DNA from: Pseudomonas alcaliphila JAB1
GTDB lineage: Bacteria; Pseudomonadota; Gammaproteobacteria; Pseudomonadales; Pseudomonadaceae
DNA length: 64,000 nucleotides
NCBI RefSeq assembly: GCF_001941865.1
Contig: NZ_CP016162.1
Location: 4,959,501-5,023,500 of the forward strand
Direction: 5' to 3'
Shown: piece after piece, positions 1 to 64,000 of the stretch
Numbering within the stretch: position 1 is the stretch's first letter
How the letters are laid out: every line of letters starts with the position of its first letter
Notes under the pieces: generated by a model
The model's database searches: none
Seen by the model: only the letters and a program-made list of their open reading frames with translations
Told to the model about the DNA's origin: nothing
Position numbers and translations under genes: made by a program

Positions 1-1020
1 ACCTTCGCCCGCCTCGGCAAGGGCCGCATCGCCAGCCTCACCGGCCGCTACTTCGCCATGGACCGCGACAACCGCTGGGACCGCGTCGAGCAGGCCTACC
101 ACCTGATCGTCGACGGCGCCGGCCAGTTCAACGCCGCCAACGCACTGGCAGGCCTGCAGGCCGCCTACGAACGCGGCGAGAGCGACGAATTCGTCAAGGC
201 CACCACCATCGGTACACCGGTGCAGGTCGAGGATGGCGACGCCGTGGTGTTCATGAACTTCCGCGCCGACCGCGCCCGCGAACTGACCCGCGCCTTCGTC
301 GAGCCTGGTTTCAAGGAATTCGAGCGCAAGCGTGCACCGCAGGTCGGCTTCGTCATGCTCACCCAGTACGCGGCGAGCATCCCGGCCCCCAGCGCCTTCG
401 CTCCGGAAGCTCTGACCAATGTGCTCGGCGAATACCTGGCGAAGAATGGCAAGACCCAGCTGCGTATCGCTGAAACCGAGAAATACGCTCACGTCACCTT
501 CTTCTTCTCCGGCGGCCGCGAAGAGCCGTTCGAGGGCGAAGAACGCATCCTCATCCCCTCGCCGAACGTCGCCACCTACGACCTGCAGCCAGAGATGAGC
601 GCGCCGGAAGTCACCGACAGGATCGTCGATGCCATCGACAACCAGCGTTATGACGTGATCATCGTCAATTACGCCAACGGCGACATGGTCGGCCATACCG
701 GCGTGTTCGAGGCCGCAGTCAAGGCCGTGGAAACCCTCGACAGCTGCGTCGGCCGCATCACCGAGGCGCTGGACAAGGTCGGCGGCGAAGCGCTGATCAC
801 CGCCGACCATGGCAACGTCGAACAGATGGAAGACGAGTGCACCGGCCAGGCGCATACCGCGCATACCTGCGAGCCGGTACCATTCATCTATGTCGGCAAA
901 CGCCCGGCACGCATCCGCGAAGGTGGCGTGCTGGCCGACGTGGCGCCGACCCTGCTCAAGCTGATGGGCCTGGAACAGCCGGCCGAGATGACCGGCAAGA
1001 CCATCGTCGAGCTGCAATAA
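1..1020 (+). CDS. gpmI: 2,3-bisphosphoglycerate-independent phosphoglycerate mutase, 3' part
   Basis: Interconverts 3- and 2-phosphoglycerate in glycolysis and gluconeogenesis; a cytosolic, manganese-dependent enzyme of the alkaline phosphatase superfamily. The reading frame is open from base 1, so the start lies upstream and about 340 of the usual ~510 residues are seen. The first visible residues ([17 protein letters not shown]) are the family signature ahead of the transferase insert. The metal-binding motifs ADHGN and HTAHT lie near 805-870. The gene ends in TAA at 1018-1020 and is followed by a palindromic element and envC in the same direction, an arrangement I recall from other pseudomonads. 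Identity is secure; the 5' end is outside the window. Confidence 0.96.
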
Positions 1021-1032
1021 GACGCAAGCATC

Positions 1033-1083
1033 GTAGCCCGGATGCAATCCGGGGAATCTCCCCCCGGATTGCATCCGGGCTAC
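1033..1083. repeat. REP-like perfect palindrome
   Basis: Arms beginning GTAGCCCGGATGCAATCC and ending in the exact complement surround a short AATCTC centre. The element lies 12 bases after the gpmI stop and may act as a terminator or mRNA-stabilising hairpin. No T tract follows, so it is better read as a REP-type repeat. Confidence 0.7.
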
Positions 1084-1185
1084 GCGTCACGTTCGCTCTT
1101 CTAGCTGCTTGTGGCTTGCAGCTTGCCGCCGGTTTTTTAGGCATACTAAGCGCCATTCGCTACTCCGCCAGGTATCGCCCCGCCC

Positions 1186-2433
1186 ATGCTTCGCATCCTT
1201 GCCCTGATTCTGCTCAGCAGCCTGATCGCTCCGGCCATCGCCGATCAGCGCGCCGATACCCAGCGCCAGCTGGAAGCGGCGCGCCAGGACGTTGCCGAGC
1301 TGAAGAAGCTGCTGGAGAAACTGCAGCAGGAGAAATCCGGCGTGCAGCAACAGCTGAAGAAGACCGAGACCGAGATGGGCGACCTGGAAAACCAGGTCAA
1401 GGAACTGCAGCGCGAGCTCAAGGGCAGCGAGCAGGAAATCCAGCGCCTGGATCAGGAGAAAAAAAAACTTCAGGGCGCGCGCACTGAACAGCAACGGCTG
1501 ATCGCTATCCAGGCCCGCGCGGCCTATCAGAGTGGCCGCCAGGAATACGTCAAGCTGCTGCTCAACCAGCAGAACCCGGAAAAATTCTCACGCACCCTCA
1601 CCTACTACGACTACCTCAGCCAGGCGCGTCTCGAACAGCTCGCCGCGTTCAACGAGACCCTGCGCCAATTGGCCAACGTCGAGCAGGAAATCAACAACCA
1701 CCAGGCCCAGTTGCAGGCGCAGAAAGCGGGCCTGGATGAGCGCCACGCCAAGCTCGCCGAAGCGCGCAAGGAACGCCAGCAGGCACTGGCCAAGCTCAAC
1801 CGCGACTTCGCCACCCGTGATCAGCGACTCAAGGCGCGCCAGCAGGAACAGGCCGAACTCGGTCGCGTACTGAAGACCATCGAAGAAACCCTGGCCCGCC
1901 AGGCGCGCGAGGCCGCAGAGGCGCGCAAGCGCGCCCTGGCCGCGCAGCAGGCAGAGCAGGCTCGGCCAGGCCAGCAGCCCAGCCAGCCAAGCGGCCCGTT
2001 GGTGACATCCGGTGCTGTCTACGGCGGGCCTTTCGCCAGCGCACGCGGCAAGTTGCCGTGGCCGGTCGATGGCCGATTGGTAGCACGCTACGGAACCCCT
2101 CGCGGCGGCGACGCTCGTACTAAGTGGGATGGCGTGCTGATCGGTGCGCCCGCTGGCAGTCAGGTACGCGCCGTGCATGGTGGTCGCGTGGTATTCGCCG
2201 ACTGGTTGCGTGGCGCCGGTCTGTTGGTCATTCTCGACCATGGCAACGGTTATCTGAGCCTGTATGGCCACAACCAGAACCTGCTCAAGAGTGCCGGAGA
2301 CGTGGTAAAGGCCGGCGATCCTATCGCCACCGTAGGTAGCAGCGGTGGCCAGGAAACATCGGCACTGTACTTCGCCATTCGCCAGAACGGTCGCCCGAGT
2401 GATCCGGCACAGTGGTGCCGCGCGCAGGGATAA
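1186..2433 (+). CDS. envC: EnvC-type murein hydrolase activator (degenerate LytM/M23 protein)
   Basis: Periplasmic activator of N-acetylmuramyl-L-alanine amidases during septum splitting. Residues 1-19 are a signal peptide (cut after PAIA). Residues 20-260 are a long charged coiled coil, the part that contacts FtsEX in the family. A Q/P/S linker follows, and residues ~285-415 form an M23/LytM domain. The zinc-binding residues are not intact: the usual H-x3-D motif reads TKWDGVLIG, and the HxH position reads LYFAIR. This matches EnvC-like activators rather than active endopeptidases. Length (415 aa) is normal for the family. It lies between gpmI and ctpA on the same strand. Confidence 0.9.
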   Translation: MLRILALILLSSLIAPAIADQRADTQRQLEAARQDVAELKKLLEKLQQEKSGVQQQLKKTETEMGDLENQVKELQRELKGSEQEIQRLDQEKKKLQGARTEQQRLIAIQARAAYQSGRQEYVKLLLNQQNPEKFSRTLTYYDYLSQARLEQLAAFNETLRQLANVEQEINNHQAQLQAQKAGLDERHAKLAEARKERQQALAKLNRDFATRDQRLKARQQEQAELGRVLKTIEETLARQAREAAEARKRALAAQQAEQARPGQQPSQPSGPLVTSGAVYGGPFASARGKLPWPVDGRLVARYGTPRGGDARTKWDGVLIGAPAGSQVRAVHGGRVVFADWLRGAGLLVILDHGNGYLSLYGHNQNLLKSAGDVVKAGDPIATVGSSGGQETSALYFAIRQNGRPSDPAQWCRAQG

Positions 2434-2434
2434 T

Positions 2435-2574
2435 CAGGTTTTTGAAAAACGTAAGCGAGGCCGGCAAGACAAGGCAAAAACGGCCGAAGAAGCGGAATTT
2501 ACGAGCTGTAAATGAGCATTCTGAGGCCGTTTTTAACGCAGTATTGCCAACGCAGGTAGTTTTTCAGCAGCCTG
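2435..2574. repeat. 140-bp dispersed structured repeat, copy A
   Basis: Begins CAGGTTTTTGAAAAACG and ends with the imperfect complement (CTGAAAAACTACC read on the other strand), so it has terminal inverted repeats. Inside are a second pair of arms (AAAAACGGCC / GGCCGTTTTT) and a conserved core TTTACGAGCTGTAAATGAG. A diverged second copy lies at 34791-34952. It has no coding capacity and resembles a MITE or large REP-type element between envC and ctpA. Confidence 0.75.
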
Positions 2575-2605
2575 GTGGCGCCTAATTTAACTAGGAGTTG
2601 TCTTC

Positions 2606-3922
2606 ATGTCTCATCGCTTCCGCCCCACCTGCCTGGCCCTGGCCCTCGGGCTGCTGCTCGGCGCTCCAGCCCTGCACGCCGCCGAGCCTGCCCCCGCGCC
2701 GGCAGCAGCGGCGAGCGGCAAGGCCCCGTTGCCGCTGGATGATCTGCGCACCTTCGCCGAGGTGATGGACCGCATCAAGGCAGCCTACGTCGAGCCGGTG
2801 AGCGACAAGACCCTGCTGGAGAATGCCATCAAGGGCATGCTCAGCAACCTCGACCCGCACTCGGCCTACCTCGAACCGGAAGCCTTCGCCGAGCTGCAGG
2901 AAAGCACCAGCGGCGAGTTCGGCGGCCTGGGCATCGAGGTCGGCATGGAGGATGGCTTCGTCAAGGTGGTCTCGCCCATCGACGATACGCCGGCATCGAA
3001 GGCCGGCATCCAGCCCGGCGACCTGATCGTCAAGATCGACGGCCAGCCGACCAAGGGCCTGTCGATGATGGAAGCCGTGGACAAGATGCGCGGCAAGGCT
3101 GGTAGCACGATTGAGCTGACACTGGTGCGTGATGGCGGTCGCCCGTTCGATCTGACCCTGACCCGCGCGGTGATCAAGGTGCGTAGCGTCAAGAGCCAGA
3201 TGCTTGAGGACGGCTACGGCTACCTGCGCATCTCGCAGTTCCAGGTCAACACCGGCGAAGAAGTCGGCAAGGCGCTGACCAAGCTGCGCAAGGACAACGG
3301 CAACAAGAAGCTGCGCGGCCTGGTCATGGACCTGCGCAACAACCCCGGCGGCGTGCTGCAGGCGGCGGTGGAGGTCACCGACCATTTCCTCAAGAAGGGC
3401 TTGATCGTCTACACCGAGGGTCGCCTGGCCAACTCCGAGCTGCGCTTCAACGCCGACCCGGCCGACGCCAGCGAAGGCGTACCGCTGGTGGTGCTGATCA
3501 ATGGCGGCAGCGCCTCTGCTTCGGAGATCGTCGCCGGAGCGCTGCAGGATCACAAACGCGCGGTGCTGATGGGTACCGACAGCTTCGGCAAGGGCTCGGT
3601 ACAGACTGTGCTGCCGCTGAACAACGACCGCGCACTGAAGCTGACCACCGCCCTGTATTTCACGCCCAACGGCCGCTCGATCCAGGCTCAGGGCATCGTC
3701 CCTGACATCGAAGTGGCGCGTGCCAAGCTCACCCGAGAGCAGGACAGTGAAGGCATCAAGGAAGCCGACCTGCAGGGCCACCTGGGCAATGGCAACGGCG
3801 GCGCTGATCGCCCGAGCAAGGCCGCACAGGCAGCACGCGCCGAACGCCCGCAGGACGACGACTACCAGCTGAGCCAGGCCCTCAACCTGCTCAAGGGCCT
3901 GAGCGTCACACGCGGCAACTGA
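2606..3922 (+). CDS. ctpA: Carboxy-terminal processing protease (peptidase S41)
   Basis: Periplasmic serine protease that degrades proteins from the C-terminus; in P. aeruginosa CtpA works with an outer-membrane lipoprotein to control peptidoglycan cross-link hydrolases. Residues 1-25 are a signal peptide (ALHA/A). A PDZ domain covers ~105-185 (FGGLGIEVG ... GDLIVKIDGQ). The S41 core carries the catalytic serine in GSASASE (residues 301-307) and the lysine in SFGKGS (Lys329). Residues ~375-438 are a low-complexity charged tail. Length 438 aa is typical. The neighbouring envC, also a peptidoglycan-remodelling gene, supports the assignment. Confidence 0.95.
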   Translation: MSHRFRPTCLALALGLLLGAPALHAAEPAPAPAAAASGKAPLPLDDLRTFAEVMDRIKAAYVEPVSDKTLLENAIKGMLSNLDPHSAYLEPEAFAELQESTSGEFGGLGIEVGMEDGFVKVVSPIDDTPASKAGIQPGDLIVKIDGQPTKGLSMMEAVDKMRGKAGSTIELTLVRDGGRPFDLTLTRAVIKVRSVKSQMLEDGYGYLRISQFQVNTGEEVGKALTKLRKDNGNKKLRGLVMDLRNNPGGVLQAAVEVTDHFLKKGLIVYTEGRLANSELRFNADPADASEGVPLVVLINGGSASASEIVAGALQDHKRAVLMGTDSFGKGSVQTVLPLNNDRALKLTTALYFTPNGRSIQAQGIVPDIEVARAKLTREQDSEGIKEADLQGHLGNGNGGADRPSKAAQAARAERPQDDDYQLSQALNLLKGLSVTRGN

Positions 3923-3940
3923 GCCAAGCCGACCAGATAA

Positions 3941-3977
3941 GGCTCCCGAGGCACCTACCATAGGTGCCCCGGGAGCC
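3941..3977 (+). terminator. Hairpin after ctpA
   Basis: A 17-bp stem with one mismatch (GGCTCCCGAGGCACCTA against its complement) and a 3-base loop, 18 bases after the ctpA stop. No clear U tract follows, so it may protect mRNA rather than terminate by itself. Confidence 0.55.
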
Positions 3978-3994
3978 GGCATCGCTACAGAATC

Positions 3995-4081
3995 GTAGGA
4001 GCCGGCTTGCCGGCGATGCTTTTCGCCAGCAACGCCGGATGGTTATCGATACGTCGGATCGCCAGCAAGCTGGCTCCTACA
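3995..4081. repeat. Inverted pair of Pseudomonas REP sequences
   Basis: GTAGGAGCCGGCTTGCCGGCGAT at the left is matched by its near complement (ATCGCCAGCAAGCTGGCTCCTAC) at the right, about 40 bases apart. This is the usual Pseudomonas REP doublet (REPIN) layout. It lies between the convergent ctpA and solute-binding-protein genes. Confidence 0.75.
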
Positions 4082-4166
4082 GGCTCATCTTCCTATGCCT
4101 CACTGACAGGCATCACCGTTTCCGCAGAGCACCGCAAAGCCGCCTAATTCGCGCTATCGCACGGAG

Positions 4167-4922
4167 TTACAGGTAATTCTCGGTAATGTCGTCGATGAAG
4201 CCTTCGCTGCGCAGCTCATCCAGCGCCTTCTGCAGACGCTGCACCACCTCGTCCGGGGTGTCTTTGTTCAGGGCCAGATACAGCTCGGCATCCCTGAAAC
4301 GCAGCACGGTATTGAGGCCGGTGACGTCTTCCTGCTTGGCCAGATAACGGCCCACCGGGTCGGTGGTGGCCCACAGGTCGATTTGCCCGCGCACCAGCTT
4401 CTTCACGTTCTCCTGGTCACGCAGGGCGTTGATCGGCGCCAGGCCCTGGCTCTCCAGGTTCTGGCTGACCGCATCGTTCTTGTAGGCACCGATGCGATAT
4501 TTGGCAGCGTCCTGCAGAGTCGACACCTTGATGTCGTTACCCGGCGCGGCGAGCAACACCCAGCCGGTCTTGGCGATCGGGCCGACCCATTTGAATAGCG
4601 GCTTGCGCTCTTCGGTATAGGTGGTGGAGAACAAGCCGTAGTTGGGTTTTTCCAGCGTCAGGCGATAGAGGCGGTCCCATGGGAAACGCAGGGTCAGGGT
4701 GTAGTCGATGCCGGCACGCTTGAACATCTCGCGCACGATGTCGGCACTGATGCCATCGATACCGTCGTCACGGGCGAAGTTCTTGTCGTCCACCGCCATG
4801 TTGAAGGGCGGGAAATTCTCGGTCAGCAGCACCACCTTGTAATCCTGCGGCAACTCCGCGTGCGCGGAACCGCAGAGCATGAACAAGGCGACAAACAGGC
4901 TTTTCTTCAGAGTATTCAGCAT
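4167..4922 (-). CDS. Family 3 extracellular solute-binding protein, paralogue 1
   Basis: Predicted periplasmic ligand-binding protein of the polar amino-acid (SBP_bac_3) type. I start at 4922, giving a clean signal peptide of 22 residues (MLNTLKKSLFVALFMLCGSAHA) and about 251 aa; the frame is open further upstream to 5021 without a signal-like sequence. The mature part has the family pattern VVLLTENFPPFNM, DGIDGISADIVREMFKRAG and LRFPWDRLYRLTLEKPN. It is the last of three tandem minus-strand paralogues with the same length and motifs. No permease or ATPase gene is adjacent. The ligand is unknown. Confidence 0.85.
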   Translation of the reverse strand: MLNTLKKSLFVALFMLCGSAHAELPQDYKVVLLTENFPPFNMAVDDKNFARDDGIDGISADIVREMFKRAGIDYTLTLRFPWDRLYRLTLEKPNYGLFSTTYTEERKPLFKWVGPIAKTGWVLLAAPGNDIKVSTLQDAAKYRIGAYKNDAVSQNLESQGLAPINALRDQENVKKLVRGQIDLWATTDPVGRYLAKQEDVTGLNTVLRFRDAELYLALNKDTPDEVVQRLQKALDELRSEGFIDDITENYL

Positions 4923-5055
4923 AAGACGTACCGCTCGCATGATTTTGGTTATGGCTAGCGACATCCTTGCATGGGCCTGAGCCCGGTCATTGGCACTCAG
5001 CGGCTCTGCCATCCATGGCAAGCGACTGGCTCGTGGCCAGTCGCGTGTTCGGTGC

Positions 5056-5811
5056 TTACAGGTAGTTGTTCAGCGTCTCGTCGACAAAGCCTTCGGCGCG
5101 CATCTGATCCAGCGCTGCCTGCAGCTTGGCGACGATCTCGTCAGGCATTTCCTTGTTCAGCGCCAGGTAAAGCTCGGCACTGTCGAAGCGCAATACGGTG
5201 CGCAGACCGGAGATACCCTCTTGCTTGGCCAGGTAGCGGCCGGCAGGGTCACCGGTGGCCCATAGATCGATCTGCCCGGCCATCAGCTTGCGGGCATTTT
5301 CCTGGTCACGCAACGAGGTGCTGTGCTCCACACCCTTGTCGAGCAAATATTCGGAGATAGCGTCGCCTTTATAGGCGCCGATGCGATACTGCTTGGCCTC
5401 ATCCAGGCTGGCCAGGTTGATCGAACTGTCGCCCTTGGCCAGCAGTACCCAATCGTCAGGACCGATAGGGCCAACCCACTTGAACAGTTGCTCACGCTCC
5501 GGCAGGCGCGCGGTGACGAACACGCCGTAGTTCGGTTTTTCCAGCGCCAGCTTGTAGATACGATCCCAGGGGAAACGCAGGGTCAGGCTGTACTTGACCC
5601 CGGCACGCTTGAACATCTCTCTGACCACATCCACGGCAATGCCATCGATATTGTCTTCCTGAGCGAAGTTCTTGCCGTTGATCGCCATGTTGTAAGGCGG
5701 GAAATTCTCGGTCAGCAGGACCACGCTGTAGTTCGGGTCCACTTCGGCGCGCACCGCGCAAGCGAGCACCATAAGGGTGCCAGCGAACGCGATTAGCAGA
5801 CGTTTGAACAT
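5056..5811 (-). CDS. Family 3 extracellular solute-binding protein, paralogue 2
   Basis: 251 aa with signal peptide MFKRLLIAFAGTLMVLACAVRA and an SBP_bac_3 fold. It shares the motifs LLTENFPPYNM, LRFPWDRIYKLALEKPNYG, LFKWVGPIG and YRIGAYKGDA with the two flanking paralogues, and the C-terminus NNYL matches paralogue 1 (ENYL). Gaps of more than 80 bases separate the three genes, so each may have its own ribosome-binding site in one transcript or its own promoter. The predicted role is binding an amino acid or related small molecule for an ABC importer encoded elsewhere, or a sensory or chemotaxis partner. Confidence 0.86.
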   Translation of the reverse strand: MFKRLLIAFAGTLMVLACAVRAEVDPNYSVVLLTENFPPYNMAINGKNFAQEDNIDGIAVDVVREMFKRAGVKYSLTLRFPWDRIYKLALEKPNYGVFVTARLPEREQLFKWVGPIGPDDWVLLAKGDSSINLASLDEAKQYRIGAYKGDAISEYLLDKGVEHSTSLRDQENARKLMAGQIDLWATGDPAGRYLAKQEGISGLRTVLRFDSAELYLALNKEMPDEIVAKLQAALDQMRAEGFVDETLNNYL

Positions 5812-5895
5812 GACATTTCTCTTTCTATGAAAAGGCAGACCACCTCAGGATAACCGCCACGCCCTCCCCGGCCCAGCGCTTACTGGCAGTGTGCC

Positions 5896-6630
5896 TCAGT
5901 AGCGCGCCTCGATACTCCTCAACGCCCCCTCGGCCCGCAGCGAGTCCAGAGCACTTTGCAACTTCTGCACCAGCTCGTCAGGAGTCTGCAGGTTGAGCGC
6001 CAGGTAGAGATCAGCGGTGTGCAGATTCTGCACCACCCTGAGGTTCTCCAGGCCCTCCTGGCGCGCGACGAAACGCCCCGCCTGATTGGAGGTAACCCAC
6101 AAGTCGATCTGGCCCCTTTCCAGCTTCTTGACGTTCTCGCTGTCACGCAATGCCGTCTGTACCTCCAGACCACGATCGAGCAGGAACTGGGTCTTGGCGT
6201 CACCTTTATAGCCACCGATACGGTAACGCCGTGCGTCGTCGAGACTATTCAACTGGATCGAACTGTCACCCTTACTGAACAGCACCCATTCGTTGCTGGC
6301 GATCGGCCCCACCCACTTGAACAGCCCTTCACGCTCTGCGGTACGCGCGGTGGAGAACAGCCCGTAGCCCGCATCGTCCAGCGTCTGCTGGTAAACACGC
6401 TGCCAGGGGAAGCGCAAGATCTGCTGGCACTGGACCTGGGCACGCTCGCACACCGCGCGCAGGATGTCCGAGCTGATGCCCGTCACGCCATCGTCACGGG
6501 CATAGTTGGTGCCGGCGACCGACATGTTGAAGGGGGGCAGATTCTCCGTGAGCAGTACCAGCGGTTCAGCGCGCGCGAGGCTGAGGCCACACGCCAGGGC
6601 CAGTATGGTCACGAATCGAAGAAGGAACAT
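5896..6630 (-). CDS. Family 3 extracellular solute-binding protein, paralogue 3
   Basis: Start chosen at 6630: GGAG lies 7 bases upstream, and the product then begins with signal peptide MFLLRFVTILALACGLSLARA (244 aa in all). The upstream frame to 6669 lacks signal features. It shares VLLTENLPPFNMS, LRFPWQRVYQQTLDD, LFKWVGPIASNEWVLF and YRIGGYKGDAKTQFLLDRG with paralogues 1 and 2. It has two extra cysteines (CERAQVQC) near the position of KRAG in the others, possibly a disulfide. It is the most diverged and promoter-proximal of the three. Confidence 0.85.
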   Translation of the reverse strand: MFLLRFVTILALACGLSLARAEPLVLLTENLPPFNMSVAGTNYARDDGVTGISSDILRAVCERAQVQCQQILRFPWQRVYQQTLDDAGYGLFSTARTAEREGLFKWVGPIASNEWVLFSKGDSSIQLNSLDDARRYRIGGYKGDAKTQFLLDRGLEVQTALRDSENVKKLERGQIDLWVTSNQAGRFVARQEGLENLRVVQNLHTADLYLALNLQTPDELVQKLQSALDSLRAEGALRSIEARY

Positions 6631-6846
6631 GGGGACTCCGTGTCGGAAAGTTCGGCAAGGGAATGCCATCCGCCAGAAGCAGAGGCATAGGATTCAGGAA
6701 TGGCGGAAGATTTTAGCCGCATCGCTGGCACTTTGCCGTCGACTCGCCCGCAGCTTCGAGCGAAAGCAGCGTGATAAGGGCGATTCGGGGGGCTGACCGG
6801 GCGCTCGGCGCCGCGTGTGCGGCCCGAGCGACACGAGCCGATCACT

Positions 6847-8289
6847 TCAAACCGGCACGCCACCCCCATTCAGGTAGGTAGTTTTCACCAAAGTGAAGAA
6901 ATCGCGGGCGTGCCCCTGCTCCCAGGGACCGTAGCTGGAGTGTTTGCGACCGCCGAAGGGCACGTGGTAATCGGACCCTGCGGTGGCGGCGTTGATCACC
7001 ACCATGCCGGCCTGGACATGCCGTTTGAAATGGCTGGCATGGCTCAGCGAGCGGGTACAGATTCCCGCCGAAAGCCCGAGCTCGCTGTCGTTGGCCAGCG
7101 CCAGGGCCTCGGCGTAATCCCGGGCGCGCAGAATCAGTGCGATGGGGCCGAAGATGTCCTCGCGACCGATGCGCATGTGCGGCTCGACGCCGACCACCAG
7201 CGCCGGCCGCATGAAGAAACCACGCGTCTCCAGGTCCAGCAGCTCGCCGCCGTGTACCAGCCCACCTTCGGCCCTGGCCATGGCGAGGTAATCCTGGTTC
7301 TTGCGCAATTGCGTGGCATCCACCACCGGCCCGATGTCGACCTCCGGCGTCAGCGCGTGGCCGACGTGCAGGGCAGCCATGCGTTCGAGCATCGCCGCGA
7401 CGAAGCGATCGTGGATGCCGGCGGTGACGATCAGCCGGCTGGAGGCCGTGCAGCGCTGGCCCGTCGCATGAAAGGCGCCGCTGATGCAGGCCTCGACCGC
7501 CACCTCGAGGTCGGCGTCATCGAGCACCACCATGGGGTTCCTGCCGCCCATCTCCAGTTGCAACTTCTTGCGTAACGGCAGGCAGGCCGCCGCGATGCGC
7601 TGGCCGGTCTGCACCGAGCCGCTGAAGCTGACCGCGTCGACCAGCGGCGACTCGCTCAACAGCTGCCCGACCACCGCACCGGTGCCCATCACCAGATTGA
7701 CCACGCCCTTCGGCACCCCGGCTTCATTGAGGATGTCGACCAGCGCCCAGGCGCACCCCGATACCCGCCCCGACGGTTTGAACACCAGGGAGTTGCCGTA
7801 GGCCAGAGCCGGCGCAATCTTCCAGGCCGGTATCGCCATGGGGAAATTCCACGGGGTGATCAGACCAACCACCCCGAGCGGCTCGCGGGTCACCTCGACA
7901 TTCAGGCCGGGGCGCACCGAGCCGAGAATCTCGCCATGCAGGCGCAAAGCCTCGCCGGCGAAGAACTTGAAAATCTGCCCGGCGCGACCAACTTCGGCGA
8001 CCGCCTCGACCAAGGTCTTGCCCTCCTCGCGAGCAAGCAGCCGACCCAGCGCGTCACGACGGGCGAGAATCAGGCTGCCAGCGCCGTCGAGTATGTCGAA
8101 GCGCTGCTGCGGCGAGACCTGCGACCAGGCTGGAAACGCCGCCCGGGCCGCGGCAATGGCCTCCCCGGTCTGCGCGGCGTCCGCCTGGGCGTAGTCGCCG
8201 ATCAGGTCATCCTGATCGGACGGATTGAGATTGCCCCGGTATTCGGCGCCTTCGCACCAGCGACCGTCGATGTAGTTGTCGAATCGCAT
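6847..8289 (-). CDS. Aldehyde dehydrogenase, probable 2-oxoglutarate-semialdehyde dehydrogenase
   Basis: NAD(P)-dependent aldehyde oxidation. Using the ATG at 8289 (AAGGA nine bases upstream; another ATG at 8298 is badly spaced), the protein has 480 aa. Catalytic residues are present: Asn148 in PWNFP, Glu246 in LEMGGRNP and Cys280 in GQRCTASS. The adjacent upstream gene is a XylX-type 2-keto-3-deoxy-pentonate dehydratase, and the pair is the lower half of the Weimberg-type pentose route, where this enzyme makes 2-oxoglutarate. The specific substrate is therefore inferred from context; the ALDH family is certain. It is the last gene of the minus-strand catabolic cluster. Confidence 0.88.
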   Translation of the reverse strand: MRFDNYIDGRWCEGAEYRGNLNPSDQDDLIGDYAQADAAQTGEAIAAARAAFPAWSQVSPQQRFDILDGAGSLILARRDALGRLLAREEGKTLVEAVAEVGRAGQIFKFFAGEALRLHGEILGSVRPGLNVEVTREPLGVVGLITPWNFPMAIPAWKIAPALAYGNSLVFKPSGRVSGCAWALVDILNEAGVPKGVVNLVMGTGAVVGQLLSESPLVDAVSFSGSVQTGQRIAAACLPLRKKLQLEMGGRNPMVVLDDADLEVAVEACISGAFHATGQRCTASSRLIVTAGIHDRFVAAMLERMAALHVGHALTPEVDIGPVVDATQLRKNQDYLAMARAEGGLVHGGELLDLETRGFFMRPALVVGVEPHMRIGREDIFGPIALILRARDYAEALALANDSELGLSAGICTRSLSHASHFKRHVQAGMVVINAATAGSDYHVPFGGRKHSSYGPWEQGHARDFFTLVKTTYLNGGGVPV

Positions 8290-8304
8290 GCCTGGCATTC
8301 CTTG

Positions 8305-9480
8305 CTAGCGGGGCAGAAGGCTTCTATCTCCCAGATTGCGGTACAGCGCTCGTACGCCGAACTGCCAGGGCGCAATCGCCGTCGAGTGGCGCACCTCGTT
8401 GACCAGGGCGCCCAGGGAGGCCGCCGTGATGCTCACCCGATCCCCCAGGTGATGGGTGAACCCGGCACCGGACTCGCCGCGATCCTGGATCGGCGAGAAC
8501 ATGGTGCCGAGAAACAGCATAAAGCCGTCCGGGTACTGGTGATGCGCGCCGCAGGTCTGCTCGACCAGCTCCAGCGGGTCGCGGCTGATCTCGCGCATGT
8601 GGCTGTGGCCCTGCAGGTGAAAGCCGTCGTCCGCGCCCTCGATGGTCAGCCCGAGCTCGGCCTCGCGCACATCGTCCAGGTCGAAGTGCTCATCGAACAG
8701 GCGAATGAACGGACCGATGGCGCAGGAGCCGTTGTTGTCCTTGGCCTTGCCCAGCAGCAAGGCACTGCGCCCCTCGATATCGCGCAGGTTAACGTCGTTG
8801 CCCAGGCTGGCACCGACCACCTGACGCTGGGCATTGACCGCTAGCACGATCTCCGGCTCGGGGTTGTTCCACTGCGACTGCGGGTGCAGGCCGACGCAGT
8901 CACCGAAGCCGACGGCCGACATCGGCTGGGACTTGGAGAACACCTCGGCATCGGGGCCGATGCCCACTTCCATGTATTGCGACCAGGCGCCACGCCGCGT
9001 CAGCTCCGCACGCAGGGCCTCGGCTTCGGGCGAACCCGGCCGGATGCGCGACAGGTCGTCGCCAATCAACGCCTGCAACGTCCCGCGGATTTCCCGGGCC
9101 TTGCCGGCATCGCCACCGGCCTGCTCTTCGATCACCCGCTCCAGCAGGCTGACGGCGAAGGTCACGCCGCAAGCCTTGATCGCCTGCAGGTCGCAGGGCG
9201 CCAGCAGACGCTCCTCGACCTCCGGATCGAGGCTGCGTGCGAGCCAATCGGTGGCTGCACCGAGGGCTTCACCGGGAGCGTTGCGAGCAATCTCCAGGCG
9301 ATCGCTGCGGTCCAGCAGGTCGGCCATCAGCGCCACGCTGCGGCTGATGTCGAACAGTTGGCCATTGCGTACCGCGACCAGCGCCGGACCATGGTGTGGC
9401 GCGCCAAGCCAGACCCGGCCGACCAGTACGGCGCGGTCCAGGTCGACGGGCAGGCAGGTACGGCTATCAATGGGCTGCAT
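8305..9480 (-). CDS. FAH-family 2-keto-3-deoxy-pentonate dehydratase (XylX/AraD1-like)
   Basis: 391 aa from the ATG at 9480 (GGGGG Shine-Dalgarno). The FAH fold is shown by WNNPEPE (204-210, acidic metal ligands) and GNDVNLRDIEGRSALLLGKAKD (about 228-248). The N-terminal half (KACGVTFAVSLLERVIEEQ, SQYMEVGIGPDAEVF) closely resembles my recollection of Caulobacter XylX. That enzyme dehydrates 2-keto-3-deoxy-D-xylonate or -arabinonate to 2-oxoglutarate semialdehyde. The neighbouring aldehyde dehydrogenase would complete the route. The start overlaps the end of the GH88 gene by 14 bases, suggesting coupled translation. Substrate stereochemistry cannot be read from sequence. Confidence 0.85.
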   Translation of the reverse strand: MQPIDSRTCLPVDLDRAVLVGRVWLGAPHHGPALVAVRNGQLFDISRSVALMADLLDRSDRLEIARNAPGEALGAATDWLARSLDPEVEERLLAPCDLQAIKACGVTFAVSLLERVIEEQAGGDAGKAREIRGTLQALIGDDLSRIRPGSPEAEALRAELTRRGAWSQYMEVGIGPDAEVFSKSQPMSAVGFGDCVGLHPQSQWNNPEPEIVLAVNAQRQVVGASLGNDVNLRDIEGRSALLLGKAKDNNGSCAIGPFIRLFDEHFDLDDVREAELGLTIEGADDGFHLQGHSHMREISRDPLELVEQTCGAHHQYPDGFMLFLGTMFSPIQDRGESGAGFTHHLGDRVSITAASLGALVNEVRHSTAIAPWQFGVRALYRNLGDRSLLPR

Positions 9481-10735
9481 GGGCACCCCCTGCACGCGAC
9501 GTCGCGTGGGGCAGCTTGAGCGAGCGCGCGCCATGGGCCGGGCGCAAACGCCCTGGGTAACGCAGCTTGCACAGCGCTTCGACGAAGTAGAAATCGCCGA
9601 ACAACGTGGCGCCTTGCTCGCCCAGGCGGTGCGGCATGGAATAGCAACCGTCGGTGAGCAGGCCCCGTTGCGCCGGCTCGTGAGCCAGGTAGGTGGAGCA
9701 CAGGCCGGTGAGCATCCACTCGGCCTTGCTCCGCAGGAAGGCGGCGCGCTGAGCGTCGTCGAGGCTGGCCGCGAGGTCGAGCAGAGCCGACGCGACGATG
9801 GCGGTGGTGGCGGTATCGCGCACCTGGTCATGGGGCGGCAGGGCATCGAAATCCCATGGCGGCACCGGGTCGTCGCCAAGCCGTTCGAGGTAGTAATCCG
9901 TCAGTTCCAGGGCGTGCTCGGCATAACGCCGGTCGGCACTCTCCAGCCAGGACTGGGTGAAGCCGTAGATCGCCCAGGCCTGTCCCCGACTCCAGTCCGA
10001 CTCATCGCCGCTGCCCTGGAAGGTGTAGCCACGCAGGCGTTCGCCGCTGACCGTGTCGTACTCCAGCGCATGGTAGGTGGAGCGGTTGGGCCGCACGAAA
10101 TGGTTCCAGGTGCAGTCGGCGTGGGCCTGGGCCGCCAGGCGGAAGCTGGCATCGCCGCTGTAGTCCGACGCCCAGTACAGCAACGGCAGGTTGGCCATGG
10201 TGTCGATGGCCGAACTGCTGCGCCCGCGCGAGTCGTCCAGCGGCCCCCAGGAGGACACGTAGGCACCGCTGGCGGTGGTGACGATTCGCGCCCGCAGACG
10301 CCGGGCCGCGCGCAGGGCGATCTCGGCACAATCACGCTCGCCGGTGAACTGCCAGAGGGGAATTGCGCTGCTGTCGAAGATGAACCCGATGTCGTGGGTG
10401 TGCGGGTCTTCGGCGCGGTGCTCGATCAGCCGCAGGCGTTCGCGGGCCAGTTCGAGGAAACGGCGCTCGCCGGTGTGGATATGGCTGGCCAGCAGCAAGC
10501 CGACCCAGAAACCGCAATGCCAGTTGCCGTGGCTCCAGGCATCGCCCGAATAGCCGGCCGACACCGAGGCGTACTCGGTTACCCAACTGCCTTGGGCATC
10601 GGTGTAGATGGGAAAGGCCAGCCCCAGGCTGCGCTCGTCCTCCAGCAGCTTGCGCGCCAAAAGATCGAGCGCCTCGTCGGCCAGACGGCTCAGTTCAGGG
10701 CTCGACGCAGGCGGGGAAAGTGTTGCGTTCTGCAT
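9467..10735 (-). CDS. GH88 unsaturated glucuronyl hydrolase
   Basis: Hydrates the 4,5-double bond of unsaturated uronic acids left by polysaccharide lyases, releasing the sugar and a keto-deoxy uronic acid. 422 aa, an alpha6/alpha6 barrel family. Both aspartates known from the Bacillus GL1 enzyme appear to be present: Asp115 in HDIGF and Asp178 in IDTMANLPLLYWAS; RGQAWAIYGF is also conserved. There is no signal peptide, so it acts in the cytoplasm on imported oligosaccharide. GAGGAG precedes the ATG, with an A-rich motif just upstream. No polysaccharide lyase gene is visible, so the natural substrate is open. Confidence 0.87.
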   Translation of the reverse strand: MQNATLSPPASSPELSRLADEALDLLARKLLEDERSLGLAFPIYTDAQGSWVTEYASVSAGYSGDAWSHGNWHCGFWVGLLLASHIHTGERRFLELARERLRLIEHRAEDPHTHDIGFIFDSSAIPLWQFTGERDCAEIALRAARRLRARIVTTASGAYVSSWGPLDDSRGRSSSAIDTMANLPLLYWASDYSGDASFRLAAQAHADCTWNHFVRPNRSTYHALEYDTVSGERLRGYTFQGSGDESDWSRGQAWAIYGFTQSWLESADRRYAEHALELTDYYLERLGDDPVPPWDFDALPPHDQVRDTATTAIVASALLDLAASLDDAQRAAFLRSKAEWMLTGLCSTYLAHEPAQRGLLTDGCYSMPHRLGEQGATLFGDFYFVEALCKLRYPGRLRPAHGARSLKLPHATSRAGGAHAAH

Positions 10736-10752
10736 GGTGTGTCGCTCCTCGA

Positions 10753-10760
10753 TTGTTGTT
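10753..10760 (-). promoter_or_regulatory. Candidate Hfq/Crc CA motif ahead of the GH88 gene
   Basis: On the minus strand the leader reads TACAACAACAAT directly before the GAGGAG ribosome-binding site. AACAACAA fits the AANAANAA catabolite-repression motif bound by Hfq/Crc in Pseudomonas. The same leader occurs before the TRAP binding-protein gene at 16821-16828. Confidence 0.6.
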
Positions 10761-10846
10761 GTAAGAGAGTGCGGCCCAGCATAGGAACTCGTCTGTTGGG
10801 CCGGTTAGGACGATGCCGAGAAATGCTTGTACGATTTGCCGCCACC

Positions 10847-11782
10847 TCAGCGACTGACGCCTTGCGGCTTGAGCGCGATGTAGGTGCCGAGCACCACACA
10901 CACCAGCCCGGCGATGCGCCAGATCCCCAGTGGCTCGTGCAGAAACAGCACGGCGAACAGCACGCCGGAAATCGGCAGCCAGTTGAGAAACACCGAAGAG
11001 CGGCTCAGGCCAATCGTGGCGATACCGTAGGCCCAGGACAGATTGCCCAGGGCCGTGGAAAAGAACGCCGAAATCCCCACCAACCACCAGAAGCTCGCGT
11101 CCAGTTCGGGCAGGCGCCATACCACCTCGGGCTCGATGACACCCACGTGCAGCACCAGCAGCACTGCGCCAACTACATGCATGTACAGGCCCAGCAACAA
11201 CGGCGGCACAGCAGACGACACGCGGCGTATGCACACCCCGGCGCCGACATAGGTGAACAGCGCAGCGAACAGCGCCGTGTCACCGGATGCGCCCAGGTGC
11301 AGCGCGCCGCCATGCAGCACCACCAGCGCTGCGCCGATCAGGCCCAGAGTGATGCCCACCAGGCTGCGCCGGGTCTGCTGCTCACCGAGCAGCAGGTAGC
11401 CGATCAGCACGGAAAAAATCGGATTGAGGCCGAGAATCAGCGCCCCGTTGGTAGCCGACGACGTGGCCACGCCCTGGGCCAGGAAAATCTGGTGGGCATA
11501 GACCATCAGCCCGCCAGCGCCGAACAGCCAGGCGCAGTCGTGCCAGCCGATGCGTACCAGGCGCTGGCGGCGCAGCAGGCAGATGACACAGATGCACAGC
11601 AGCGCCAGGATCATCCGCAACGCGGACAGCGGCAGCGCCGGCAAGTCCTCCGTGAGCACCTTGATCACCGAGACGTTGGCGCCCCAGATCAGCACCGCAT
11701 AGGCCAGCACGCCGTAAGCGATGACGGTGCTGCGGCGCTGCGCGGCGACCACCGCTTCAGGCGTCAAGGCTGACAGCGCCAA
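10847..11782 (-). CDS. EamA/DMT-family transporter
   Basis: 311 aa with about ten hydrophobic helices in two EamA repeats. Repeat 1 covers roughly residues 20-150 and ends in LLGEQQTRRSLVGITLGLIGAALVV; repeat 2 covers roughly 165-305 and ends in FLHEPLGIWRIAGLVCVVLGTYIAL. It is an inner-membrane metabolite exporter or importer of unknown substrate. Its start overlaps the end of the MaoC gene by 26 bases, so it belongs to the CoA-module transcript; a 111-bp gap separates it from the GH88 gene. Confidence 0.88.
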   Translation of the reverse strand: MALSALTPEAVVAAQRRSTVIAYGVLAYAVLIWGANVSVIKVLTEDLPALPLSALRMILALLCICVICLLRRQRLVRIGWHDCAWLFGAGGLMVYAHQIFLAQGVATSSATNGALILGLNPIFSVLIGYLLLGEQQTRRSLVGITLGLIGAALVVLHGGALHLGASGDTALFAALFTYVGAGVCIRRVSSAVPPLLLGLYMHVVGAVLLVLHVGVIEPEVVWRLPELDASFWWLVGISAFFSTALGNLSWAYGIATIGLSRSSVFLNWLPISGVLFAVLFLHEPLGIWRIAGLVCVVLGTYIALKPQGVSR

Positions 11783-12194
11783 GGGCTTTCAGGGCCGAGC
11801 GCCCTTCGACGATGCTGACCCCGTTCTGGTTGACCACCCGGCTTTCGCAGACCAGCACCTGCTTGGCGGACTTCTTTTCCGCCACCCGCACTTCCACGCT
11901 AAGGGTGTCGCCGATATGCACGGGCGCCTTGAAACTCAGGTTCTGCCCGACATACACGAACCCTGGCCCGGTCAGCCGGGTGTGCGCCGCAGAAATCAGC
12001 GCGGCGGAGAACATGCCATGCACCACCCGGCGACCGAAAGCGGTGCCGGCGGCGAAGGCATCATCCATGTGCAGCGGGTTATCGTCGCCGCACAGCTGGG
12101 CGAACAGCTCCACATCGTCAGCGCTGATCGAGCGACTGAGGCTGAGGCTGTCGTCCACCTGCAGGTCGTCGAAGGTACTGACCGCGCGGTTCAT
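11757..12194 (-). CDS. MaoC-like (R)-specific enoyl-CoA hydratase 1
   Basis: 145 aa, a single hot-dog domain. The hydratase-2 motif is complete: CGDDNPLHMDDAFA, with the catalytic Asp and His. The ATG at 12194 overlaps the CoA-transferase stop (ATGA), so translation is coupled and the longer open frame upstream is not used. The expected reaction is reversible hydration of a trans-2-enoyl-CoA or mesaconyl-like CoA ester. It is one of two MaoC paralogues in the cluster; this one has the stricter motif. Confidence 0.88.
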   Translation of the reverse strand: MNRAVSTFDDLQVDDSLSLSRSISADDVELFAQLCGDDNPLHMDDAFAAGTAFGRRVVHGMFSAALISAAHTRLTGPGFVYVGQNLSFKAPVHIGDTLSVEVRVAEKKSAKQVLVCESRVVNQNGVSIVEGRSALKALGAVSLDA

Positions 12195-13381
12195 CGCGAC
12201 GTCTCCGCGCCAATCACCACGGCTTGCTGCAGCAGCGCATCGATCGCCTCGCGGCCATAGCCCAGCTCCTCGAGGATTTCCCGCGAGTGCTCGCCGTGCA
12301 GCGGTGGCGGCCGGCGCAGCGGCGGCACTTCGCCATCGTAGCGCAGCGGGTGGTTGAGCAGGCGCACCTTGCCCGCGCGCGGGTAGTCGAACTCGACAAT
12401 GCTGCGGTTCCACTGCACCTGCGGGTCCTGCTCGACCTGGGCGTAATCGTTGACCGGGGCGTGCCAGATGCCATGTTCGGTGAAGATGGCGAACCACTGT
12501 TCGGTGCCCTTGGCCAGCAGCAACTCGGAGATCCGTGCGTGGATCTCGTCGCGCTTGTAGGACTGGTCGCGTTTGGAATAGGCCTTCAGGTCCGGCTCAT
12601 CAAAGGCGGCAGACAACGGCTCCATGGCACTCAGGGAAATCGCGATCCAGCCATCGGCGGTGCGATAGATGCCGTAGGGCGCCGGGTGGAAGCGCGAACC
12701 CATGGCCGGCGTGGTGCGCGGCCACAGTTCGCCCTTGTTCAGGTAGTAGTTGAACGGCTCGATCTGCAGGTCGAGGGCGGCATTCAGCAGGTTGCTTTCC
12801 ACCCGACGCCCCTTACCGGTGTGCTGGCGCGCCAGCAGCGCGGCGGTGACGCCGAAGGCCGCGAGAATCGCCGCGTGCTGGTCGACGATCGCCGAACCGA
12901 CCCCGACCGGGGCGGAGTTACCGTCGCCGCTGAGCATCGCCAGGCCGCTCATTGCCTGCAGCAGCAGGTCCTGGCCGGGGCGCTGCACGTAGGGACCGTC
13001 GCTGCCGTAGCCGGTGCAGGAGCAGTAGACCAGGCCGGGGTTCAGCGCTTTCATCGCCTCATAGCCGAGCCCCAGTTTGTCGAGCACCCCGGGGCGGTAG
13101 TTTTCCACCAGCACGTCGGCCTCGCCGATCAGCTTGAGGGCGATGGCCTTGCCCTCCTCGCTGCGCAGGTCGAGGGAGATACTGCGCTGGTTACGGTTGG
13201 CCAGCAGGAAGAACACGCTGACGCCGTCGAGAAAGGCGTCATGCCCTGCCCACTGACGCTCGAAGGCGCCCTTCGGCGGTTCGATCTTGATCACGTCGGC
13301 GCCGGCATCGGCGAGCATCTGTACCGCCGATGGCCCTTGCAGATAGTGCGTGAGACTGACGACTTTGATTCCCTTGAGCAT
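12191..13381 (-). CDS. CaiB/BaiF (class III) CoA-transferase
   Basis: 396 aa. The ATG at 13381 follows GGAGGG; the frame is open further upstream, but that part overlaps the acyl-CoA dehydrogenase. Family features are LKGIKVVSLTHYLQGPSAVQMLADAGADVIKIEPP at the N-terminus (quoted in part), ENYRPGVLDKLGLGYE, and the catalytic aspartate in GQDLLLQAMSGL. It moves CoA between carboxylic acids, here probably activating the imported acid before oxidation by the next enzymes. The acid is not identifiable from sequence. Confidence 0.9.
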   Translation of the reverse strand: MLKGIKVVSLTHYLQGPSAVQMLADAGADVIKIEPPKGAFERQWAGHDAFLDGVSVFFLLANRNQRSISLDLRSEEGKAIALKLIGEADVLVENYRPGVLDKLGLGYEAMKALNPGLVYCSCTGYGSDGPYVQRPGQDLLLQAMSGLAMLSGDGNSAPVGVGSAIVDQHAAILAAFGVTAALLARQHTGKGRRVESNLLNAALDLQIEPFNYYLNKGELWPRTTPAMGSRFHPAPYGIYRTADGWIAISLSAMEPLSAAFDEPDLKAYSKRDQSYKRDEIHARISELLLAKGTEQWFAIFTEHGIWHAPVNDYAQVEQDPQVQWNRSIVEFDYPRAGKVRLLNHPLRYDGEVPPLRRPPPLHGEHSREILEELGYGREAIDALLQQAVVIGAETSR

Positions 13382-13383
13382 GT

Positions 13384-14574
13384 TCAACCCTCCTGTGCCA
13401 GGCCCATGGCCCGGGCAATGATCTGTCGCTGGATTTCCGAGGTGCCCTCGACGATTTCCAGCACCTTGGCGTCGCCAAAAGCGCGGGCAACGGCGAATTC
13501 GCTGCAGATGCCGTAGCCGCCGTGGATCTGTACCGCCTGGTGCGCCGCGCGCATCGCACATTCGCTGGCGTGCAGCTTGGCGATCGAGGCCTCCAGGGCG
13601 TAGGGCTGGCCGGCGTCCTTGCGCCGTGCCGCGTCGTAGATCGCCAGGCGCGCGGTGTAGGTGTCGCGGGCCATGTCGGCGAGCTTGAATTGCAGTGATT
13701 GAAAGAATTCCAGGCGCGCGCCAAAGGCACTGCGCTCACGCAGGTAGGCGTGGGCTCGATCCAGAGAGCCCTGGAGGATGCCCAGGGCCAGCGCGGCGAT
13801 CAGGATGCGTCCGCCGGTGACCGTACCAAGGGTCTGGCGCAGCCCCGCGCCCTCGACACCGAGCAGGTTGCCGGCAGGGATGCGGCAATCGTCGAAGAAC
13901 AGCTCGCAGGTGCTCGAGGCACGCCAGCCGATCTTGTTCAGCTTGCGCCCGTAACTCAGGCCTGGCGTGCCGTCTGGCACCACCAGATTGGAAATTGCCT
14001 TGCGCCCGTCCGGACGGGTGCCGGTGACTGCCGCGACCACGATGGGGCCGGTGATCTCGGTGCCGGAATTGCTGATGAAGGTCTTGGCCCCGTTCAACCG
14101 CCAGCCGTCACCGTCACGTTCGGCTCGGGTGCGGATGGCGGCGGCATCGGAACCGGCGTTTGGCTCGGTGAGGGCGATTGCGCCAATCGCTTCGCCCTGC
14201 AGGATTGGCCGCAGCCAGGTGGCTTTCTGGGTCGCGTCGCCAAACTCGGCGAGTAACGTGGCAACGCTGGAGTTGGCCATGAAGGCATTGGCGATGGCGC
14301 AGTCGACGCGGGCGAACTCCTCCAGCACGATGGCGAACGACAGCCAGTCGCCGCCAGCGCCGCCATCCTGCTCGGCGTAGGGCAGACCACTGAAGCCGTG
14401 CTGCGCAGCCTCGCGCCAGACCGCATAGGGAAAGCCCTGCTCCTCCCAGAGCTCGGCGGCAATCGGGGCAATATGCTCCTCGGCAAAACGCCGAGCGGAT
14501 TCGCGGATCATTGCGTGTTCATCGCTCAGCCCCATGGGCAGCGAGCTCAACGCGGTTGCAAGTAACTCAGCCAT
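13384..14574 (-). CDS. Acyl-CoA dehydrogenase
   Basis: 396 aa from the ATG at 14574 (GGAG eight bases upstream). An FAD-dependent enzyme introducing a 2,3-double bond in an acyl-CoA. It has the signature IALTEPNAGSDAAA, the C-terminal QIHGGYGICSEF and the catalytic glutamate in EIVEGTSEIQR. The start overlaps the enoyl-CoA hydratase end by 8 bases. With CoA-transferase, hydratases and TRAP transporter around it, this is a short beta-oxidation-like module for one specific acid rather than general fatty-acid degradation (no thiolase is present). Confidence 0.92.
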   Translation of the reverse strand: MAELLATALSSLPMGLSDEHAMIRESARRFAEEHIAPIAAELWEEQGFPYAVWREAAQHGFSGLPYAEQDGGAGGDWLSFAIVLEEFARVDCAIANAFMANSSVATLLAEFGDATQKATWLRPILQGEAIGAIALTEPNAGSDAAAIRTRAERDGDGWRLNGAKTFISNSGTEITGPIVVAAVTGTRPDGRKAISNLVVPDGTPGLSYGRKLNKIGWRASSTCELFFDDCRIPAGNLLGVEGAGLRQTLGTVTGGRILIAALALGILQGSLDRAHAYLRERSAFGARLEFFQSLQFKLADMARDTYTARLAIYDAARRKDAGQPYALEASIAKLHASECAMRAAHQAVQIHGGYGICSEFAVARAFGDAKVLEIVEGTSEIQRQIIARAMGLAQEG

Positions 14575-15361
14575 TGTTGCGTTCTCCACTCTTGCCAAGG
14601 AAAGCGCGCAAACCGTCACGCGCCTGTTCCCGGCTGAAATTCACTCCATACAGGGCCGCTTCGCTGGCCAGGCCATCGGCAAAGGTCCAGTCCTCGGCCC
14701 CGTTGCACAGGCGCTTGGCCAGGCTCAGGCATGTGGCGTCGCGCTCGATCAGCGAGGTGGCGAACGCCAGCGTTTCCCGGCGCAGATCCGCCGGGTCGCA
14801 GAGCCGATTGACCAGGCCCATTTCCCAGGCCTCTTCGGCGCTGTAGCGACGGCCGCTCATGATCATTTCCTTGGCCCGGGCCAGACCGATCGCGCGCACC
14901 GCCAACTGCGTGCCGCCCCAGCCGGGAAAAGTGTTCAGGCGAATTTCCGGGAAACCGAAGCTGGCCCGGCGCGAGGCGACAATGAAGTCGCACGCCAGCG
15001 CCAGCTCAAGGCCCCCGCCCAGGGCGTAGCCGTTGATCATCGCCACCACGGGCTTGGAGTAGTTGCGCAGGCGGCTCACCAGGCGCTGGCCGGACTCCAT
15101 CAGGGCGAACGCCTCGTGAGCCTCGACCTGGGCCAGGTGTTCGATGTCGTTACCAGCGATGAAGGCGCGCTCGCCTTCACCGGTCAGCACCAGGACGCGC
15201 ACCTCGGGAGCGTCCTGCAGCAGCGTCAACTGCGTGTCGAGTTGCTGCAGGATCACCGGACTGAGGGCGTTGTGCTTGTGCACCCGGTCGATGGCGAGTA
15301 CGGCCACCGGCCCTTCGCGGCGCACACTCACCCCGCCGCTGTCGTTTCGCGGATCGTTCAT
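14567..15361 (-). CDS. Enoyl-CoA hydratase/isomerase (crotonase)
   Basis: 264 aa crotonase. Both catalytic glutamates are in place, in GGGLELALACDF and FPEIRLNTFPGWGGTQ; the oxyanion-hole segment is AFIAGNDIEH. It hydrates or isomerises an enoyl-CoA. The presence of a crotonase and two MaoC hydratases in one operon suggests either successive hydrations or hydratases of opposite stereochemistry. It is translated just upstream of the acyl-CoA dehydrogenase gene. Confidence 0.92.
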   Translation of the reverse strand: MNDPRNDSGGVSVRREGPVAVLAIDRVHKHNALSPVILQQLDTQLTLLQDAPEVRVLVLTGEGERAFIAGNDIEHLAQVEAHEAFALMESGQRLVSRLRNYSKPVVAMINGYALGGGLELALACDFIVASRRASFGFPEIRLNTFPGWGGTQLAVRAIGLARAKEMIMSGRRYSAEEAWEMGLVNRLCDPADLRRETLAFATSLIERDATCLSLAKRLCNGAEDWTFADGLASEAALYGVNFSREQARDGLRAFLGKSGERNNG

Positions 15362-15371
15362 AGGTTTTCGC

Positions 15372-15797
15372 TCACAGAACTTTTAGGTACGTCTGCCCAT
15401 CGGCGACGGTGACGCCATCCTGGTTGAGGACGGTGGCCTTGAAGACGCAGATGCTGCGTTCGAGATTCTTCTCGACCAGTTCCAGCTGCACGTTCACCGT
15501 CTCACCGATGAACACCGGGGCGCGGAAGGTGATGTCGTAGCGGTAGGACACCGCACCCGGCCCTTCGGCGCGGGCTGCCAGGTAGCCCATCACCGTGGCG
15601 ATGAAGCCGATCGACAGGGCACCCTGGGCGATGCGCTTGCCGAAGCGCGTCTGCTTGGCGAACTCCTCGTTCAGGTGCACGCCGTAGAAGTCGCCAACGA
15701 TGCCGGCGAACAGGTAGACGTCCGACTCACCCACGGTCTTGGAGAACCGCTCGATGTCGCCCATGGCGTAGCGTTCCATATTGGCTCTGGCTTGCAT
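15372..15797 (-). CDS. MaoC-like enoyl-CoA hydratase 2
   Basis: 141 aa. The start at 15797 is chosen because AAGGAGG lies nine bases upstream; the GTG at 15815 is part of that leader. Hot-dog fold with GDFYGVHLNEEFA: the catalytic Asp and His are kept, but the N-P of the usual GDxNPxH is replaced by Y-G, so specificity may differ from paralogue 1. It ends 10 bases before the crotonase start. It could be a dehydratase of a 3-hydroxyacyl-CoA or a dedicated mesaconyl-like hydratase. Confidence 0.84.
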   Translation of the reverse strand: MQARANMERYAMGDIERFSKTVGESDVYLFAGIVGDFYGVHLNEEFAKQTRFGKRIAQGALSIGFIATVMGYLAARAEGPGAVSYRYDITFRAPVFIGETVNVQLELVEKNLERSICVFKATVLNQDGVTVADGQTYLKVL

Positions 15798-15811
15798 GAC
15801 GGCGCCCTCCT

Positions 15812-16807
15812 TCACGGTTGCGTGGCTTGGGTGGAGGTTTCCAGCAGCTCGAAGAGCTTGCGGCCATCGGGCACCTGATCGATGAGCTGCTCACGGACCT
15901 TGGTGGTCCGCTCGCGCAGTGGCGCCACATCGGTCCGGACCACGGTCACGCCGCTCGCCTGCATGCGCTCGATGGACTCGTCATAGGAGCGTTTGTAGTA
16001 CTCGATGCCATAGGCCAGCGCTTCGTCGGCGGCCTCCTGCAGCCAGCCCTTCTGCTCATCGCTCAGCGAATCCCAGCGGCGCTTGGAGACCACCAGCAGG
16101 CCCGGCAGGTAATGCACCCGGGTGATGCTGTAGAACTTGCTGACCTCGGTGAACTTGTCCATCACGAACTGATCGGGCGAGGTATCGGCACCGTCGATCA
16201 CCCCTTGCTGCAGCGCGATGTACAGCTCGCCGTAAGCCATGGGCGTGGGCTGAACGCCCAGCGACTCGTAGGTCTTCACGTAGCCGGGCGACTGCATCAC
16301 GCGCAGTTTGAGGCCATGCATGCCCTGCTCGCCGTCGACCGGCCTGGAGGCGAACACATTGCGCTCCATGACCGACAGCCAGCCCAGACCGACCAGGTTG
16401 TACTTCGGCAGCATGTCGAGGAAGTGCGTGCCCAGCGGCCCGGCCAGCGCGGCGTTGGCCTGGTCCAGGCCATCGAACAGGTAAGGTACGTCAAAGAAGC
16501 TGAAGGCCTTGACCGTCGAGGTCAGAGGCGCCTGGGCCGTGATGAACATATCCAGGGCGCCGGTGCGGGCCGACTGGATCATCTTCACCTCGCCGCCCAG
16601 TTGCGACTGCGGGAAGGTGTTGATGGTGATGTCGCCAGCCGACTTCTGTTCGACCAGTTCGCCGAGTTTTTCCGCCATCACCTGGTAATGGCTTTCTGGC
16701 GCCAGGGTGTGGCCGAGGTTGAGCGTCAACGCCGAGGCGGAGCCGGCGGCGAACAGCAGCGCCGGGGCGCACAGGCAGCTCGCGAATGAGCGGATGATGG
16801 GTTTCAT
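15812..16807 (-). CDS. dctP: TRAP transporter substrate-binding protein (DctP family)
   Basis: 331 aa from the ATG at 16807 (AGGAGA upstream). Signal peptide of ~26 residues ending GSASA. DctP-family segments: LNLGHTLAPESHYQVMAEKLGELV, TINTFPQSQLGGE, PLTSTVKAFSFFDVPYLF, LKLRVMQSPGYVKTYESLGVQPTPMAYGELYIALQQGVIDGAD (parts quoted). The conserved arginine in LRVMQSP binds the substrate carboxylate. It delivers an organic or sugar acid to the DctQM permease encoded just upstream. The adjacent catabolic genes suggest the imported acid is the substrate of the cluster. Confidence 0.92.
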   Translation of the reverse strand: MKPIIRSFASCLCAPALLFAAGSASALTLNLGHTLAPESHYQVMAEKLGELVEQKSAGDITINTFPQSQLGGEVKMIQSARTGALDMFITAQAPLTSTVKAFSFFDVPYLFDGLDQANAALAGPLGTHFLDMLPKYNLVGLGWLSVMERNVFASRPVDGEQGMHGLKLRVMQSPGYVKTYESLGVQPTPMAYGELYIALQQGVIDGADTSPDQFVMDKFTEVSKFYSITRVHYLPGLLVVSKRRWDSLSDEQKGWLQEAADEALAYGIEYYKRSYDESIERMQASGVTVVRTDVAPLRERTTKVREQLIDQVPDGRKLFELLETSTQATQP

Positions 16808-16820
16808 GGTGATTCTCCTA

Positions 16821-16828
16821 TTGTTGTT
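16821..16828 (-). promoter_or_regulatory. Candidate Hfq/Crc CA motif ahead of dctP
   Basis: The minus-strand leader ATACAACAACAATAGGAG overlaps the ribosome-binding site of dctP. AACAACAA matches AANAANAA. It is nearly identical to the leader of the GH88 gene. Confidence 0.6.
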
Positions 16829-16839
16829 GTATGGAGGGC

Positions 16840-18114
16840 TCAGGGCAGGAACCAGGTGGACAGCGCTGGCACGTAGGTGATGATCATCACGTCCAGAATC
16901 AGCACGCTGAGGAACAGGAACAGCGGGCGCATCAGTTGTTCCATGCGCACATCGGCTACCTGGCAGGCGACGAACAGGTTGACGCCAACCGGTGGGGTGA
17001 CCATGCCGACCGCCAGGTTGACCACCATGATGCAAGCGAAGTGCACCGGGTCGATGCCGAACTGCGCGGCGGCCGGGGCCAGGATCGGCGCGAGGATGAT
17101 GATCGCCGCCAGGGTCTCGAGGAACATGCCGATCAGGAACAGCGACACGTTGACGATCAGCAGGAACACCAGCGGGTTGTCGGAAATGCCGGTGATCAGC
17201 GTGCCGAGCATGTGCGGCACCCGGTTGATGGTCAGCATGTAGGCGAAGATCGCGGCGAAGGCGACGATGATCAGGATGATCGCCGAGGTCACTGCGGAGC
17301 GGCCGAACACGTCCAGCAGATCACGCCAGGTCAGTTCGCGGTAGATGAACAACCCCACCACCAGGCCATACACCACCGCCACCACCGAGGCTTCGGTCGG
17401 GGTGAACATGCCGCTGTAGATGCCGCCGAGAATGACCATCGGCATGAGGATCGCGAAGAACGACTGCTTGAGCGCGACCAGCACACCGACCGTCCATTGG
17501 CGCAGGGTGATCGGTTCGATCATGTCGTAGTTGCGTATCCGGGCAATCAGGCAGGTGCAGACGATCAGCGAGAAGCCAACCAGCAGACCGGGCAGGATGC
17601 CAGCGAGGAAGATCGAGGCCACCGAGACGTTGGCGGTCAGGGCGTAGACGATCATCGGGATCGACGGCGGAATGATCGCGCCCAGCTCACCGGAACTGGC
17701 CGCCACCGCAGCACCAAAGGGACGCGGATAGCCTTTCTTCTCCATCGCCGGGATCAGCACCGAGCCGACCGCCGCGGTGGTCGCCGAGGACGAACCGGAC
17801 ATGGTCGAGAAGAACATCGAAGTCAGTACCACGACGCCGCCAAGACCACCGCGAATCCAGCCAAGAATGGCGTTGGCCAGGTTGACTAGGCGCTTGGCGA
17901 TGCCGCCGGACTGCATCAGGTTGCCGGCAAGGATGAAGAACGGAATGGCCATCAGGCTGAACGAATCGAGGGATTCGAAAATGCTCTGCGCCACGGTGAT
18001 GAAGGGCATGCCCTGGTAGCTCAGCACCACCATCGAGGATGCACCCAGTGCGATGGCGATCGGTACGCCGATGAACATCAGCACCAGCAGAGAGATGAAG
18101 AGAATGCCGATCAT
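16840..18114 (-). CDS. dctM: TRAP transporter large permease (DctM family)
   Basis: 424 aa, about twelve membrane helices. Begins MIGILFISLLVLMFIGVPIAIALG as in the family; contains GELGAIIPPSIPMIVYALTANVSVASIFLAGILPG (a part of it) and AVGMVTPPVGVNLFVA. It forms the sodium-coupled channel subunit in the inner membrane with DctQ and accepts substrate from DctP. The start overlaps the dctQ stop by 4 bases (ATGA), so the two are translationally coupled. Confidence 0.94.
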   Translation of the reverse strand: MIGILFISLLVLMFIGVPIAIALGASSMVVLSYQGMPFITVAQSIFESLDSFSLMAIPFFILAGNLMQSGGIAKRLVNLANAILGWIRGGLGGVVVLTSMFFSTMSGSSSATTAAVGSVLIPAMEKKGYPRPFGAAVAASSGELGAIIPPSIPMIVYALTANVSVASIFLAGILPGLLVGFSLIVCTCLIARIRNYDMIEPITLRQWTVGVLVALKQSFFAILMPMVILGGIYSGMFTPTEASVVAVVYGLVVGLFIYRELTWRDLLDVFGRSAVTSAIILIIVAFAAIFAYMLTINRVPHMLGTLITGISDNPLVFLLIVNVSLFLIGMFLETLAAIIILAPILAPAAAQFGIDPVHFACIMVVNLAVGMVTPPVGVNLFVACQVADVRMEQLMRPLFLFLSVLILDVMIITYVPALSTWFLP

Positions 18115-18722
18115 GCCTTGCCCTCCGCCAGCGCCGTGACGACTTCGTCGTCCTCTTCGGCGCCGAGAATGCCGTCCCGCGAATGCCAGGCCTCATAGAC
18201 CAGCGCCAGGGTGTTGAGCACGGAGAGGCTGAAGCCCACCGACATCGCCGAATAGGTCACCACCATGGGCATCTCCATGACCGGAGAACCCTGGGTGCTG
18301 CCAAGCTCGGCCCAGGCCAGGCCAACCCAGATAAGAATCAGGTAGAAGCCCAGGGAAAGCAGGATCGACAGGTACTTGAGGCCAGCGCCGAACTTGCGCG
18401 GCAGGGCGTAGATCAACACCTGCACACCGATCAGCTTGCCCTTGCGCGCAGCGATCGCGGCACCGAGGAAAACCACCCAGATCATCAGGTAGCGCGACAC
18501 TTCCTCGGTCCATGGCGTAGCGAGATCGTATTGCAGGTGACTGAAGACAAAGCGGGTGAGAATCCCGGTGACCACGCAGAGCACCATGACCAGCATGGCG
18601 ATACCGCAGAGGCGGGTAACGAGGTCGTTGAGACGGTCGACGACGGCAAGCGGATCGAAGCGCGGGCTCGCCCCTTTCCCTCCTGTCTCGTCGAATGCCA
18701 ATGTCTTGTTCTTATTATTCAT
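18111..18722 (-). CDS. dctQ: TRAP transporter small permease (DctQ family)
   Basis: 203 aa with four hydrophobic helices between residues ~40 and 185, the usual number for DctQ, and the family segment TPWTEEVSRYLMIWVVFLGAAIAAR (part quoted). The N-terminal ~35 residues are hydrophilic and the C-terminal tail is acidic. It is the first gene of the minus-strand cluster, reading away from the AraC-type regulator. Its first codons are unusually A-rich (see the motif at 18706-18719). Confidence 0.9.
   Translation of the reverse strand: MNNKNKTLAFDETGGKGASPRFDPLAVVDRLNDLVTRLCGIAMLVMVLCVVTGILTRFVFSHLQYDLATPWTEEVSRYLMIWVVFLGAAIAARKGKLIGVQVLIYALPRKFGAGLKYLSILLSLGFYLILIWVGLAWAELGSTQGSPVMEMPMVVTYSAMSVGFSLSVLNTLALVYEAWHSRDGILGAEEDDEVVTALAEGKA
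18706..18719 (-). promoter_or_regulatory. A-rich (AAN)n motif at the dctQ start
   Basis: Codons 2-6 of dctQ read AAT AAT AAG AAC AAG. This gives a run of AAN triplets fitting AANAANAA, in the position where Hfq/Crc blocks initiation in Pseudomonas. Confidence 0.5.
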
Positions 18723-19034
18723 CGCAGTTTTCTCTCGCGGGTTTTCGCAGGGCGGAGACAGCCAGCCGAATGGCAGCTTCCAGTCCCGGCGTCGTTATGG
18801 ATCAGGGCATCTGGAACATCGATGGAGGCGAGTATAGGAACGCCTTTACGGGGGTCGTTAGGACAAAAACCACGGCATTCTTGGACTTTTTTCCAGGGGG
18901 AGGTTTGCCTGTACTAATTGTCCAAGTCTGTGTTCAACTCACTGTCAGACGGCGTGGAAAGGCCTCGGCCGCCGCGCTCGCACAGCGAAACTTTCCTAAC
19001 AAAAACAAGAGCCCAAAGGGCAAGAGAGCGAGCC
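18723..19034. promoter_or_regulatory. Divergent control region between dctQ and the AraC-type gene
   Basis: A 312-bp non-coding interval holding the two diverging promoters. No sigma-54 or perfect sigma-70 promoter is evident by eye. The leader of the regulator has an A-rich stretch (AACAAAAACAAGAG at 18998-19011) that also fits the AANAANAA pattern. A TTG-initiated upward extension of the regulator frame (to 18918) is not supported. Confidence 0.5.
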
Positions 19035-19931
19035 ATGTATGCGTGCAATTGCTGCAGCATTCCGACGTACAAAATCAGGGATTTCGGTGAATCGGTGAAG
19101 TCGGCGACGTTCGATTTCGCCCGCATGCAACACCGCATGAACATCCTGCCCTACCCCCATCGACATGATTTTTTCCACGTCATCTGGGTCACCCACGGGT
19201 CAGGTACGCACATCATCGACTCAGTGCGTTATTGCGTGAAACCCAACACCCTGTTCTTCATGATGCCGGGACAGATCCACGACTTCGAACTGTCCGACGA
19301 CACCACCGGCTACAACCTCAATTTCAGCGCGGAGTACTTCCTGCTGAACATGCGCAACGATGTGGCGATCAGCGACATTCCGTTCTTCCGCATGGCCGAT
19401 CCGATCCAGGCGCTGTACCTGACCGACGATGTCGCCGCCCAGCTACAACGGGTCATCGACAGGATCGAGGAGGAGTACCGCGGCGAGCGCACGGGCTACC
19501 ACGACATCATCCGCTCCTACCTGCACATCTTCTTCCTGCACGCTGCGCGACTGATCAGCGTGACGGACATCCAGGACCATGCCTCGCCGAACATCGTGCT
19601 GGCGAGGCGCTTTCGCAATCTGCTGGAAAAGGAGCCGATCACCCTGGTCAGTGCAGGGCGATTCGCCTCGATGCTGCATATCACCGAGCGCAGGCTCTCC
19701 GAGGCGACCAAGGCCGCCGAAGGGCTGACCGCCACCGAGGTCATACAGCACCGCCTGGCGCTGGAAGCCAAGCGTCTGCTGGCCCATTCCGAATTCAACA
19801 TCGCCACCGTGGCAACGCGCCTGGGTTTCGAGGATCCGGCTTACTTCAGCCGCTTCTTCAAGAAAAAGGTGGGGCAGTCGCCCTCAGAGTTCAAACGCAG
19901 CATGCATGCCGACGAAGCACTGAACGCCTGA
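19035..19931 (+). CDS. AraC-family transcriptional regulator
   Basis: 298 aa from the ATG at 19035. Residues ~30-110 are a cupin-like sensor domain (PYPHRHDFFHVIWVTHGSG, FFMMPGQIHDFELSDD). The C-terminal ~100 residues are an AraC double helix-turn-helix, with LAHSEFNIATVATRLGFEDPAYFSRFFKKKVGQSPSEFK (parts quoted) as the second helix-turn-helix. The N-terminus carries three close cysteines (MYACNCCSIP), unusual for the family and possibly metal- or redox-related. It is divergent from the TRAP/CoA/GH88 cluster and is the obvious candidate regulator; its effector would be the imported acid. Confidence 0.9.
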   Translation: MYACNCCSIPTYKIRDFGESVKSATFDFARMQHRMNILPYPHRHDFFHVIWVTHGSGTHIIDSVRYCVKPNTLFFMMPGQIHDFELSDDTTGYNLNFSAEYFLLNMRNDVAISDIPFFRMADPIQALYLTDDVAAQLQRVIDRIEEEYRGERTGYHDIIRSYLHIFFLHAARLISVTDIQDHASPNIVLARRFRNLLEKEPITLVSAGRFASMLHITERRLSEATKAAEGLTATEVIQHRLALEAKRLLAHSEFNIATVATRLGFEDPAYFSRFFKKKVGQSPSEFKRSMHADEALNA

Positions 19932-20150
19932 GTCGGCGATTACAGGTGGAAGGGCTTGTCGCGGGTGGGCGACGCTTCATCCGTCCACCACCCCGCGATC
20001 TCCACGTCCTGAGCATGGCGCGTATTCGGGGCTTGGGGGATGTGACTCAGGCAACGTGTGGAAGGGCTTCAGCAGCCGCAGTGTGAAAGGCTCACCCACT
20101 CCCGGTTACCGCTGAAGCGCCCCACAGCAATACTGCGAGGCCTCGACGGC

Positions 20151-20921
20151 TCAGCGCACCACGATACCGCGACTGGCCAGGTAGGCCTTGGCTTCCGGCA
20201 CGGTGTACTCGCCGAAGTGGAAGATGCTCGCGGCCAGCACGGCATCGGCTTTGCCTTCGAGGATGCCGTCGGCCAGGTGCTGCAGGTTGCCGACACCACC
20301 AGAGGCGATCACCGGCACGCGCACGGCCTCGCTGATGGCGCGGGTCACACCGAGGTCGTAACCGCTCTTCACGCCGTCCTGATCCATGCTGGTGAGCAGG
20401 ATCTCACCGGCGCCCAGGCCTTCCATCTTGCGCGCCCACGCCACGGCGTCCAGGCCGGTCGGCTTGCGCCCGCCGTGGGTGAAGATCTCCCAGCGGCCCG
20501 GCTCGCCCGGTGCGGACACACGCTTGGCGTCGATGGCGACGACGATGCATTGCGAGCCGAAACGCGCGGCGGCTTCGCCGACGAACTCAGGGTTGAACAC
20601 CGCGGCGGTGTTGATCGACACCTTGTCGGCACCGGCATTGAGCAGGTTGCGGATGTCCTGCACGGTGCGCACGCCGCCGCCGACGGTGAGCGGAATGAAC
20701 ACCTGGCTGGCCATGCGCTCGACGGTGTGCAGGGTGGTGTCGCGGCCATCGACGCTGGCGGTGATGTCGAGGAAGGTGATCTCGTCGGCGCCCTGCTCAT
20801 CGTAGCGACGAGCGATTTCCACCGGATCACCGGCGTCGCGGATGTTCTCGAACTTGACGCCCTTGACCACGCGGCCGTTGTCCACGTCGAGGCAGGGGAT
20901 AATGCGTTTAGCCAGTGCCAT
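20151..20921 (-). CDS. hisF: Imidazole glycerol phosphate synthase cyclase subunit
   Basis: 256 aa (beta/alpha)8 barrel. It uses ammonia from HisH to turn PRFAR into imidazole glycerol phosphate and AICAR. Family start [21 protein letters not shown] with the catalytic Asp in CLDVD; the second catalytic Asp lies in LTSMDQDG. Phosphate-binding loops are GGGVRT and ASGGVG. It is the last gene of the minus-strand hisBHAF group; an inverted repeat separates it from hisA. Confidence 0.97.
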
Positions 20922-20930
20922 ACGGAGCTC

Positions 20931-20997
20931 CCGTAGGGTGGGTGCAACCCACCGATAAAGATTGCGTCAATTGTGGCGGGTTTCACCCGCCCTACGG
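20931..20997. repeat. Imperfect inverted repeat between hisA and hisF
   Basis: CCGTAGGGTGGGTG at the left and CACCCGCCCTACGG at the right pair with few mismatches around a ~39-base loop. It occupies almost the whole 77-bp intergenic gap and is REP-like. It could affect relative expression of hisF. Confidence 0.6.
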
Positions 20998-20998
20998 T

Positions 20999-21736
20999 TC
21001 AACCCTTGAAGCTGTCGCAGAAGGCCTGGGCCTCGGCCACATCCAGGGTGCCTTCGTAGATCGCGCGGCCGGTGATGGCGCCGATGATGCCGGGCGAGCG
21101 CGCCAACAGCAGCTTCTCGATATCACCGAGGTTGTGGATGCCGCCGGAGGCGATCACCGGAATGCGGCTGGCGGCAGCCAGCGCGGCGGTGGCTTCGACA
21201 TTGCAGCCCTGCATCATGCCGTCTTTGGCGATGTCGGTATAAACGATGGCGGACACACCGTCAGCCTCGAAGCGCTTGGCCAGGTCGGTGGCCTGCACGC
21301 TGGACACTTCCGCCCAGCCGTCAGTGGCGACGAAACCGTCCTTGGCATCCAGGCCGACGATGACCTTGCCGGGGAAGGCCTTGCACGCCTCGGTGACGAA
21401 CTCCGGCTCTTTAACCGCCTTGGTGCCGATGATCACGTAGCTGACGCCAGCGCGAACGTAGTGCTCGATGGTCTCCAGGGTACGGATACCGCCGCCGATC
21501 TGGATCGGCAGGGTCGGGTAGCGCTTGGCGATGGCGGTGACCACTTCACCATTGACCGGCTGCCCTTCGAAGGCGCCGTTAAGATCGACCAGATGCAGAC
21601 GACGGCAGCCACCCTCGACCCACTTGGCAGCCATACTCACCGGGTCATCGGAGAACACCGTGGAGTCTTCCATACGGCCCTGGCGCAGACGCACGCAAGC
21701 GCCGTCCTTCAGATCGATAGCGGGGATAATCAGCAT
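20999..21736 (-). CDS. hisA: ProFAR isomerase (phosphoribosylformimino-5-aminoimidazole carboxamide ribotide isomerase)
   Basis: 245 aa (beta/alpha)8 barrel, fourth step of histidine synthesis. Starts [20 protein letters not shown] with the catalytic aspartate in AIDLKDG; further motifs are [22 protein letters not shown] (second catalytic Asp) and IASGGIHN. Normal length. It sits between the DUF2164 gene and hisF, all on the minus strand. Confidence 0.97.
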
Positions 21737-21773
21737 CGGTTGAACCTGCTCAAGTTTGAATTCAGTAAGGCGC

Positions 21774-22028
21774 TCAGCTCTTCTCGAGCGCCCAGAGGTC
21801 GCTCTCGATGCTTTCGAACCTGTCTTTCAGGTGCGCCTGCACATCGAGAATCGCCTTGTTGTAGTAGTGCGGCGCCAGCTCGCGGCTAATCTGGTCGAGG
21901 ACTTCCTGCACTTCGAAGGTACCCAGTTGCAGCTCGAAACGCTGGTCGAGAAAGCGCTTCAGCATCAGCAGCGCGGCCTGCTCCTGGGCAGGCTCAAGCG
22001 CGAGACTGGGGACCTTGCTGCGGGCCAT
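21774..22028 (-). CDS. DUF2164-family small protein
   Basis: 84 aa, starting [21 protein letters not shown] and containing [34 protein letters not shown] (parts quoted), the pattern I associate with DUF2164. The ATG shares one base with the hisH stop (TAATG), so it is translationally coupled to hisH. Function unknown. No membrane or signal segment; probably helical and cytosolic. Its position inside the his group is shared, as far as I recall, by other pseudomonads. Confidence 0.8.
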
Positions 22029-22666
22029 TACCAGCGACCATCCCAGGCGGCGAAGTTCTGCAGCAGCTGCAAGCCATGGGTATGGCTCTTCTCCGGGTGG
22101 AACTGCACGGCGAAGCGCGACCCCTCGGCCAGTGCCGCGGCGAAGTCCTTGCCGTAGTGACCGCGACCGACCACCTGCTGCGGCTTGCCGGCCTCGATGT
22201 AATAGCTGTGCACGAAGTAGAAGCGTGCGCTGTCCGGAATGTCGTGCCACAGCGGGTGTTTCACCGCCTGCGCCACTTCGTTCCAACCCATGTGCGGCAC
22301 CTTCAGGCGCTCGCCATCCTCGGCCAGATCCTTGCCGAAGAAGCGCACCTGACCGGGGAACAGGCCGATACAGTCGACGCCATCGTTCTCCTCGCTGCGC
22401 TCGAGCAGCGCCTGCATACCGACGCAGATACCGAGGAACGGACGGTCGGCGCTGACTTCACGCACCAGCTCGTCGAAGCCCAGGCGCTTGATCTCGGCCA
22501 TGCAGTCGCGGATCGCGCCGACACCGGGGAACACCACGCGGTCGGCCTCGCGGATCACCTTGGCGTCCGAGGTCACCAGCACGCGGCCAGCGCCGACATG
22601 CTCCAGCGCCTTGGCCACCGAGTGCAGGTTGCCCATGCCATAGTCGATTACGGCTACTGTCTGCAT
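22028..22666 (-). CDS. hisH: Imidazole glycerol phosphate synthase glutaminase subunit
   Basis: 212 aa class I glutamine amidotransferase supplying ammonia to HisF. The triad is visible: Cys in [15 protein letters not shown], His and Glu in [16 protein letters not shown]. The oxyanion strand is FPGVGAI. The start directly follows the hisB stop (22667). Confidence 0.97.
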
Positions 22667-23260
22667 TTACAGGCAGCCCTTGGTCGAAGGCATCTGCCCG
22701 GCCATACGCGGGTCCAGCTCGACAGCCATGCGCAGCGCGCGGCCGAAGGCCTTGAACACGGTTTCGATCTGGTGGTGGGTGTTGTGCCCACGCAGGTTGT
22801 CGATGTGCAGGCTGACCAGCGCGTGGTTGACGAAACCCTGGAAGAACTCCTGGAACAGATCGACATCGAAGTTGCCAACCACCGCACGGGTGAACGGCAC
22901 GTGCATCTGCAGGCCCGGACGCCCGGAGAAGTCGATCACCACGCGCGACAGCGCTTCGTCCAGCGGCACATAGGAATGGCCGTAACGAGTCATGCCCTTC
23001 TTGTCGCCAATGGCCTTGGTGAAGGCCTGGCCGAGGGTAATGCCGACGTCCTCGACGGTGTGGTGGTCGTCGATATGCAGATCGCCCTTGCACTCGATAT
23101 CGAGGTCGATCAGACCATGACGGGCGATCTGGTCGAGCATGTGCTCGAGAAAGGGCACACCGATATCGAAGCGCGCCTTACCGGTGCCATCCAGGTTGAT
23201 CGAGACCTTGACCTGGGTCTCCAGGGTGTTGCGCTCGACGAATGCCGTACGTTCGGCCAT
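22667..23260 (-). CDS. hisB: Imidazoleglycerol-phosphate dehydratase
   Basis: 197 aa monofunctional HisB, sixth step of histidine synthesis. I use the ATG at 23260, preceded by GGAG at six bases; an ATG four codons upstream lacks this spacing. The metal-binding histidine motifs [10 protein letters not shown] and GHNTHHQIE and the N-terminal RNTLETQV are present. No phosphatase domain is fused (unlike the E. coli enzyme). It is the first gene of the minus-strand his group. Confidence 0.97.
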
Positions 23261-23354
23261 CACCAGCTCCACGAATTACTAACGGAAAAAGGCCAGCATT
23301 ATAGGCGTGCCGGGGCGGCAACGGCTACCGGCGATGGTCGGACGGGCAGAAACG

Positions 23355-23392
23355 AAAAAGCCCGCGCAGGCGCGAGGCCTGAGCGGGCTTTT
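23355..23392 (-). terminator. Rho-independent terminator of the MFS gene
   Basis: AAAAAGCCCGC and GCGGGCTTTT flank a short centre and give a GC stem with a U run on the minus strand, 14 bases after the MFS stop. The symmetrical A/T flanks would also terminate plus-strand transcription. Confidence 0.85.
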
Positions 23393-23406
23393 CCACAAGC
23401 ACGGCG

Positions 23407-25065
23407 TTACTGGAACAGCACGACGGTCTTCTGCAGGGTGATCCACACACCCCAGGCCAGCGGAATACCCACCACCAGCCAGGCGGCAACTGCCACCGGC
23501 TTGCTCGACGGATCAGCCGACCACTCCAGCTCGCTCGCTGCCGGCGCCGACTTCTCGCCATGAGCGCGCTCGGCGGCCAGCTCGGCCTCGGTCATGAAAT
23601 ACTTCGGCGCCACCGGACGCACCAGGGCATTACAGATGAAGCCCAGCACCAGCAGACCGGCAAGGATGTACAGAGTGATGTCGTAGGCCGCAGCCTTCTC
23701 CACACCGATGCTCAGCTGGTACTCGCGCAGGTAGTTGACCAGCACCGGGCCGAGCACACCAGCCACCGCCCAGGCAGTCAGCAGGCGACCGTGGATCGCG
23801 CCGACCATCTGCGTACCGAACAGGTCGGCCAGGTAGGCAGGCACAGTCGCGAAACCGCCGCCGTACATCGACAGGATGATGCAGAACGCCAGCACGAACA
23901 GCGCCAGGCTACCCAGTTGACCGAGCATCGGCACCGAAGCGTAAAGCGCGAAGCCCAGACCGAAGAACACGAAGTAGGTGCCCTTGCGCCCGATGAAGTC
24001 CGAGCAGGAAGCCCAGAAGAAGCGGCCACCGATGTTGAACAGGCTGAGCAGACCGGTGAAGCCCGCAGCGATGGCGGCGATCTCGACCAGTTGCGCGGAG
24101 CTGAGCTCGTTGAAGGCCAGGTCGACACCGATCAGCTTGCCGGCGAAGACCTCCTGCAGCAGTGGCGAAGCCATGCCGATGATGCCGATACCGGCCGACA
24201 CGTTCAGGCACAGCACAGCCCAGACCAGCCAGAACTGCGGGGTCTTCCACGCGGTGTTCACGTGTACGTGACCCTTGGTGATCATCGCGTTGTTGGCCTT
24301 GGCTGCCGGCGCGGTCCAGCCTGCCGGTTTCCAGCCGGTCGGCGGTACGCGGTAGGACAGCGCACCACCCATCATGAAGATGAAGTAGATCACCGCCATG
24401 ACCACGAAACTCTGCCAGACGCCCACGCCTTCAGCCGACGCGAAGTGATTCATCAGAATCGCCGCCAGCGGCGCACCGACCATCGCACCACCGCCGAAGC
24501 CCATGATCGCCATGCCGGTGGCCATGCCGCGCTTGTCCGGGAACCACTTGATCAGGGTCGACACCGGCGAGATATAACCCAGGCCGAGACCGATACCGCC
24601 GATTACCCCCGAGCCCAGCCATAGCAGCCAGATCTGGTGGCTATAGATACCCAGCGCGGAAATCAGCAGACCGCCGCACCAGCACAGCGCGGAGACCACG
24701 CCAGCCTTGCGCGGACCAGCATGTTCCAGCCAGCCACCCCAGATGGCAGCCGAGCAGCCGAGGAAAACGAAGAACAGGGTATAGATCCAGCCGAGCATGG
24801 AGATCTGCCAGTCGCAGTTGCTGGCGAAAATCTGCTCGAAGAAGCCCATTTCCGGGGCACAGGCCGTGGCAGCGGTGATACCGACCGCCTTCGACAGCGG
24901 CAACCAGAATACCGAGAAGCCGTAGGCCATGCCGATACACAGGTGAATGGCGAGAGCGGCTGGCGGAACCAACCAACGGTTGAAACCGGGGCGCGCGATG
25001 ATGCGCTCCTTGGACAGAAATGCAGGCTTCGCCACATCGCCGTCCAATACAAAGGCGTCAGTCAT
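23407..25065 (-). CDS. OFA-type major facilitator superfamily transporter
   Basis: 552 aa with 12 or more membrane helices. The N-terminal segment WLVPPAALAIHLCIGMAYGFSVFWLPLS and LGYISPVSTLIKWFPDKRGMATGMAIMGFG (parts quoted) are typical of the oxalate/formate-antiporter (OFA) branch. An extracellular insert with two cysteines lies near residue 70, and a ~75-residue region at the C-terminus carries one further helix. It is an inner-membrane transporter for a small carboxylate, perhaps pyruvate- or formate-like as in YhjX relatives; the substrate is not readable. It stands alone with its own terminator. Confidence 0.88.
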   Translation of the reverse strand: MTDAFVLDGDVAKPAFLSKERIIARPGFNRWLVPPAALAIHLCIGMAYGFSVFWLPLSKAVGITAATACAPEMGFFEQIFASNCDWQISMLGWIYTLFFVFLGCSAAIWGGWLEHAGPRKAGVVSALCWCGGLLISALGIYSHQIWLLWLGSGVIGGIGLGLGYISPVSTLIKWFPDKRGMATGMAIMGFGGGAMVGAPLAAILMNHFASAEGVGVWQSFVVMAVIYFIFMMGGALSYRVPPTGWKPAGWTAPAAKANNAMITKGHVHVNTAWKTPQFWLVWAVLCLNVSAGIGIIGMASPLLQEVFAGKLIGVDLAFNELSSAQLVEIAAIAAGFTGLLSLFNIGGRFFWASCSDFIGRKGTYFVFFGLGFALYASVPMLGQLGSLALFVLAFCIILSMYGGGFATVPAYLADLFGTQMVGAIHGRLLTAWAVAGVLGPVLVNYLREYQLSIGVEKAAAYDITLYILAGLLVLGFICNALVRPVAPKYFMTEAELAAERAHGEKSAPAASELEWSADPSSKPVAVAAWLVVGIPLAWGVWITLQKTVVLFQ

Positions 25066-25442
25066 AGAGTAGGTCTCTTCTTATGGTTACGAGCAAGCAA
25101 GGGCAATCGCATAGACTCGCCGAGGTAAAAGCTTGCGGAGAGTAGCACCGGGGCGCGACAAATCGCCGCGCAAGAAGTCAATTTTTATCAATTTATGCAG
25201 ATTTTTTGCTTTTTACGCAAAAACTCAAAAGACCTCATCTATTGCGTGATAGATGGCGTCGATACAACTGCCAATCCGCGGCACGGCGCAGCTGCGGGGA
25301 ACCGCTCGAACCTATTCCGATCCAAGCTCGAGCCGATCCCTGTTCAGCGCCTCAAGCAGGCGCCTGGACATGGCGCCATGACGCTATAATCGGCAGTCTT
25401 CTGCACACCGCCATTCCAGCTCTCGAAACCAAGGACCCGTCC
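25066..25442. promoter_or_regulatory. Divergent control region between the MFS gene and asmA
   Basis: A 377-bp interval. The part near 25175-25240 is markedly AT-rich, consistent with the MFS promoter. A TATAAT hexamer at 25385-25390 is a candidate -10 for asmA, but no well-spaced -35 is seen. No convincing gene is present. Confidence 0.45.
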
Positions 25443-27668
25443 ATGAAAGCGCTAGGCAAGATTCTGGGCCTTTTCTTTCTCGGCTTGCTGCTGATCATAG
25501 TGGCGCTGCTGTTCGCTCTGACTCATCTGTTCGACCCCAACGACTACAAGGATGAGATCCGCCAGATCGCCCGCGACAAGGCCAACCTCGAGCTGCAGCT
25601 CAGGGGCGACATCGGCTGGAGCCTGTTCCCCTGGCTGGGCCTGGAGCTGACCGACGCCACCCTGGCCAGCGCCGAGACCCCGGACAACCCCTTCGCCGAC
25701 CTGCGCATGATCGGCCTTTCCGTCCGCGTGATGCCGCTGCTGCGCAAGGAAGTGCAGATGAGCGACATCCGCGTCGACGGCCTCAACCTCAATCTGCAGC
25801 GTGACGACAAAGGCCATGGCAACTGGGAAGGCGTCGGCCGCCCAGCCCAGGCCAGTGCGCCACAGCAAACGCCCAGCGAGCCGGCGCCGAGCGAAGAGAC
25901 GCCGCCGAGCCAGCCGAGCGACAAACCGGCCGGCCAACCGCTAAAGCTGGATATCGACAGTCTGACCCTGAGCAACTCGCGCATCGACTACAGCGACGCG
26001 CAAAAAGGTCAGCAATTCACCGTCGAGAATATCGAGCTGAAAACCGGCGCCATCCGCGAGGGTGCCAGCATCCCGGTCAAGCTCAGTGCCTTCTTCGGCA
26101 CCAACCAGCCAGTGCTGCGCGCACGCAGCGAGATTGAAGGCCAGCTACGTTTCGACCGCGCGCTCAAGCGCTATCAGTTCGAAGACCTGAAACTGGCCGG
26201 CGAAGCCTCGGGCGAGCCACTCAAGGGCAAGACCCTGAATTTCTCCGCCCAGGGCCAACTGCTGGTCGACCTGGCCGCCAACGTCGCCGAGTGGAATGGC
26301 CTCAAGCTCTCCGCCAACCAATTGCGCGCCCTCGGCGAGATCAAGGCACGCGAGCTGGACAAGGACGCGAAGATTTCCGGCGGCCTGTCCATCGCCTCGC
26401 TCAACCTGCGCGAGTTCCTCGACGGCATCGGCGTCGAATTGCCGGCCATGCAGGCCAGCGATGCCCTCAACCAGTTCGAACTGGTCAGCCGCCTGAACGG
26501 TTCCAGCAAGGGCATGATGCTCGAAGAGCTCAACCTCAAGCTCGACGGCAGCACCTTCAGCGGCAACCTCGGCGTGAGCGACTTTGCCAAGCAGGCCCTG
26601 CGCGCTGACCTCAAGGGCGACAAGCTCGACCTGAACCGCTACCTGCCGCCCAAAACCCAGGACAGCGCCGCAGCCGCACGCAAGGCCGAGGTCAAGGACA
26701 GCATCGCCGGCGCCGGCAAGGACGGCTCCACCCCACTGCCCAACAAACCCACCCAACAGGCCTGGAGCGACGAGAAAGTGCTGCCGGTGGACCAGCTGCG
26801 CAAGCTCGACCTGCAACTGGCGCTCAGCCTCGCCCAGCTCACCTACGACAAGCATCAGCTCAGCGACGTCAATCTCAAGGCCAATGGCCGTGGTGGCCTG
26901 ATCACGGTGGAAGAGGCGCGCGGCAAACTGCAGGGCGGCAGCTTCGTCAGCAGCGGACGCATCGACGTGCGCCAGGCCGAGCCGATGCTCAGCCTGGAAC
27001 AACGCATCAGCCGCATGCCGCTGGAGCCACTGCTGAAGAAGGACGACCAGCCTTCGCCGATCAAGGGCTTGCTCGACCTCGATGCCAAGTTCAACACGCG
27101 CGGCAACAGCCAGAAGGCCTGGGTCGAAGCGCTCAACGGCAACGCCAGCTTCGCCCTCAACGACGGCGTGCTGGTCGACGCCAACCTCGAACAGCAGCTG
27201 TGCCGTGGTATCGCCACCCTCAACCGCAAGGCGCTGAGCAACCCACCAAGCGGTAAGGACACCCCCTTCCGCGAACTCAAGGGCAGCCTCAGCGTGCGCG
27301 ATGGCGTCGCCCATAACCCGGACCTCAAGGCCCAGGTGCCGGGCCTGGCAGTCAGCGGCAACGGCGACCTCGACCTGCGTGTGCTCGGCCTCGACTACAA
27401 GGTGGGTATCGCGCTGGAAGGGGACCAGCGCGAAATGCCCGATCCGGCCTGCCAGGTCAACGAGCGCTACGTCGGCATCGAATGGCCGCTGCGCTGCCGC
27501 GGCCCGCTGGAACTCGGCGCCAAGGCCTGCCGCCTGGATCAGGACGGCCTCGGCAAGATCGCCGCACGCCTGGCCGGCAACAAGCTGACCGAGAAGCTGG
27601 AAGAGAAGCTCGGCGACAAGGTCAGCCCGGATCTGAAAGACGCACTCAAGGGCCTGTTCAACCGATGA
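25443..27668 (+). CDS. asmA: AsmA-family protein
   Basis: 741 aa from the ATG at 25443 (AAGGA upstream). One N-terminal membrane anchor (residues ~5-27) is followed by a long periplasmic part with the AsmA signature [38 protein letters not shown] (parts quoted). A P/S/E-rich spacer lies around 140-165, and a C-terminal conserved region around 510-700. AsmA-like proteins are thought to bridge the envelope for phospholipid transport or outer-membrane homeostasis. The stop overlaps the mutY start (ATGA), so the two are coupled. Confidence 0.93.
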
Positions 27669-28732
27669 GCCCCGAGCAGTTCAACGGCGCCGTGCTGGCC
27701 TGGTACGACCAGCACGGGCGCAAGGATCTGCCCTGGCAGCAGAACATCACCCCGTATCGCGTCTGGGTATCGGAAATCATGCTGCAGCAGACCCAGGTCA
27801 GCACCGTGCTCGGCTACTTCGATCGCTTCATGGCCGCGCTGCCGACCGTGAAGGACCTGGCCGAAGCGCCGGAAGACGAAGTGCTGCACCTGTGGACCGG
27901 CCTGGGCTACTACACCCGCGCGCGCAACCTGCAGAAGACCGCACAGATCGTCATGCGTGAGCACGGTGGCGAGTTCCCGCGCAGCGTCGACGCGCTTAGC
28001 GAACTACCCGGCATCGGTCGCTCCACCGCCGGCGCCATCGCCAGCCTGAGCATGGGCGTGCGTGCGCCGATCCTCGACGGCAACGTCAAGCGCGTACTGG
28101 CGCGCTACGTCGCGCAGGAGGGCTACCCTGGCGAGCCGAAGGTGGCCAAACAGCTGTGGGACGTCGCCGAGCGCTTCACCCCGCACGAACGGGTCAACCA
28201 CTACACCCAGGCGATGATGGACCTCGGCGCCACCCTTTGCACGCGCAGCAAACCCACCTGCCTGCTGTGCCCGGTGCGCAGCGGCTGCCAGGCGCACCTG
28301 CTCGGCCTGGAAATCCGCTATCCGGTGTCCAAGCCGCGCAAGGCACTGCCGCAGAAACGCACGCTGATGCCGCTGCTGGTCAACGCTGCCGGTGACATCC
28401 TGCTCTATCGTCGCCCCTCCACCGGGCTGTGGGGCGGACTGTGGAGCCTGCCGGAGCTGGACGATCTCGCCCAACTCGACGACCTCGCCGGGCAACAACA
28501 GCTCGCACTCGGCGAACGCCGCGAACTGGAGGGCCTGACCCACACCTTCAGCCATTTCCAGCTAGCCATCGAACCCTGGCTGATCGAGGCAACCGAACAG
28601 CCAGGTCGCGTGGCCGAGGCCGACTGGCTCTGGTATAACCTCGCCACCCCGCCGCGCCTGGGGCTTGCCGCCCCGGTAAAGAAGCTGCTCAAGCGCGCGG
28701 CGCAAGCCATTACCGCTGGAGAACCGACATGA
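27665..28732 (+). CDS. mutY: A/G-specific adenine DNA glycosylase
   Basis: 355 aa. Removes adenine mispaired with 8-oxoguanine. Helix-hairpin-helix [12 protein letters not shown] with the catalytic aspartate in [12 protein letters not shown]; the iron-sulfur loop has four cysteines with spacing C-x6-C-x2-C-x5-C ([17 protein letters not shown]). A C-terminal NUDIX-like domain (~230-350) recognises 8-oxoG. It overlaps asmA and yggX by 4 bases each, so asmA-mutY-yggX form one transcript. Confidence 0.97.
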
Positions 28733-29001
28733 CCCGCACCGTACAGTGCCGCAAATACAAACAGGAACTGCCCGGCCTGGATCGCGCGCCCTACCCTGGC
28801 CCCAAAGGCGAAGACATCTTCACCAACGTTTCCAAGCAGGCCTGGGACGAGTGGCAAAAGCACCAGACCATGCTGATCAACGAGCGTCGCCTGAACATGA
28901 TGAACGCCGAAGACCGCAAGTTCCTCCAGGCCGAGATGGACAAGTTCCTCTCCGGCGAGGAATACGCCCAGGCCGAAGGCTACGTACCGCCAAGCGAATA
29001 A
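28729..29001 (+). CDS. yggX: Probable Fe(2+)-trafficking protein
   Basis: 90 aa, starting [18 protein letters not shown] with the single conserved cysteine at position 7 and ending in the [13 protein letters not shown] type of tail. It protects iron-sulfur proteins against oxidation. The pairing with mutY, an Fe-S enzyme, is conserved in gamma-proteobacteria and is seen here as a 4-base overlap. Confidence 0.96.
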
Positions 29002-29008
29002 GAATGCT

Positions 29009-29032
29009 TGTGGGAGGGGCTTTAGCCGCGAT
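29009..29032. repeat. Pseudomonas REP half-site
   Basis: TTGTGGGAGGGGCTTTAGCCGCGAT-type sequence 8 bases after the yggX stop, a common Pseudomonas REP form. A short inverted repeat (GGTGCGCACGGCGCACC) follows near 29077-29094. Confidence 0.6.
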
Positions 29033-29148
29033 AAGGACTGGTATCCCCGCACACCAGCCGTCAGGCTCTCGATAGCGGTGCGCACGGCGCACCCTACCCC
29101 TCACGAACCTAAGCGCCCGAAATAATTAAATATTTTTCAAACCAGCGC

Positions 29149-29177
29149 TTGACACTGATCCTTCAAATCCGTCTAAT
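29149..29177 (+). promoter_or_regulatory. Sigma-70 promoter of tRNA-Phe
   Basis: TTGACA at 29149-29154 and TCTAAT at 29172-29177 with a 17-bp spacer, followed by a GCGCCCC discriminator. The mature tRNA begins 12 bases later. Confidence 0.85.
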
Positions 29178-29189
29178 AGCGCCCCGTTG

Positions 29190-29265
29190 GCCCAGGTAGC
29201 TCAGTTGGTAGAGCAGGGGATTGAAAATCCCCGTGTCGGCGGTTCGATTCCGTCCCTGGGCACCA
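29190..29265 (+). tRNA. tRNA-Phe (GAA)
   Basis: 76 nt with a complete cloverleaf: acceptor GCCCAGG/CCTGGGC, D-loop AGCTCAGTTGGTAGAGC, anticodon GAA at 29223-29225 in loop TTGAAAA, T-loop GGTTCGATTCC and encoded CCA. Confidence 0.98.
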
Positions 29266-29274
29266 TGAATACCG

Positions 29275-29306
29275 AAACCCCCGATGCCACTGGTGTCGGG
29301 GGTTTT
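29275..29306 (+). terminator. Terminator of tRNA-Phe
   Basis: AAACCCCCGA paired with TCGGGGGTTTT across a short centre, directly after the tRNA. Confidence 0.85.
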
Positions 29307-29308
29307 CT

Positions 29309-29760
29309 GTTTCTAGCACTCAAGCTGCGTCCGCATGGTCGTACAAAAATGGGCTTGGTGTTTCTTGCCCCGTAGCAGCGCAACCGAATAATCGCTATCT
29401 CGCCTCAAATACGGGTGAGCTCAGCGGCAAATACAGGTGACTTACCCTGTAAATACGAGTGACCTCCGAGCAAATGCAGGTGACCTCGGCGTAAATACGA
29501 GTGACCTCGTCAATGCATTGCTCAAAACATGAGCAGCACATTGATGACATGGTCGAGCTGTATTTGAACGACGTACGTTGATTGGCTCGTTTTGCATCTG
29601 CGCGACAACCATCTGCAGCCAGGCGACACCCTGACCGTAGAGCAAGCCATAGGCCAGCAAACGGCTTGGCGGTCACGGAAACGCTATGCTAGCTTGGCCG
29701 CCAGCCAGGACGGCCCGCCGTACGCCGGAGTGCATTCGAAGAAGAAGAGGACACCACCCC
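29309..29760. other. Gene-free interval downstream of tRNA-Phe
   Basis: About 450 bp with no convincing gene. It holds degenerate tandem repeats (29406-29512) and a short open stretch ending HIDDMVELYLNDVR before TGA at ~29580. This may be the tail of a lost coding sequence. The promoter of the ABC operon must lie in the right part, but I could not identify it. Confidence 0.5.
29406..29512. repeat. Five degenerate 21-22 bp tandem repeats
   Basis: Units start at 29406, 29428, 29450, 29471 and 29492 and share the pattern YAAATRCRRGTGACYTC. The even spacing (two helical turns) recalls reiterated transposase- or regulator-binding sites, such as the multiple end repeats of IS21-type elements; that comparison is inference. 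No transposase gene is nearby. Confidence 0.65.
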
Positions 29761-30534
29761 ATGGCCGAGGCGACGCCCGCGCTGGAAATCCGCAACCTGC
29801 ACAAACGCTACGGCGATCTTGAAGTGCTCAAGGGTATTTCCCTGACGGCCAAAGACGGCGACGTCATCTCCATTCTCGGCTCTTCCGGCTCCGGCAAGTC
29901 CACCTTCCTGCGCTGCATCAATCTGCTGGAAAACCCGCACAAGGGTCAGATTTTCGTCGCTGGCGAGGAGCTCAAGCTCAAGGCTGCGAAGAACGGCGAT
30001 CTGGTTGCTGCCGACAACAGGCAGATCAACCGCCTGCGCAGCGAGATCGGTTTCGTCTTCCAGAATTTCAACCTGTGGCCGCACATGAGCGTGCTCGACA
30101 ACATCATCGAGGCGCCGCGTCGCGTACTCGGCCAGAGCAAGGCCGAGGCCATCGAGGTGGCCGAAGCGCTGCTGGCCAAGGTCGGCATCGCCGACAAACG
30201 TCATGTTTATCCCAACCAGCTTTCCGGCGGTCAGCAGCAACGCGCGGCCATCGCCCGCACCCTGGCCATGCAGCCGAAGGTGATCCTGTTCGACGAGCCG
30301 ACTTCGGCGCTCGACCCGGAGATGGTACAAGAAGTGCTTAATGTGATTCGCGCGCTTGCCGACGAGGGTCGCACCATGCTGCTGGTGACCCATGAAATGG
30401 GTTTCGCTCGCCAGGTTTCCAGCGAGGTGGTGTTTCTCCACCAGGGCCTGGTCGAGGAACAGGGGCCACCCGCCCAGGTGTTTGACAACCCCAACTCGGC
30501 ACGCTGTAAACAATTCATGTCCAGCAATCGCTAA
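29761..30534 (+). CDS. Polar amino-acid ABC transporter ATP-binding protein
   Basis: 257 aa cytosolic ATPase of the HisP/GlnQ/ArtP type. Start at the ATG at 29761. Walker A GSSGSGKST, Q-loop FVFQNFNLWPHMSVLDN, signature LSGGQQQRAAIARTLA, Walker B VILFDEPTSALDPEMV, H-loop VTHEMGFARQV. It energises import by the two permeases encoded downstream. The four genes form a plus-strand operon. Confidence 0.95.
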   Translation: MAEATPALEIRNLHKRYGDLEVLKGISLTAKDGDVISILGSSGSGKSTFLRCINLLENPHKGQIFVAGEELKLKAAKNGDLVAADNRQINRLRSEIGFVFQNFNLWPHMSVLDNIIEAPRRVLGQSKAEAIEVAEALLAKVGIADKRHVYPNQLSGGQQQRAAIARTLAMQPKVILFDEPTSALDPEMVQEVLNVIRALADEGRTMLLVTHEMGFARQVSSEVVFLHQGLVEEQGPPAQVFDNPNSARCKQFMSSNR

Positions 30535-30549
30535 CACGGAGCAACATGC

Positions 30550-31302
30550 ATGCAGAACTATAAGAAGATCCTGCTGGCCGCAGCCGCTACCCTGGCTTTC
30601 GGCACCAGCGCTGTCGCAGCTGACAAACTGAAACTCGGCACCGAAGGCGCCTACCCACCCTTCAACCTGATCGACGCCAGTGGCAAGGTCACCGGCTTCG
30701 ACGTGGAAATCGGCCAGGCGCTGTGCGCCAAGATGCAGGCCGAGTGCGAAGTGGTCACCTCTGACTGGGATGGCATCATCCCGGCCCTGAACGCCAAGAA
30801 GTTCGACTTCCTGATCGCCTCGATGTCGATCACCGAGGAGCGCAAGGCGGCGGTCGACTTCACCGAGCCCTACTACACCAACAAGCTGCAGTTCATCGCA
30901 CCGAAGTCGGCTGACTTCAAGACCGATGCCGGCAGCCTCAAAGGCAAGGTGATCGGTGCGCAGCGCGCTACCATCGCCGGCACCTGGCTGGAAGACAACC
31001 TGGACAAGGTGGTCGACATCAAGCTGTACGACACCCAGGAAAACGCCTACCTCGACCTGGCTTCCGGCCGTCTCGACGGCGTGCTGGCTGACACCTTTGT
31101 CAACTGGGAATGGCTCAAGAGCGACGCCGGCAAGGACTTCGAGTTCAAGGGCGACCCGGTATTCGATAACGACAAGATCGGCATCGCCGTGCGCAAGGGC
31201 GACCCGCTGCGCGAGAAGCTGAACACCGCTCTGCAGGCCATCATCGAAGACGGCACCTACAAGCAGATCAACGACAAGTACTTCCCGTTCAGCATCTATT
31301 GA
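30550..31302 (+). CDS. Lysine/arginine/ornithine/histidine-type ABC substrate-binding protein
   Basis: 250 aa with a 23-residue signal peptide (TSAVA/ADKLK). Family 3 SBP with LKLGTEGAYPPFNLIDASGKVTGFDVEIGQALC and MSITEERKAAVDFTEPYY (parts quoted), as in HisJ/ArgT relatives. The ligand is probably a basic amino acid or an opine. It lies between the ATPase and permease genes. Confidence 0.92.
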   Translation: MQNYKKILLAAAATLAFGTSAVAADKLKLGTEGAYPPFNLIDASGKVTGFDVEIGQALCAKMQAECEVVTSDWDGIIPALNAKKFDFLIASMSITEERKAAVDFTEPYYTNKLQFIAPKSADFKTDAGSLKGKVIGAQRATIAGTWLEDNLDKVVDIKLYDTQENAYLDLASGRLDGVLADTFVNWEWLKSDAGKDFEFKGDPVFDNDKIGIAVRKGDPLREKLNTALQAIIEDGTYKQINDKYFPFSIY

Positions 31303-31356
31303 TGACCTGACGGCATTGCGCCGCCCATTGGGCGGCGCAGTCGCCCGAGCCCTCCA

Positions 31357-32052
31357 ATGATTTTCGAACTCCACGGATTCGGCCCCGCCCTGGCCGCCGG
31401 CACCCTGATGACCATCAAACTGGCGCTGTCCGCGCTGGCTGTAGGTCTGGTGCTCGGCCTGCTCGGCGCGCTGGCCAAGACTTCGCCGTACAAGCCGCTG
31501 CAGTGGCTCGGCGGCAGCTATTCCACCATCGTGCGCGGTGTGCCCGAACTGCTCTGGGTGCTGCTGATCTATTTCGGCACGGTTGGCCTGATGCGCAGCC
31601 TGGCCGACCTGCTTGGCGTCGAGAGCCTCGAACTCTCCGCCTTCGCCGCGGGCACCATTGCCCTCGGCCTGTGTTTCGGTGCCTACGCCACCGAAGTGTT
31701 CCGTGGTGCCATCCTGGCGATCCCCAAGGGCCACCGCGAAGCCGGCCAGGCACTCGGCATGTCCAAGGCACGCATTCTCTGGAAGTTGATCCTGCCGCAG
31801 ATGTGGCGCATCGCCCTGCCCGGCCTGGGCAACCTGTTCATGATTCTGATGAAGGACACCGCTCTGGTGTCGGTGATCGGCCTGGAGGAGATCATGCGCC
31901 GCTCGCAGATCGCCGTGACCGCCAGCAAGGAGCCCTTCACCTTCTACATGGTCGCAGCCTTCATTTATCTGGGCCTGACCGTTCTCGCCATGATCGGCCT
32001 GCATTTCCTCGAGAAGCGCGCTAGCCGCGGCTTCGTCCGGAGCACGTCATGA
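31357..32052 (+). CDS. Polar amino-acid ABC transporter permease (HisQ-like)
   Basis: 231 aa, five membrane helices, with the EAA-type loop GAILAIPKGHREAGQALGMSKARILWKLILPQ (parts quoted) and FRGAI preceding it. The stop overlaps the next permease start (ATGA). It pairs with the second permease in a heterodimeric inner-membrane channel. Confidence 0.94.
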   Translation: MIFELHGFGPALAAGTLMTIKLALSALAVGLVLGLLGALAKTSPYKPLQWLGGSYSTIVRGVPELLWVLLIYFGTVGLMRSLADLLGVESLELSAFAAGTIALGLCFGAYATEVFRGAILAIPKGHREAGQALGMSKARILWKLILPQMWRIALPGLGNLFMILMKDTALVSVIGLEEIMRRSQIAVTASKEPFTFYMVAAFIYLGLTVLAMIGLHFLEKRASRGFVRSTS

Positions 32053-32738
32053 ACTGGGAAGTCATCATCAAGTGGCTGCCGCGCCTGTCCGAAGGTGCGC
32101 TGCTGACCCTGGAGCTGGTGGCCATCGCGGTCGTCGCCGGCCTGATCCTCGCACTGCCGATGGGCATCGCCCGCGCGTCCAAGCACTGGTACGTGCGCGC
32201 CCTACCCTATGGCTACATCTTTTTCTTCCGCGGCACACCGCTGCTGGTACAGCTGTTTTTGGTCTACTACGGCCTGGCGCAATTCGACGCCGTGCGCCAG
32301 GGCCCACTCTGGCCCTACCTGCGCTCGCCGTACTGGTGCGCGATCATCACCATGACCCTGCACACCGCCGCCTATATCGCCGAAATCCTGCGCGGCGCCA
32401 TCCAGGCCGTGCCACCCGGTGAAGTGGAAGCGGCACGCGCACTGGGCATGTCGCGAGCCAAGACCATGTTCTACATCATCCTGCCGCGCGCCGCACGCAT
32501 CGGCCTGCCGGCCTACAGCAACGAAGTGATCCTGATGCTCAAGGCCAGCGCCCTGGCCAGCACCGTGACGCTGCTGGAGCTGACCGGCATGGCGCGCACG
32601 ATCATCGCGCGCACCTATCTGCCGGTGGAGATCTTCTTTGCCGCAGGCCTGTTCTACCTGGTCATCGCCTTCGTTCTGGTACGCGCCTTCCGCCTGCTGG
32701 AGCGCTGGCTGCGCGTCGACGCCTGCCAGGGTCGCTAA
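32049..32738 (+). CDS. Polar amino-acid ABC transporter permease (HisM-like)
   Basis: 229 aa, five membrane helices, with FFRGTPLLVQLFLVYYGL and the EAA loop GAIQAVPPGEVEAARALGMSRAKTMFYIILPR (parts quoted). Translationally coupled to the preceding permease; last gene of the importer operon. Confidence 0.94.
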   Translation: MNWEVIIKWLPRLSEGALLTLELVAIAVVAGLILALPMGIARASKHWYVRALPYGYIFFFRGTPLLVQLFLVYYGLAQFDAVRQGPLWPYLRSPYWCAIITMTLHTAAYIAEILRGAIQAVPPGEVEAARALGMSRAKTMFYIILPRAARIGLPAYSNEVILMLKASALASTVTLLELTGMARTIIARTYLPVEIFFAAGLFYLVIAFVLVRAFRLLERWLRVDACQGR

Positions 32739-32781
32739 GCCAATCGGGCGGCCCACTTGGCAGCCCGGTTCAACCAGACGC

Positions 32782-34005
32782 ATGAGCGCCATGTCCGAGC
32801 CCATCCTAACCTCTGGCGATCTGCTCGCTCGCTTCCGGGCCCTGGACAGCTTTCTTCTGCAGCATCAGGCGCTCTGGCGCCCAAGGCCGTTTCATTACCT
32901 GCAACTGCCCTGGGAAGCGGAGCTGGCGGAGCTCGCTACCTGGCTGCGCAGTCGCTCCCTGGAGCAGGCTGAGGCCGACGACAACAGCCCCTTCGCACTC
33001 TCTGCACCAGCGCCCTATCCCGACCTGGCCCGCCAGGCACAAGCGCTTAGCCAGTTGGGTGAGATTCCAAGTCTGGACAGTCCACCGCGCGCGCACGCCT
33101 TGAGCGTCGATGTACCCGGCAGAAAGCTGGCGCAGATCCAGGCCTTTGCCAGCCACCTGCAGTTTCGCCAACGCCCCGCGCACTGGCTCGACTGGTGTTC
33201 CGGCAAGGGCCACCTCGGTCGCTGGCTGACTCAGGATGACCAGCACCTGACCTGCCTGGAATACGATCCGGCGCTGATCGAGTCCGGTAGCGCACTGAGC
33301 AAACGCCTGGGACTGGCTGCCGCACACCTACAGCAGGATGTGCTTGCCGATGATTGCGACGAACGCCTGACGAAAGAACATACCCCGGTGGCCCTGCACG
33401 CCTGTGGCGACCTGCACGTCCGCCTGCTGCAACTGGCCAGCCGCAACGGATGCCCGCAACTGGCGGTAGCGCCCTGCTGCTACAACCGCATCGCCGGCAT
33501 GCACTACCAGCCGCTGTCGGCAGCGGCGCAGGGCTCAGGCCTGCAACTATCCCGCGATGACCTCGGCCTGCCGCTGAGCGAAACCGTCACGGCTGGCGCC
33601 CGCGTGCGCAGACAACGCAATCAGTCGATGGCCTGGCGCCTGGCTTTCGATCTGCTGCAACGTCAGCTACGTGGTATCGATGACTACCTGCCAACGCCAT
33701 CACTGCCCAGCGACTGGTTCAGCAAACCGTTCGCCAGCTTCTGTCATGACCTCGCCGCGCTGCGCGATGTGCCGTCGCCCGGTGAGCAGGACTGGCACGC
33801 GCTGGAAGCTCGCGGCTGGCAACGCCTGGCCGAAGTGCGCAATCTGGAACTGCTGCGCAACCTGTTCCGCCGGCCACTGGAACTCTGGCTGCTGCTCGAC
33901 CGCGCCCTGTATCTGCAGGAGCAGGGCTACAGGGTGAAGCTGGGCACCTTCTGCGATTACCAACTGAGCCCGCGCAACCTGCTACTGCTGGCCGAGCGCG
34001 CCTGA
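32782..34005 (+). CDS. SAM-dependent methyltransferase of the METTL25/RRNAD1-like group
   Basis: 407 aa from the ATG at 32782 (a second ATG nine bases later is equally possible). The central domain has a SAM-binding loop LDWCSGKGHLGRWL, an acidic LEYDPALIE, and later HACGDLHVRLLQ and APCCYNRIAG. The HACGDL/CCY pair is typical of the methyltransferase family related to RRNAD1/METTL25. Substrate unknown. It starts 43 bases after the permease stop and may be read through from that operon. Confidence 0.82.
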   Translation: MSAMSEPILTSGDLLARFRALDSFLLQHQALWRPRPFHYLQLPWEAELAELATWLRSRSLEQAEADDNSPFALSAPAPYPDLARQAQALSQLGEIPSLDSPPRAHALSVDVPGRKLAQIQAFASHLQFRQRPAHWLDWCSGKGHLGRWLTQDDQHLTCLEYDPALIESGSALSKRLGLAAAHLQQDVLADDCDERLTKEHTPVALHACGDLHVRLLQLASRNGCPQLAVAPCCYNRIAGMHYQPLSAAAQGSGLQLSRDDLGLPLSETVTAGARVRRQRNQSMAWRLAFDLLQRQLRGIDDYLPTPSLPSDWFSKPFASFCHDLAALRDVPSPGEQDWHALEARGWQRLAEVRNLELLRNLFRRPLELWLLLDRALYLQEQGYRVKLGTFCDYQLSPRNLLLLAERA

Positions 34006-34299
34006 GTTGCACACAGAAGCTGTGGATAACTCTGTTGATCCTTTCTGGGCAAATGCTGCAAAGCCACTTGGGAATTGCCTCGTAGACATCTGATCATTTT
34101 TCGCACAGCACTCGAAGCTATAGCAAAAACAATGACTTGCGAAAAATCGTGATCCAGTGCACAGAGCCGGTGCGCAGCTATCGGATACGCCTTCTCTTTG
34201 TGCATAAGCCGAAAGCTGCTGATAGCCGAGCCCGGAAAAACCTGGCTCGAAGGTAGCTTTACTCAGGCTGACGAATGGATATAATGGCGCCCCCACAAT
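34006..34299. other. Intergenic region before tRNA-Thr
   Basis: 294 bp without a credible gene. It contains one perfect DnaA-box sequence (TGTGGATAA at 34021-34029) and, at its right end, the tRNA promoter. Otherwise I see nothing distinctive. Confidence 0.5.
34258..34285 (+). promoter_or_regulatory. Promoter of tRNA-Thr
   Basis: TATAAT at 34280-34285 followed by a GC-rich discriminator; a weak -35 TTTACT at 34258-34263 with a 16-bp spacer. The tRNA begins 15 bases downstream. Confidence 0.75.
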
Positions 34300-34375
<76 letters not shown>

Positions 34376-34380
34376 TATTT

Positions 34381-34404
34381 AAAAGCCCCGCATTGCGGGG
34401 CTTT
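34381..34404 (+). terminator. Terminator of tRNA-Thr
   Basis: AAAGCCCCGCA / TGCGGGGCTTT stem with a two-base loop, directly after the tRNA. Confidence 0.85.
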
Positions 34405-34434
34405 GTCGTTTCTAGGCGCCATCCCTGCGCGTTA

Positions 34435-34695
34435 TCACAGGAAGGATAAAGACCACGGATTGTCCACGCCGCCAGAATTGCCACCATCACGCGACCGCAA
34501 CGAACTGACTTCCCAGCGCCATCGCCACTTCCAGAATACCGCGGCTCCCTTGAAATCCTCGGATTCCAACGATCCCTCGAACGGCACGCCGCCTTCTGTG
34601 ATATCGGTTTTGACGTTGCCGGGAAGTTGATAGAAGCGGACAGCTGTGGCAACACAGCGAGGCCTGCCAGCGGTACGCGGGGCCCTGGACAACAC
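34435..34695 (-). pseudogene. Possible C-terminal gene remnant
   Basis: The minus-strand frame from about 34625 down to the TGA at 34435 has protein-like codon use and sequence (FYQLPGNVKTDITEGGVPFEG, then FKGAAVFWKWRWRWEV). Upstream, in all three frames, the sequence looks disordered and no good start with a ribosome-binding site is seen. I read it as the end of a broken or very small gene beside the tRNA. It is not recognised and could be an intact small hypothetical gene. Confidence 0.35.
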
Positions 34696-34790
34696 CGAGC
34701 CCTACCAGAGCACCACAGCGGTGGTCGACGACCACGGCACCGCAACTGGCGGGCAACCTAAAGCCCATCATCGCGTAACGACAAGGGCGC

Positions 34791-34952
34791 CAGAAAACGT
34801 AGCGGGAGAAGCTCAGGCAAGGCCGATGGCGGCCCCGCAGAAACAGGCGAAGAGCGCAGTTTACGAGTTGTAAATGAGCATTTTGACTGGGCTCGCGCCC
34901 GAGCCTGTTTTTAACGCTGCATGACCAGGCGCAGTAGTTTTCACACAGCCTG
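34791..34952. repeat. Dispersed structured repeat, copy B
   Basis: Diverged copy of the element at 2435-2574. The core TTTACGAGTTGTAAATGAG and the right end (GTAGTTTT...CAGCCTG) are conserved. The inner arms have changed together (GAAACAGGC / GCCTGTTTTT here, AAAAACGGCC / GGCCGTTTTT in copy A), and an additional hairpin (TGGGCTCGCGCCCGA) is inserted. Confidence 0.72.
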
Positions 34953-34983
34953 AGTCGGCGCCCTTGTCGTCTCTGCCGCCGGC

Positions 34984-35388
34984 TTATGCCACCGACAGTT
35001 CCCGCAGTGCCGCAGCGGCCAAAAAGCCAGAGCGGGAAGCATAGCGGTGGTCTTTCTTCACCACGTCATCAATCCGTTGCAGCAGATTTTCCGGCAGGGT
35101 GGCATTGAAGCGAACAGCTTTCCCCAGATACGGGGTCACATCGAAATCGACTACAGCCCACACACCGCCGGCATAGTCGGGATTCCCCATATGCGCGTCT
35201 ACTTCCTGCGCACGCGGGAGCGGATCACCATCAGCCACCAATCCTTCAAAGTGAAGGGCCAGGGCTTCCTGTGCGTTGTCCAGAGCCTCCGAGACAGTGG
35301 CGCCTGCCGAGAAACAGCCCGGTACATCGGGCACAGTCACCCCATAGTCCGAATCAGCGTCCTTGTGCAGCACGACTGGAAATTTCAT
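34984..35388 (-). CDS. hicB: HicB-type antitoxin
   Basis: 134 aa from the ATG at 35388. The N-terminal HicB fold (MKFPVVLHKDADSDYGVTVPDVPGCFSAGAT and EALDNAQEALALH, parts quoted) resembles a partly degraded RNase H fold. The C-terminal ~50 residues (VRFNATLPENLLQRIDDVVKK, SRSGFLAAAALREL) form a ribbon-helix-helix DNA-binding domain. It neutralises HicA and represses the pair. It lies 87 bases downstream of hicA, same strand. Confidence 0.9.
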   Translation of the reverse strand: MKFPVVLHKDADSDYGVTVPDVPGCFSAGATVSEALDNAQEALALHFEGLVADGDPLPRAQEVDAHMGNPDYAGGVWAVVDFDVTPYLGKAVRFNATLPENLLQRIDDVVKKDHRYASRSGFLAAAALRELSVA

Positions 35389-35475
35389 TGCTTCTGCCTC
35401 TAACGATTCATCAAACGGGCTGCTTATGCAGCCCTGGTCACACAACGGGTCGTCACTTGAGAGGTGTTGCCGGCC

Positions 35476-35658
35476 TCACCTGAGGCCAGCTTGTTTCAGT
35501 ATGTTGTGCAGCGTTCCGACCGCTATCTCTGACTTGGGGTGTGGAACAGTCACCCGGCCTGGCTTGGTTGGATGCTTGAACTGATGATGACTGCCTTTCA
35601 CCGCCACCTCGTACCACCCATCCGCCTCAATTAGCTCGATCACCTCCCTACTTCGCAT
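35476..35658 (-). CDS. hicA: HicA-type mRNA interferase toxin
   Basis: 60 aa, the normal size: MRSREVIELIEADGWYEV, then the catalytic histidine region KGSHHQFKHPTKPGRVTVPHP and C-terminal GTLHNILKQAGL. The dsRBD-like fold cleaves mRNA; HicB is its antitoxin. A strong AGGAGGT ribosome-binding site precedes the ATG. The toxin-first order is usual for hicAB. Confidence 0.92.
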   Translation of the reverse strand: MRSREVIELIEADGWYEVAVKGSHHQFKHPTKPGRVTVPHPKSEIAVGTLHNILKQAGLR

Positions 35659-36111
35659 CCGACCTCCTTATCGCCTGCCGATGGCGTGTATCGCACACAC
35701 CTATCATGCCCGATCAAGCACTTCATACACATTATACACACCAAACCCGAAAACCGCCCAAAACACAGACGCTGAGAAAAGAGCCCCAGAAACGGACTTT
35801 CCCCCTTCCATCGGCGCGGCCTGTGCAAAAAAATTGTGCACATCGTGGGGATAGTGAAACAGGGGCGCCAGGCCAGCAGTGGCGCGGGGCCTGCCGATCT
35901 GGTGAGGTTTTCACGCGGTGAAAGGATTTGCAGATGCCTACATGCCGGCAGCATGCGTGACTTTGAAAATAGAGCGGCCTGGCCTGTATCGAATGGCCGG
36001 CATGGACCAAGTAGCAGGCAGCCCAGAAAGTCCCCCGAGAACAGAAAACACCGCCACAGGCTGAGCCAACTGATCCCGAGACACGCTTCAGCAGATGCGT
36101 ACCAGCGAACG
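35659..36111. promoter_or_regulatory. Region upstream of hicAB, with candidate operator
   Basis: 453 bp without a convincing gene. Near its left end lies a short palindrome, GTGTATCGCACAC (35686-35698), well placed for autorepression by HicB. A TATAAT reads on the minus strand at 35731-35736. The remainder, up to the TSUP stop, shows only poor overlapping frames; nothing recognisable. Confidence 0.4.
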
Positions 36112-36891
36112 TCATGCAAGTACCTTTACGCCTGCCACCATCAGGACCAGCGCCAACCCGATCTGAATCCAGCGCCCGGTGATTTTTCCGGCCAGCAAGC
36201 TCCCCAGCAGCACCGCCGGGACCGAACCCAGCAACAGGCTGATCAACATCCACCCATCCACCATCCCGGCAAACAGATAACCCAACCCTGCAACGACAGC
36301 GAGCGGAATGGCATGCACGATATCGGTGGCCACCAGACGATGGGGAGTCATGCGCAGAGGGTAGAGAAACAACAGCATCACACTACCCAGCGCGCCAGCG
36401 CCAACAGAGGTCAAGGCCACACAGAGCCCCAGCACCGCGCCTGAAACCACGGTCAGGACAGGCTGCACGGCCTTGAAGCGCTCTGCCTGGCTGACGCGAC
36501 GGTTTCGGGCATATGCCATCAACCTCGGCGCCGCCAACAGCCCCACGGCAGTGATCAAAACCACCACGCCAATTGCCTTGCTTAGCCATTCCACCTTGGC
36601 CACCTGCGCGCCCAGGCTCACCAGCACTACGACGAACAAGGCCAGGGGCAGGCTGCCCAACCACAAGCGCTTGGCTACCTGCCAGTCCACCTGGCCGTTG
36701 GCATGATGAATACGCGCGCCCACCAGCTTGGTAATGGCGGCAAACCACAGATCGGTTGCAATTGCAGTGACTGGCGACACCCCAAATACCAGCAGCAGGA
36801 TTGGCGTCATCAAGGCGCCGCCGCCAACCCCCGTCAATCCGACGACAAAACCGGTCAGCGCACCTGCCAGTGAATATGTCCAATCAATCAT
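36112..36891 (-). CDS. TSUP (TauE/SafE) family transporter
   Basis: 259 aa, about eight membrane helices in two halves, with the family segments VVGLTGVGGGALMTPILL and ALTSVGAGALGSVMLLFLYPL. TSUP members move sulfite, sulfate, sulfoacetate or other organosulfur anions. The start overlaps the cysQ stop by 4 bases, and the neighbours are PAPS-synthesis genes. I therefore infer sulfate supply or sulfite export linked to sulfation. The direction and substrate are not readable. Confidence 0.88.
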   Translation of the reverse strand: MIDWTYSLAGALTGFVVGLTGVGGGALMTPILLLVFGVSPVTAIATDLWFAAITKLVGARIHHANGQVDWQVAKRLWLGSLPLALFVVVLVSLGAQVAKVEWLSKAIGVVVLITAVGLLAAPRLMAYARNRRVSQAERFKAVQPVLTVVSGAVLGLCVALTSVGAGALGSVMLLFLYPLRMTPHRLVATDIVHAIPLAVVAGLGYLFAGMVDGWMLISLLLGSVPAVLLGSLLAGKITGRWIQIGLALVLMVAGVKVLA

Positions 36892-37676
36892 GCAGGGATC
36901 AGCACGGCGTTGCGCGCAGCCACGAACGAGGGGTTCAGAACATCGGGTTTGCCGTAGCGCAGGGGATTGCCCTCCCGATCCAGCACTACGCCCCCTGCGC
37001 CTTCAAGCACCGCCTGCGCAGCCGCGGTGTCCCACTCACAGGTAGGTGCCAGGCGCGGATAGATATCAGCCACCCCCTCCGCCACTCGGCAAAATTTCAA
37101 AGAGCTGCCAGCCTGTATCAGACTGACCGATCCAAGCCGCTCGATGAATGCCTGCGTTTCTTCGTTCAGATGGCTCTTGCTGGCCACAACGCGGCAACCA
37201 TCATCCGGTTCAGCCGCGCTGACCTTGATCGGCTGCGTACCTGCGGCTGTCTCTCTGAATGCACCCAGGCCGGCGCCCCCCCAGTACATGCAGTCGATAG
37301 CAGGTGCATAGACCACACCCAACACACTACGACCCTGATCGATGAGAGCGATATTGACCGTGAACTCGCCATTACGCGCGATGAATTCCTTGGTGCCATC
37401 AAGAGGATCGATCAACCAAAAGCGCCCCGAGCCATTGCGATGCGCCAGCGAACGCTCATCTTCTTCCGACACCACTGGATAGCCGGGCGACAAAGAACCA
37501 AGGGCGCTGTTCAAGACAACGTGAGCGGCCAAATCAGCCTCGGTAACCGGACTGTGATCTGCCTTCTCACGAACACCGCTCTGCCCACTGCCGTAAATCG
37601 ACATGATGGCATCACCCGCCTGACGAGCGATTGGCAACAAAAGAGCAGCCAAGTCGATCGATACACGCTGTCGCAT
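36888..37676 (-). CDS. cysQ: 3'(2'),5'-bisphosphate nucleotidase
   Basis: 262 aa inositol-monophosphatase-like enzyme that dephosphorylates PAP, the by-product of every PAPS-dependent sulfotransfer. Metal-binding motifs are present: SEEDERS, FWLIDPLDGTKEFI and the C-terminal CEWDTAAAQAVLEGAGG. Length is normal. It is divergent from cysD (69 bp between starts) and coupled to the TSUP gene. Its place between sulfate activation and transport genes fits PAP removal during polysaccharide sulfation. Confidence 0.94.
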   Translation of the reverse strand: MRQRVSIDLAALLLPIARQAGDAIMSIYGSGQSGVREKADHSPVTEADLAAHVVLNSALGSLSPGYPVVSEEDERSLAHRNGSGRFWLIDPLDGTKEFIARNGEFTVNIALIDQGRSVLGVVYAPAIDCMYWGGAGLGAFRETAAGTQPIKVSAAEPDDGCRVVASKSHLNEETQAFIERLGSVSLIQAGSSLKFCRVAEGVADIYPRLAPTCEWDTAAAQAVLEGAGGVVLDREGNPLRYGKPDVLNPSFVAARNAVLIPA

Positions 37677-37745
37677 AATGTAAATCCCTGTGATTTAATT
37701 TGATCAGCGAATCTTATCACGCGATTTTTATTGCTCGGAATCAAT

Positions 37746-39215
37746 ATGACCCAAACTACGACAGCCGCTGCAGGTGATTTTGCCGGGCTCGAGGCCGAAC
37801 AGGTCTGGGATACCCATCTCGCCTACGAACACCTCAAAGCGTGCGGCGAGGCCGATACCAAGCGCACGGCCGAACGCCGTCTGAACGCTCAGGGTCTGCT
37901 GCCTGCTGAATTGACTGAAGAAGCACTGCAAGACGAGCATGGCCGCGCCCCCAACAGAATCGTACTGGCATGGGCCATGGAGCAAGCGCGCAAACGCCGC
38001 GACAGAGTGCTGTTCGTTCAACTGAGCCCGCTACCCAGCGGAAAGCCCTGTCTGCACGCAAACGATGCCAGGGGCGCGCGCTTCTGGGTGCCATTGGCAA
38101 ATGTCGCGTGGGAAACAGTCCGCACGGCCTGTGTCGCATTGCAAGAACACATCGGCAAGCCCGTCGCGGTGTTTCCGCATGGCTCGTTGGTAGCCTCGAT
38201 GCGCAACGCGGACGAGATGCCTGACATCCACTGCTGCGTGCAGGTCTACCAGCCGGTGCTACCGCCTCAACTCAAGCTCCACCGGTTCGATTCAATGCCC
38301 GCAGAGGCGGTATCCGAACTATCCCCGCACCTCAAGCGCCTGGAAGCAGAGAGCATTCACATCATCCGTGAGGCGGTAGCCGAGGCGCAGAATCCCGCGA
38401 TGCTCTATTCCATCGGCAAAGACAGTGGCGTGATGCTCCACCTTGCCCGCAAGGCCTTCTTCCCCTCACCGCCACCCTTTCCGTTACTGCACGTAGACAC
38501 GCGCTGGAAGTTTCAGGAGATGTATCTGTTCCGTGATTTCATGGCACGTGAGAGCGACATGGACTTGCTGGTACACACCAACCCGGAAGCCATCGAAAAG
38601 AATATCAACCCTTTCGATCATGGCTCTTCGCTGCATACCGACATCACCAAAACCGAAGGGCTCAAGCAGGCGCTGGACAAGTACAAATTTGACCTCGTGT
38701 TTGGTGGCGCGCGCCGCGATGAAGAAAAATCCCGCGCCAAGGAGCGCATCTTCTCGTTTCGCAGCGCAACCCAGCGCTGGGATCCGAAAAGCCAGCGCCC
38801 GGAACTCTGGAACCTCTACAACACCCGTAAAAGCCAGGATGCCAGCATTCGGGTATTCCCCCTGTCGAACTGGACCGAACTCGATATCTGGCACTACATC
38901 TACCTGGAAAACATCCCCATGGTGCCCCTGTACTTTGCCAAGTTGCGGCCTGTGGTCGTGCGACCCGAGATGATCATGCTGGTCGACGACGAGCGCTGCA
39001 AACTGCTGCCCGGCGAAGACATTCAGATGCGCAAAGTGCGTTTCCGCACACTGGGCTGTTACCCGCTGACAGGGGCCGTGGAGTCAGAAGCGCAGACGCC
39101 GGAAGACATCCTGCTGGAAATCATCAACACACGACAATCCGAACGGCAGGGCCGTCGAATCGATACGGATAGCGCAGGCTCCATGGAGAAGAAAAAACAA
39201 GAGGGCTACTTCTGA
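37746..39215 (+). CDS. cysD: Sulfate adenylyltransferase subunit 2 with an N-terminal extension
   Basis: 489 aa, while CysD is normally about 300. From residue ~190 the protein is a complete Cys[22 protein letters not shown]-loop [10 protein letters not shown] (221-230), [45 protein letters not shown] and the C-terminal [11 protein letters not shown]. Residues 1-189 form an additional domain I do not recognise ([55 protein letters not shown]). The frame is continuous with no internal stop. With CysN it makes APS from ATP and sulfate. The cysNC start overlaps its TGA by one base. Confidence 0.93.
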
Positions 39216-41125
39216 TGGCACGCCTCAAGAAAAGCATCTCGCCTGAACAGCACGCCCACAAGACGGCAACACTGAGCGAATGGCTCGAGCAGCAAGCCAA
39301 TCAGGACCTGTTGCGTTTTATCACCTGCGGTAGCGTCGATGACGGCAAAAGCACGCTTATCGGCCGCTTGCTCTGGGAAGCACAGCAGGTCTTCGACGAT
39401 CAGTTGAGTACGCTGCAGGCCGACTCCAAGCGCCATGGCACCCAAGGCAACGATATTGACTTCGCCTTGCTGGTCGATGGCCTGGCAGCCGAGCGAGAAC
39501 AGGGCATCACCATCGATGTGGCCTACCGCTTCTTCTCCACACCGCATCGCAAATTCATCGTGGCCGACACCCCTGGCCACGAGCAATACACGCGCAACAT
39601 GATCACAGGAGCCTCCACCGCCGACGTTGCGGTACTGCTGGTCGATGCGCGCCAAGGCGTGATGACGCAAACCCGCCGGCACGCTTATCTGGCAGCACTG
39701 GTGGGCATAAAGCACATCATCCTGGCCATCAACAAGATGGATCTGGTGGCGTATGACGCTCAGGTGTTCGCCGATACGCTGGCTGCGTTCAACACTGCGG
39801 CCGAGCCATTGGGATTCGACAGTATCACCGCCATCCCATTGTCGGCTCTCAAGGGCGACAACATCACCTCCCGCTCGGCGCATACGCCCTGGTACCAGGG
39901 CCCAACCCTCATGGCCTGCCTGGAAACCATCGACCCTCGTCCCCCCAGGGAATTCAAAACGGTCTTTCCCGTTCAATGGGTCAACCGTCCGGATGCCAGC
40001 TTCCGAGGCTTCAGCGGCACATTGGCCTCCGGCCAGCTAGCCGTTGGCAACGAAGTGCGCGTAACGGCTTCCGGGCAAACGGCCAAGATCGCACGCATCG
40101 TCACCGCCAACGGTGATCTCGACTGTGCCAACCCGGGTGACGCAATCACGCTGGTATTGGACCGCGAAGTCGACTCCTCGAGAGGCGACATACTGGCGCG
40201 CGCTGAGCAACCGCTGGAAATGACCGACCAGTTCGAAGCCACCCTGGTCTGGATGCACGACGAGCCTGGCCTGATAGGCCGCTCCTACGAGATCAAACTG
40301 GCGAACCAATGGGCCAGCGCCAGCCTTACCGCACTGAAGCACCGCATAGACGTCAACACCCAAGCTCATGAATCGTGCCGCCAGCTGCAGCTTAACGACA
40401 TCGCAGTGGCCAACCTTGCACTGAGCAAGCCACTGGTTTTCGATACCTACGCCCAATCAAACACCCTGGGCGGATTCCTGCTGGTCGACAAATACACCCA
40501 CAGCACCGTCGCCGCCGGCATGATCCGCTACAACCTGCGCCGCGCACAAAACGTACATCGCCAGGCACTCAGCATTACCCGCGAGGACCGCGAACGCCTT
40601 AATGGCCATAAAGGCAAGGTCATCTGGTTCACCGGCCTTTCCGGCTCGGGAAAATCGACCATCGCCAACGCCCTGGAGAAAGAACTCCACGCCCAGGGCA
40701 AACGCACCTATATCCTCGATGGCGACAACGTTCGCCAAGGCCTGAACAAGGACCTGGGCTTTACCGATGCCGACCGGGTGGAAAATCTTCGACGCGTGGC
40801 TGAAGTAGCCAAACTGATGATGGACGCCGGGCTGATCGTGATGACGGCATTTATAAGCCCCTTCCGCGCAGAGCGCCAGATGGCTCGGGAGCTGATCGGA
40901 GAAGATAACTTTATCGAAGTGTTCATCGACACGCCGCTGGCCGTGTGCGAGCAGCGTGATCCGAAGGGGCTCTATAAGAAGGCGAGAAGCGGGCAGCTAC
41001 CGAACATGACGGGTATCAGCAGCCCTTATGAACCCCCACAGCAATCAAATATGGTGATCACGACATCTACCACAGAAGATGTCGTGGCGCAGATAACCCA
41101 CTATCTTGCTGACGAGGCCAAATAA
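39215..41125 (+). CDS. cysNC: Bifunctional sulfate adenylyltransferase GTPase subunit / APS kinase
   Basis: 636 aa. CysN part (1 to ~435): GTPase motifs [27 protein letters not shown] and NKMD, followed by EF-Tu-like beta barrels. CysC part (~450-636): [29 protein letters not shown] and ISSPYEPP. Together with CysD it converts sulfate to PAPS, the sulfate donor. Its 3' end runs 25 bases into the 3' end of the convergent gmhB gene. PAPS feeds assimilation in general, but the genes around it point to sulfotransferases. Confidence 0.96.
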
Positions 41126-41643
41126 GGCAATGCCTCGGAAAGTTGTGTGATGACAATGGCTTCATTGGCACTCCTGTCGACCTTCAAGTGCAATAGCGTG
41201 CCGACGCCCGCAGCGCGGCCAGCGGCCATGTCGGTAAGCTTGTCACCAATAAAAATTGATTGCTCCAGATCGATGCCTAGCTCGCTTTGAGCCTGCAGTA
41301 ACATGCCGGGGGCAGGCTTACGAAACTCGCTCTCTCGGTGGTACTCCCCCATGCCATGCTCTGGGTGGTATGGGCAAAAGTAGACAGCGTCGATTATTCC
41401 GCCGTGCTCAGCGAACCTTGCCTTCATCCATTTCGTCAGCGCATGAAAAACCAACTCGCTGTAGAAGCCTCGTCCAATACCAGCTTGATTCGTCACAACA
41501 ACAACGAGGTATCCGTTGCGGTTGGCAGAAGCTACCAGTTCGAAAATACCTTCTACGAATTCGAATGCCTCTGGAGTATGAACATACCCATGATCCACAT
41601 TGATCACACCATCGCGATCTAGAAACAGCGCAGGCCTATTCAT
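41101..41643 (-). CDS. gmhB: D-glycero-D-manno-heptose-1,7-bisphosphate 7-phosphatase (HAD-IIIA)
   Basis: 180 aa. HAD motif [16 protein letters not shown] at the N-terminus, [11 protein letters not shown] (motif II), RKPAPGMLL (motif III) and [12 protein letters not shown] (motif IV); zinc-loop cysteine and histidines in FCPYHPEHG. Removes the 7-phosphate to give heptose 1-phosphate for HddC. Start overlaps the hddC end by 4 bases. Last gene of the polysaccharide operon. Confidence 0.92.
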
Positions 41644-42329
41644 AGAGTTGCCAAGAGCGTCTGCGCCCGCGCATAGTCATCGGGGACACCAATATCGATG
41701 AAAATTCCCTCTGTAACAAAAACCTCTACTCTTGCGCGTAAAACCTCTGCTACCAAATAGTCATTTTCAATAGAAAAGGGCTGATTTAAGAGAAATCCAG
41801 TGAGCGCATCCGTGGCCAGCACATAGCAGCCAGCGTTAATGAGACCAGGGCCAGCGGCTCCCTTTTCGGCAAAGTTTGTGATCCGGACCCCATCCACAAC
41901 CAGCCTCCCATAACGCGCTGTGTCCGGCACATGCCTGCCTACAACGATTGGATGCTTCTTTGCCTGCCATTGCTTTTCGATCTGCGCAGCCTCAAGGTTT
42001 AGAAAAGTGTCACCATTAAAAATAAAGACGTGATCCTGGGTGCACGCCTCTGCCGCAAGACGAGCCGCCCCCCCAGTGCCAAGCGGCGAGTCTTCCACCA
42101 TGTAGGCGAGGTCCAACCCCGCAAACCGGGAGCCAAAATGACCAGAAATTTTCTCTGCCATGAACCCCAACGAGAGAACGACTCGGGAAAAGCCCTTCTG
42201 CGCCAGCGAGCCAAGCAATATCTCTAAAAAAGGGCGACCCGCAATAGGAGCCATCGGCTTGGGTACATCGGCTACGACTTGCCGCAAGCGCGTGCCAAAA
42301 CCGCCTGCAAGAACAATGGCCTCCATCAT
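41640..42329 (-). CDS. hddC: D-glycero-D-manno-heptose 1-phosphate guanylyltransferase
   Basis: 229 aa nucleotidyltransferase with AIVLAGGFGTRLRQVVADVPKPM at the N-terminus, FIFNGDTFLN (metal site) and GTGGAARLA. In this context it makes GDP-heptose; the fold alone would also allow other nucleotidyl sugars. It overlaps gmhA and gmhB by 4 bases each. Confidence 0.88.
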   Translation of the reverse strand: MMEAIVLAGGFGTRLRQVVADVPKPMAPIAGRPFLEILLGSLAQKGFSRVVLSLGFMAEKISGHFGSRFAGLDLAYMVEDSPLGTGGAARLAAEACTQDHVFIFNGDTFLNLEAAQIEKQWQAKKHPIVVGRHVPDTARYGRLVVDGVRITNFAEKGAAGPGLINAGCYVLATDALTGFLLNQPFSIENDYLVAEVLRARVEVFVTEGIFIDIGVPDDYARAQTLLATL

Positions 42330-42916
42330 TCAGGGGCCTTGAATATGGCGCTTTCCACCAAACCGCACAGAATATGCCCCAGTACCAAATGTCCTTCCTG
42401 AATTTTGGGCGTATCCGCGCTTGGAACTTCCAGCAGGTGATCACACAGCTCACGAATTTGGCCGCCACGATTGCCCGTCAGACCTATGCAAACCAGCCCC
42501 CTAGTTCTGGCTTCCTTAAACGCTAGCAAGACATTGGCCGACTTACCGGACGTTGAATAACCAATAAACACATCGCCTTTCTGCCCATGCGCCTGCACCT
42601 GACGAGCAAAAAGATTCTCGTATCCGTAGTCGTTGCCAATGGCGGTCAGAATGGAGGTATCTGTTGTCAAGGCAATAGCCGGAAGCCCTGGACGATCGAA
42701 GGCAAAGCGACTGACAAGTTCACCAGCGATGTGCTGGGCATCAGCTGCACTACCGCCGTTGCCGGCCAGCAAAATTTTGCCACCCGAGCGAAAACACTCA
42801 ATGCACGCGGCAGCCGCTTGCTCCAACTCGACTTGCAAGGGCAGGTCCAGAAGCATTGCCTGAATGACCTTCTGAGCCTCGAGTATTTTTTCGTGAATAT
42901 AGCTTTGCATGCTCAA
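42326..42916 (-). CDS. gmhA: Sedoheptulose 7-phosphate isomerase
   Basis: 196 aa SIS-domain protein. Substrate-binding loop AGNGGSAADAQHIAGELVSRF, GYSTSGKSANVLLA and C-terminal EGHLVLGHILCGLVE. Converts sedoheptulose 7-phosphate to D-glycero-D-manno-heptose 7-phosphate, the first step for this cluster. It starts 35 bases after the hddA stop. A separate gmhA copy for the LPS core is expected elsewhere in the genome. Confidence 0.92.
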   Translation of the reverse strand: MSMQSYIHEKILEAQKVIQAMLLDLPLQVELEQAAAACIECFRSGGKILLAGNGGSAADAQHIAGELVSRFAFDRPGLPAIALTTDTSILTAIGNDYGYENLFARQVQAHGQKGDVFIGYSTSGKSANVLLAFKEARTRGLVCIGLTGNRGGQIRELCDHLLEVPSADTPKIQEGHLVLGHILCGLVESAIFKAPE

Positions 42917-42951
42917 TCCTTTTCTAAAAAAACGCCCCCAGCGCCGACGTA

Positions 42952-43980
42952 TTAAACCCGCCAGGCTTGAGTACCGTGCTTGGTAAAGTGGCAGTTGCTT
43001 ACCTGCCCCTCAAACTTGTTCAGCACCCGGATCACATCCATGCGCTTTTCTGTCGGCACAAAAAACAGCATGAAGCCACCACCACCGGCACCAGAAACCT
43101 TCCCAGCCAAGGCCCCGGCCTTGATAGCGGCATCGTAAATAGAGTCGATATGTGTATTCGACACCGTTTTAGCCGAGCGTTTTTTGTTTTCCCAGCCAAA
43201 GCGCATGGAGTCGACCAAACCGGCAAAGTCGCCACGCAACAAGCACTCTTTCATCACCAAGGCCTCTCGCTTGATTCCGTGCATGGCATCCAGCGCATCT
43301 ACTGAGCCTGATTCCACATTCCTACTCTGGTCGGCAATGATATGGGCCGACTCACGCGAGACACCGGTAAAAAAAAGTACCAGCGAAGCTTCCAGCTCGC
43401 AGATGATCCAGTTCTTGACTCTTAATGGATTGATTACTGTGCGCTCATCCGCATAGAACTCCATAAAATTGAACCCACCGAACGTGGCGGAATATTGATC
43501 CTGCCGTCCGCCCTGCAAAGCACAATCCACGCGCTCGATCTTGTAAGCCAATTGCGCAATGGTGTAATCGTCCAGTGGCAGATTCAGCAACTCGGCAAAC
43601 GCCCGAATCATTACCACCACCAAGGTGGAAGACGACCCCAAGCCAGAACCGGCAGGTGCGTCACAGAAGGTACTCAACTCCATCGGAATCGGCTTACCTC
43701 CATTGAAGTGCTGCACCATGTGAATATAGACAGCCTTGTGCAGATCAAGCTCACCGTTCAAAACCAATGTGCCATCTGCTGCGATAAACGTCTCAGTCTG
43801 CTGATCGGTAGCCACCAACCGAACGACGGGCTCATCTAGCGTTCTGATGACCGCATAAGCGTAACGATCGATGGTGGCATTGAGCACAAACCCACCGTGG
43901 ATATCGCAGTACGGAGAAACATCCGTACCGCCTCCGGCCAAACCAAGACGAAGGGGCGCACGGGCGCGAAAAATTGGCAT
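42952..43980 (-). CDS. hddA: D-glycero-alpha-D-manno-heptose-7-phosphate kinase (GHMP family)
   Basis: 342 aa. N-terminal RAPLRLGLAGGGTDVSPYCD, the GHMP ATP loop PAGSGLGSSSTLVV and C-terminal KVSGAGGGGFMLFF. Phosphorylates heptose 7-phosphate at O-1 with alpha configuration, committing it to the GDP-heptose (not ADP-heptose) route. Together with gmhA, hddC and gmhB it is a full set. Confidence 0.92.
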   Translation of the reverse strand: MPIFRARAPLRLGLAGGGTDVSPYCDIHGGFVLNATIDRYAYAVIRTLDEPVVRLVATDQQTETFIAADGTLVLNGELDLHKAVYIHMVQHFNGGKPIPMELSTFCDAPAGSGLGSSSTLVVVMIRAFAELLNLPLDDYTIAQLAYKIERVDCALQGGRQDQYSATFGGFNFMEFYADERTVINPLRVKNWIICELEASLVLFFTGVSRESAHIIADQSRNVESGSVDALDAMHGIKREALVMKECLLRGDFAGLVDSMRFGWENKKRSAKTVSNTHIDSIYDAAIKAGALAGKVSGAGGGGFMLFFVPTEKRMDVIRVLNKFEGQVSNCHFTKHGTQAWRV

Positions 43981-44020
43981 CAGTCAGTTCCAGTATTCAA
44001 GACTCTTAGGACAATTCCCT

Positions 44021-45053
44021 TTACCGATTCAAAGGAATTCGGCCTTTGGCAATCTCGCTGCGCCAGTGGTCAAGCAAATCGGCAAACATCTGCTTAGCTG
44101 GGATATCTGGCTTCCAATCTATCGCTTCACGGATCTTGGTGTTGTCGAACATTTGGTAGTCGGCGTCGATTGGCCGCATACGTTCCTGATCGGTCACGAC
44201 CTTAATGTCTGTTCGAGAACTGAATCCGAGCAGGATCTCGATCACCTCTGGCAGTTGATAGGCCTCCTCACCGGCGATATTGAAATACTCACCGCAGGGG
44301 ATTTTTCCCAAGGCACTTGCTTCGAGTAAAAGGAAATACGCCCTGACTGCGTCCCGCGCATCCTGGAATGTTCTGGTGCTAGAGAGGTTTCCAACACGAA
44401 TAAACGGCTCTTGATACCCGGCTTCAATCAAGGCAATTTGCTTAGCTACAGTGCTCTCGAAGAACACATCGCTGCGCCTTGGGCCAGAATGCGTACCCAT
44501 ACGAGTGATGAAGGTGCGCAAACCATACGCCTCACCGTAGAAGCGGCCCAGATAATCGGTACCGATCTTGCTGATACTATAAGGACTCGCTCCATGAAAG
44601 GGCGCGTCTTCCGCAAGCGGAATCCCGGGTTTGGCGCGGCCATAGACTTCGCTTGAAGAGCAGACATGCACGACCGGGTCGTAGCCGTCAGCCTCCTTCT
44701 GCTGGCGGACGGCCTCAAGCAGGTTGGCGGTACCGATGATGTTGGTCTGCAGCGTTTCGATCGGAATATCAAATGACGTTTTAGGGTACGACTGCGCAGC
44801 CAGGTGCGAAATGTAATCTGGCCGGACTGTCTTGAGCATACGCGCGAGGGCTGAGTAATCATTCAGGTCGGCATAATGCAGGCTAATCCGGTCCTTGCGA
44901 TTGATACGCTCGGTCAGGTGGTAAAGATTGTCCATCGACTCCTGCCATCTCATCATGCCGACGACGTCGTACGACGTATTTTCGAGCACGAAGTCCGCCA
45001 ACTGTGAGCCCACCTGGCCGGTAATCCCAGTGATCAATATCTTTTTAGTCATG
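44021..45053 (-). CDS. GDP-heptose 4,6-dehydratase (DmhA/WcbK-like; GDP-mannose 4,6-dehydratase family)
   Basis: 344 aa from the ATG at 45053 ([21 protein letters not shown]). Extended SDR with Rossmann GxxGxxG (GITGQVG), a catalytic Ser-rich stretch CSSSEVYG and the YxxxK motif PYSISKIG. It resembles GDP-mannose dehydratases, but its position beside hddA-gmhA-hddC suggests GDP-D-glycero-D-manno-heptose as substrate. It would make the 4-keto-6-deoxy intermediate, as DmhA or WcbK does. The start overlaps the preceding SDR end by 9 bases. Confidence 0.85.
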
Positions 45054-45929
45054 AAAACTCTCAATATTTGAAAACGAGCCAAACTCCAACCGGGCAGCCT
45101 CAAGAAGTGAGCGCGGAGGCCGTCCAAGCAGCCTGGCAAGAACCGGCGAGTCCATCGCAATGAAGCGAGGCCGGTTCTTGAAAAAATCTACGCCAGGCTC
45201 CGTGACCTTGAAGCGCAGATCATGTAGGTGAGCCTCGCGAAGACATTCAGCGAAATCGATCCGGGAAAGCACCTGCGGGCCGCCAAAGTTGATGACCTGC
45301 TCAGGCACCTCATCCCAGCGTATCGCCAACTCCAGCGCACCTTCGACAACATCGTCGCGATGAACGATGGCACGGAAAAACGGATGAAAAAGGTCGGCTT
45401 CTTCATTTCGCGCGGCGCTACCGGCCAAGTAGCGGCTGAACTTGTCTTCGCGAGAAAACACGTACGAAAGGCGAATCGCCTTGAATGACGCGTTACCTGC
45501 AAACCGTTGCTCAACTTCACGTTTCATTTCCGCATATTCGCCAGCAGGATTGCACGTCGCCGTCTCGTCGAACTCGTCTTCGCGCTCACCATAGACGGTG
45601 TCGCTCGAAAAGAAGACTACACGCGCACCGCAATCGATAACGCTCTGGACGAATCTCGACGTGCCGGTGACGTTCACCGCCCAAGCTCGGTCGTGCTCGC
45701 GGGCGCAGATGTCGGGCGCTGAAATGGCGGCGGTCAGCAATACGACATCGCCGGGACGGATCTGGCCGTAATCAAACTCAGCAGGCGCATCCAGGCGGAA
45801 CGCCAGAAGATCGCTTCCGCCTAAGGGCGACGTGCCTATGGCAGAGCCCGCCTTGTTTGCACTCGCAAACAAGGCGCTGCCGAGGTAGCCACTGGCACCC
45901 ACTATGACCAAGTTTAAACTATCGATCAT
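45045..45929 (-). CDS. NAD-dependent epimerase/dehydratase, probable 4-keto-6-deoxyheptose reductase
   Basis: 294 aa extended SDR resembling RmlD/WcaG-type reductases: [16 protein letters not shown] at the N-terminus, [10 protein letters not shown], and a Y-x3-K (YAEMK). Placed directly before the dehydratase gene, it is likely to reduce the 4-keto group to give GDP-6-deoxy-heptose. That role is inferred from position (compare wcbJ-wcbK-wcbL-gmhA-wcbM-wcbN in Burkholderia). The start overlaps the giant gene's stop by 4 bases. Confidence 0.78.
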
Positions 45930-48900
45930 TTCACCAACTTCCTAACCCTCAATATAGCGTCCGGTGTAATTCCTCTTGAATAGTATGGCTCGCAGTGCAT
46001 CGTCCCTACGAAAACGGCCATCATATGCGTTGGAGTAAGTGAGCCAGACTCAAAGCCGGCTTCATCTTCCGCATGCACTTTATCTATCAAATCTCTATCC
46101 TCTTGCGATTCGCGGCTAAAGTTGTGCCCAAAACATCTGTCGACAAAAACGTCAATAACGTTGCCAAAACCGACAAATTTCTCACACTGGAATCGCTGAA
46201 CAAGCAGAGGGAGAATGTCTTGCGCGCGAATGCCTTCAAAGCCTTCCTTACTACAATCCCAATTATCGTATTCCTTCTCAAACCTATTGAGAAGAACATT
46301 GAATTTCTGTTTATCAGGCAGCTTTTTCCAGAATTTCTGAACGACATCGAGCGCTTCGGGCCATCTCTGATGACCATTCCGACCAATCATATCGCTAATC
46401 ACAAAGCTGCCATCTTTGTGCAGTGCCTTTGTTATTTGTTCAAATAAGTGTTCAAGCCGTGTGACATGATGCAGCGATTGATTGGCCATAACACCGTGAT
46501 ATTTTTTATCTGCCTGCCATGTATTGAAGTCTGCCTCAACGAAAATCATATTATTCAAGACGCCATTCTCTTTGGCTATCTGTCTACCCCGCTCAAGCAT
46601 TACGGGATTTATCTCCAGACACTCCAAGACAAAATTATCCAGGCCTGCGTTGACTAGGTTTTTTGCAATAGACACCTCTAGATCGCAATTGCCTGACCCT
46701 ACGCTAACAAAGCAGGCCTTATTGCAACGCGTTCTTGTTGCGGCAACTAGAAGATTAGATGAGAAAAATTCGGCTATGCTCGAAAACCCAGCATCATTAA
46801 ATATTGGGGCTAAGTATTTATTTGACCAATAATGATATATATCAGGAAGATCATGGACGTTGATCTGCTTTTCATATATAGCCAGTTCTTGTTGAATTTT
46901 ATTGCGATACTCGTCATCAGCGCCCGCACCCAAATCTGGCTGCTTAGCGTTTATTGCCTCAGCTTTTGATTCAGCACTACGATCGGTCTCGTAAAGACTG
47001 AGTTGCCTGCTTCCTCGTAATGTTGAGAAGCCTAACTCACTAAGAATTCCCGCGAGAATTTTCCAGGCCGCCTCCGCACCCCATGCTAGCTCGGCAAAAG
47101 ACAGGCCGTTTTCGCTGATGCGGCACCACAGGGCCTCATCTTGATAGATTCTGGCAAGCGTATCCGCAAGGGCTTCTGCACCGTTTGCCACCAGAATATT
47201 TTCCCCATTGGTCAGCGACATTCCCTCTGCCGCCAGCGAGGTGGCTACAACGGGCAGACCGACAGCCATGGCGGTCCCGATCTTGCCCTTGATACCTGCG
47301 CCGTAACGCAGCGGAGCAACCGAGACACGCATATTATCGAGCAATAACGTCAAGTCTTCGACAAAGCCGGTAATGATAATGTCTTCGGATGCCAGCGCTT
47401 GGATTGCAGCGGGCGGTTTGCTGCCTACCGCATAAAAGCGAACGCCTGGGAGTTGCTTGCGCAACAGTGGCATGATTTCTTGAGCGAAGTATTGCACCGC
47501 ATCCACGTTGGGGGTGTGTTGATAGCCACCCACAAAGACGATGTCTCGGCGATCGGCGAACGTTTTGCTTGAACCCCGGATGTCCATAATTAAAGGGAAT
47601 ACATGGAGCTTGGCATTGGGTAGCAACGGGCTGAGGAGTTCCAGCTCTGCGGTGCTATGGACAATGGAAGCATCTACGGCGCGTATGGCTGCAAGTTCGC
47701 GCTTCTTCATCTCGTCGGCAGCTTTTTGATTACCATTGCTTGAAAGCAGTTCGGCTTCGCGTGACATGCGCAGGAAGTGTAAGTCAACGGTATGAAATAG
47801 AACCTTGGCCTTGGTGCAATATTTACGAATGGTTTGTAGATGCCGTTCGACGACCCCCGGCCTGAACAGGAACGCCAAATCATAACGCTGGCCATATTCC
47901 TTGAGATGCTGCTCCACCGAGGCCACATAAGGCGCATAGAGCACTTCAATACCAGCACGCTGCAGGCCGGTCGTGTACTCGGGCATGTACAGAAAGTTGT
48001 CCTCAGGAATGAAGGTGACTTGAAAGCCCATTTCCCTCAATAGAAGGAGCAAGTTGAAGACCGTTACCGATCCTGCATCCTGGTTGGGTGTGGGCGTGCA
48101 ATGGTCGAGCACAAGTACTCGGCGGGTTGCTCGGCGATCCTTGGCTGCGTCGACATCAATACCAGGCTCCTGGTGCATCTGCAGGCGATCACGCCAGCGC
48201 GCTAAGAGTTTCTGGGTGTTATCGACCTGATAGGCCTTGACGCCTTGCAAGGGGTCGGTGCCCGAGGTGACCCCCTCGTGGTGAATGACCGTCGATAGAG
48301 GCTGGTAAATGACCCGTTGACCCCGGTCGCGGACCTTCAGCGCAAGATCGGAATCCTCGCAATAGGCTGGGAGGTAATGCTCATCGAAGCCGCCGAGTTC
48401 CCAAAAGAGCTTTTGCGGCACCATGATCGATGCGCCGGAACAATAATCCACCTCGCGTGCGTAGTTGAAAACAGGCAGCAGCGGGTCTTGCAGTCGTCCG
48501 AAGTTCCAGGCACTTCCGTCATTCCAGATGATCCCTCCGGCTTCCTGAAGCCGACCGTCCGGATAGATAAGCTTGGAACCGACAAGCCCCGCTCCCGGAA
48601 AAGCATCGAAGGTGTGCAACAACTCATCGAGCCAGCCCGAAGTCACCTCAGTGTCGTTGTTGAGGAAGTAGAGATATTCGCCGCGTGCAGCCACTGCTCC
48701 GGCGTTGCAGGAGCGGATGAAGCCCTGGTTCTCTTGGTTACAGACGAGACGGATGCCTTTGACCGCAGACAGGGTTTCAAAGGAATCATCGGGCGAACAA
48801 TCATCCACCACGATCACCTCGAATGCGGTCTGCGGTGGATGCGCAGCAATTGATGCCAAACACTGCAACGTGTAATCGATCTTACCGTAGATGGGGATTA

Positions 48901-50338
48901 TGACGGAAACCAACGGATTATCAGTGGCAGGAATTTCGATACTAACTGCGCGGACAGATTGTTTATCTGTAGATATCTCCGGATTATTTGCGTGCCTAGT
49001 AAGCGGCTGAGGAACACTCAATGCAGGAATCGTTAATGGGTGAGCGCCCGATGCCAACAAAAGTCTTGGAAAAGCTTTCGCAATCAACTGTCGATGCTTT
49101 GCCTTGGTTTGAAAGCTCAGCGGCAGCGACTGGTACATACGCTTTGTTAACCGGAGGATACCCTTTACGTAGCGTTTAGCCTGCTCCTTTGGCGATGAGA
49201 TCCACCGCCTCGCTTCACGCAAGGGGCGAGTAATGCGCCACGAATGACTCGCGGTCAGAGCTAGCAGTTTCGCGCGCTCTTCTTTAAGTTCAGCATCTAG
49301 ACCCAGCGCCCACATACCACGACGTACCGTTTCATCATTAATGTGGGCGACCTGTTCGTCACGCTCGGACATAGCTTGGCTCAGCCCGGCGATCTGCTCG
49401 TCACGCTCGGACATGGCCTGACCTAGACTGGCGATCTGCTCGTCACGCTCGGACATGGCCTGACCTAGACTGGCGATCTGCTCGTCACGCTCGGACATGG
49501 CCTGACCCAGACCGGCGATATGTCCATGGCATTCGGCAATCTGTTTGTCACGCTCAGCGACAACCTTCTCTAGGGATTTTGCCCACTTCGCAAACCCAAC
49601 ATAATGCTTAACCAAATCTGTTGACTCAGGGTAGAGAGCTGACATACCAACATTAGGTAGATTTGTACTAGCGTCGCCACAAGCTGCCAAAAAATAGACT
49701 GGATCTTTAAGACTCGCAGCATTTGCACTCAACTTGTATCCATCATCTGACCACACCGATGATGAGCGGGGCATCGCATTCAATGGCTGGACAACAGACG
49801 ACATAAGCAAGCGCTGCCCAAAATAATCAACTTTGGGAAAATGCATCCGAAGAAGCTCATCGAACTCCCGGAAGTCTAATTCTTTCACATGAAACTCATT
49901 GTGCTCGCCACTTTCCTCGGAATAGATGGGGCGGTTAGGTGAGGAGATAATAAGCACACCACCCGCACACAATACTCTTCTTATCTCGGCAAGCATCTGG
50001 CCTTGTTCGGCCAAGTGCTCAATCGTCTCGAACGAAACGATCACATCAAACGAATCATCCGGGAGCGCAAGTTTAGCTACACTGCCCTGAAGAAACGTTA
50101 GGTTCGACTTCTCATAAGTGGATGAAGCATGAAAGATCGTATCTTCGGAAATATCAACACCAACAACAGACCCTGCAACACTGGCCATGAGAAATGAGCC
50201 ATAGCCTTCTCCACAAGCGACATCAAGTACAGATTTCCCCTTAACAAAATCAAGAACTACCGCATATCGATGGTAGTGCTCAAGACGAATCCTTCCTTGT
50301 TCGGTTGGAACATAACGCTCACCGGTAAATTTAATCAC
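45926..50338 (-). CDS. Giant modular protein: methyltransferase - coiled-coil repeats - GT2 - GT4 - methyltransferase
   Basis: 1470 aa, one frame. (1) ~1-225: class I methyltransferase ([28 protein letters not shown]). (2) ~255-360: coiled coil with four 14-residue repeats of the form [14 protein letters not shown] (274-331), encoded by nearly identical 42-bp units. (3) ~475-720: GT2 glycosyltransferase ([46 protein letters not shown]). (4) ~745-1110: GT4-type GT-B domain ([26 protein letters not shown]). (5) ~1140-1400: second methyltransferase ([27 protein letters not shown]). It probably polymerises and end-modifies the polysaccharide at the inner membrane. GC is lower than in core genes, especially at the 3' part. 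Overlaps the downstream SDR by 4 bases. Confidence 0.87.
49346..49519 (-). repeat. Four 42-bp tandem repeats within the giant glycosyltransferase gene
   Basis: In-frame units encoding 14 residues ([14 protein letters not shown] type). The middle two are identical or nearly so over 40 bases (for example around 49430 and 49472); the outer two have a few changes. Two full turns of a four-heptad coil correspond to two units. Confidence 0.85.
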
Positions 50339-50348
50339 TCAGCCCACC

Positions 50349-51032
50349 TTATTTTTTCGCAATCAGAACTAGCGCTGCTGGATATTCAAATGAAAATATC
50401 TCACACGAGCTAAAACCTGCACCTATAATCAAGCGCCACATATCAGCACCAAACTCCGTGAATACCAGATGATCATCCGCATTAATCTTAGGCTGACCAT
50501 GATAACTCGGTGCAAGCCCTGTGCGAAAACGAGTCATGCGATCAACGATTATTGGGATAGTAAAAATTAATCGACCATTCCTACGCAACACTCTTTTGCA
50601 CTCAGACAGCGCTCTCTCAGGATTAGAAACATGCTCAAGCGTGTCTGAATGCACAATCAAATCAGAACTCAAAGATGCAATTTCCAAGTCCATCATATCA
50701 AACTGCGGATACTCAATTAAATTATGACAAGGCAATTTCTCTAAGAAGGATGTCAGGTTGCCCGCACGATTTATTTCATGCACCACTAACTCAGGGTGAA
50801 GTGCACAAAACTCAGCTAACGTACCTTGAAACCCATACTCACGAAGAATAGCACTCGCCAAAGCCATTGAGCGCAGGTTGTTCAAGCATTGCCTGCAATG
50901 AAACCCTTGCTGCCGATTAATGTAGGCAGTTTCTCGCTCAGATAATTGCCAGTCTCGAATAAGCTCAGGCCACAATACCGAGCTATCAATAAATTCTTCC
51001 CCGCCGCATACAGGACATTTAGAAAAGCTCAT
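50349..51032 (-). CDS. Class I SAM methyltransferase with an N-terminal zinc-ribbon-like segment
   Basis: 227 aa from the ATG at 51032. I prefer this start because it follows the sulfotransferase stop; upstream ATGs to 51059 overlap that gene. Residues 6-55 hold C-x2-C (KCPVCGGEEF) and C-x2-C (FHCRQCLNNL), a probable zinc ribbon. The rest has a late class I methyltransferase pattern: SDLIVHSDTLEHVSNPERALSECKRVLRRNGRLIFTIPI (parts quoted). A glycan O-methyltransferase is plausible from context. It starts 4 bases after the upstream gene. Confidence 0.78.
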   Translation of the reverse strand: MSFSKCPVCGGEEFIDSSVLWPELIRDWQLSERETAYINRQQGFHCRQCLNNLRSMALASAILREYGFQGTLAEFCALHPELVVHEINRAGNLTSFLEKLPCHNLIEYPQFDMMDLEIASLSSDLIVHSDTLEHVSNPERALSECKRVLRRNGRLIFTIPIIVDRMTRFRTGLAPSYHGQPKINADDHLVFTEFGADMWRLIIGAGFSSCEIFSFEYPAALVLIAKK

Positions 51033-51036
51033 AGCG

Positions 51037-51705
51037 TTACTTACCAGCATATTGCTCATAAAAAAGGATGTCTTCGGCCAAGATATCCGATAGAGAACAG
51101 ATATCTGCAGGTGCCAAATTTAGCACCCCCTCCTTAATGGCTGGAGTGACATTGAGGCGTAGCGCAGAATCAAACGTTACCCCCAAACGGCCGCCGAGCC
51201 GCTGCAGTTCGCTCGGGTACTCGCTATAGTCGCCGACGAAATCAAAACGACGCATATCGAAGCCTCCAAAGTAAGTTTTCGAGTAAAGAAAACGAATCGC
51301 TGGCAACATCGCTAGACGATGTACCGACAAATTATTTTCCTTAAAATAGCGAAATAAAGGACTACCCCACATTTCTGATGGGTTTGCACTCCAGAAACGA
51401 AATATTGAGATAACGTTATCTACTGGGTGACGCAGGAAAGTCAATCTAAATGCATCGTCGATTTTGCTGTATTTGCCAGGGTGAAAGTGCCCATGAACCA
51501 CACAGTAAGGCGCAATGCTAACAATCGGATCTAAACTATATGACTCGGGATCGATGTTCCAGCGCGAACTGATATCGGCGGGATCATCGCTATAATCAAG
51601 CAAGAGATTTGCATCACCGAACACCGAACGGAGTTGTTCTAGGAATGTAGACCCCGCTACCTTTGGTGTATGAACCGAAATTATAGGTATTACGAGACTA
51701 GACAT
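51037..51705 (-). CDS. Sulfotransferase-like protein 1 (Sulfotransfer_2 type)
   Basis: 222 aa from the ATG at 51705; the frame extends to 51765 with no better start. The 5'-phosphosulfate loop is VHTPKVAGSTFLEQL near the N-terminus and the 3'-phosphate segment is RLTFLRHPVDNVISIFRF near residue 95. This resembles the H-x-PK-x-AG-T family that sulfates carbohydrates. It would transfer sulfate from PAPS to the glycan. The gene shows AT-richer codon use than the core genome. Confidence 0.8.
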   Translation of the reverse strand: MSSLVIPIISVHTPKVAGSTFLEQLRSVFGDANLLLDYSDDPADISSRWNIDPESYSLDPIVSIAPYCVVHGHFHPGKYSKIDDAFRLTFLRHPVDNVISIFRFWSANPSEMWGSPLFRYFKENNLSVHRLAMLPAIRFLYSKTYFGGFDMRRFDFVGDYSEYPSELQRLGGRLGVTFDSALRLNVTPAIKEGVLNLAPADICSLSDILAEDILFYEQYAGK

Positions 51706-51964
51706 GTGTTCAGTAACCCTCAGTCGTGCAATTTTCATCGATCTTGATGAATGCCAAAGGCACAATAGGTGCTTAATCCAGAGCAGTGCACTGAATCATC
51801 GCAAAAGTGCCACTGTAAATACGGCGCGCTGTACATTTGGCCGGCAACCGTACTGCCTAGGTAAATCCCGACAAATTGGCAACAATCGTCACATGAAATC
51901 TCGGGCTTAAACCGGCATGCGTGAACATATACATGCTAAAAAATCAGCTAACCAATATTGGCTT

Positions 51965-53326
51965 TCATTTCTTACATCTATCTATTCTAAAACCACTCAA
52001 TCTAAATGATATCTCCCTGCTATCGTTACCTCCCGCCATACTTCCAATCCCCGAAAAAGCAAGCGAGGACTCTAAATCAATAATAACATATGCGCCCTTG
52101 TTACAAATCGGTTTAAGTTCGTCTGCATGTAAATGTATGCGAAGCGTAGTACTGCGATAACCTGCAGCAACCATTAGAGACTCGCGCAGAACACCATCAA
52201 TAAAAATATCCAATTTAACTTCGTTTTTTATTTGCTCCGGGAACACACTCTCAAGCTCTATAGTAACTTCATATGACTGCTTACCTGAAAAATATGCAAT
52301 CAAACTCCCTTTACGCTTCATCCATGAATGTTCTTCACCCTGATGAAATCCTGACAGCGGCATCAACGTCTGAGGCACATCAATTCCAGGCCACTTTAAA
52401 GAAACGTCTAGACCTAGCTGGGCCAACACTTCATCAGAGTACCCCACCAACTCACGCGCAGACCGGGTAAGATTTAATATTTTCCAAGCATCTATTGGCG
52501 AAATTTGGTCGTTAGCCATATTAAGGAATAATCGACGGTAATTCATTGGTGCCCGTTCAGCTATTTCACTATCATTACCGTTCTCTACAAATCGCAGCAC
52601 CCGGTCTTCAGGTATGCGCTCAAGAAACACATGCATCCGCGTCACCACTAGACTTGGACTCAAGGCCATATCTTCATAGCGAACCAATAAACTTTTGGGA
52701 GACATCAATGCGCGGTTTGCTGCATCTGCATACTCAAGATATAAACCAATATTTCTTTCCAGCCCTCCTTTGAATTCATTGGAGTAAGGATCACCATCTT
52801 TAACACGCACGCTCATAGAGCGAAGCACGCCAAACGGCTCGCGAATGACTACAACACTCTTAGCCTCAGTTTTACCTGCATAATTAGCCATTGAGAATAT
52901 ATTATTAGGAGTTTTTTCCCCTAAAATTGAACGCGTCTCAACTTGGGCTAGCAACTCTTTCAAAGCTATCAATGAGGCTTGATATAGATCCACACCTGAT
53001 AACTGAGCGAGCAAAAGCGCTCGAGCTCTTTCCACTAATTCATCCACATTTTTTTCGTTAAAAATTATATTTTTAGGATGTGCACCTTTACTCACATTAA
53101 ACCTGGGCATTTCTAACATGGAAACAACAAGCTGCTGGCGCAATGTAGCGATTACCACATCAATCTGGTCACCCCTACACGGCAAATAAGCAAACATACT
53201 TTGCAACATTGGCACCAAGTGGGTTTCTCCCGCATAACAAAACACATCATCATGCAAAGAAAGAAATTTAGCCGCCACTGTAGTTCCACCGCGCGGCATC
53301 CCACCTACGATAAAATCCAGCTGCAT
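51965..53326 (-). CDS. Sulfotransferase 2 with a C-terminal beta-rich domain
   Basis: 453 aa from the ATG at 53326 (GAGG upstream; a GTG two codons earlier is the alternative). PAPS-binding features: FIVGGMPRGGTTVAAKFL at the N-terminus and SVVVIREPFGVLRSMSVRV near residue 190; LLVRYEDMALSP follows. Residues ~330-453 form a separate beta-rich region with alternating hydrophobics (YEVTIELESVF, KLDIFIDGVLRESLMVAAG), possibly carbohydrate-binding. AT-rich. A 198-bp gap to the next gene upstream of sulfotransferase 1 contains nothing recognisable. Confidence 0.82.
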   Translation of the reverse strand: MQLDFIVGGMPRGGTTVAAKFLSLHDDVFCYAGETHLVPMLQSMFAYLPCRGDQIDVVIATLRQQLVVSMLEMPRFNVSKGAHPKNIIFNEKNVDELVERARALLLAQLSGVDLYQASLIALKELLAQVETRSILGEKTPNNIFSMANYAGKTEAKSVVVIREPFGVLRSMSVRVKDGDPYSNEFKGGLERNIGLYLEYADAANRALMSPKSLLVRYEDMALSPSLVVTRMHVFLERIPEDRVLRFVENGNDSEIAERAPMNYRRLFLNMANDQISPIDAWKILNLTRSARELVGYSDEVLAQLGLDVSLKWPGIDVPQTLMPLSGFHQGEEHSWMKRKGSLIAYFSGKQSYEVTIELESVFPEQIKNEVKLDIFIDGVLRESLMVAAGYRSTTLRIHLHADELKPICNKGAYVIIDLESSLAFSGIGSMAGGNDSREISFRLSGFRIDRCKK

Positions 53327-53440
53327 AAACACCTCAAAAAGTTAAATTTTTAAATGCCATCTATTGATCAAACAGATGCGCTATACATAAATCAAATCAA
53401 TTTAAACAATAATCAAAACCTATGAAACTTATCCGTCCAA

Positions 53441-54139
53441 CTATAGCTGCCGAATAATATCATCGTACATGCAGAGTGTTTCATCTATTGACTCACCACC
53501 AACCAATGAGCCATGGTTAATTATTAAACAACGATCACATAGATTAGCAACTTGACTGCGCGAGTGTGATACAAAAACAACGGTCTGGCCTGCAGCGATC
53601 TTCAGCATCATGGTGCGCTCTGCTTTCTGCTTGAAATGGGCGTCGCCAACGCTGAGCACTTCATCCACCAGCAGCACATCTGGACTGATAATGGTACTGA
53701 TTGCAAAGCCCAAACGTGCGGACATACCGCTGGAGTACTTGCGCACAGGCTCGTCGAAGAAGTCGCCCAACTCCGAATAAGCCTTTACCTCCTCCAGGCG
53801 CTGGAGCACTTCTTTGCGGGTGTAACCAAGCAACATGCCGCCGAAGATAGCGTTGTCTCGCCCGCTGAGGTTGCTATCAAAGCCTGCTTGCAACGCCAGT
53901 AGCGCGACTGACGCGCCCCGGTTGATCACTTTGCCGCCGTCCGGGCGCAGCGCGCCGGACATGATCTTGAGTAGGGTGGACTTGCCAGCACCATTGGCGC
54001 CAAGAATGCCCAGCGTTTCACCGGCGCGCACATCCAGGGAAATGCCTTTAAGCGGTTCGACATAGCCCGTTTTGCTAGCGTTACCGCTCATTTTAAAGCG
54101 GACACTTACGTCGCGTAGGGAGATAAATATCTTGCTCAT
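53441..54139 (-). CDS. wzt: Polysaccharide ABC exporter ATPase (Wzt/KpsT type, no C-terminal glycan-binding domain)
   Basis: 232 aa from the ATG at 54139, sharing one base with the wzm stop (TGATG). Walker A GILGANGAGKSTLLK, signature KYSSGMSARLGFA, Walker B DVLLVDEVLSVGD, H-loop FVSHSRSQV. It belongs to the Wzt/KpsT/TagH family that powers export of completed polysaccharides. It ends right after the nucleotide-binding domain, lacking the ~180-residue carbohydrate-binding domain of O9a/O8-type Wzt. Confidence 0.93.
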   Translation of the reverse strand: MSKIFISLRDVSVRFKMSGNASKTGYVEPLKGISLDVRAGETLGILGANGAGKSTLLKIMSGALRPDGGKVINRGASVALLALQAGFDSNLSGRDNAIFGGMLLGYTRKEVLQRLEEVKAYSELGDFFDEPVRKYSSGMSARLGFAISTIISPDVLLVDEVLSVGDAHFKQKAERTMMLKIAAGQTVVFVSHSRSQVANLCDRCLIINHGSLVGGESIDETLCMYDDIIRQL

Positions 54140-55587
54140 CACAGCATGCCTTGGCGAACGAAGTTTCGGCGCTGCCGTGTATAGATTAAGTAATTGGCGA
54201 TAAACACTACGGCGCTCGCCAGAGTGACGTAGCCCAAGCTGGTTAAGTCTGGTGCCTTGCCTTCCAGAATTACGTCGCGGTAGGCGCTGATCATCTGGGC
54301 CAGCGGGTTATATTGGAGCCACTGGGCAATACTGTCGGGCATACTGCGGTAGTCGTAAATCACTCCGGAGAGAAACATCAGTAGAGTCAACCCCGTGGCA
54401 ACCAGGTTGGCAAGGTCGCGAAAAAACGGAATGATCGCGGCAAGCAGCATGCCCAGGGCCAGCGTCAGCAGAAACTGGATCAGCAAGATGAGTGGCAACC
54501 AGAGCAGGTTCAAACTGATGGTCTGCAGATCGGTCAGCAGCCCCAGGCCAAGTAGACACAGCAGGGCCGGCAGTTGCTTGAAGGTGGACTGAAAAATGTT
54601 GACCAGAGGGAAGAAGGCCGGCGCGATGTTGGTGTTGAGCATCAGGGACTGACCGCCGATGATGCTGGTGGCGCTGGTAGAAATCGCCTTGGCGAACCAC
54701 ATCCATGGCACCAAACCACAGAGCAGGAACAGGCCGTAGTTTTCCGAACCGCTATGCAGTATCTGCCCGAACAGGAAGTAGTAGATAACCAAATGCAACA
54801 AGGGCTCGATGACTACCCATACATAGTTGAGGTGGGTGCGGGCCGATTCGGACTTCATGTTAAGCAGCGCTTTAGTCGTAACCAGTTGCATAAAGTGCAA
54901 CAAACCGACCCGGGCCGAGCGTTTGGCCGTCTGTAGGGGCTGCGCTGGAGCTAGCAACTCCGCACCATATTGTGCAGCCAGCCTGTAGCTACGGGCTTCT
55001 GTCGTCTTACCCTGATGCTTGCAGGCAACGCCCACTTGCCTGTAAGCATGGGCAAGCTCTGGCTTTAATTCGATCACCCGCTTCCAGCGATTTTCGGCTT
55101 GTGGCCAGTCTTCGCGCTTTTCAGCCAGCTCGGCATACTGAAGCCAAGGCTCGATACGCTCGCTGGCATGTTCACGCGCCTGTTGATTGAACGCTTCGGC
55201 GGCGTCGATGTTGCCCAGCTTCAGTTCCAGCTCGGCAGACTTACTCAGCAGTTGCCAGTGGTTCGGGCAATTCTTTCTCCCGTCAGCCAAGAAGGCGGAC
55301 TCCTGCTCGGAGTTATGACGCATGGCTGCCCATTCGGCACTGGTCAGCCATGCGGATGCCTGCCCGGCAAATAGGCGGCGCGCCTCAGCTAATAGCTCGC
55401 CAGCACTCTGTAAGTCTCCTTGTCGCATCATGCTAATTGCGCCCTGTATCCAGGGAGCTGGATATCCTTTGTATAGATCACGGTAGGTGCGCCAGAACTC
55501 ACTAGCCTCCGCCCAACGTTTTTCACGCATAGGCTTCATGCCCAGTTCAAAGGCAGCAGCAGGGGAAAGTAATTCGCTATTGGACAT
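54139..55587 (-). CDS. wzm: Polysaccharide ABC exporter permease (Wzm/KpsM) fused to an N-terminal TPR domain
   Basis: 482 aa, against ~260 for ordinary Wzm. Residues 1-~215 are helical TPR-like repeats (REKRWAEASEFWRTYRDLY, KLGNIDAAEAFNQQAREHA, EKREDWPQAENRWKRVIELKPELAHAYRQVG; parts quoted). From ~245 on is an ABC-2 membrane domain with six helices (SESARTHLNYVWVVIEPLLHLVIYYFLFG, PFFRDLANLVATGLTLLMFLSGVIY; parts quoted). The TPR part, facing the cytosol, may dock the synthesis enzymes or the glycan end. Forms the channel with Wzt. Confidence 0.92.
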   Translation of the reverse strand: MSNSELLSPAAAFELGMKPMREKRWAEASEFWRTYRDLYKGYPAPWIQGAISMMRQGDLQSAGELLAEARRLFAGQASAWLTSAEWAAMRHNSEQESAFLADGRKNCPNHWQLLSKSAELELKLGNIDAAEAFNQQAREHASERIEPWLQYAELAEKREDWPQAENRWKRVIELKPELAHAYRQVGVACKHQGKTTEARSYRLAAQYGAELLAPAQPLQTAKRSARVGLLHFMQLVTTKALLNMKSESARTHLNYVWVVIEPLLHLVIYYFLFGQILHSGSENYGLFLLCGLVPWMWFAKAISTSATSIIGGQSLMLNTNIAPAFFPLVNIFQSTFKQLPALLCLLGLGLLTDLQTISLNLLWLPLILLIQFLLTLALGMLLAAIIPFFRDLANLVATGLTLLMFLSGVIYDYRSMPDSIAQWLQYNPLAQMISAYRDVILEGKAPDLTSLGYVTLASAVVFIANYLIYTRQRRNFVRQGML

Positions 55588-55657
55588 TATTTAGTACTCG
55601 ATACAGATCAGGTATTCGGCCGACCTCATTACGGCCAGACCTGCGACGTCGGTCTAT

Positions 55658-56200
55658 TCAGTAAACATCAGCTTCAGATAAGCACGTGCCGAGACTGTCC
55701 TTACCGGAAAGGACGGGCAGCCCACTGTATGGCCATTGAATGCCGATTTGCGGATCATTCCAGTGAATGCAGCGCTCATGAGCGGGGGCGTAATAATCCG
55801 TTGTCTTATACAGAAACTCGGCGGTGTCCGTGAGCACAACAAAACCATGGGCAAAACCTTCCGGCACCCACAATTGGTGCTTGTTCTCCGCGCTTAAGTG
55901 GGCCCCCACCCAATGACCAAAGGTCGGTGATTTTTTACGGATATCCACTGCTACATCAAACACTTCGCCTTGCACTACGCGCACCAGCTTTCCTTGCGGT
56001 TGCTGAATCTGGTAATGAAGCCCACGCAGCACGCCTTTTACTGAGCGCGAGTGGTTGTCTTGTACAAAGGATACGGATCGCCCTACAGCTTCTTCGAATT
56101 GACGTTGGTTGAAGCTTTCATAAAAGAAACCTCGCTCATCACCAAATATCTTGGGCTCGAACAGGATTACGTCGGGGATGGCTAATGGTGTGGCGTTCAT
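55658..56200 (-). CDS. rfbC: dTDP-4-dehydrorhamnose 3,5-epimerase
   Basis: 180 aa from the ATG at 56200, sharing one base with the rfbA stop. Cupin epimerase with catalytic histidine and surroundings SVKGVLRGLHYQIQQPQGKLV (parts quoted), FDVAVDIRKKSPTFG, and PEGFAHGFVVL. Third step to dTDP-L-rhamnose. The longer open frame upstream (to 56329) is not used. Confidence 0.95.
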   Translation of the reverse strand: MNATPLAIPDVILFEPKIFGDERGFFYESFNQRQFEEAVGRSVSFVQDNHSRSVKGVLRGLHYQIQQPQGKLVRVVQGEVFDVAVDIRKKSPTFGHWVGAHLSAENKHQLWVPEGFAHGFVVLTDTAEFLYKTTDYYAPAHERCIHWNDPQIGIQWPYSGLPVLSGKDSLGTCLSEADVY

Positions 56201-57090
56201 CAGTAAATCGTCCCGCGCAGAAGGCGCTGAAGGTATTGGCCATAGCCGTTTTTGCAGAGCGGCACGGCTAGCTTTTCGAGTTCCTCGGCATTGATCCATT
56301 TCTGCCGAAAGGCAATTTCTTCCGGGCAAGCGACTTTCAGGCCCTGGCGGTTTTCAAGGGTGGCGATGAACTGACTGGCCTCCAGCAGCGACTCATGGGT
56401 GCCGGTATCCAGCCAGGCGTATCCGCGTCCCATGATTTCAACGATGAGTTGGCCCTGCTCCAGGTAGAGGCGATTGAGGTCGGTGATTTCCAGTTCGCCA
56501 CGCGGGGAGGGTTTGAGGCTTTTGGCCAGCTCCACGACCTGATTGTCATAGAAGTAGAGGCCGGTAACGGCATAGCTGGATTTCGGCGCCGTCGGTTTCT
56601 CTTCAAGGCTGATGGCCTTGCCCTGATCATCGAACTCGACCACGCCATAACGCTCGGGGTCATGTACGTGGTAAGCGAACACACTGGCGCCGTGCTCGCG
56701 CGACATCGCGCTCGTTAGCAGCTCCTGGAAATGATGGCCATGGTAGATGTTGTCACCCAGCACCAACGCCGCCAGATCGTTGCCAATGAACGCTTCACCG
56801 ATCAGAAAAGCCTGGGCCAACCCATCCGGCGATGCCTGCACGGCGTAGGAAAGGCTGAGCCCCCACTTGCTACCGTCGCCCAATAGCTGTTCGAAACGCG
56901 GGGTGTCTTGTGGCGTGGAAATGATCAGGATTTCACGAATACCCGCCAGCATCAGGGTGGTCAGCGGGTAATAGATCATCGGCTTGTCGTAAACCGGCAG
57001 GAGCTGCTTGGAGATCGCCAGGGTCGCAGGGTGCAGACGAGTGCCTGAACCGCCTGCCAGGATGATGCCTTTACGTTTTAGCATGTTCAT
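56200..57090 (-). CDS. rfbA: Glucose-1-phosphate thymidylyltransferase
   Basis: 296 aa from the ATG at 57090, which overlaps the rfbD stop (ATGA). Signature [18 protein letters not shown], then [22 protein letters not shown] and [12 protein letters not shown]. Makes dTDP-glucose, first step of dTDP-L-rhamnose synthesis. Confidence 0.96.
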
Positions 57091-57983
57091 TTCTCTAGTA
57101 CTTCTGTGAGCATCCGTGCGACACCGACTTGCCACTCAGGCAAGTTCAGCGCAAAGGCCTTTTGCAGTTTCTGTGTATCGAGTCGTGAATTGTTCGGCCG
57201 TTTGGCCGGGGTCGGATAGGCGCTGCTGGGGATAGCCGCAACCTGGTTGCCGTGTACCTTGAGGTCGACACCTTCGGCCGCTGCCCGCTCCAGAACGAAG
57301 CGTGCATAGGCATGCCAGTTGGTTTCGCCGGATGCGGCAAGGTGATACAGCCCGCCCAACTGGGGCTGTTTCAGGGTCGAACGAATGAGATGTGCGCTGA
57401 TATCTGCCAGCAGTTCAGCCCCGGTCGGCGCACCGAACTGGTCAGCAATCACGCTGAGGCTATCGCGCTCACGGGCCAGACGCAGCATGGTCTTGGCGAA
57501 GTTGTTGCCACGCGCGGCGTATACCCAACTGGTGCGCAGGATCAAATGCAGGCAGCCACTTGCCTGGATTGCGCGCTCGCCAGCCAGCTTGCTGGCACCG
57601 TATTGATTGAGGGGCGCAACAGCATCCGTTTCGCACCAGGGGCGTTCACCGTCGCCGGCAAACACGTAGTCGGTGGAGTAGTGCACCAGCAAACTACCCA
57701 ACTGCTTGGCCTCGCGAGCCAATACGGCAACGGCCTCGGCATTCACCCGGAAGGCCAGGTCAGTCTCGCTCTCGGCCTTGTCAACGGCGGTGTAGGCGGC
57801 TGCATTGACGATCACATCCGGCGCGAAACGCTGCACGGTCTTTGCCAGGCCGTCGAGATCACACAGGTCTCCGCAGTAGTCGCTGCTTTTGGAGTCAAGC
57901 GCAAGCACGCTGCCCAATGGGGCCAGGCTACGTTGCAGCTCCCAGCCAACCTGGCCGTTTTTACCTAGCAGCAATATGTTCAT
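57087..57983 (-). CDS. rfbD: dTDP-4-dehydrorhamnose reductase
   Basis: 298 aa from the ATG at 57983, overlapping the rfbB stop (ATGA). SDR with [40 protein letters not shown] and the YxxxK motif [10 protein letters not shown]. Last step to dTDP-L-rhamnose. Confidence 0.96.
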
Positions 57984-59050
57984 GCACTGCGCCCGCGATA
58001 GTTGGTTTCCATCCATTGGCGGTAATCGCCAGACAGCACGTTGTTCACCCAGGTTTGGTTATCCAGATACCACTGCACTGTCTTGCGGATACCGGTTTCA
58101 AAGGTTTCGGCGGGTTTCCAGCCTAGCTCAGTGGCCAGTTTGGTCGCATCGATCGCATAGCGCCGGTCATGCCCGGGGCGATCGGTAACGTAGGCAATCT
58201 GCTGCTGATACGGCTGGCCATCGGCGCGGGGACGCAGCTCGTCCAGCAGGGCACACACAGTGCGCACGATTTCCAGGTTGGGCTTCTCGTTCCAGCCACC
58301 CACGTTGTAGGTCTCGCCCAGCACGCCAGCTTCAAGCACGCGGCGGATGGCACTGCAGTGATCCTTGACGTAAAGCCAGTCGCGGATCTGCTGGCCGTCG
58401 CCATACACCGGCAGAGGCTTACCGGCCAGGGCGTTGACGATCATCAGCGGGATGAGCTTTTCCGGGAAATGATACGGCCCATAGTTGTTCGAGCAATTGG
58501 TGGTGAGCACCGGCAGGCCGTAGGTGTGATGGTAGGCACGCACCAAATGGTCGCTGGCCGCCTTACTGGCCGAATACGGGCTGTTTGGTTCGTACTGATG
58601 TTTTTCGGTGAACGCCGGCTCGGCTTTGCCCAAAGAGCCGTAGACCTCGTCTGTCGACACATGGAGGAAACGAAACGCCTGCTGCGCCTGCGGCTCGAGC
58701 GCCTTCCAATAAGCACGTACAGCTTCCAACAGACGGAAGGTGCCGACGATGTTGGTCTCGATAAAATCTTCCGGCCCGTGGATGGATCGGTCGACATGAG
58801 ATTCCGCAGCAAAATTGAGAATGGCCCGTGGCTGATGTTCAGCCAGCAGACGCGCCACCAGGGCGCTGTCACCAATATCGCCCTGAACAAACAGATGCCT
58901 GGCATCACCCTCCAGGCTGGCGAGGTTCTCCAGGTTGCCGGCATACGTCAGTTTATCCAGGTTGACCACCGGCTCATCGGACTGGGCCAGCCAGTCGAGC
59001 ACGAAATTACTGCCGATGAAGCCGGCTCCGCCGGTTACAAGAATAGTCAT
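57980..59050 (-). CDS. rfbB: dTDP-glucose 4,6-dehydratase
   Basis: 356 aa. [42 protein letters not shown] and [20 protein letters not shown] (catalytic Tyr/Lys). Second step of dTDP-L-rhamnose synthesis. It begins 3 bases after the upstream glycosyltransferase stop; the BDAC order is the usual one in pseudomonads. Confidence 0.97.
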
Positions 59051-59053
59051 GCG

Positions 59054-60094
59054 TCAGATTTTCCCGAGAATAGCCGCAGCGATCAGGCCAATATTGCCCA
59101 GCAGTGTTTGGCGGTAGATACCGCTGCGTTTGAGATGGATAAGACGAGGAATAAGGCTCATACCCCGGGCATGAGCAAAGCGCTGAAGTATTTCCCGGTT
59201 TTCGGGTGTCAGCCTGTGTTCTAGCGTGAGTAGCGCAGAGATGTTGCAATCATTCCAGTGCTTGAAGCGCCCCAGAAACAGCATACGGATACGTTTGAAA
59301 CGAGCTGCCCAGTTGGAGTTGGTGCCCACCAGGTTACCGCCGTGCTGGCGATAGCGCAGTGTGGGCTTGCTGTCATAGAACACGCGACCGCCACAGCCCG
59401 TCACAACCATGTAGGCCCACCAATCGTGGGTGATCACGGACTTGTTTGCCCCGGCTTCGCGCAAGAGTTCTCGCGCAGCATTGTTGAACACCATGGTGTT
59501 GCCACCACCGATGTTCTGTATCAAGGCATTGGCGAAAGCAGGAGTTTTGGTAAACAGTGGTGATATACCGATTTCATTATTCTCGGCATCAACCAATCGG
59601 GTGCGCGAGCAGTACAAAGCCGGAACACTGGGGGGCACAGTGGTAAGCCACTGCAATGCCCTCGATAATTTATCAGCCTCCCACACATCATCTTGATCTG
59701 AATAGGCATAGAAGTCTGCTTCGACACCGGCTCTGCAGGTTAGCGATAGGAAGTTGGCAGCAAAACCCTCCGCAGGCCCAAAATGAATGGATAAACGACC
59801 AGCAGGCCATTGCGCCTTGTACGCCATGAGAATGGAGTGCGTATTGTCCTTAGACCCATCATCGGAGGCCCAGACTTCCCAATTGCCATGGGACTGAGTT
59901 GCAAAGGAGTCTAACTGTTCTGCCAGATAACGCTGGCCATGATAGGTGCACAGGAGAATGGCAACCTTGGGCATCTGCTCATGGTGCTCCGGTGGGAATA
60001 CGGCCACCGTTATTCCAGCGGCATCAGCTTCATCACTGGAAGAGACCGAATCTATATTTTCGGAGTTGGGAGAAGGTACTTTCAGCTGTTCCAT
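59054..60094 (-). CDS. GT2 glycosyltransferase (probable rhamnosyltransferase)
   Basis: 346 aa from the ATG at 60094, six bases after AGGT; the ATG at 60100 is the alternative. GT-A fold: VAILLCTYHGQRYLAEQLDSFATQSHGNWEVWASDDGSKDNT (parts quoted) with the DDGS nucleotide site, AYSDQDDVW as the DxD-type motif, and HDWWAYMVVTGCGG. Resembles RfbF/WbbL-like rhamnosyltransferases, fitting the neighbouring rml genes. First gene of the polysaccharide operon, so the promoter lies in the 600 bp to its right. Confidence 0.88.
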   Translation of the reverse strand: MEQLKVPSPNSENIDSVSSSDEADAAGITVAVFPPEHHEQMPKVAILLCTYHGQRYLAEQLDSFATQSHGNWEVWASDDGSKDNTHSILMAYKAQWPAGRLSIHFGPAEGFAANFLSLTCRAGVEADFYAYSDQDDVWEADKLSRALQWLTTVPPSVPALYCSRTRLVDAENNEIGISPLFTKTPAFANALIQNIGGGNTMVFNNAARELLREAGANKSVITHDWWAYMVVTGCGGRVFYDSKPTLRYRQHGGNLVGTNSNWAARFKRIRMLFLGRFKHWNDCNISALLTLEHRLTPENREILQRFAHARGMSLIPRLIHLKRSGIYRQTLLGNIGLIAAAILGKI

Positions 60095-60496
60095 CAACAT
60101 ACCTAGTAATCAGGCACCTAAAGGTGCAACCCTTTTACACTGAAAGCTTTTAAAAACATCACCTGAGAACACTCCTATCAGACCAAGTCATACGCAGACG
60201 CAAAACGGATAGTCATTGCCCCCCTACGAAACGCAAGCGAGTCTCGCGAAATGCGACTGATTTCGCCGCGCGCCAGCTTGTTCAGCGCATAAAATCATAG
60301 CCGGCTCGCCACCTAACAGGGATCACAGTCTGAATCCTTCATCGGCACCATCTTACACAAACCAGGCCTTGTGTAGAGCACCACTTGTCCTGCGCAGCCC
60401 TCCAAGGACAACCGCCGATTATACATCGCTCAGGAAACAAATTGCGTCAGCAACGCCGACTTAATAACCAACGGTGGTTAGTTGGCACCTTAGTGC

Positions 60497-60673
60497 ATGG
60501 CGCATGGTGCAATAGCTATCATCAGCGGCCGTCAAGGCCGAGCTGATCGACAGGTTGCTGCAGGGGGCACCTACCGCCTGAACAACCAGGGCAAGCCCCG
60601 CTGGTTCGGCCTCTCCAGCACTATCGCCGAGCGTCTGCGCGCGGCCGGCGCACATCACCGGCCGCGCGCTTAA
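60497..60673 (+). pseudogene. Short frameshifted coding remnant
   Basis: A 58-codon frame whose second half (GTYRLNNQGKPRWFGLSST, then IAERLRAAGAHHRPRA) has protein-like composition and Pseudomonas codon use. A shift at the G run 60563-60567 would join it to an upstream frame reading AVKAELIDRLLQ, a plausible helix. I read it as the frameshifted 3' end of a lost gene; family not recognised. No ribosome-binding site is seen. Confidence 0.35.
60637..60669. terminator. GC-rich hairpin upstream of dctB
   Basis: Perfect 12-bp arms GCGCGCGGCCGG / CCGGCCGCGCGC with a 9-base loop. No U run follows. It may terminate or stabilise a transcript entering from the left. Confidence 0.55.
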
Positions 60674-60710
60674 CGTGCATAATGCGCCGATCATTTCTAC
60701 ACGGTTTGCC

Positions 60711-62525
60711 ATGAGCACGAACACTGCCACTCCCCGTCGCCTGCGCTGGCGCAGCCTCGTGCTGTTGGCGCTGCTGCTTGCGCCACTGCTGTGGCCCGTT
60801 CACTTCCTGGCCGAGCGCTACTACCGCGAAGTGCTGATCGAACAGAACCGGCAAACCCTCGATCTGTATGTGGCCAACCTGCTCGGCACGCTACGCCGCT
60901 ACGAAGTACTGCCGCAGATTCTTGGCGATCTGCCGGGCCTGCGCGCCGCTCTGCACGCTCCCGAAGACCCGGCCGCGCTGGACAACGCCAACCGCCTCCT
61001 GGCCCGTGTAAAAAGCCAGACCGGTGCCGACGTGATCTACCTGATGAACCCGCGTGGCGTCACCCTGGCCGCCTCCAACTGGGACAAACCCGACAGCTTC
61101 GTCGCCGGCAACTTCGCCTTTCGCCCGTATTTTCGTGAAGCGCTGGCCGGGCGTCTGGGACGCTTCTTCGGCCTGGGTACAACGTCCGGCAAGCGTGGTT
61201 ACTACTTCGCCTACCCGGTGCGCGAGGACGACCACAATATCGGCGCACTGGTGGTCAAGGTCGACCTCGACCACACCGAAACGCTGTGGGGCAACACGCC
61301 TGAACAGTTGCTGGTGACCGATACCAACGGCGTGGTCATCCTCACCTCGCGCCCGGACTGGCGCTTTCACGCCAGTCGCCCGCTGGACCGCGTCGAGCAA
61401 TCGGCCATCGCCGCCAACCAGCCCTACCCGACCCAGGCGCCGCCCCTGCTCGATATCGATCCCAACGCCTGGCTGACACAAAGCCGCGCTCTGGAAGAAA
61501 CCGGCTGGACGGTGAGCATTCTCGCCCCGCGTATCCTCCTCGACCGCCCCGTGCGCAGCGCCGTGGCCGTGGGAGCGGCAGCCTTGCTGGCGCTGCTGTT
61601 GCTGCTCGGCCTGTTGATTTTGCGCCGTCGCCATTACCTCGAACGCATCGCCCTCGACGCCCGCGCCAAGGCCGAACTGGAACAGCGCGTGGCCGAACGC
61701 ACGCAGGATCTGGAGCTGCTCAACAGCCGCCTCAAGCAGGAAGTGCTCGAGCGTGAACAGGCCCAGCAGGAACTGGTGCGCGCTCAGGACGAACTGGTTC
61801 AGGCCGGCAAACTGTCGGCGCTCGGTACCATGAGCGCCAGCATCAGCCACGAACTCAATCAACCGCTGGGGGCGATCCGCAGTTACGCCGAAAATGCCAG
61901 CACCCTGCTCGATCACCAGCGCAGCGACGATGCTCGCGCCAACCTCAAGCTGATCAGCGAGCTGACCGAGCGCATGGCCTCGATCATCACCCATTTGCGC
62001 GCCTTTGCCCGCCGCGACCGCCACGCGCCGGAGCGGGTTGCCTTGCAGCCAGCACTGGACGATGCCCTGGCGCTGCTGGCCAAGCGCCGCCGGGCCATGG
62101 ATGTAGAGCTGATTCGCGACCTGCCGGACGCCACCCTCTGGGTCCAGGCCGGCGAGACGCGGCTGCGTCAGGTGCTGGGCAATCTGCTCGGCAATGCGCT
62201 CGATGCGTTGATCGATAAGGCACCACCTAGACGCATCTGGATCAGCATCGAGCATCAAGCCGAGCACCTCCACCTGCTGCTGCGTGACAATGGCCCCGGC
62301 TTCTCGCCCGAATCACTGGCGCGCGCGCGCGAGCCCTTCTTCACCACCAAGACCAGCGCTCAGGGCCTGGGGCTGGGCCTGGCCATCTGCGATAGTCTGG
62401 TGCGTGCGCTGGACGGCGAACTGCTGCTGGCCAATCATCCGGCCGGCGGCGCGCTGATCACCCTGCGCCTGCGCCTGGCCAGCCCCGGCGTCAACCTGCA
62501 ACCCTCAGAGGACCCTTCGCCATGA
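60711..62525 (+). CDS. dctB: DctB-type C4-dicarboxylate sensor histidine kinase
   Basis: 604 aa from the ATG at 60711. Membrane helices at ~10-32 and ~280-305 flank a periplasmic double-PAS/Cache sensor domain (MNPRGVTLAASNWDKPDSFVAGNFAFRPYF, parts quoted). A coiled linker (~320-370) leads to the phosphoacceptor helix SASISHELNQPLGAIRSYAENA and the ATPase motifs LGNLLGNALDAL, DNGPGFS, TTKTSAQGLGLGLAI. Senses succinate, fumarate or malate and phosphorylates DctD. The stop overlaps the dctD start (ATGA). Confidence 0.93.
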   Translation: MSTNTATPRRLRWRSLVLLALLLAPLLWPVHFLAERYYREVLIEQNRQTLDLYVANLLGTLRRYEVLPQILGDLPGLRAALHAPEDPAALDNANRLLARVKSQTGADVIYLMNPRGVTLAASNWDKPDSFVAGNFAFRPYFREALAGRLGRFFGLGTTSGKRGYYFAYPVREDDHNIGALVVKVDLDHTETLWGNTPEQLLVTDTNGVVILTSRPDWRFHASRPLDRVEQSAIAANQPYPTQAPPLLDIDPNAWLTQSRALEETGWTVSILAPRILLDRPVRSAVAVGAAALLALLLLLGLLILRRRHYLERIALDARAKAELEQRVAERTQDLELLNSRLKQEVLEREQAQQELVRAQDELVQAGKLSALGTMSASISHELNQPLGAIRSYAENASTLLDHQRSDDARANLKLISELTERMASIITHLRAFARRDRHAPERVALQPALDDALALLAKRRRAMDVELIRDLPDATLWVQAGETRLRQVLGNLLGNALDALIDKAPPRRIWISIEHQAEHLHLLLRDNGPGFSPESLARAREPFFTTKTSAQGLGLGLAICDSLVRALDGELLLANHPAGGALITLRLRLASPGVNLQPSEDPSP

Positions 62526-63907
62526 CCAGCGACAGCGCCATCGACAGCCGCATTCAGGTACTGCTGATCGACGACGACGCCCATCTGCGCCAGGCACTCA
62601 GCCAGACGCTCGACCTGGCCGGGCTCAAGGTCATCAGCCTGGGCGATGCGCAGGGTCTGGCCGCGCGCATTCCCGCTGGCTGGCCAGGCGTGGTGGTCAG
62701 CGATATCCGCATGCCCGGCATCGATGGCCTGCAATTGCTGCAGCAATTGCAGGCCATCGATGCCGAGCTGCCCGTGCTGCTGATCACTGGCCACGGTGAC
62801 GTGCCGCTGGCCGTGCAGGCGATGCGCGCCGGCGCCTACGACTTCCTGGAAAAACCTTTCGCCAACGATGACCTGCTCGACAGCGTACGCCGCGCGCTGG
62901 AGCTGCGCCGCCTGGTGCTGGACAACCGCAGCCTGCGTATGGCGCTCAATGACCGCCAGCAACTGTCCAGCCGCCTGGTTGGCCAATCGCCGGCCATGCA
63001 ACGCCTGCGCGAACAGATCGGTGCACTGGCCAGCATCGCCACCGATGTACTGATTCTCGGCGAGACCGGCGCCGGCAAAGAGGTGGTCGCACGCGCCCTG
63101 CACGATCTGTCCAACCGCCGCGAAGGGCCCTTCGTCGCCATCAACGCCGGTGCACTGGCCGAGTCGGTGGTGGAAAGCGAGCTGTTCGGCCATGAGGCCG
63201 GCGCCTTCACCGGCGCGCAGAAACGGCGTATCGGCAAGTTCGAGTTCGCCAACGGCGGCACCCTGTTCCTCGACGAGATCGAGAGCATGAGCATGGATGT
63301 GCAGGTCAAGCTGCTGCGCCTGCTGCAGGAGCGCGTGGTCGAGCGCCTCGGTGGTAATCAGCTGATCCCGCTGGATATCCGCGTGATCGCCGCGACCAAG
63401 GAAGATCTGCGCCAGGCCGCCGATGCCGGGCGCTTCCGCGCCGACCTCTACTACCGCCTCAACGTCGCGCCGTTGTCCATCCCGCCGCTGCGCGAGCGCG
63501 GCGAGGATGCCCTGCTGCTGTTCCAGCACTTTGCCGATGGCGCGGCCGCCCGCCACGCCCTGGCCCCGCGTGAGCTGCAGCCGGGGCAGCGCGCCTTGCT
63601 GCTGCGTCACCCCTGGCCGGGCAACGTGCGTGAGTTGCAGAACGCCGCCGAACGCTTCGCCCTGGGCCTGGAGCTGGCGCTCGACAGCAACGCGCCAAAC
63701 CTGCCACCGGTCAACGGCGGCCTCAGTGAACAGGTCGAAGCCTTCGAGCGCGCCTTGATCGCCGCCGAGCTGAGCCGCCCGCACGGCTCGCTACGCAGCC
63801 TAGCCGAAGCGCTGGGTGTGCCGCGCAAGACGTTGCACGACAAGCTGCGCAAACATGGGCTGAATTTCTCAGGTGCTGGCGGAAGCTCGCCAGAGGACTT
63901 CGACTGA
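62522..63907 (+). CDS. dctD: DctD-type sigma-54-dependent response regulator
   Basis: 461 aa. Receiver domain 1-~125 with acidic pocket [11 protein letters not shown] and phosphoacceptor Asp61 in [13 protein letters not shown]+ domain ~150-380: Walker [15 protein letters not shown], the sigma-54 contact motif GAFTGA in [12 protein letters not shown], Walker [13 protein letters not shown]-terminal Fis-type helix-turn-helix [20 protein letters not shown]. Activates dicarboxylate transport genes with DctB. Confidence 0.95.
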
Positions 63908-63949
63908 CTGGCGACAAACCGCCAATTTCGTCCTTCCAGACACACCGCT

Positions 63950-63969
63950 GGCGGGCTCGCACGCCCGCC
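63950..63969 (+). terminator. Short GC hairpin after dctD
   Basis: GGCGGGC / GCCCGCC with a six-base loop, 42 bases after the dctD stop. No U run; the region to base 64000 has no gene. Confidence 0.45.
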
Positions 63970-64000
63970 CGAGTATCGGCAAAAGGCCATCGAAGCCCGC

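Follow-up and report, generated by a model that had tools for sequence, protein, structure and literature searches.

The window, a 64,000-nucleotide stretch of the genome of Pseudomonas alcaliphila JAB1, contains a four-gene PAPS module (TSUP transporter, CysQ, CysD, and CysNC) that adjoins an operon of 19 kb for an ABC-exported glycan, in which two genes are sulfotransferase-like (41101-60100, minus strand; Table 1). All genes lie where the initial annotation had placed them, and the heptose and rhamnose pathways that it had read in the locus are borne out by NCBIfam and PDB matches.

Table 1. Features of the PAPS module and the glycan operon, in window coordinates
Feature	Position	Strand	Evidence
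TSUP (TauE/SafE) anion transporter	36112..36891	-	PF01925 E 1.7e-40
CysQ, 3'(2'),5'-bisphosphate nucleotidase (PAP removal)	36888..37676	-	TIGR01331 280.9 bits vs cut-off 228.8 (NCBIfam)
Extended CysD, ATP sulfurylase small subunit	ORF 37731-39215, 494 aa; from ATG 37746..39215, 489 aa	+	
N-terminal extra domain of CysD, about 180-185 residues	37746..38285	+	no known family
CysNC, ATP sulfurylase GTPase subunit fused to APS kinase	39215..41125	+	NF004035 953.7 bits vs cut-off 715; PF01583
Stretch without match in corresponding G373 region	40984..53528	.	blastn, window vs G373 stretches; ends inside cysNC and wzt
GmhB, heptose-1,7-bisphosphate 7-phosphatase	41101..41643	-	TIGR00213 180.9 bits vs cut-off 149.6
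HddC-like heptose-1-phosphate guanylyltransferase	41640..42329	-	best NCBIfam NF049965, 177.8 bits, under cut-off 300
GmhA-like sedoheptulose-7-phosphate isomerase	42326..42916	-	best NF010546 and TIGR00441, both under cut-off
HddA-like heptose-7-phosphate kinase	42952..43980	-	best NCBIfam NF049969, 398.2 bits, under cut-off 600
GDP-D-glycero-D-manno-heptose 4,6-dehydratase	44021..45055	-	PDB 7us5 E 1.5e-175, residues 2-344; next best 3.2e-44
SDR reductase, probable 4-keto-6-deoxyheptose reductase	45045..45929	-	weak RmlD-type reductase matches, best E 2.3e-9
1470-aa methyltransferase-GT2-GT4-methyltransferase fusion	45926..50338	-	Pfam
Methyltransferase	50349..51059	-	PF08241
ST2, Sulfotransfer_2-related sulfotransferase	51037-51765 (homologues start near 51705)	-	family match through homologues
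ST1, Sulfotransfer_3-type sulfotransferase	51965-53332 (feature 51965..53326)	-	PF13469 39.8 bits vs cut-off 27
Wzt-like ABC ATPase	53441..54142	-	PF00005
TPR-Wzm fusion, ABC-2 permease	54139..55587	-	PF01061; weak TPR matches under cut-offs
rmlC, rmlA, rmlD, rmlB (dTDP-L-rhamnose)	55658..59050	-	TIGR01221, TIGR01207, TIGR01214, TIGR01181, each above NCBIfam cut-off
GT2 glycosyltransferase	59054..60100	-	PF00535; kept in G373, 94% protein identity

The predicted heptose pathway of the operon is well supported by sequence matches. The dehydratase matches a solved GDP-heptose 4,6-dehydratase (PDB 7us5) at E 1.5e-175. The HddA-like kinase matches PDB entry 4usm, a "putative sugar kinase", at E 1.4e-178, followed by 3k85 and 4n3o, which are named heptose kinases. 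As in the GDP-heptose capsule of Campylobacter jejuni, going by excerpts of the literature on that capsule, the window encodes a heptose kinase, an isomerase, a guanylyltransferase, and a GDP-heptose 4,6-dehydratase. The Burkholderia capsule is likewise a GDP-heptose capsule that shares these enzymes. We know of no dedicated PAPS module in either of these capsule loci.

The CysD of the module is a fusion protein, a feature overlooked in the initial annotation: residues 1 to ~185 form an extra domain, and residues 191-494 of the 494-aa ORF match the NCBIfam CysD models NF009214/TIGR02039 above cut-off. The protein compares at 66% with the other CysD of the genome. The extra domain has no match in Pfam at E<=1, in NCBIfam at E<=0.001, or in PHROG at E<=0.1, and no convincing solved relative in the PDB, where the top match, at E 5e-5, is a designed helical repeat protein for which no single stretch passes, and antibody chains follow at E>=0.35. 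A protein search, blind to proteins shorter than about 270 aa, returned 645 proteins with the domain, and the PF01507 CysD domain is present in 120/120 among the matches listed; a plasmid search returned none. The literature matches listed contain no report of an N-terminal CysD extension of this kind. Beside the PAPS genes, the window carries CysQ and an anion transporter, a predicted TSUP protein that probably moves an inorganic sulfur oxyanion. The TSUP-CysQ adjacency recurs in the modules of two other genomes, G373 and G404, and the pair stands next to the module in only 3 of the 13 extended-CysD loci read.

Both sulfotransferase-like proteins had been described as carrying PAPS-binding motifs. 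Alignment of ST1 with 17 sequences chosen among 53 listed homologues reveals that E36, R164, and S172 are invariant (18/18), and alignment of ST2 with 20 sequences chosen among 120 listed homologues reveals that K35 (5'-PSB Lys) and R112 and S120 (3'-PB Arg/Ser) are invariant (21/21). The 3'-side motifs quoted in the initial annotation are thus real, with the Ser eight residues after the Arg in both proteins. The 5'-side assignment is less uniform: the 5'-PSB-like loop of ST1 is absent in 3 of the 18 sequences, which have shorter N-termini. ST1 exceeds its Pfam cut-off, but ST2 itself has no Pfam family match; its assignment comes through its homologues, 9 of the 21 alignment members matching PF03567 at E<=0.01 and the counterpart in locus L009 exceeding the PF03567 cut-off (26.6 vs 22 bits). 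Heparan sulfate 2-O-sulfotransferase is among the matches of the ST2 profile at no better than E 0.18, ranked below two unrelated proteins.

The genome has a separate cysD-cysNC at G000:C1:991451-994225, on the same 5.34-Mb contig, so the window copy is an extra one and not the only cysDNC of the genome, a case that the initial annotation had named as speaking against its reading. Among 398 sampled genomes of the genus, 11 encode an extended CysD, each besides another CysD (12 matched; G392, a 57-aa frame with stops at E 1.5e-4, was dropped). These 11 genomes contain 19 PF13469/PF03567 matches, a count that does not include PF00685 and scores matches on other contigs as far. Eight lie within 14 kb of the extended CysD, where about 0.13 would be expected by chance, and no match turned up at <=20 kb from the other CysD, the 20-kb cut having been chosen after the neighbourhoods had been viewed. 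The clustering is above chance (binomial value 3e-13, ignoring relatedness), and because the loci of G378/G201 and G281/G026 are near-duplicates, the 8 genomes amount to about 6 distinct, independent cases. One of the 8, a fusion protein in G373, is borderline (28.3 bits in the genome search vs 23.2 in hmmscan; cut-off 27). G276 and G288 encode sulfotransferase-like proteins near the extended CysD without a Pfam match or below cut-off, and the contig in G227 is too short for its neighbours to be judged. Overall, sulfotransferase-like proteins are present in 10/10 extended-CysD loci of the genus with enough sequence for a judgement, recognised in 8 by Pfam and in 2 by similarity and motif. PF13469 is present in 161/398 genomes, and its presence alone therefore says little.

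The co-occurrence across Pseudomonas that had been anticipated holds for the extended CysD with a range of sulfotransferases, but not with ST1 and ST2 in particular. Specific pairing of the window CysD with ST1/ST2 was rejected, as ST1 is found in 2/398 genomes (3 matched; a weak partial match in G368 was dropped). Nor are dedicated PAPS genes beside sulfotransferases rare in Pseudomonas: in addition to the 11 genomes above, a CysD without the extension lies <=6 kb from a sulfotransferase match in 14/14 genomes hand-picked for certain sulfotransferase matches. Genomes of the genus picked for larger sulfotransferases have a single CysD (8/8), so a dedicated copy is not indispensable to a sulfotransferase. 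(The comparison of CysD copies covers 24 genomes: G404, G462, and 22 hand-picked among the PF13469 matches listed.) We also rejected a second CysD next to a sulfotransferase as a sufficient sign of a polysaccharide locus, since non-extended copies in G264 and P. taiwanensis lie amid SDR-like and, in G264 by Pfam, AMP-ligase genes. An assignment of a neighbouring gene in locus L020 as a DHH phosphoesterase was dropped; Pfam assigns it no family.

Comparison with G373, the closest extended-CysD genome, reveals an exchange of the central part of the locus. The PAPS module is kept at 96% and the exporter and rhamnose genes at 91% DNA identity (blastn), while the heptose/sulfotransferase stretch is replaced by an unrelated cassette, again with a sulfotransferase, which matches PF00685 at E 5.7e-15 and lies some 2 kb away from CysD. 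The exchange was observed in this one genome pair. In G404, from another family of the same class, TSUP, a CysQ-like protein, CysNC, and the extended CysD are encoded in a single row of genes within a glycan locus. Pseudomonas sp. SJZ079 and P. taiwanensis each have a stand-alone APS kinase at a distance of 3-4 kb from ST1.

Gene content, the presence of a second CysDNC, the conserved motifs, the co-location seen across genomes, and the one cassette exchange together point to a sulfated surface-polysaccharide locus with two constant parts, the PAPS module and the Wzm/Wzt exporter with the dTDP-rhamnose genes, and an exchangeable glycan-defining cassette with ST1 and ST2; we put the probability of this reading at roughly 0.77. 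A second dedicated PAPS gene set beside heptose/rhamnose glycan genes and two sulfotransferase genes suggests that the cell is probably coated with a sulfated polysaccharide, which could be an O-antigen or a capsule. Specifically, TSUP would move an inorganic sulfur oxyanion, the extended CysD and CysN would form APS, the CysC domain would convert APS to PAPS, and CysQ would destroy PAP, the product inhibitor. The cassette between the constant parts would define the glycan through GDP-6-deoxy-manno-heptose synthesis, glycosyltransferases, methyltransferases, ST1, and ST2, and the latter two would use PAPS as sulfuryl donor to modify hydroxyls of the elongating chain while it is still in the cytoplasm, prior to export. 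The best reading of the conserved and exchanged parts is that a portable module for the supply and recycling of PAPS serves exchangeable sulfated-glycan cassettes. If so, the locus offers new candidate sulfotransferases for glycans, with heptose or rhamnose as acceptor, and also the genes that supply them.

Rhizobial NodPQ/NodH couples dedicated PAPS synthesis to a glycan-acting sulfotransferase, as we propose for the window, and its product is a Nod-factor lipochito-oligosaccharide, not an ABC-exported polysaccharide. The gene logic proposed here has published precedents in the sulfated capsules of Cobetia and Vibrio, and the Pseudomonas locus is a variant of it. In the sections of the report on Cobetia marina KMM 1449 that bear on its capsule, the structure has sulfate on rhamnose, and cysN/C, cysD, cysQ, and a sulfate permease gene form one operon, in an ABC-exporter cluster that also has a sulfotransferase and genes for rhamnose; in contrast to the window, with Wzm/Wzt, a TPR-Wzm, and GDP-6-deoxyheptose, that cluster has a Kps exporter with kpsSC and GDP-mannose (PMC11766843). 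The sulfated capsule cluster of Vibrio sp. KMM 8419, in the corresponding portions of its report, likewise combines a second cysC, cysN, and cysD with sulfotransferases, rhamnose genes, and an ABC exporter, but has a separate cysC; its text contains "heptose" once and does not contain cysQ, and the authors regard PAPS genes with sulfotransferases as a hallmark of sulfated polysaccharide loci (PMC11641403). The window has the same set: a dedicated second cysD-cysN-cysC, sulfotransferase genes, cysQ with an anion transporter, and an ABC exporter (Wzm/Wzt, not Kps). The sulfated heptose/rhamnose polysaccharide predicted in the initial annotation is supported by the second cysDNC, the co-location, and the pathways, but its gene design is not new. 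We found no sulfated polysaccharide locus of Pseudomonas in the literature searched, a body of work largely outside subscription journals. Sulfated polysaccharides of this kind have so far been described mainly in marine bacteria. If our reading is true, they are no marine speciality and occur in several serotype-like forms in Pseudomonas.

The closest solved relatives of ST1 are tyrosylprotein sulfotransferases (best whole-sequence E 2.7e-5), and RaxST, in the passages of one report that treat it, is a bacterial sulfotransferase discussed in connection with tyrosine sulfation (PMC4216712). ST1 and ST2 might accordingly act on a non-polysaccharide target, such as a tyrosine of a secreted peptide or a lipid, and have no more than the locus in common with the glycan genes, and the SDR and AMP-ligase genes around non-extended CysD copies beside sulfotransferases do resemble small-molecule chemistry. 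We consider this unlikely, since both genes sit within the glycan operon, an HddA-like heptose kinase gene lies near ST1 in 5 of the 6 ST1 loci read (the window and L010-L013, not L009, where the stretches read contain no heptose-kinase genes), and the G373 exchange swaps sugar and sulfotransferase genes together. It is very improbable that the window cysDNC serves cysteine supply as a spare copy of the sulfate-assimilation genes and has been kept beside glycan genes by chance. CysD and CysNC are assimilation enzymes, and in G404 the module CysD is the only CysD found, so the module there is not an extra copy; however, no PF01507 reductase adjoins the window cysDNC (the sole PF01507 match besides the two CysD is at C1:2836817), and in the genus the extended CysD is a second copy in 11/11 genomes, near sulfotransferases unlike the other copies. 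Least probable of all is that local PAPS is a signal controlling polysaccharide expression, with the sulfotransferases secondary, as in the link of PAPS and c-di-GMP in Vibrio vulnificus, where, in the relevant parts of the report, PAPS-dependent control of the brp polysaccharide is proposed but relies on the assimilatory cysDNC (PMC6113621); the sulfotransferase-like proteins in all 10 judgeable loci and the PAP-removing cysQ, relevant to sulfotransfer, argue against it.

Within the sulfated-polysaccharide reading, we tentatively suggest, as a conjecture we would not yet favour, that the extra domain at the N-terminus of CysD has a dedicated coupling or regulatory role, tying ATP sulfurylase to the sulfation of surface glycans. 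It may, for example, dock the sulfotransferase or the exporter complex, or sense PAP or a sugar nucleotide. The extended CysD would then be the mark of the portable PAPS module, and module and exporter would be fixed anchors for recombinational exchange of sulfated-glycan cassettes, giving sulfated serotypes in Pseudomonas and relatives. If the sulfated-polysaccharide reading is true, the extended CysD is a sequence marker that finds sulfated-glycan loci without prior knowledge of the sulfotransferase; a new domain on a textbook enzyme also poses a testable question.

The window, which covers bases 4,959,501–5,023,500 of a 5.34-Mb single-contig genome, contains four PAPS-related genes and a 19-kb minus-strand glycan operon, and family matches confirm the gene positions proposed in the initial annotation. 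These are not the only cysDNC genes of the genome, a point on which that annotation had made its reading depend: a further cysD-cysNC pair encodes a CysD that is 66% identical to the window CysD and lacks its extension. Reading and family searches revealed no glycan or sulfotransferase genes in 15 kb around this pair, and we infer that it is the housekeeping copy. Sulfation of a surface glycan by the window locus is a step predicted from sequence.

Positions of features in the window (plain numbers), elsewhere in its genome (C1), and in other loci read (L-numbers)
Feature	Position	Remark
tRNA-Thr gene	34300–34375	1.7 kb left of PAPS module
PAPS module (TSUP anion transporter, CysQ, CysD, CysNC)	36112–41125	
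Extra N-terminal domain of CysD	37746–38285	~180–185 residues
Glycan operon	41101–60100 (−)	
Dehydratase	44021–45055	
Reductase (SDR)	45045–45929	
Sulfotransferase-like ST2	51037–51705	
Sulfotransferase-like ST1	51965–53326	
Wzm permease	54139–55587	TPR-like N-terminal region
Further cysD-cysNC pair	C1:991451–994225	
Second dedicated CysD-CysNC type, without extension	L020:334–12254	G264
Second dedicated CysD-CysNC type, without extension	L019	P. taiwanensis
Stand-alone APS kinase gene in ST1 glycan locus	L009:6219–6830	
Stand-alone APS kinase gene in ST1 glycan locus	L010:5492–6085	
Gene between extended CysD and CysNC	L041:7382–8806	FAD-NAD(P)-binding protein, PF13454
Gene between extended CysD and CysNC	L042:11436–12857	similar sequence start
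HVGxxKTGST-motif protein	L063:1999–3000	adjoins extended-CysD module
HVGxxKTGST-motif protein	L051:266–2557	adjoins extended-CysD module

The window CysD comprises 489 residues counted from ATG, with ordinary CysD corresponding to approximately the last 300. The extra N-terminal domain matches no family in Pfam, NCBIfam, or PHROGs; among solved structures, its top match is a designed helical repeat protein (E 5e-5, no single stretch passing), with antibody chains next (E ≥ 0.35). The domain is strongly conserved (e.g., KRTAERRL in 15 of 15 aligned sequences). A database search yielded 645 proteins at E ≤ 0.001, with Pseudomonas, Ectopseudomonas, Metapseudomonas, Phytopseudomonas, and Aromatoleum as named sources among the matches listed. 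All 120 listed matches also contain the CysD domain, in a search that would miss short proteins consisting of the extra domain only, and the domain is evidently kept as a fusion with CysD.

The initial annotation had proposed two sulfotransferases, and this holds for ST1 by Pfam (Sulfotransfer_3) and for ST2 by way of homologues and invariant residues, ST2 itself having no Pfam match. ST1 matches tyrosylprotein sulfotransferases among solved structures (whole-sequence E 2.7e-5, no single stretch passing) over the 5′-side loop and the Glu-containing motif that follows it. All 18 aligned ST1 sequences share E36, R164, and S172, and E36 is presumably the counterpart of the catalytic base in tyrosylprotein sulfotransferase. 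ST2 is more remote: Sulfotransfer_2 is matched by 9 of the 21 members of its alignment, its L009 counterpart exceeds the cut-off of that family, and K35, R112, and S120 are invariant in 21/21. We take the Arg and Ser eight apart in both proteins to be the 3′-phosphate motif.

The CysD extension was matched in 12 of 398 genus genomes, 11 of which, including the window's own, were retained; the match in G392 is a short frame with stops (E 1.5e-4) and was dropped. At the search sensitivity used, each of the 11 carries a single CysD besides the extended one, and in every case CysNC follows the extended CysD, with one intervening gene in two. A PF13469 or PF03567 (Sulfotransfer_2) protein is located 2.8–13.4 kb from the extended CysD in 8/11 genomes. 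Of the 19 such matches in these genomes, 8 are near the extended CysD, versus 0.13 expected; the surroundings of the housekeeping CysD yielded none. Among the eight, the match of a G373 fusion protein is a borderline case (28.3 bits in one search versus 23.2 in the other); G373 also has a clear PF00685 sulfotransferase, closer to CysD. Large proteins ~11 and 15 kb from the extended CysD in G276 and G288 contain both motifs in their N-termini, with no Pfam acceptance, and these N-termini share 31–43% identity with each other and with the G373 protein. The G227 contig stops 1.5 kb beyond CysD, so that its neighbourhood is barely covered.

A class-wide sample of 369 genomes added two extended-CysD cases, G404 and G462, the latter on a 5.7-kb contig. 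The G404 genome (1.9 Mb) belongs to another family, and its extended copy is the only CysD found in it. There, TSUP, a CysQ-like protein, CysNC, and the extended CysD form one row adjoining two glycosyltransferase genes; the sulfotransferase-like neighbour is recognised by motif only, with no Pfam match. Only 3/13 extended-CysD loci (window, G373, G404) have TSUP and CysQ next to the module, which counts against the sulfated-glycan reading; two of the other loci lie on contigs too short to judge. The HVGxxKTGST-motif proteins, 23–28% identical over ~150 residues and without Pfam match, are possibly a further sulfotransferase family.

The initial annotation called dedicated PAPS genes beside glycan genes rare outside rhizobial Nod-factor and some capsule loci; CysD near sulfotransferases is not rare in the genus, a further result against that reading. 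All 14 genomes chosen by hand from the genus PF13469 match listing, for matches of certain lengths, have a CysD without extension ≤6 kb away, and 8/8 others chosen for larger sulfotransferases have a single CysD. Next to the L020 pair lie genes for an SDR, an AMP ligase, and a sulfotransferase of the PF13469 family. This extension-less type looks to serve different chemistry, possibly small-molecule sulfation.

A single scan of genome contigs revealed five further ST1 loci, in Pseudomonas sp. SJZ079, P. taiwanensis, a Nitrospinota MAG, Paracoccus, and Pseudogemmobacter; identity to ST1 is just 29% for the Paracoccus and Pseudogemmobacter proteins. With the window included, ST2 adjoins ST1 in 3/6 loci, and Pfam places a stand-alone APS kinase within 2/6, which could make PAPS locally from APS supplied elsewhere. 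In 5/6 loci, ST1 has an HddA-like heptose kinase nearby (none at L009, further stretches included). ST1 therefore mostly accompanies GDP-heptose genes, a hint but no proof that its acceptor is heptose or its neighbour.

The heptose and rhamnose genes of the annotation are borne out. The dehydratase matches solved GDP-D-glycero-D-manno-heptose 4,6-dehydratase at E 1.5e-175 (next match 3.2e-44), and the operon kinase is very close to solved heptose kinases. GmhB, RmlC, RmlA, RmlD, and RmlB exceed NCBIfam cut-offs; GmhA, HddA, and HddC have top matches of the right kind with scores below cut-off, and the reductase is weakly assigned. Wzt, at 233 aa, is too short to carry a large glycan-binding domain at its C-terminus.

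Cobetia marina KMM 1449 makes a sulfated capsule of determined structure, and the responsible cluster combines cysN/C, cysD, and cysQ with genes for a sulfate permease, rhamnose, an ABC exporter, and a sulfotransferase (PMC11766843); second cysC, cysN, and cysD copies are described in the Vibrio sp. KMM 8419 sulfated-capsule cluster (PMC11641403). The principle is therefore already known. The window differs in genus, in its 6-deoxyheptose cassette, in the fused CysD domain, and in a sign, with G373, that the PAPS module persists across cassette exchange. No report of such a predicted Pseudomonas locus was found in the literature searched.

The G373 CysD is the closest in the sample to the window CysD (98%). 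By blastn, the two loci share flanks (95.5% left, 93% right), the PAPS module (96.3%), and Wzt/TPR-Wzm/Rml/GT2 (91.3%). Window 40,984–53,528, with ends within cysNC and within wzt, has no match in the corresponding G373 region, to which the comparison was confined. The G373 replacement encodes the PF00685 sulfotransferase (same direction as cysNC), a KTGST-motif protein, a sulfotransferase-like/glycosyltransferase protein, and an acyltransferase. GC is 44–45% over ST1/ST2 versus 59–68% across the window's initial 34 kb. As read from sequence in this one genome pair, the pattern is that of serotype exchange by recombination through constant ends, and the PAPS module would be one such end. The left flank common with G373 stops at the tRNA-Thr gene (34376) and the match restarts at 35933, a possible island boundary.
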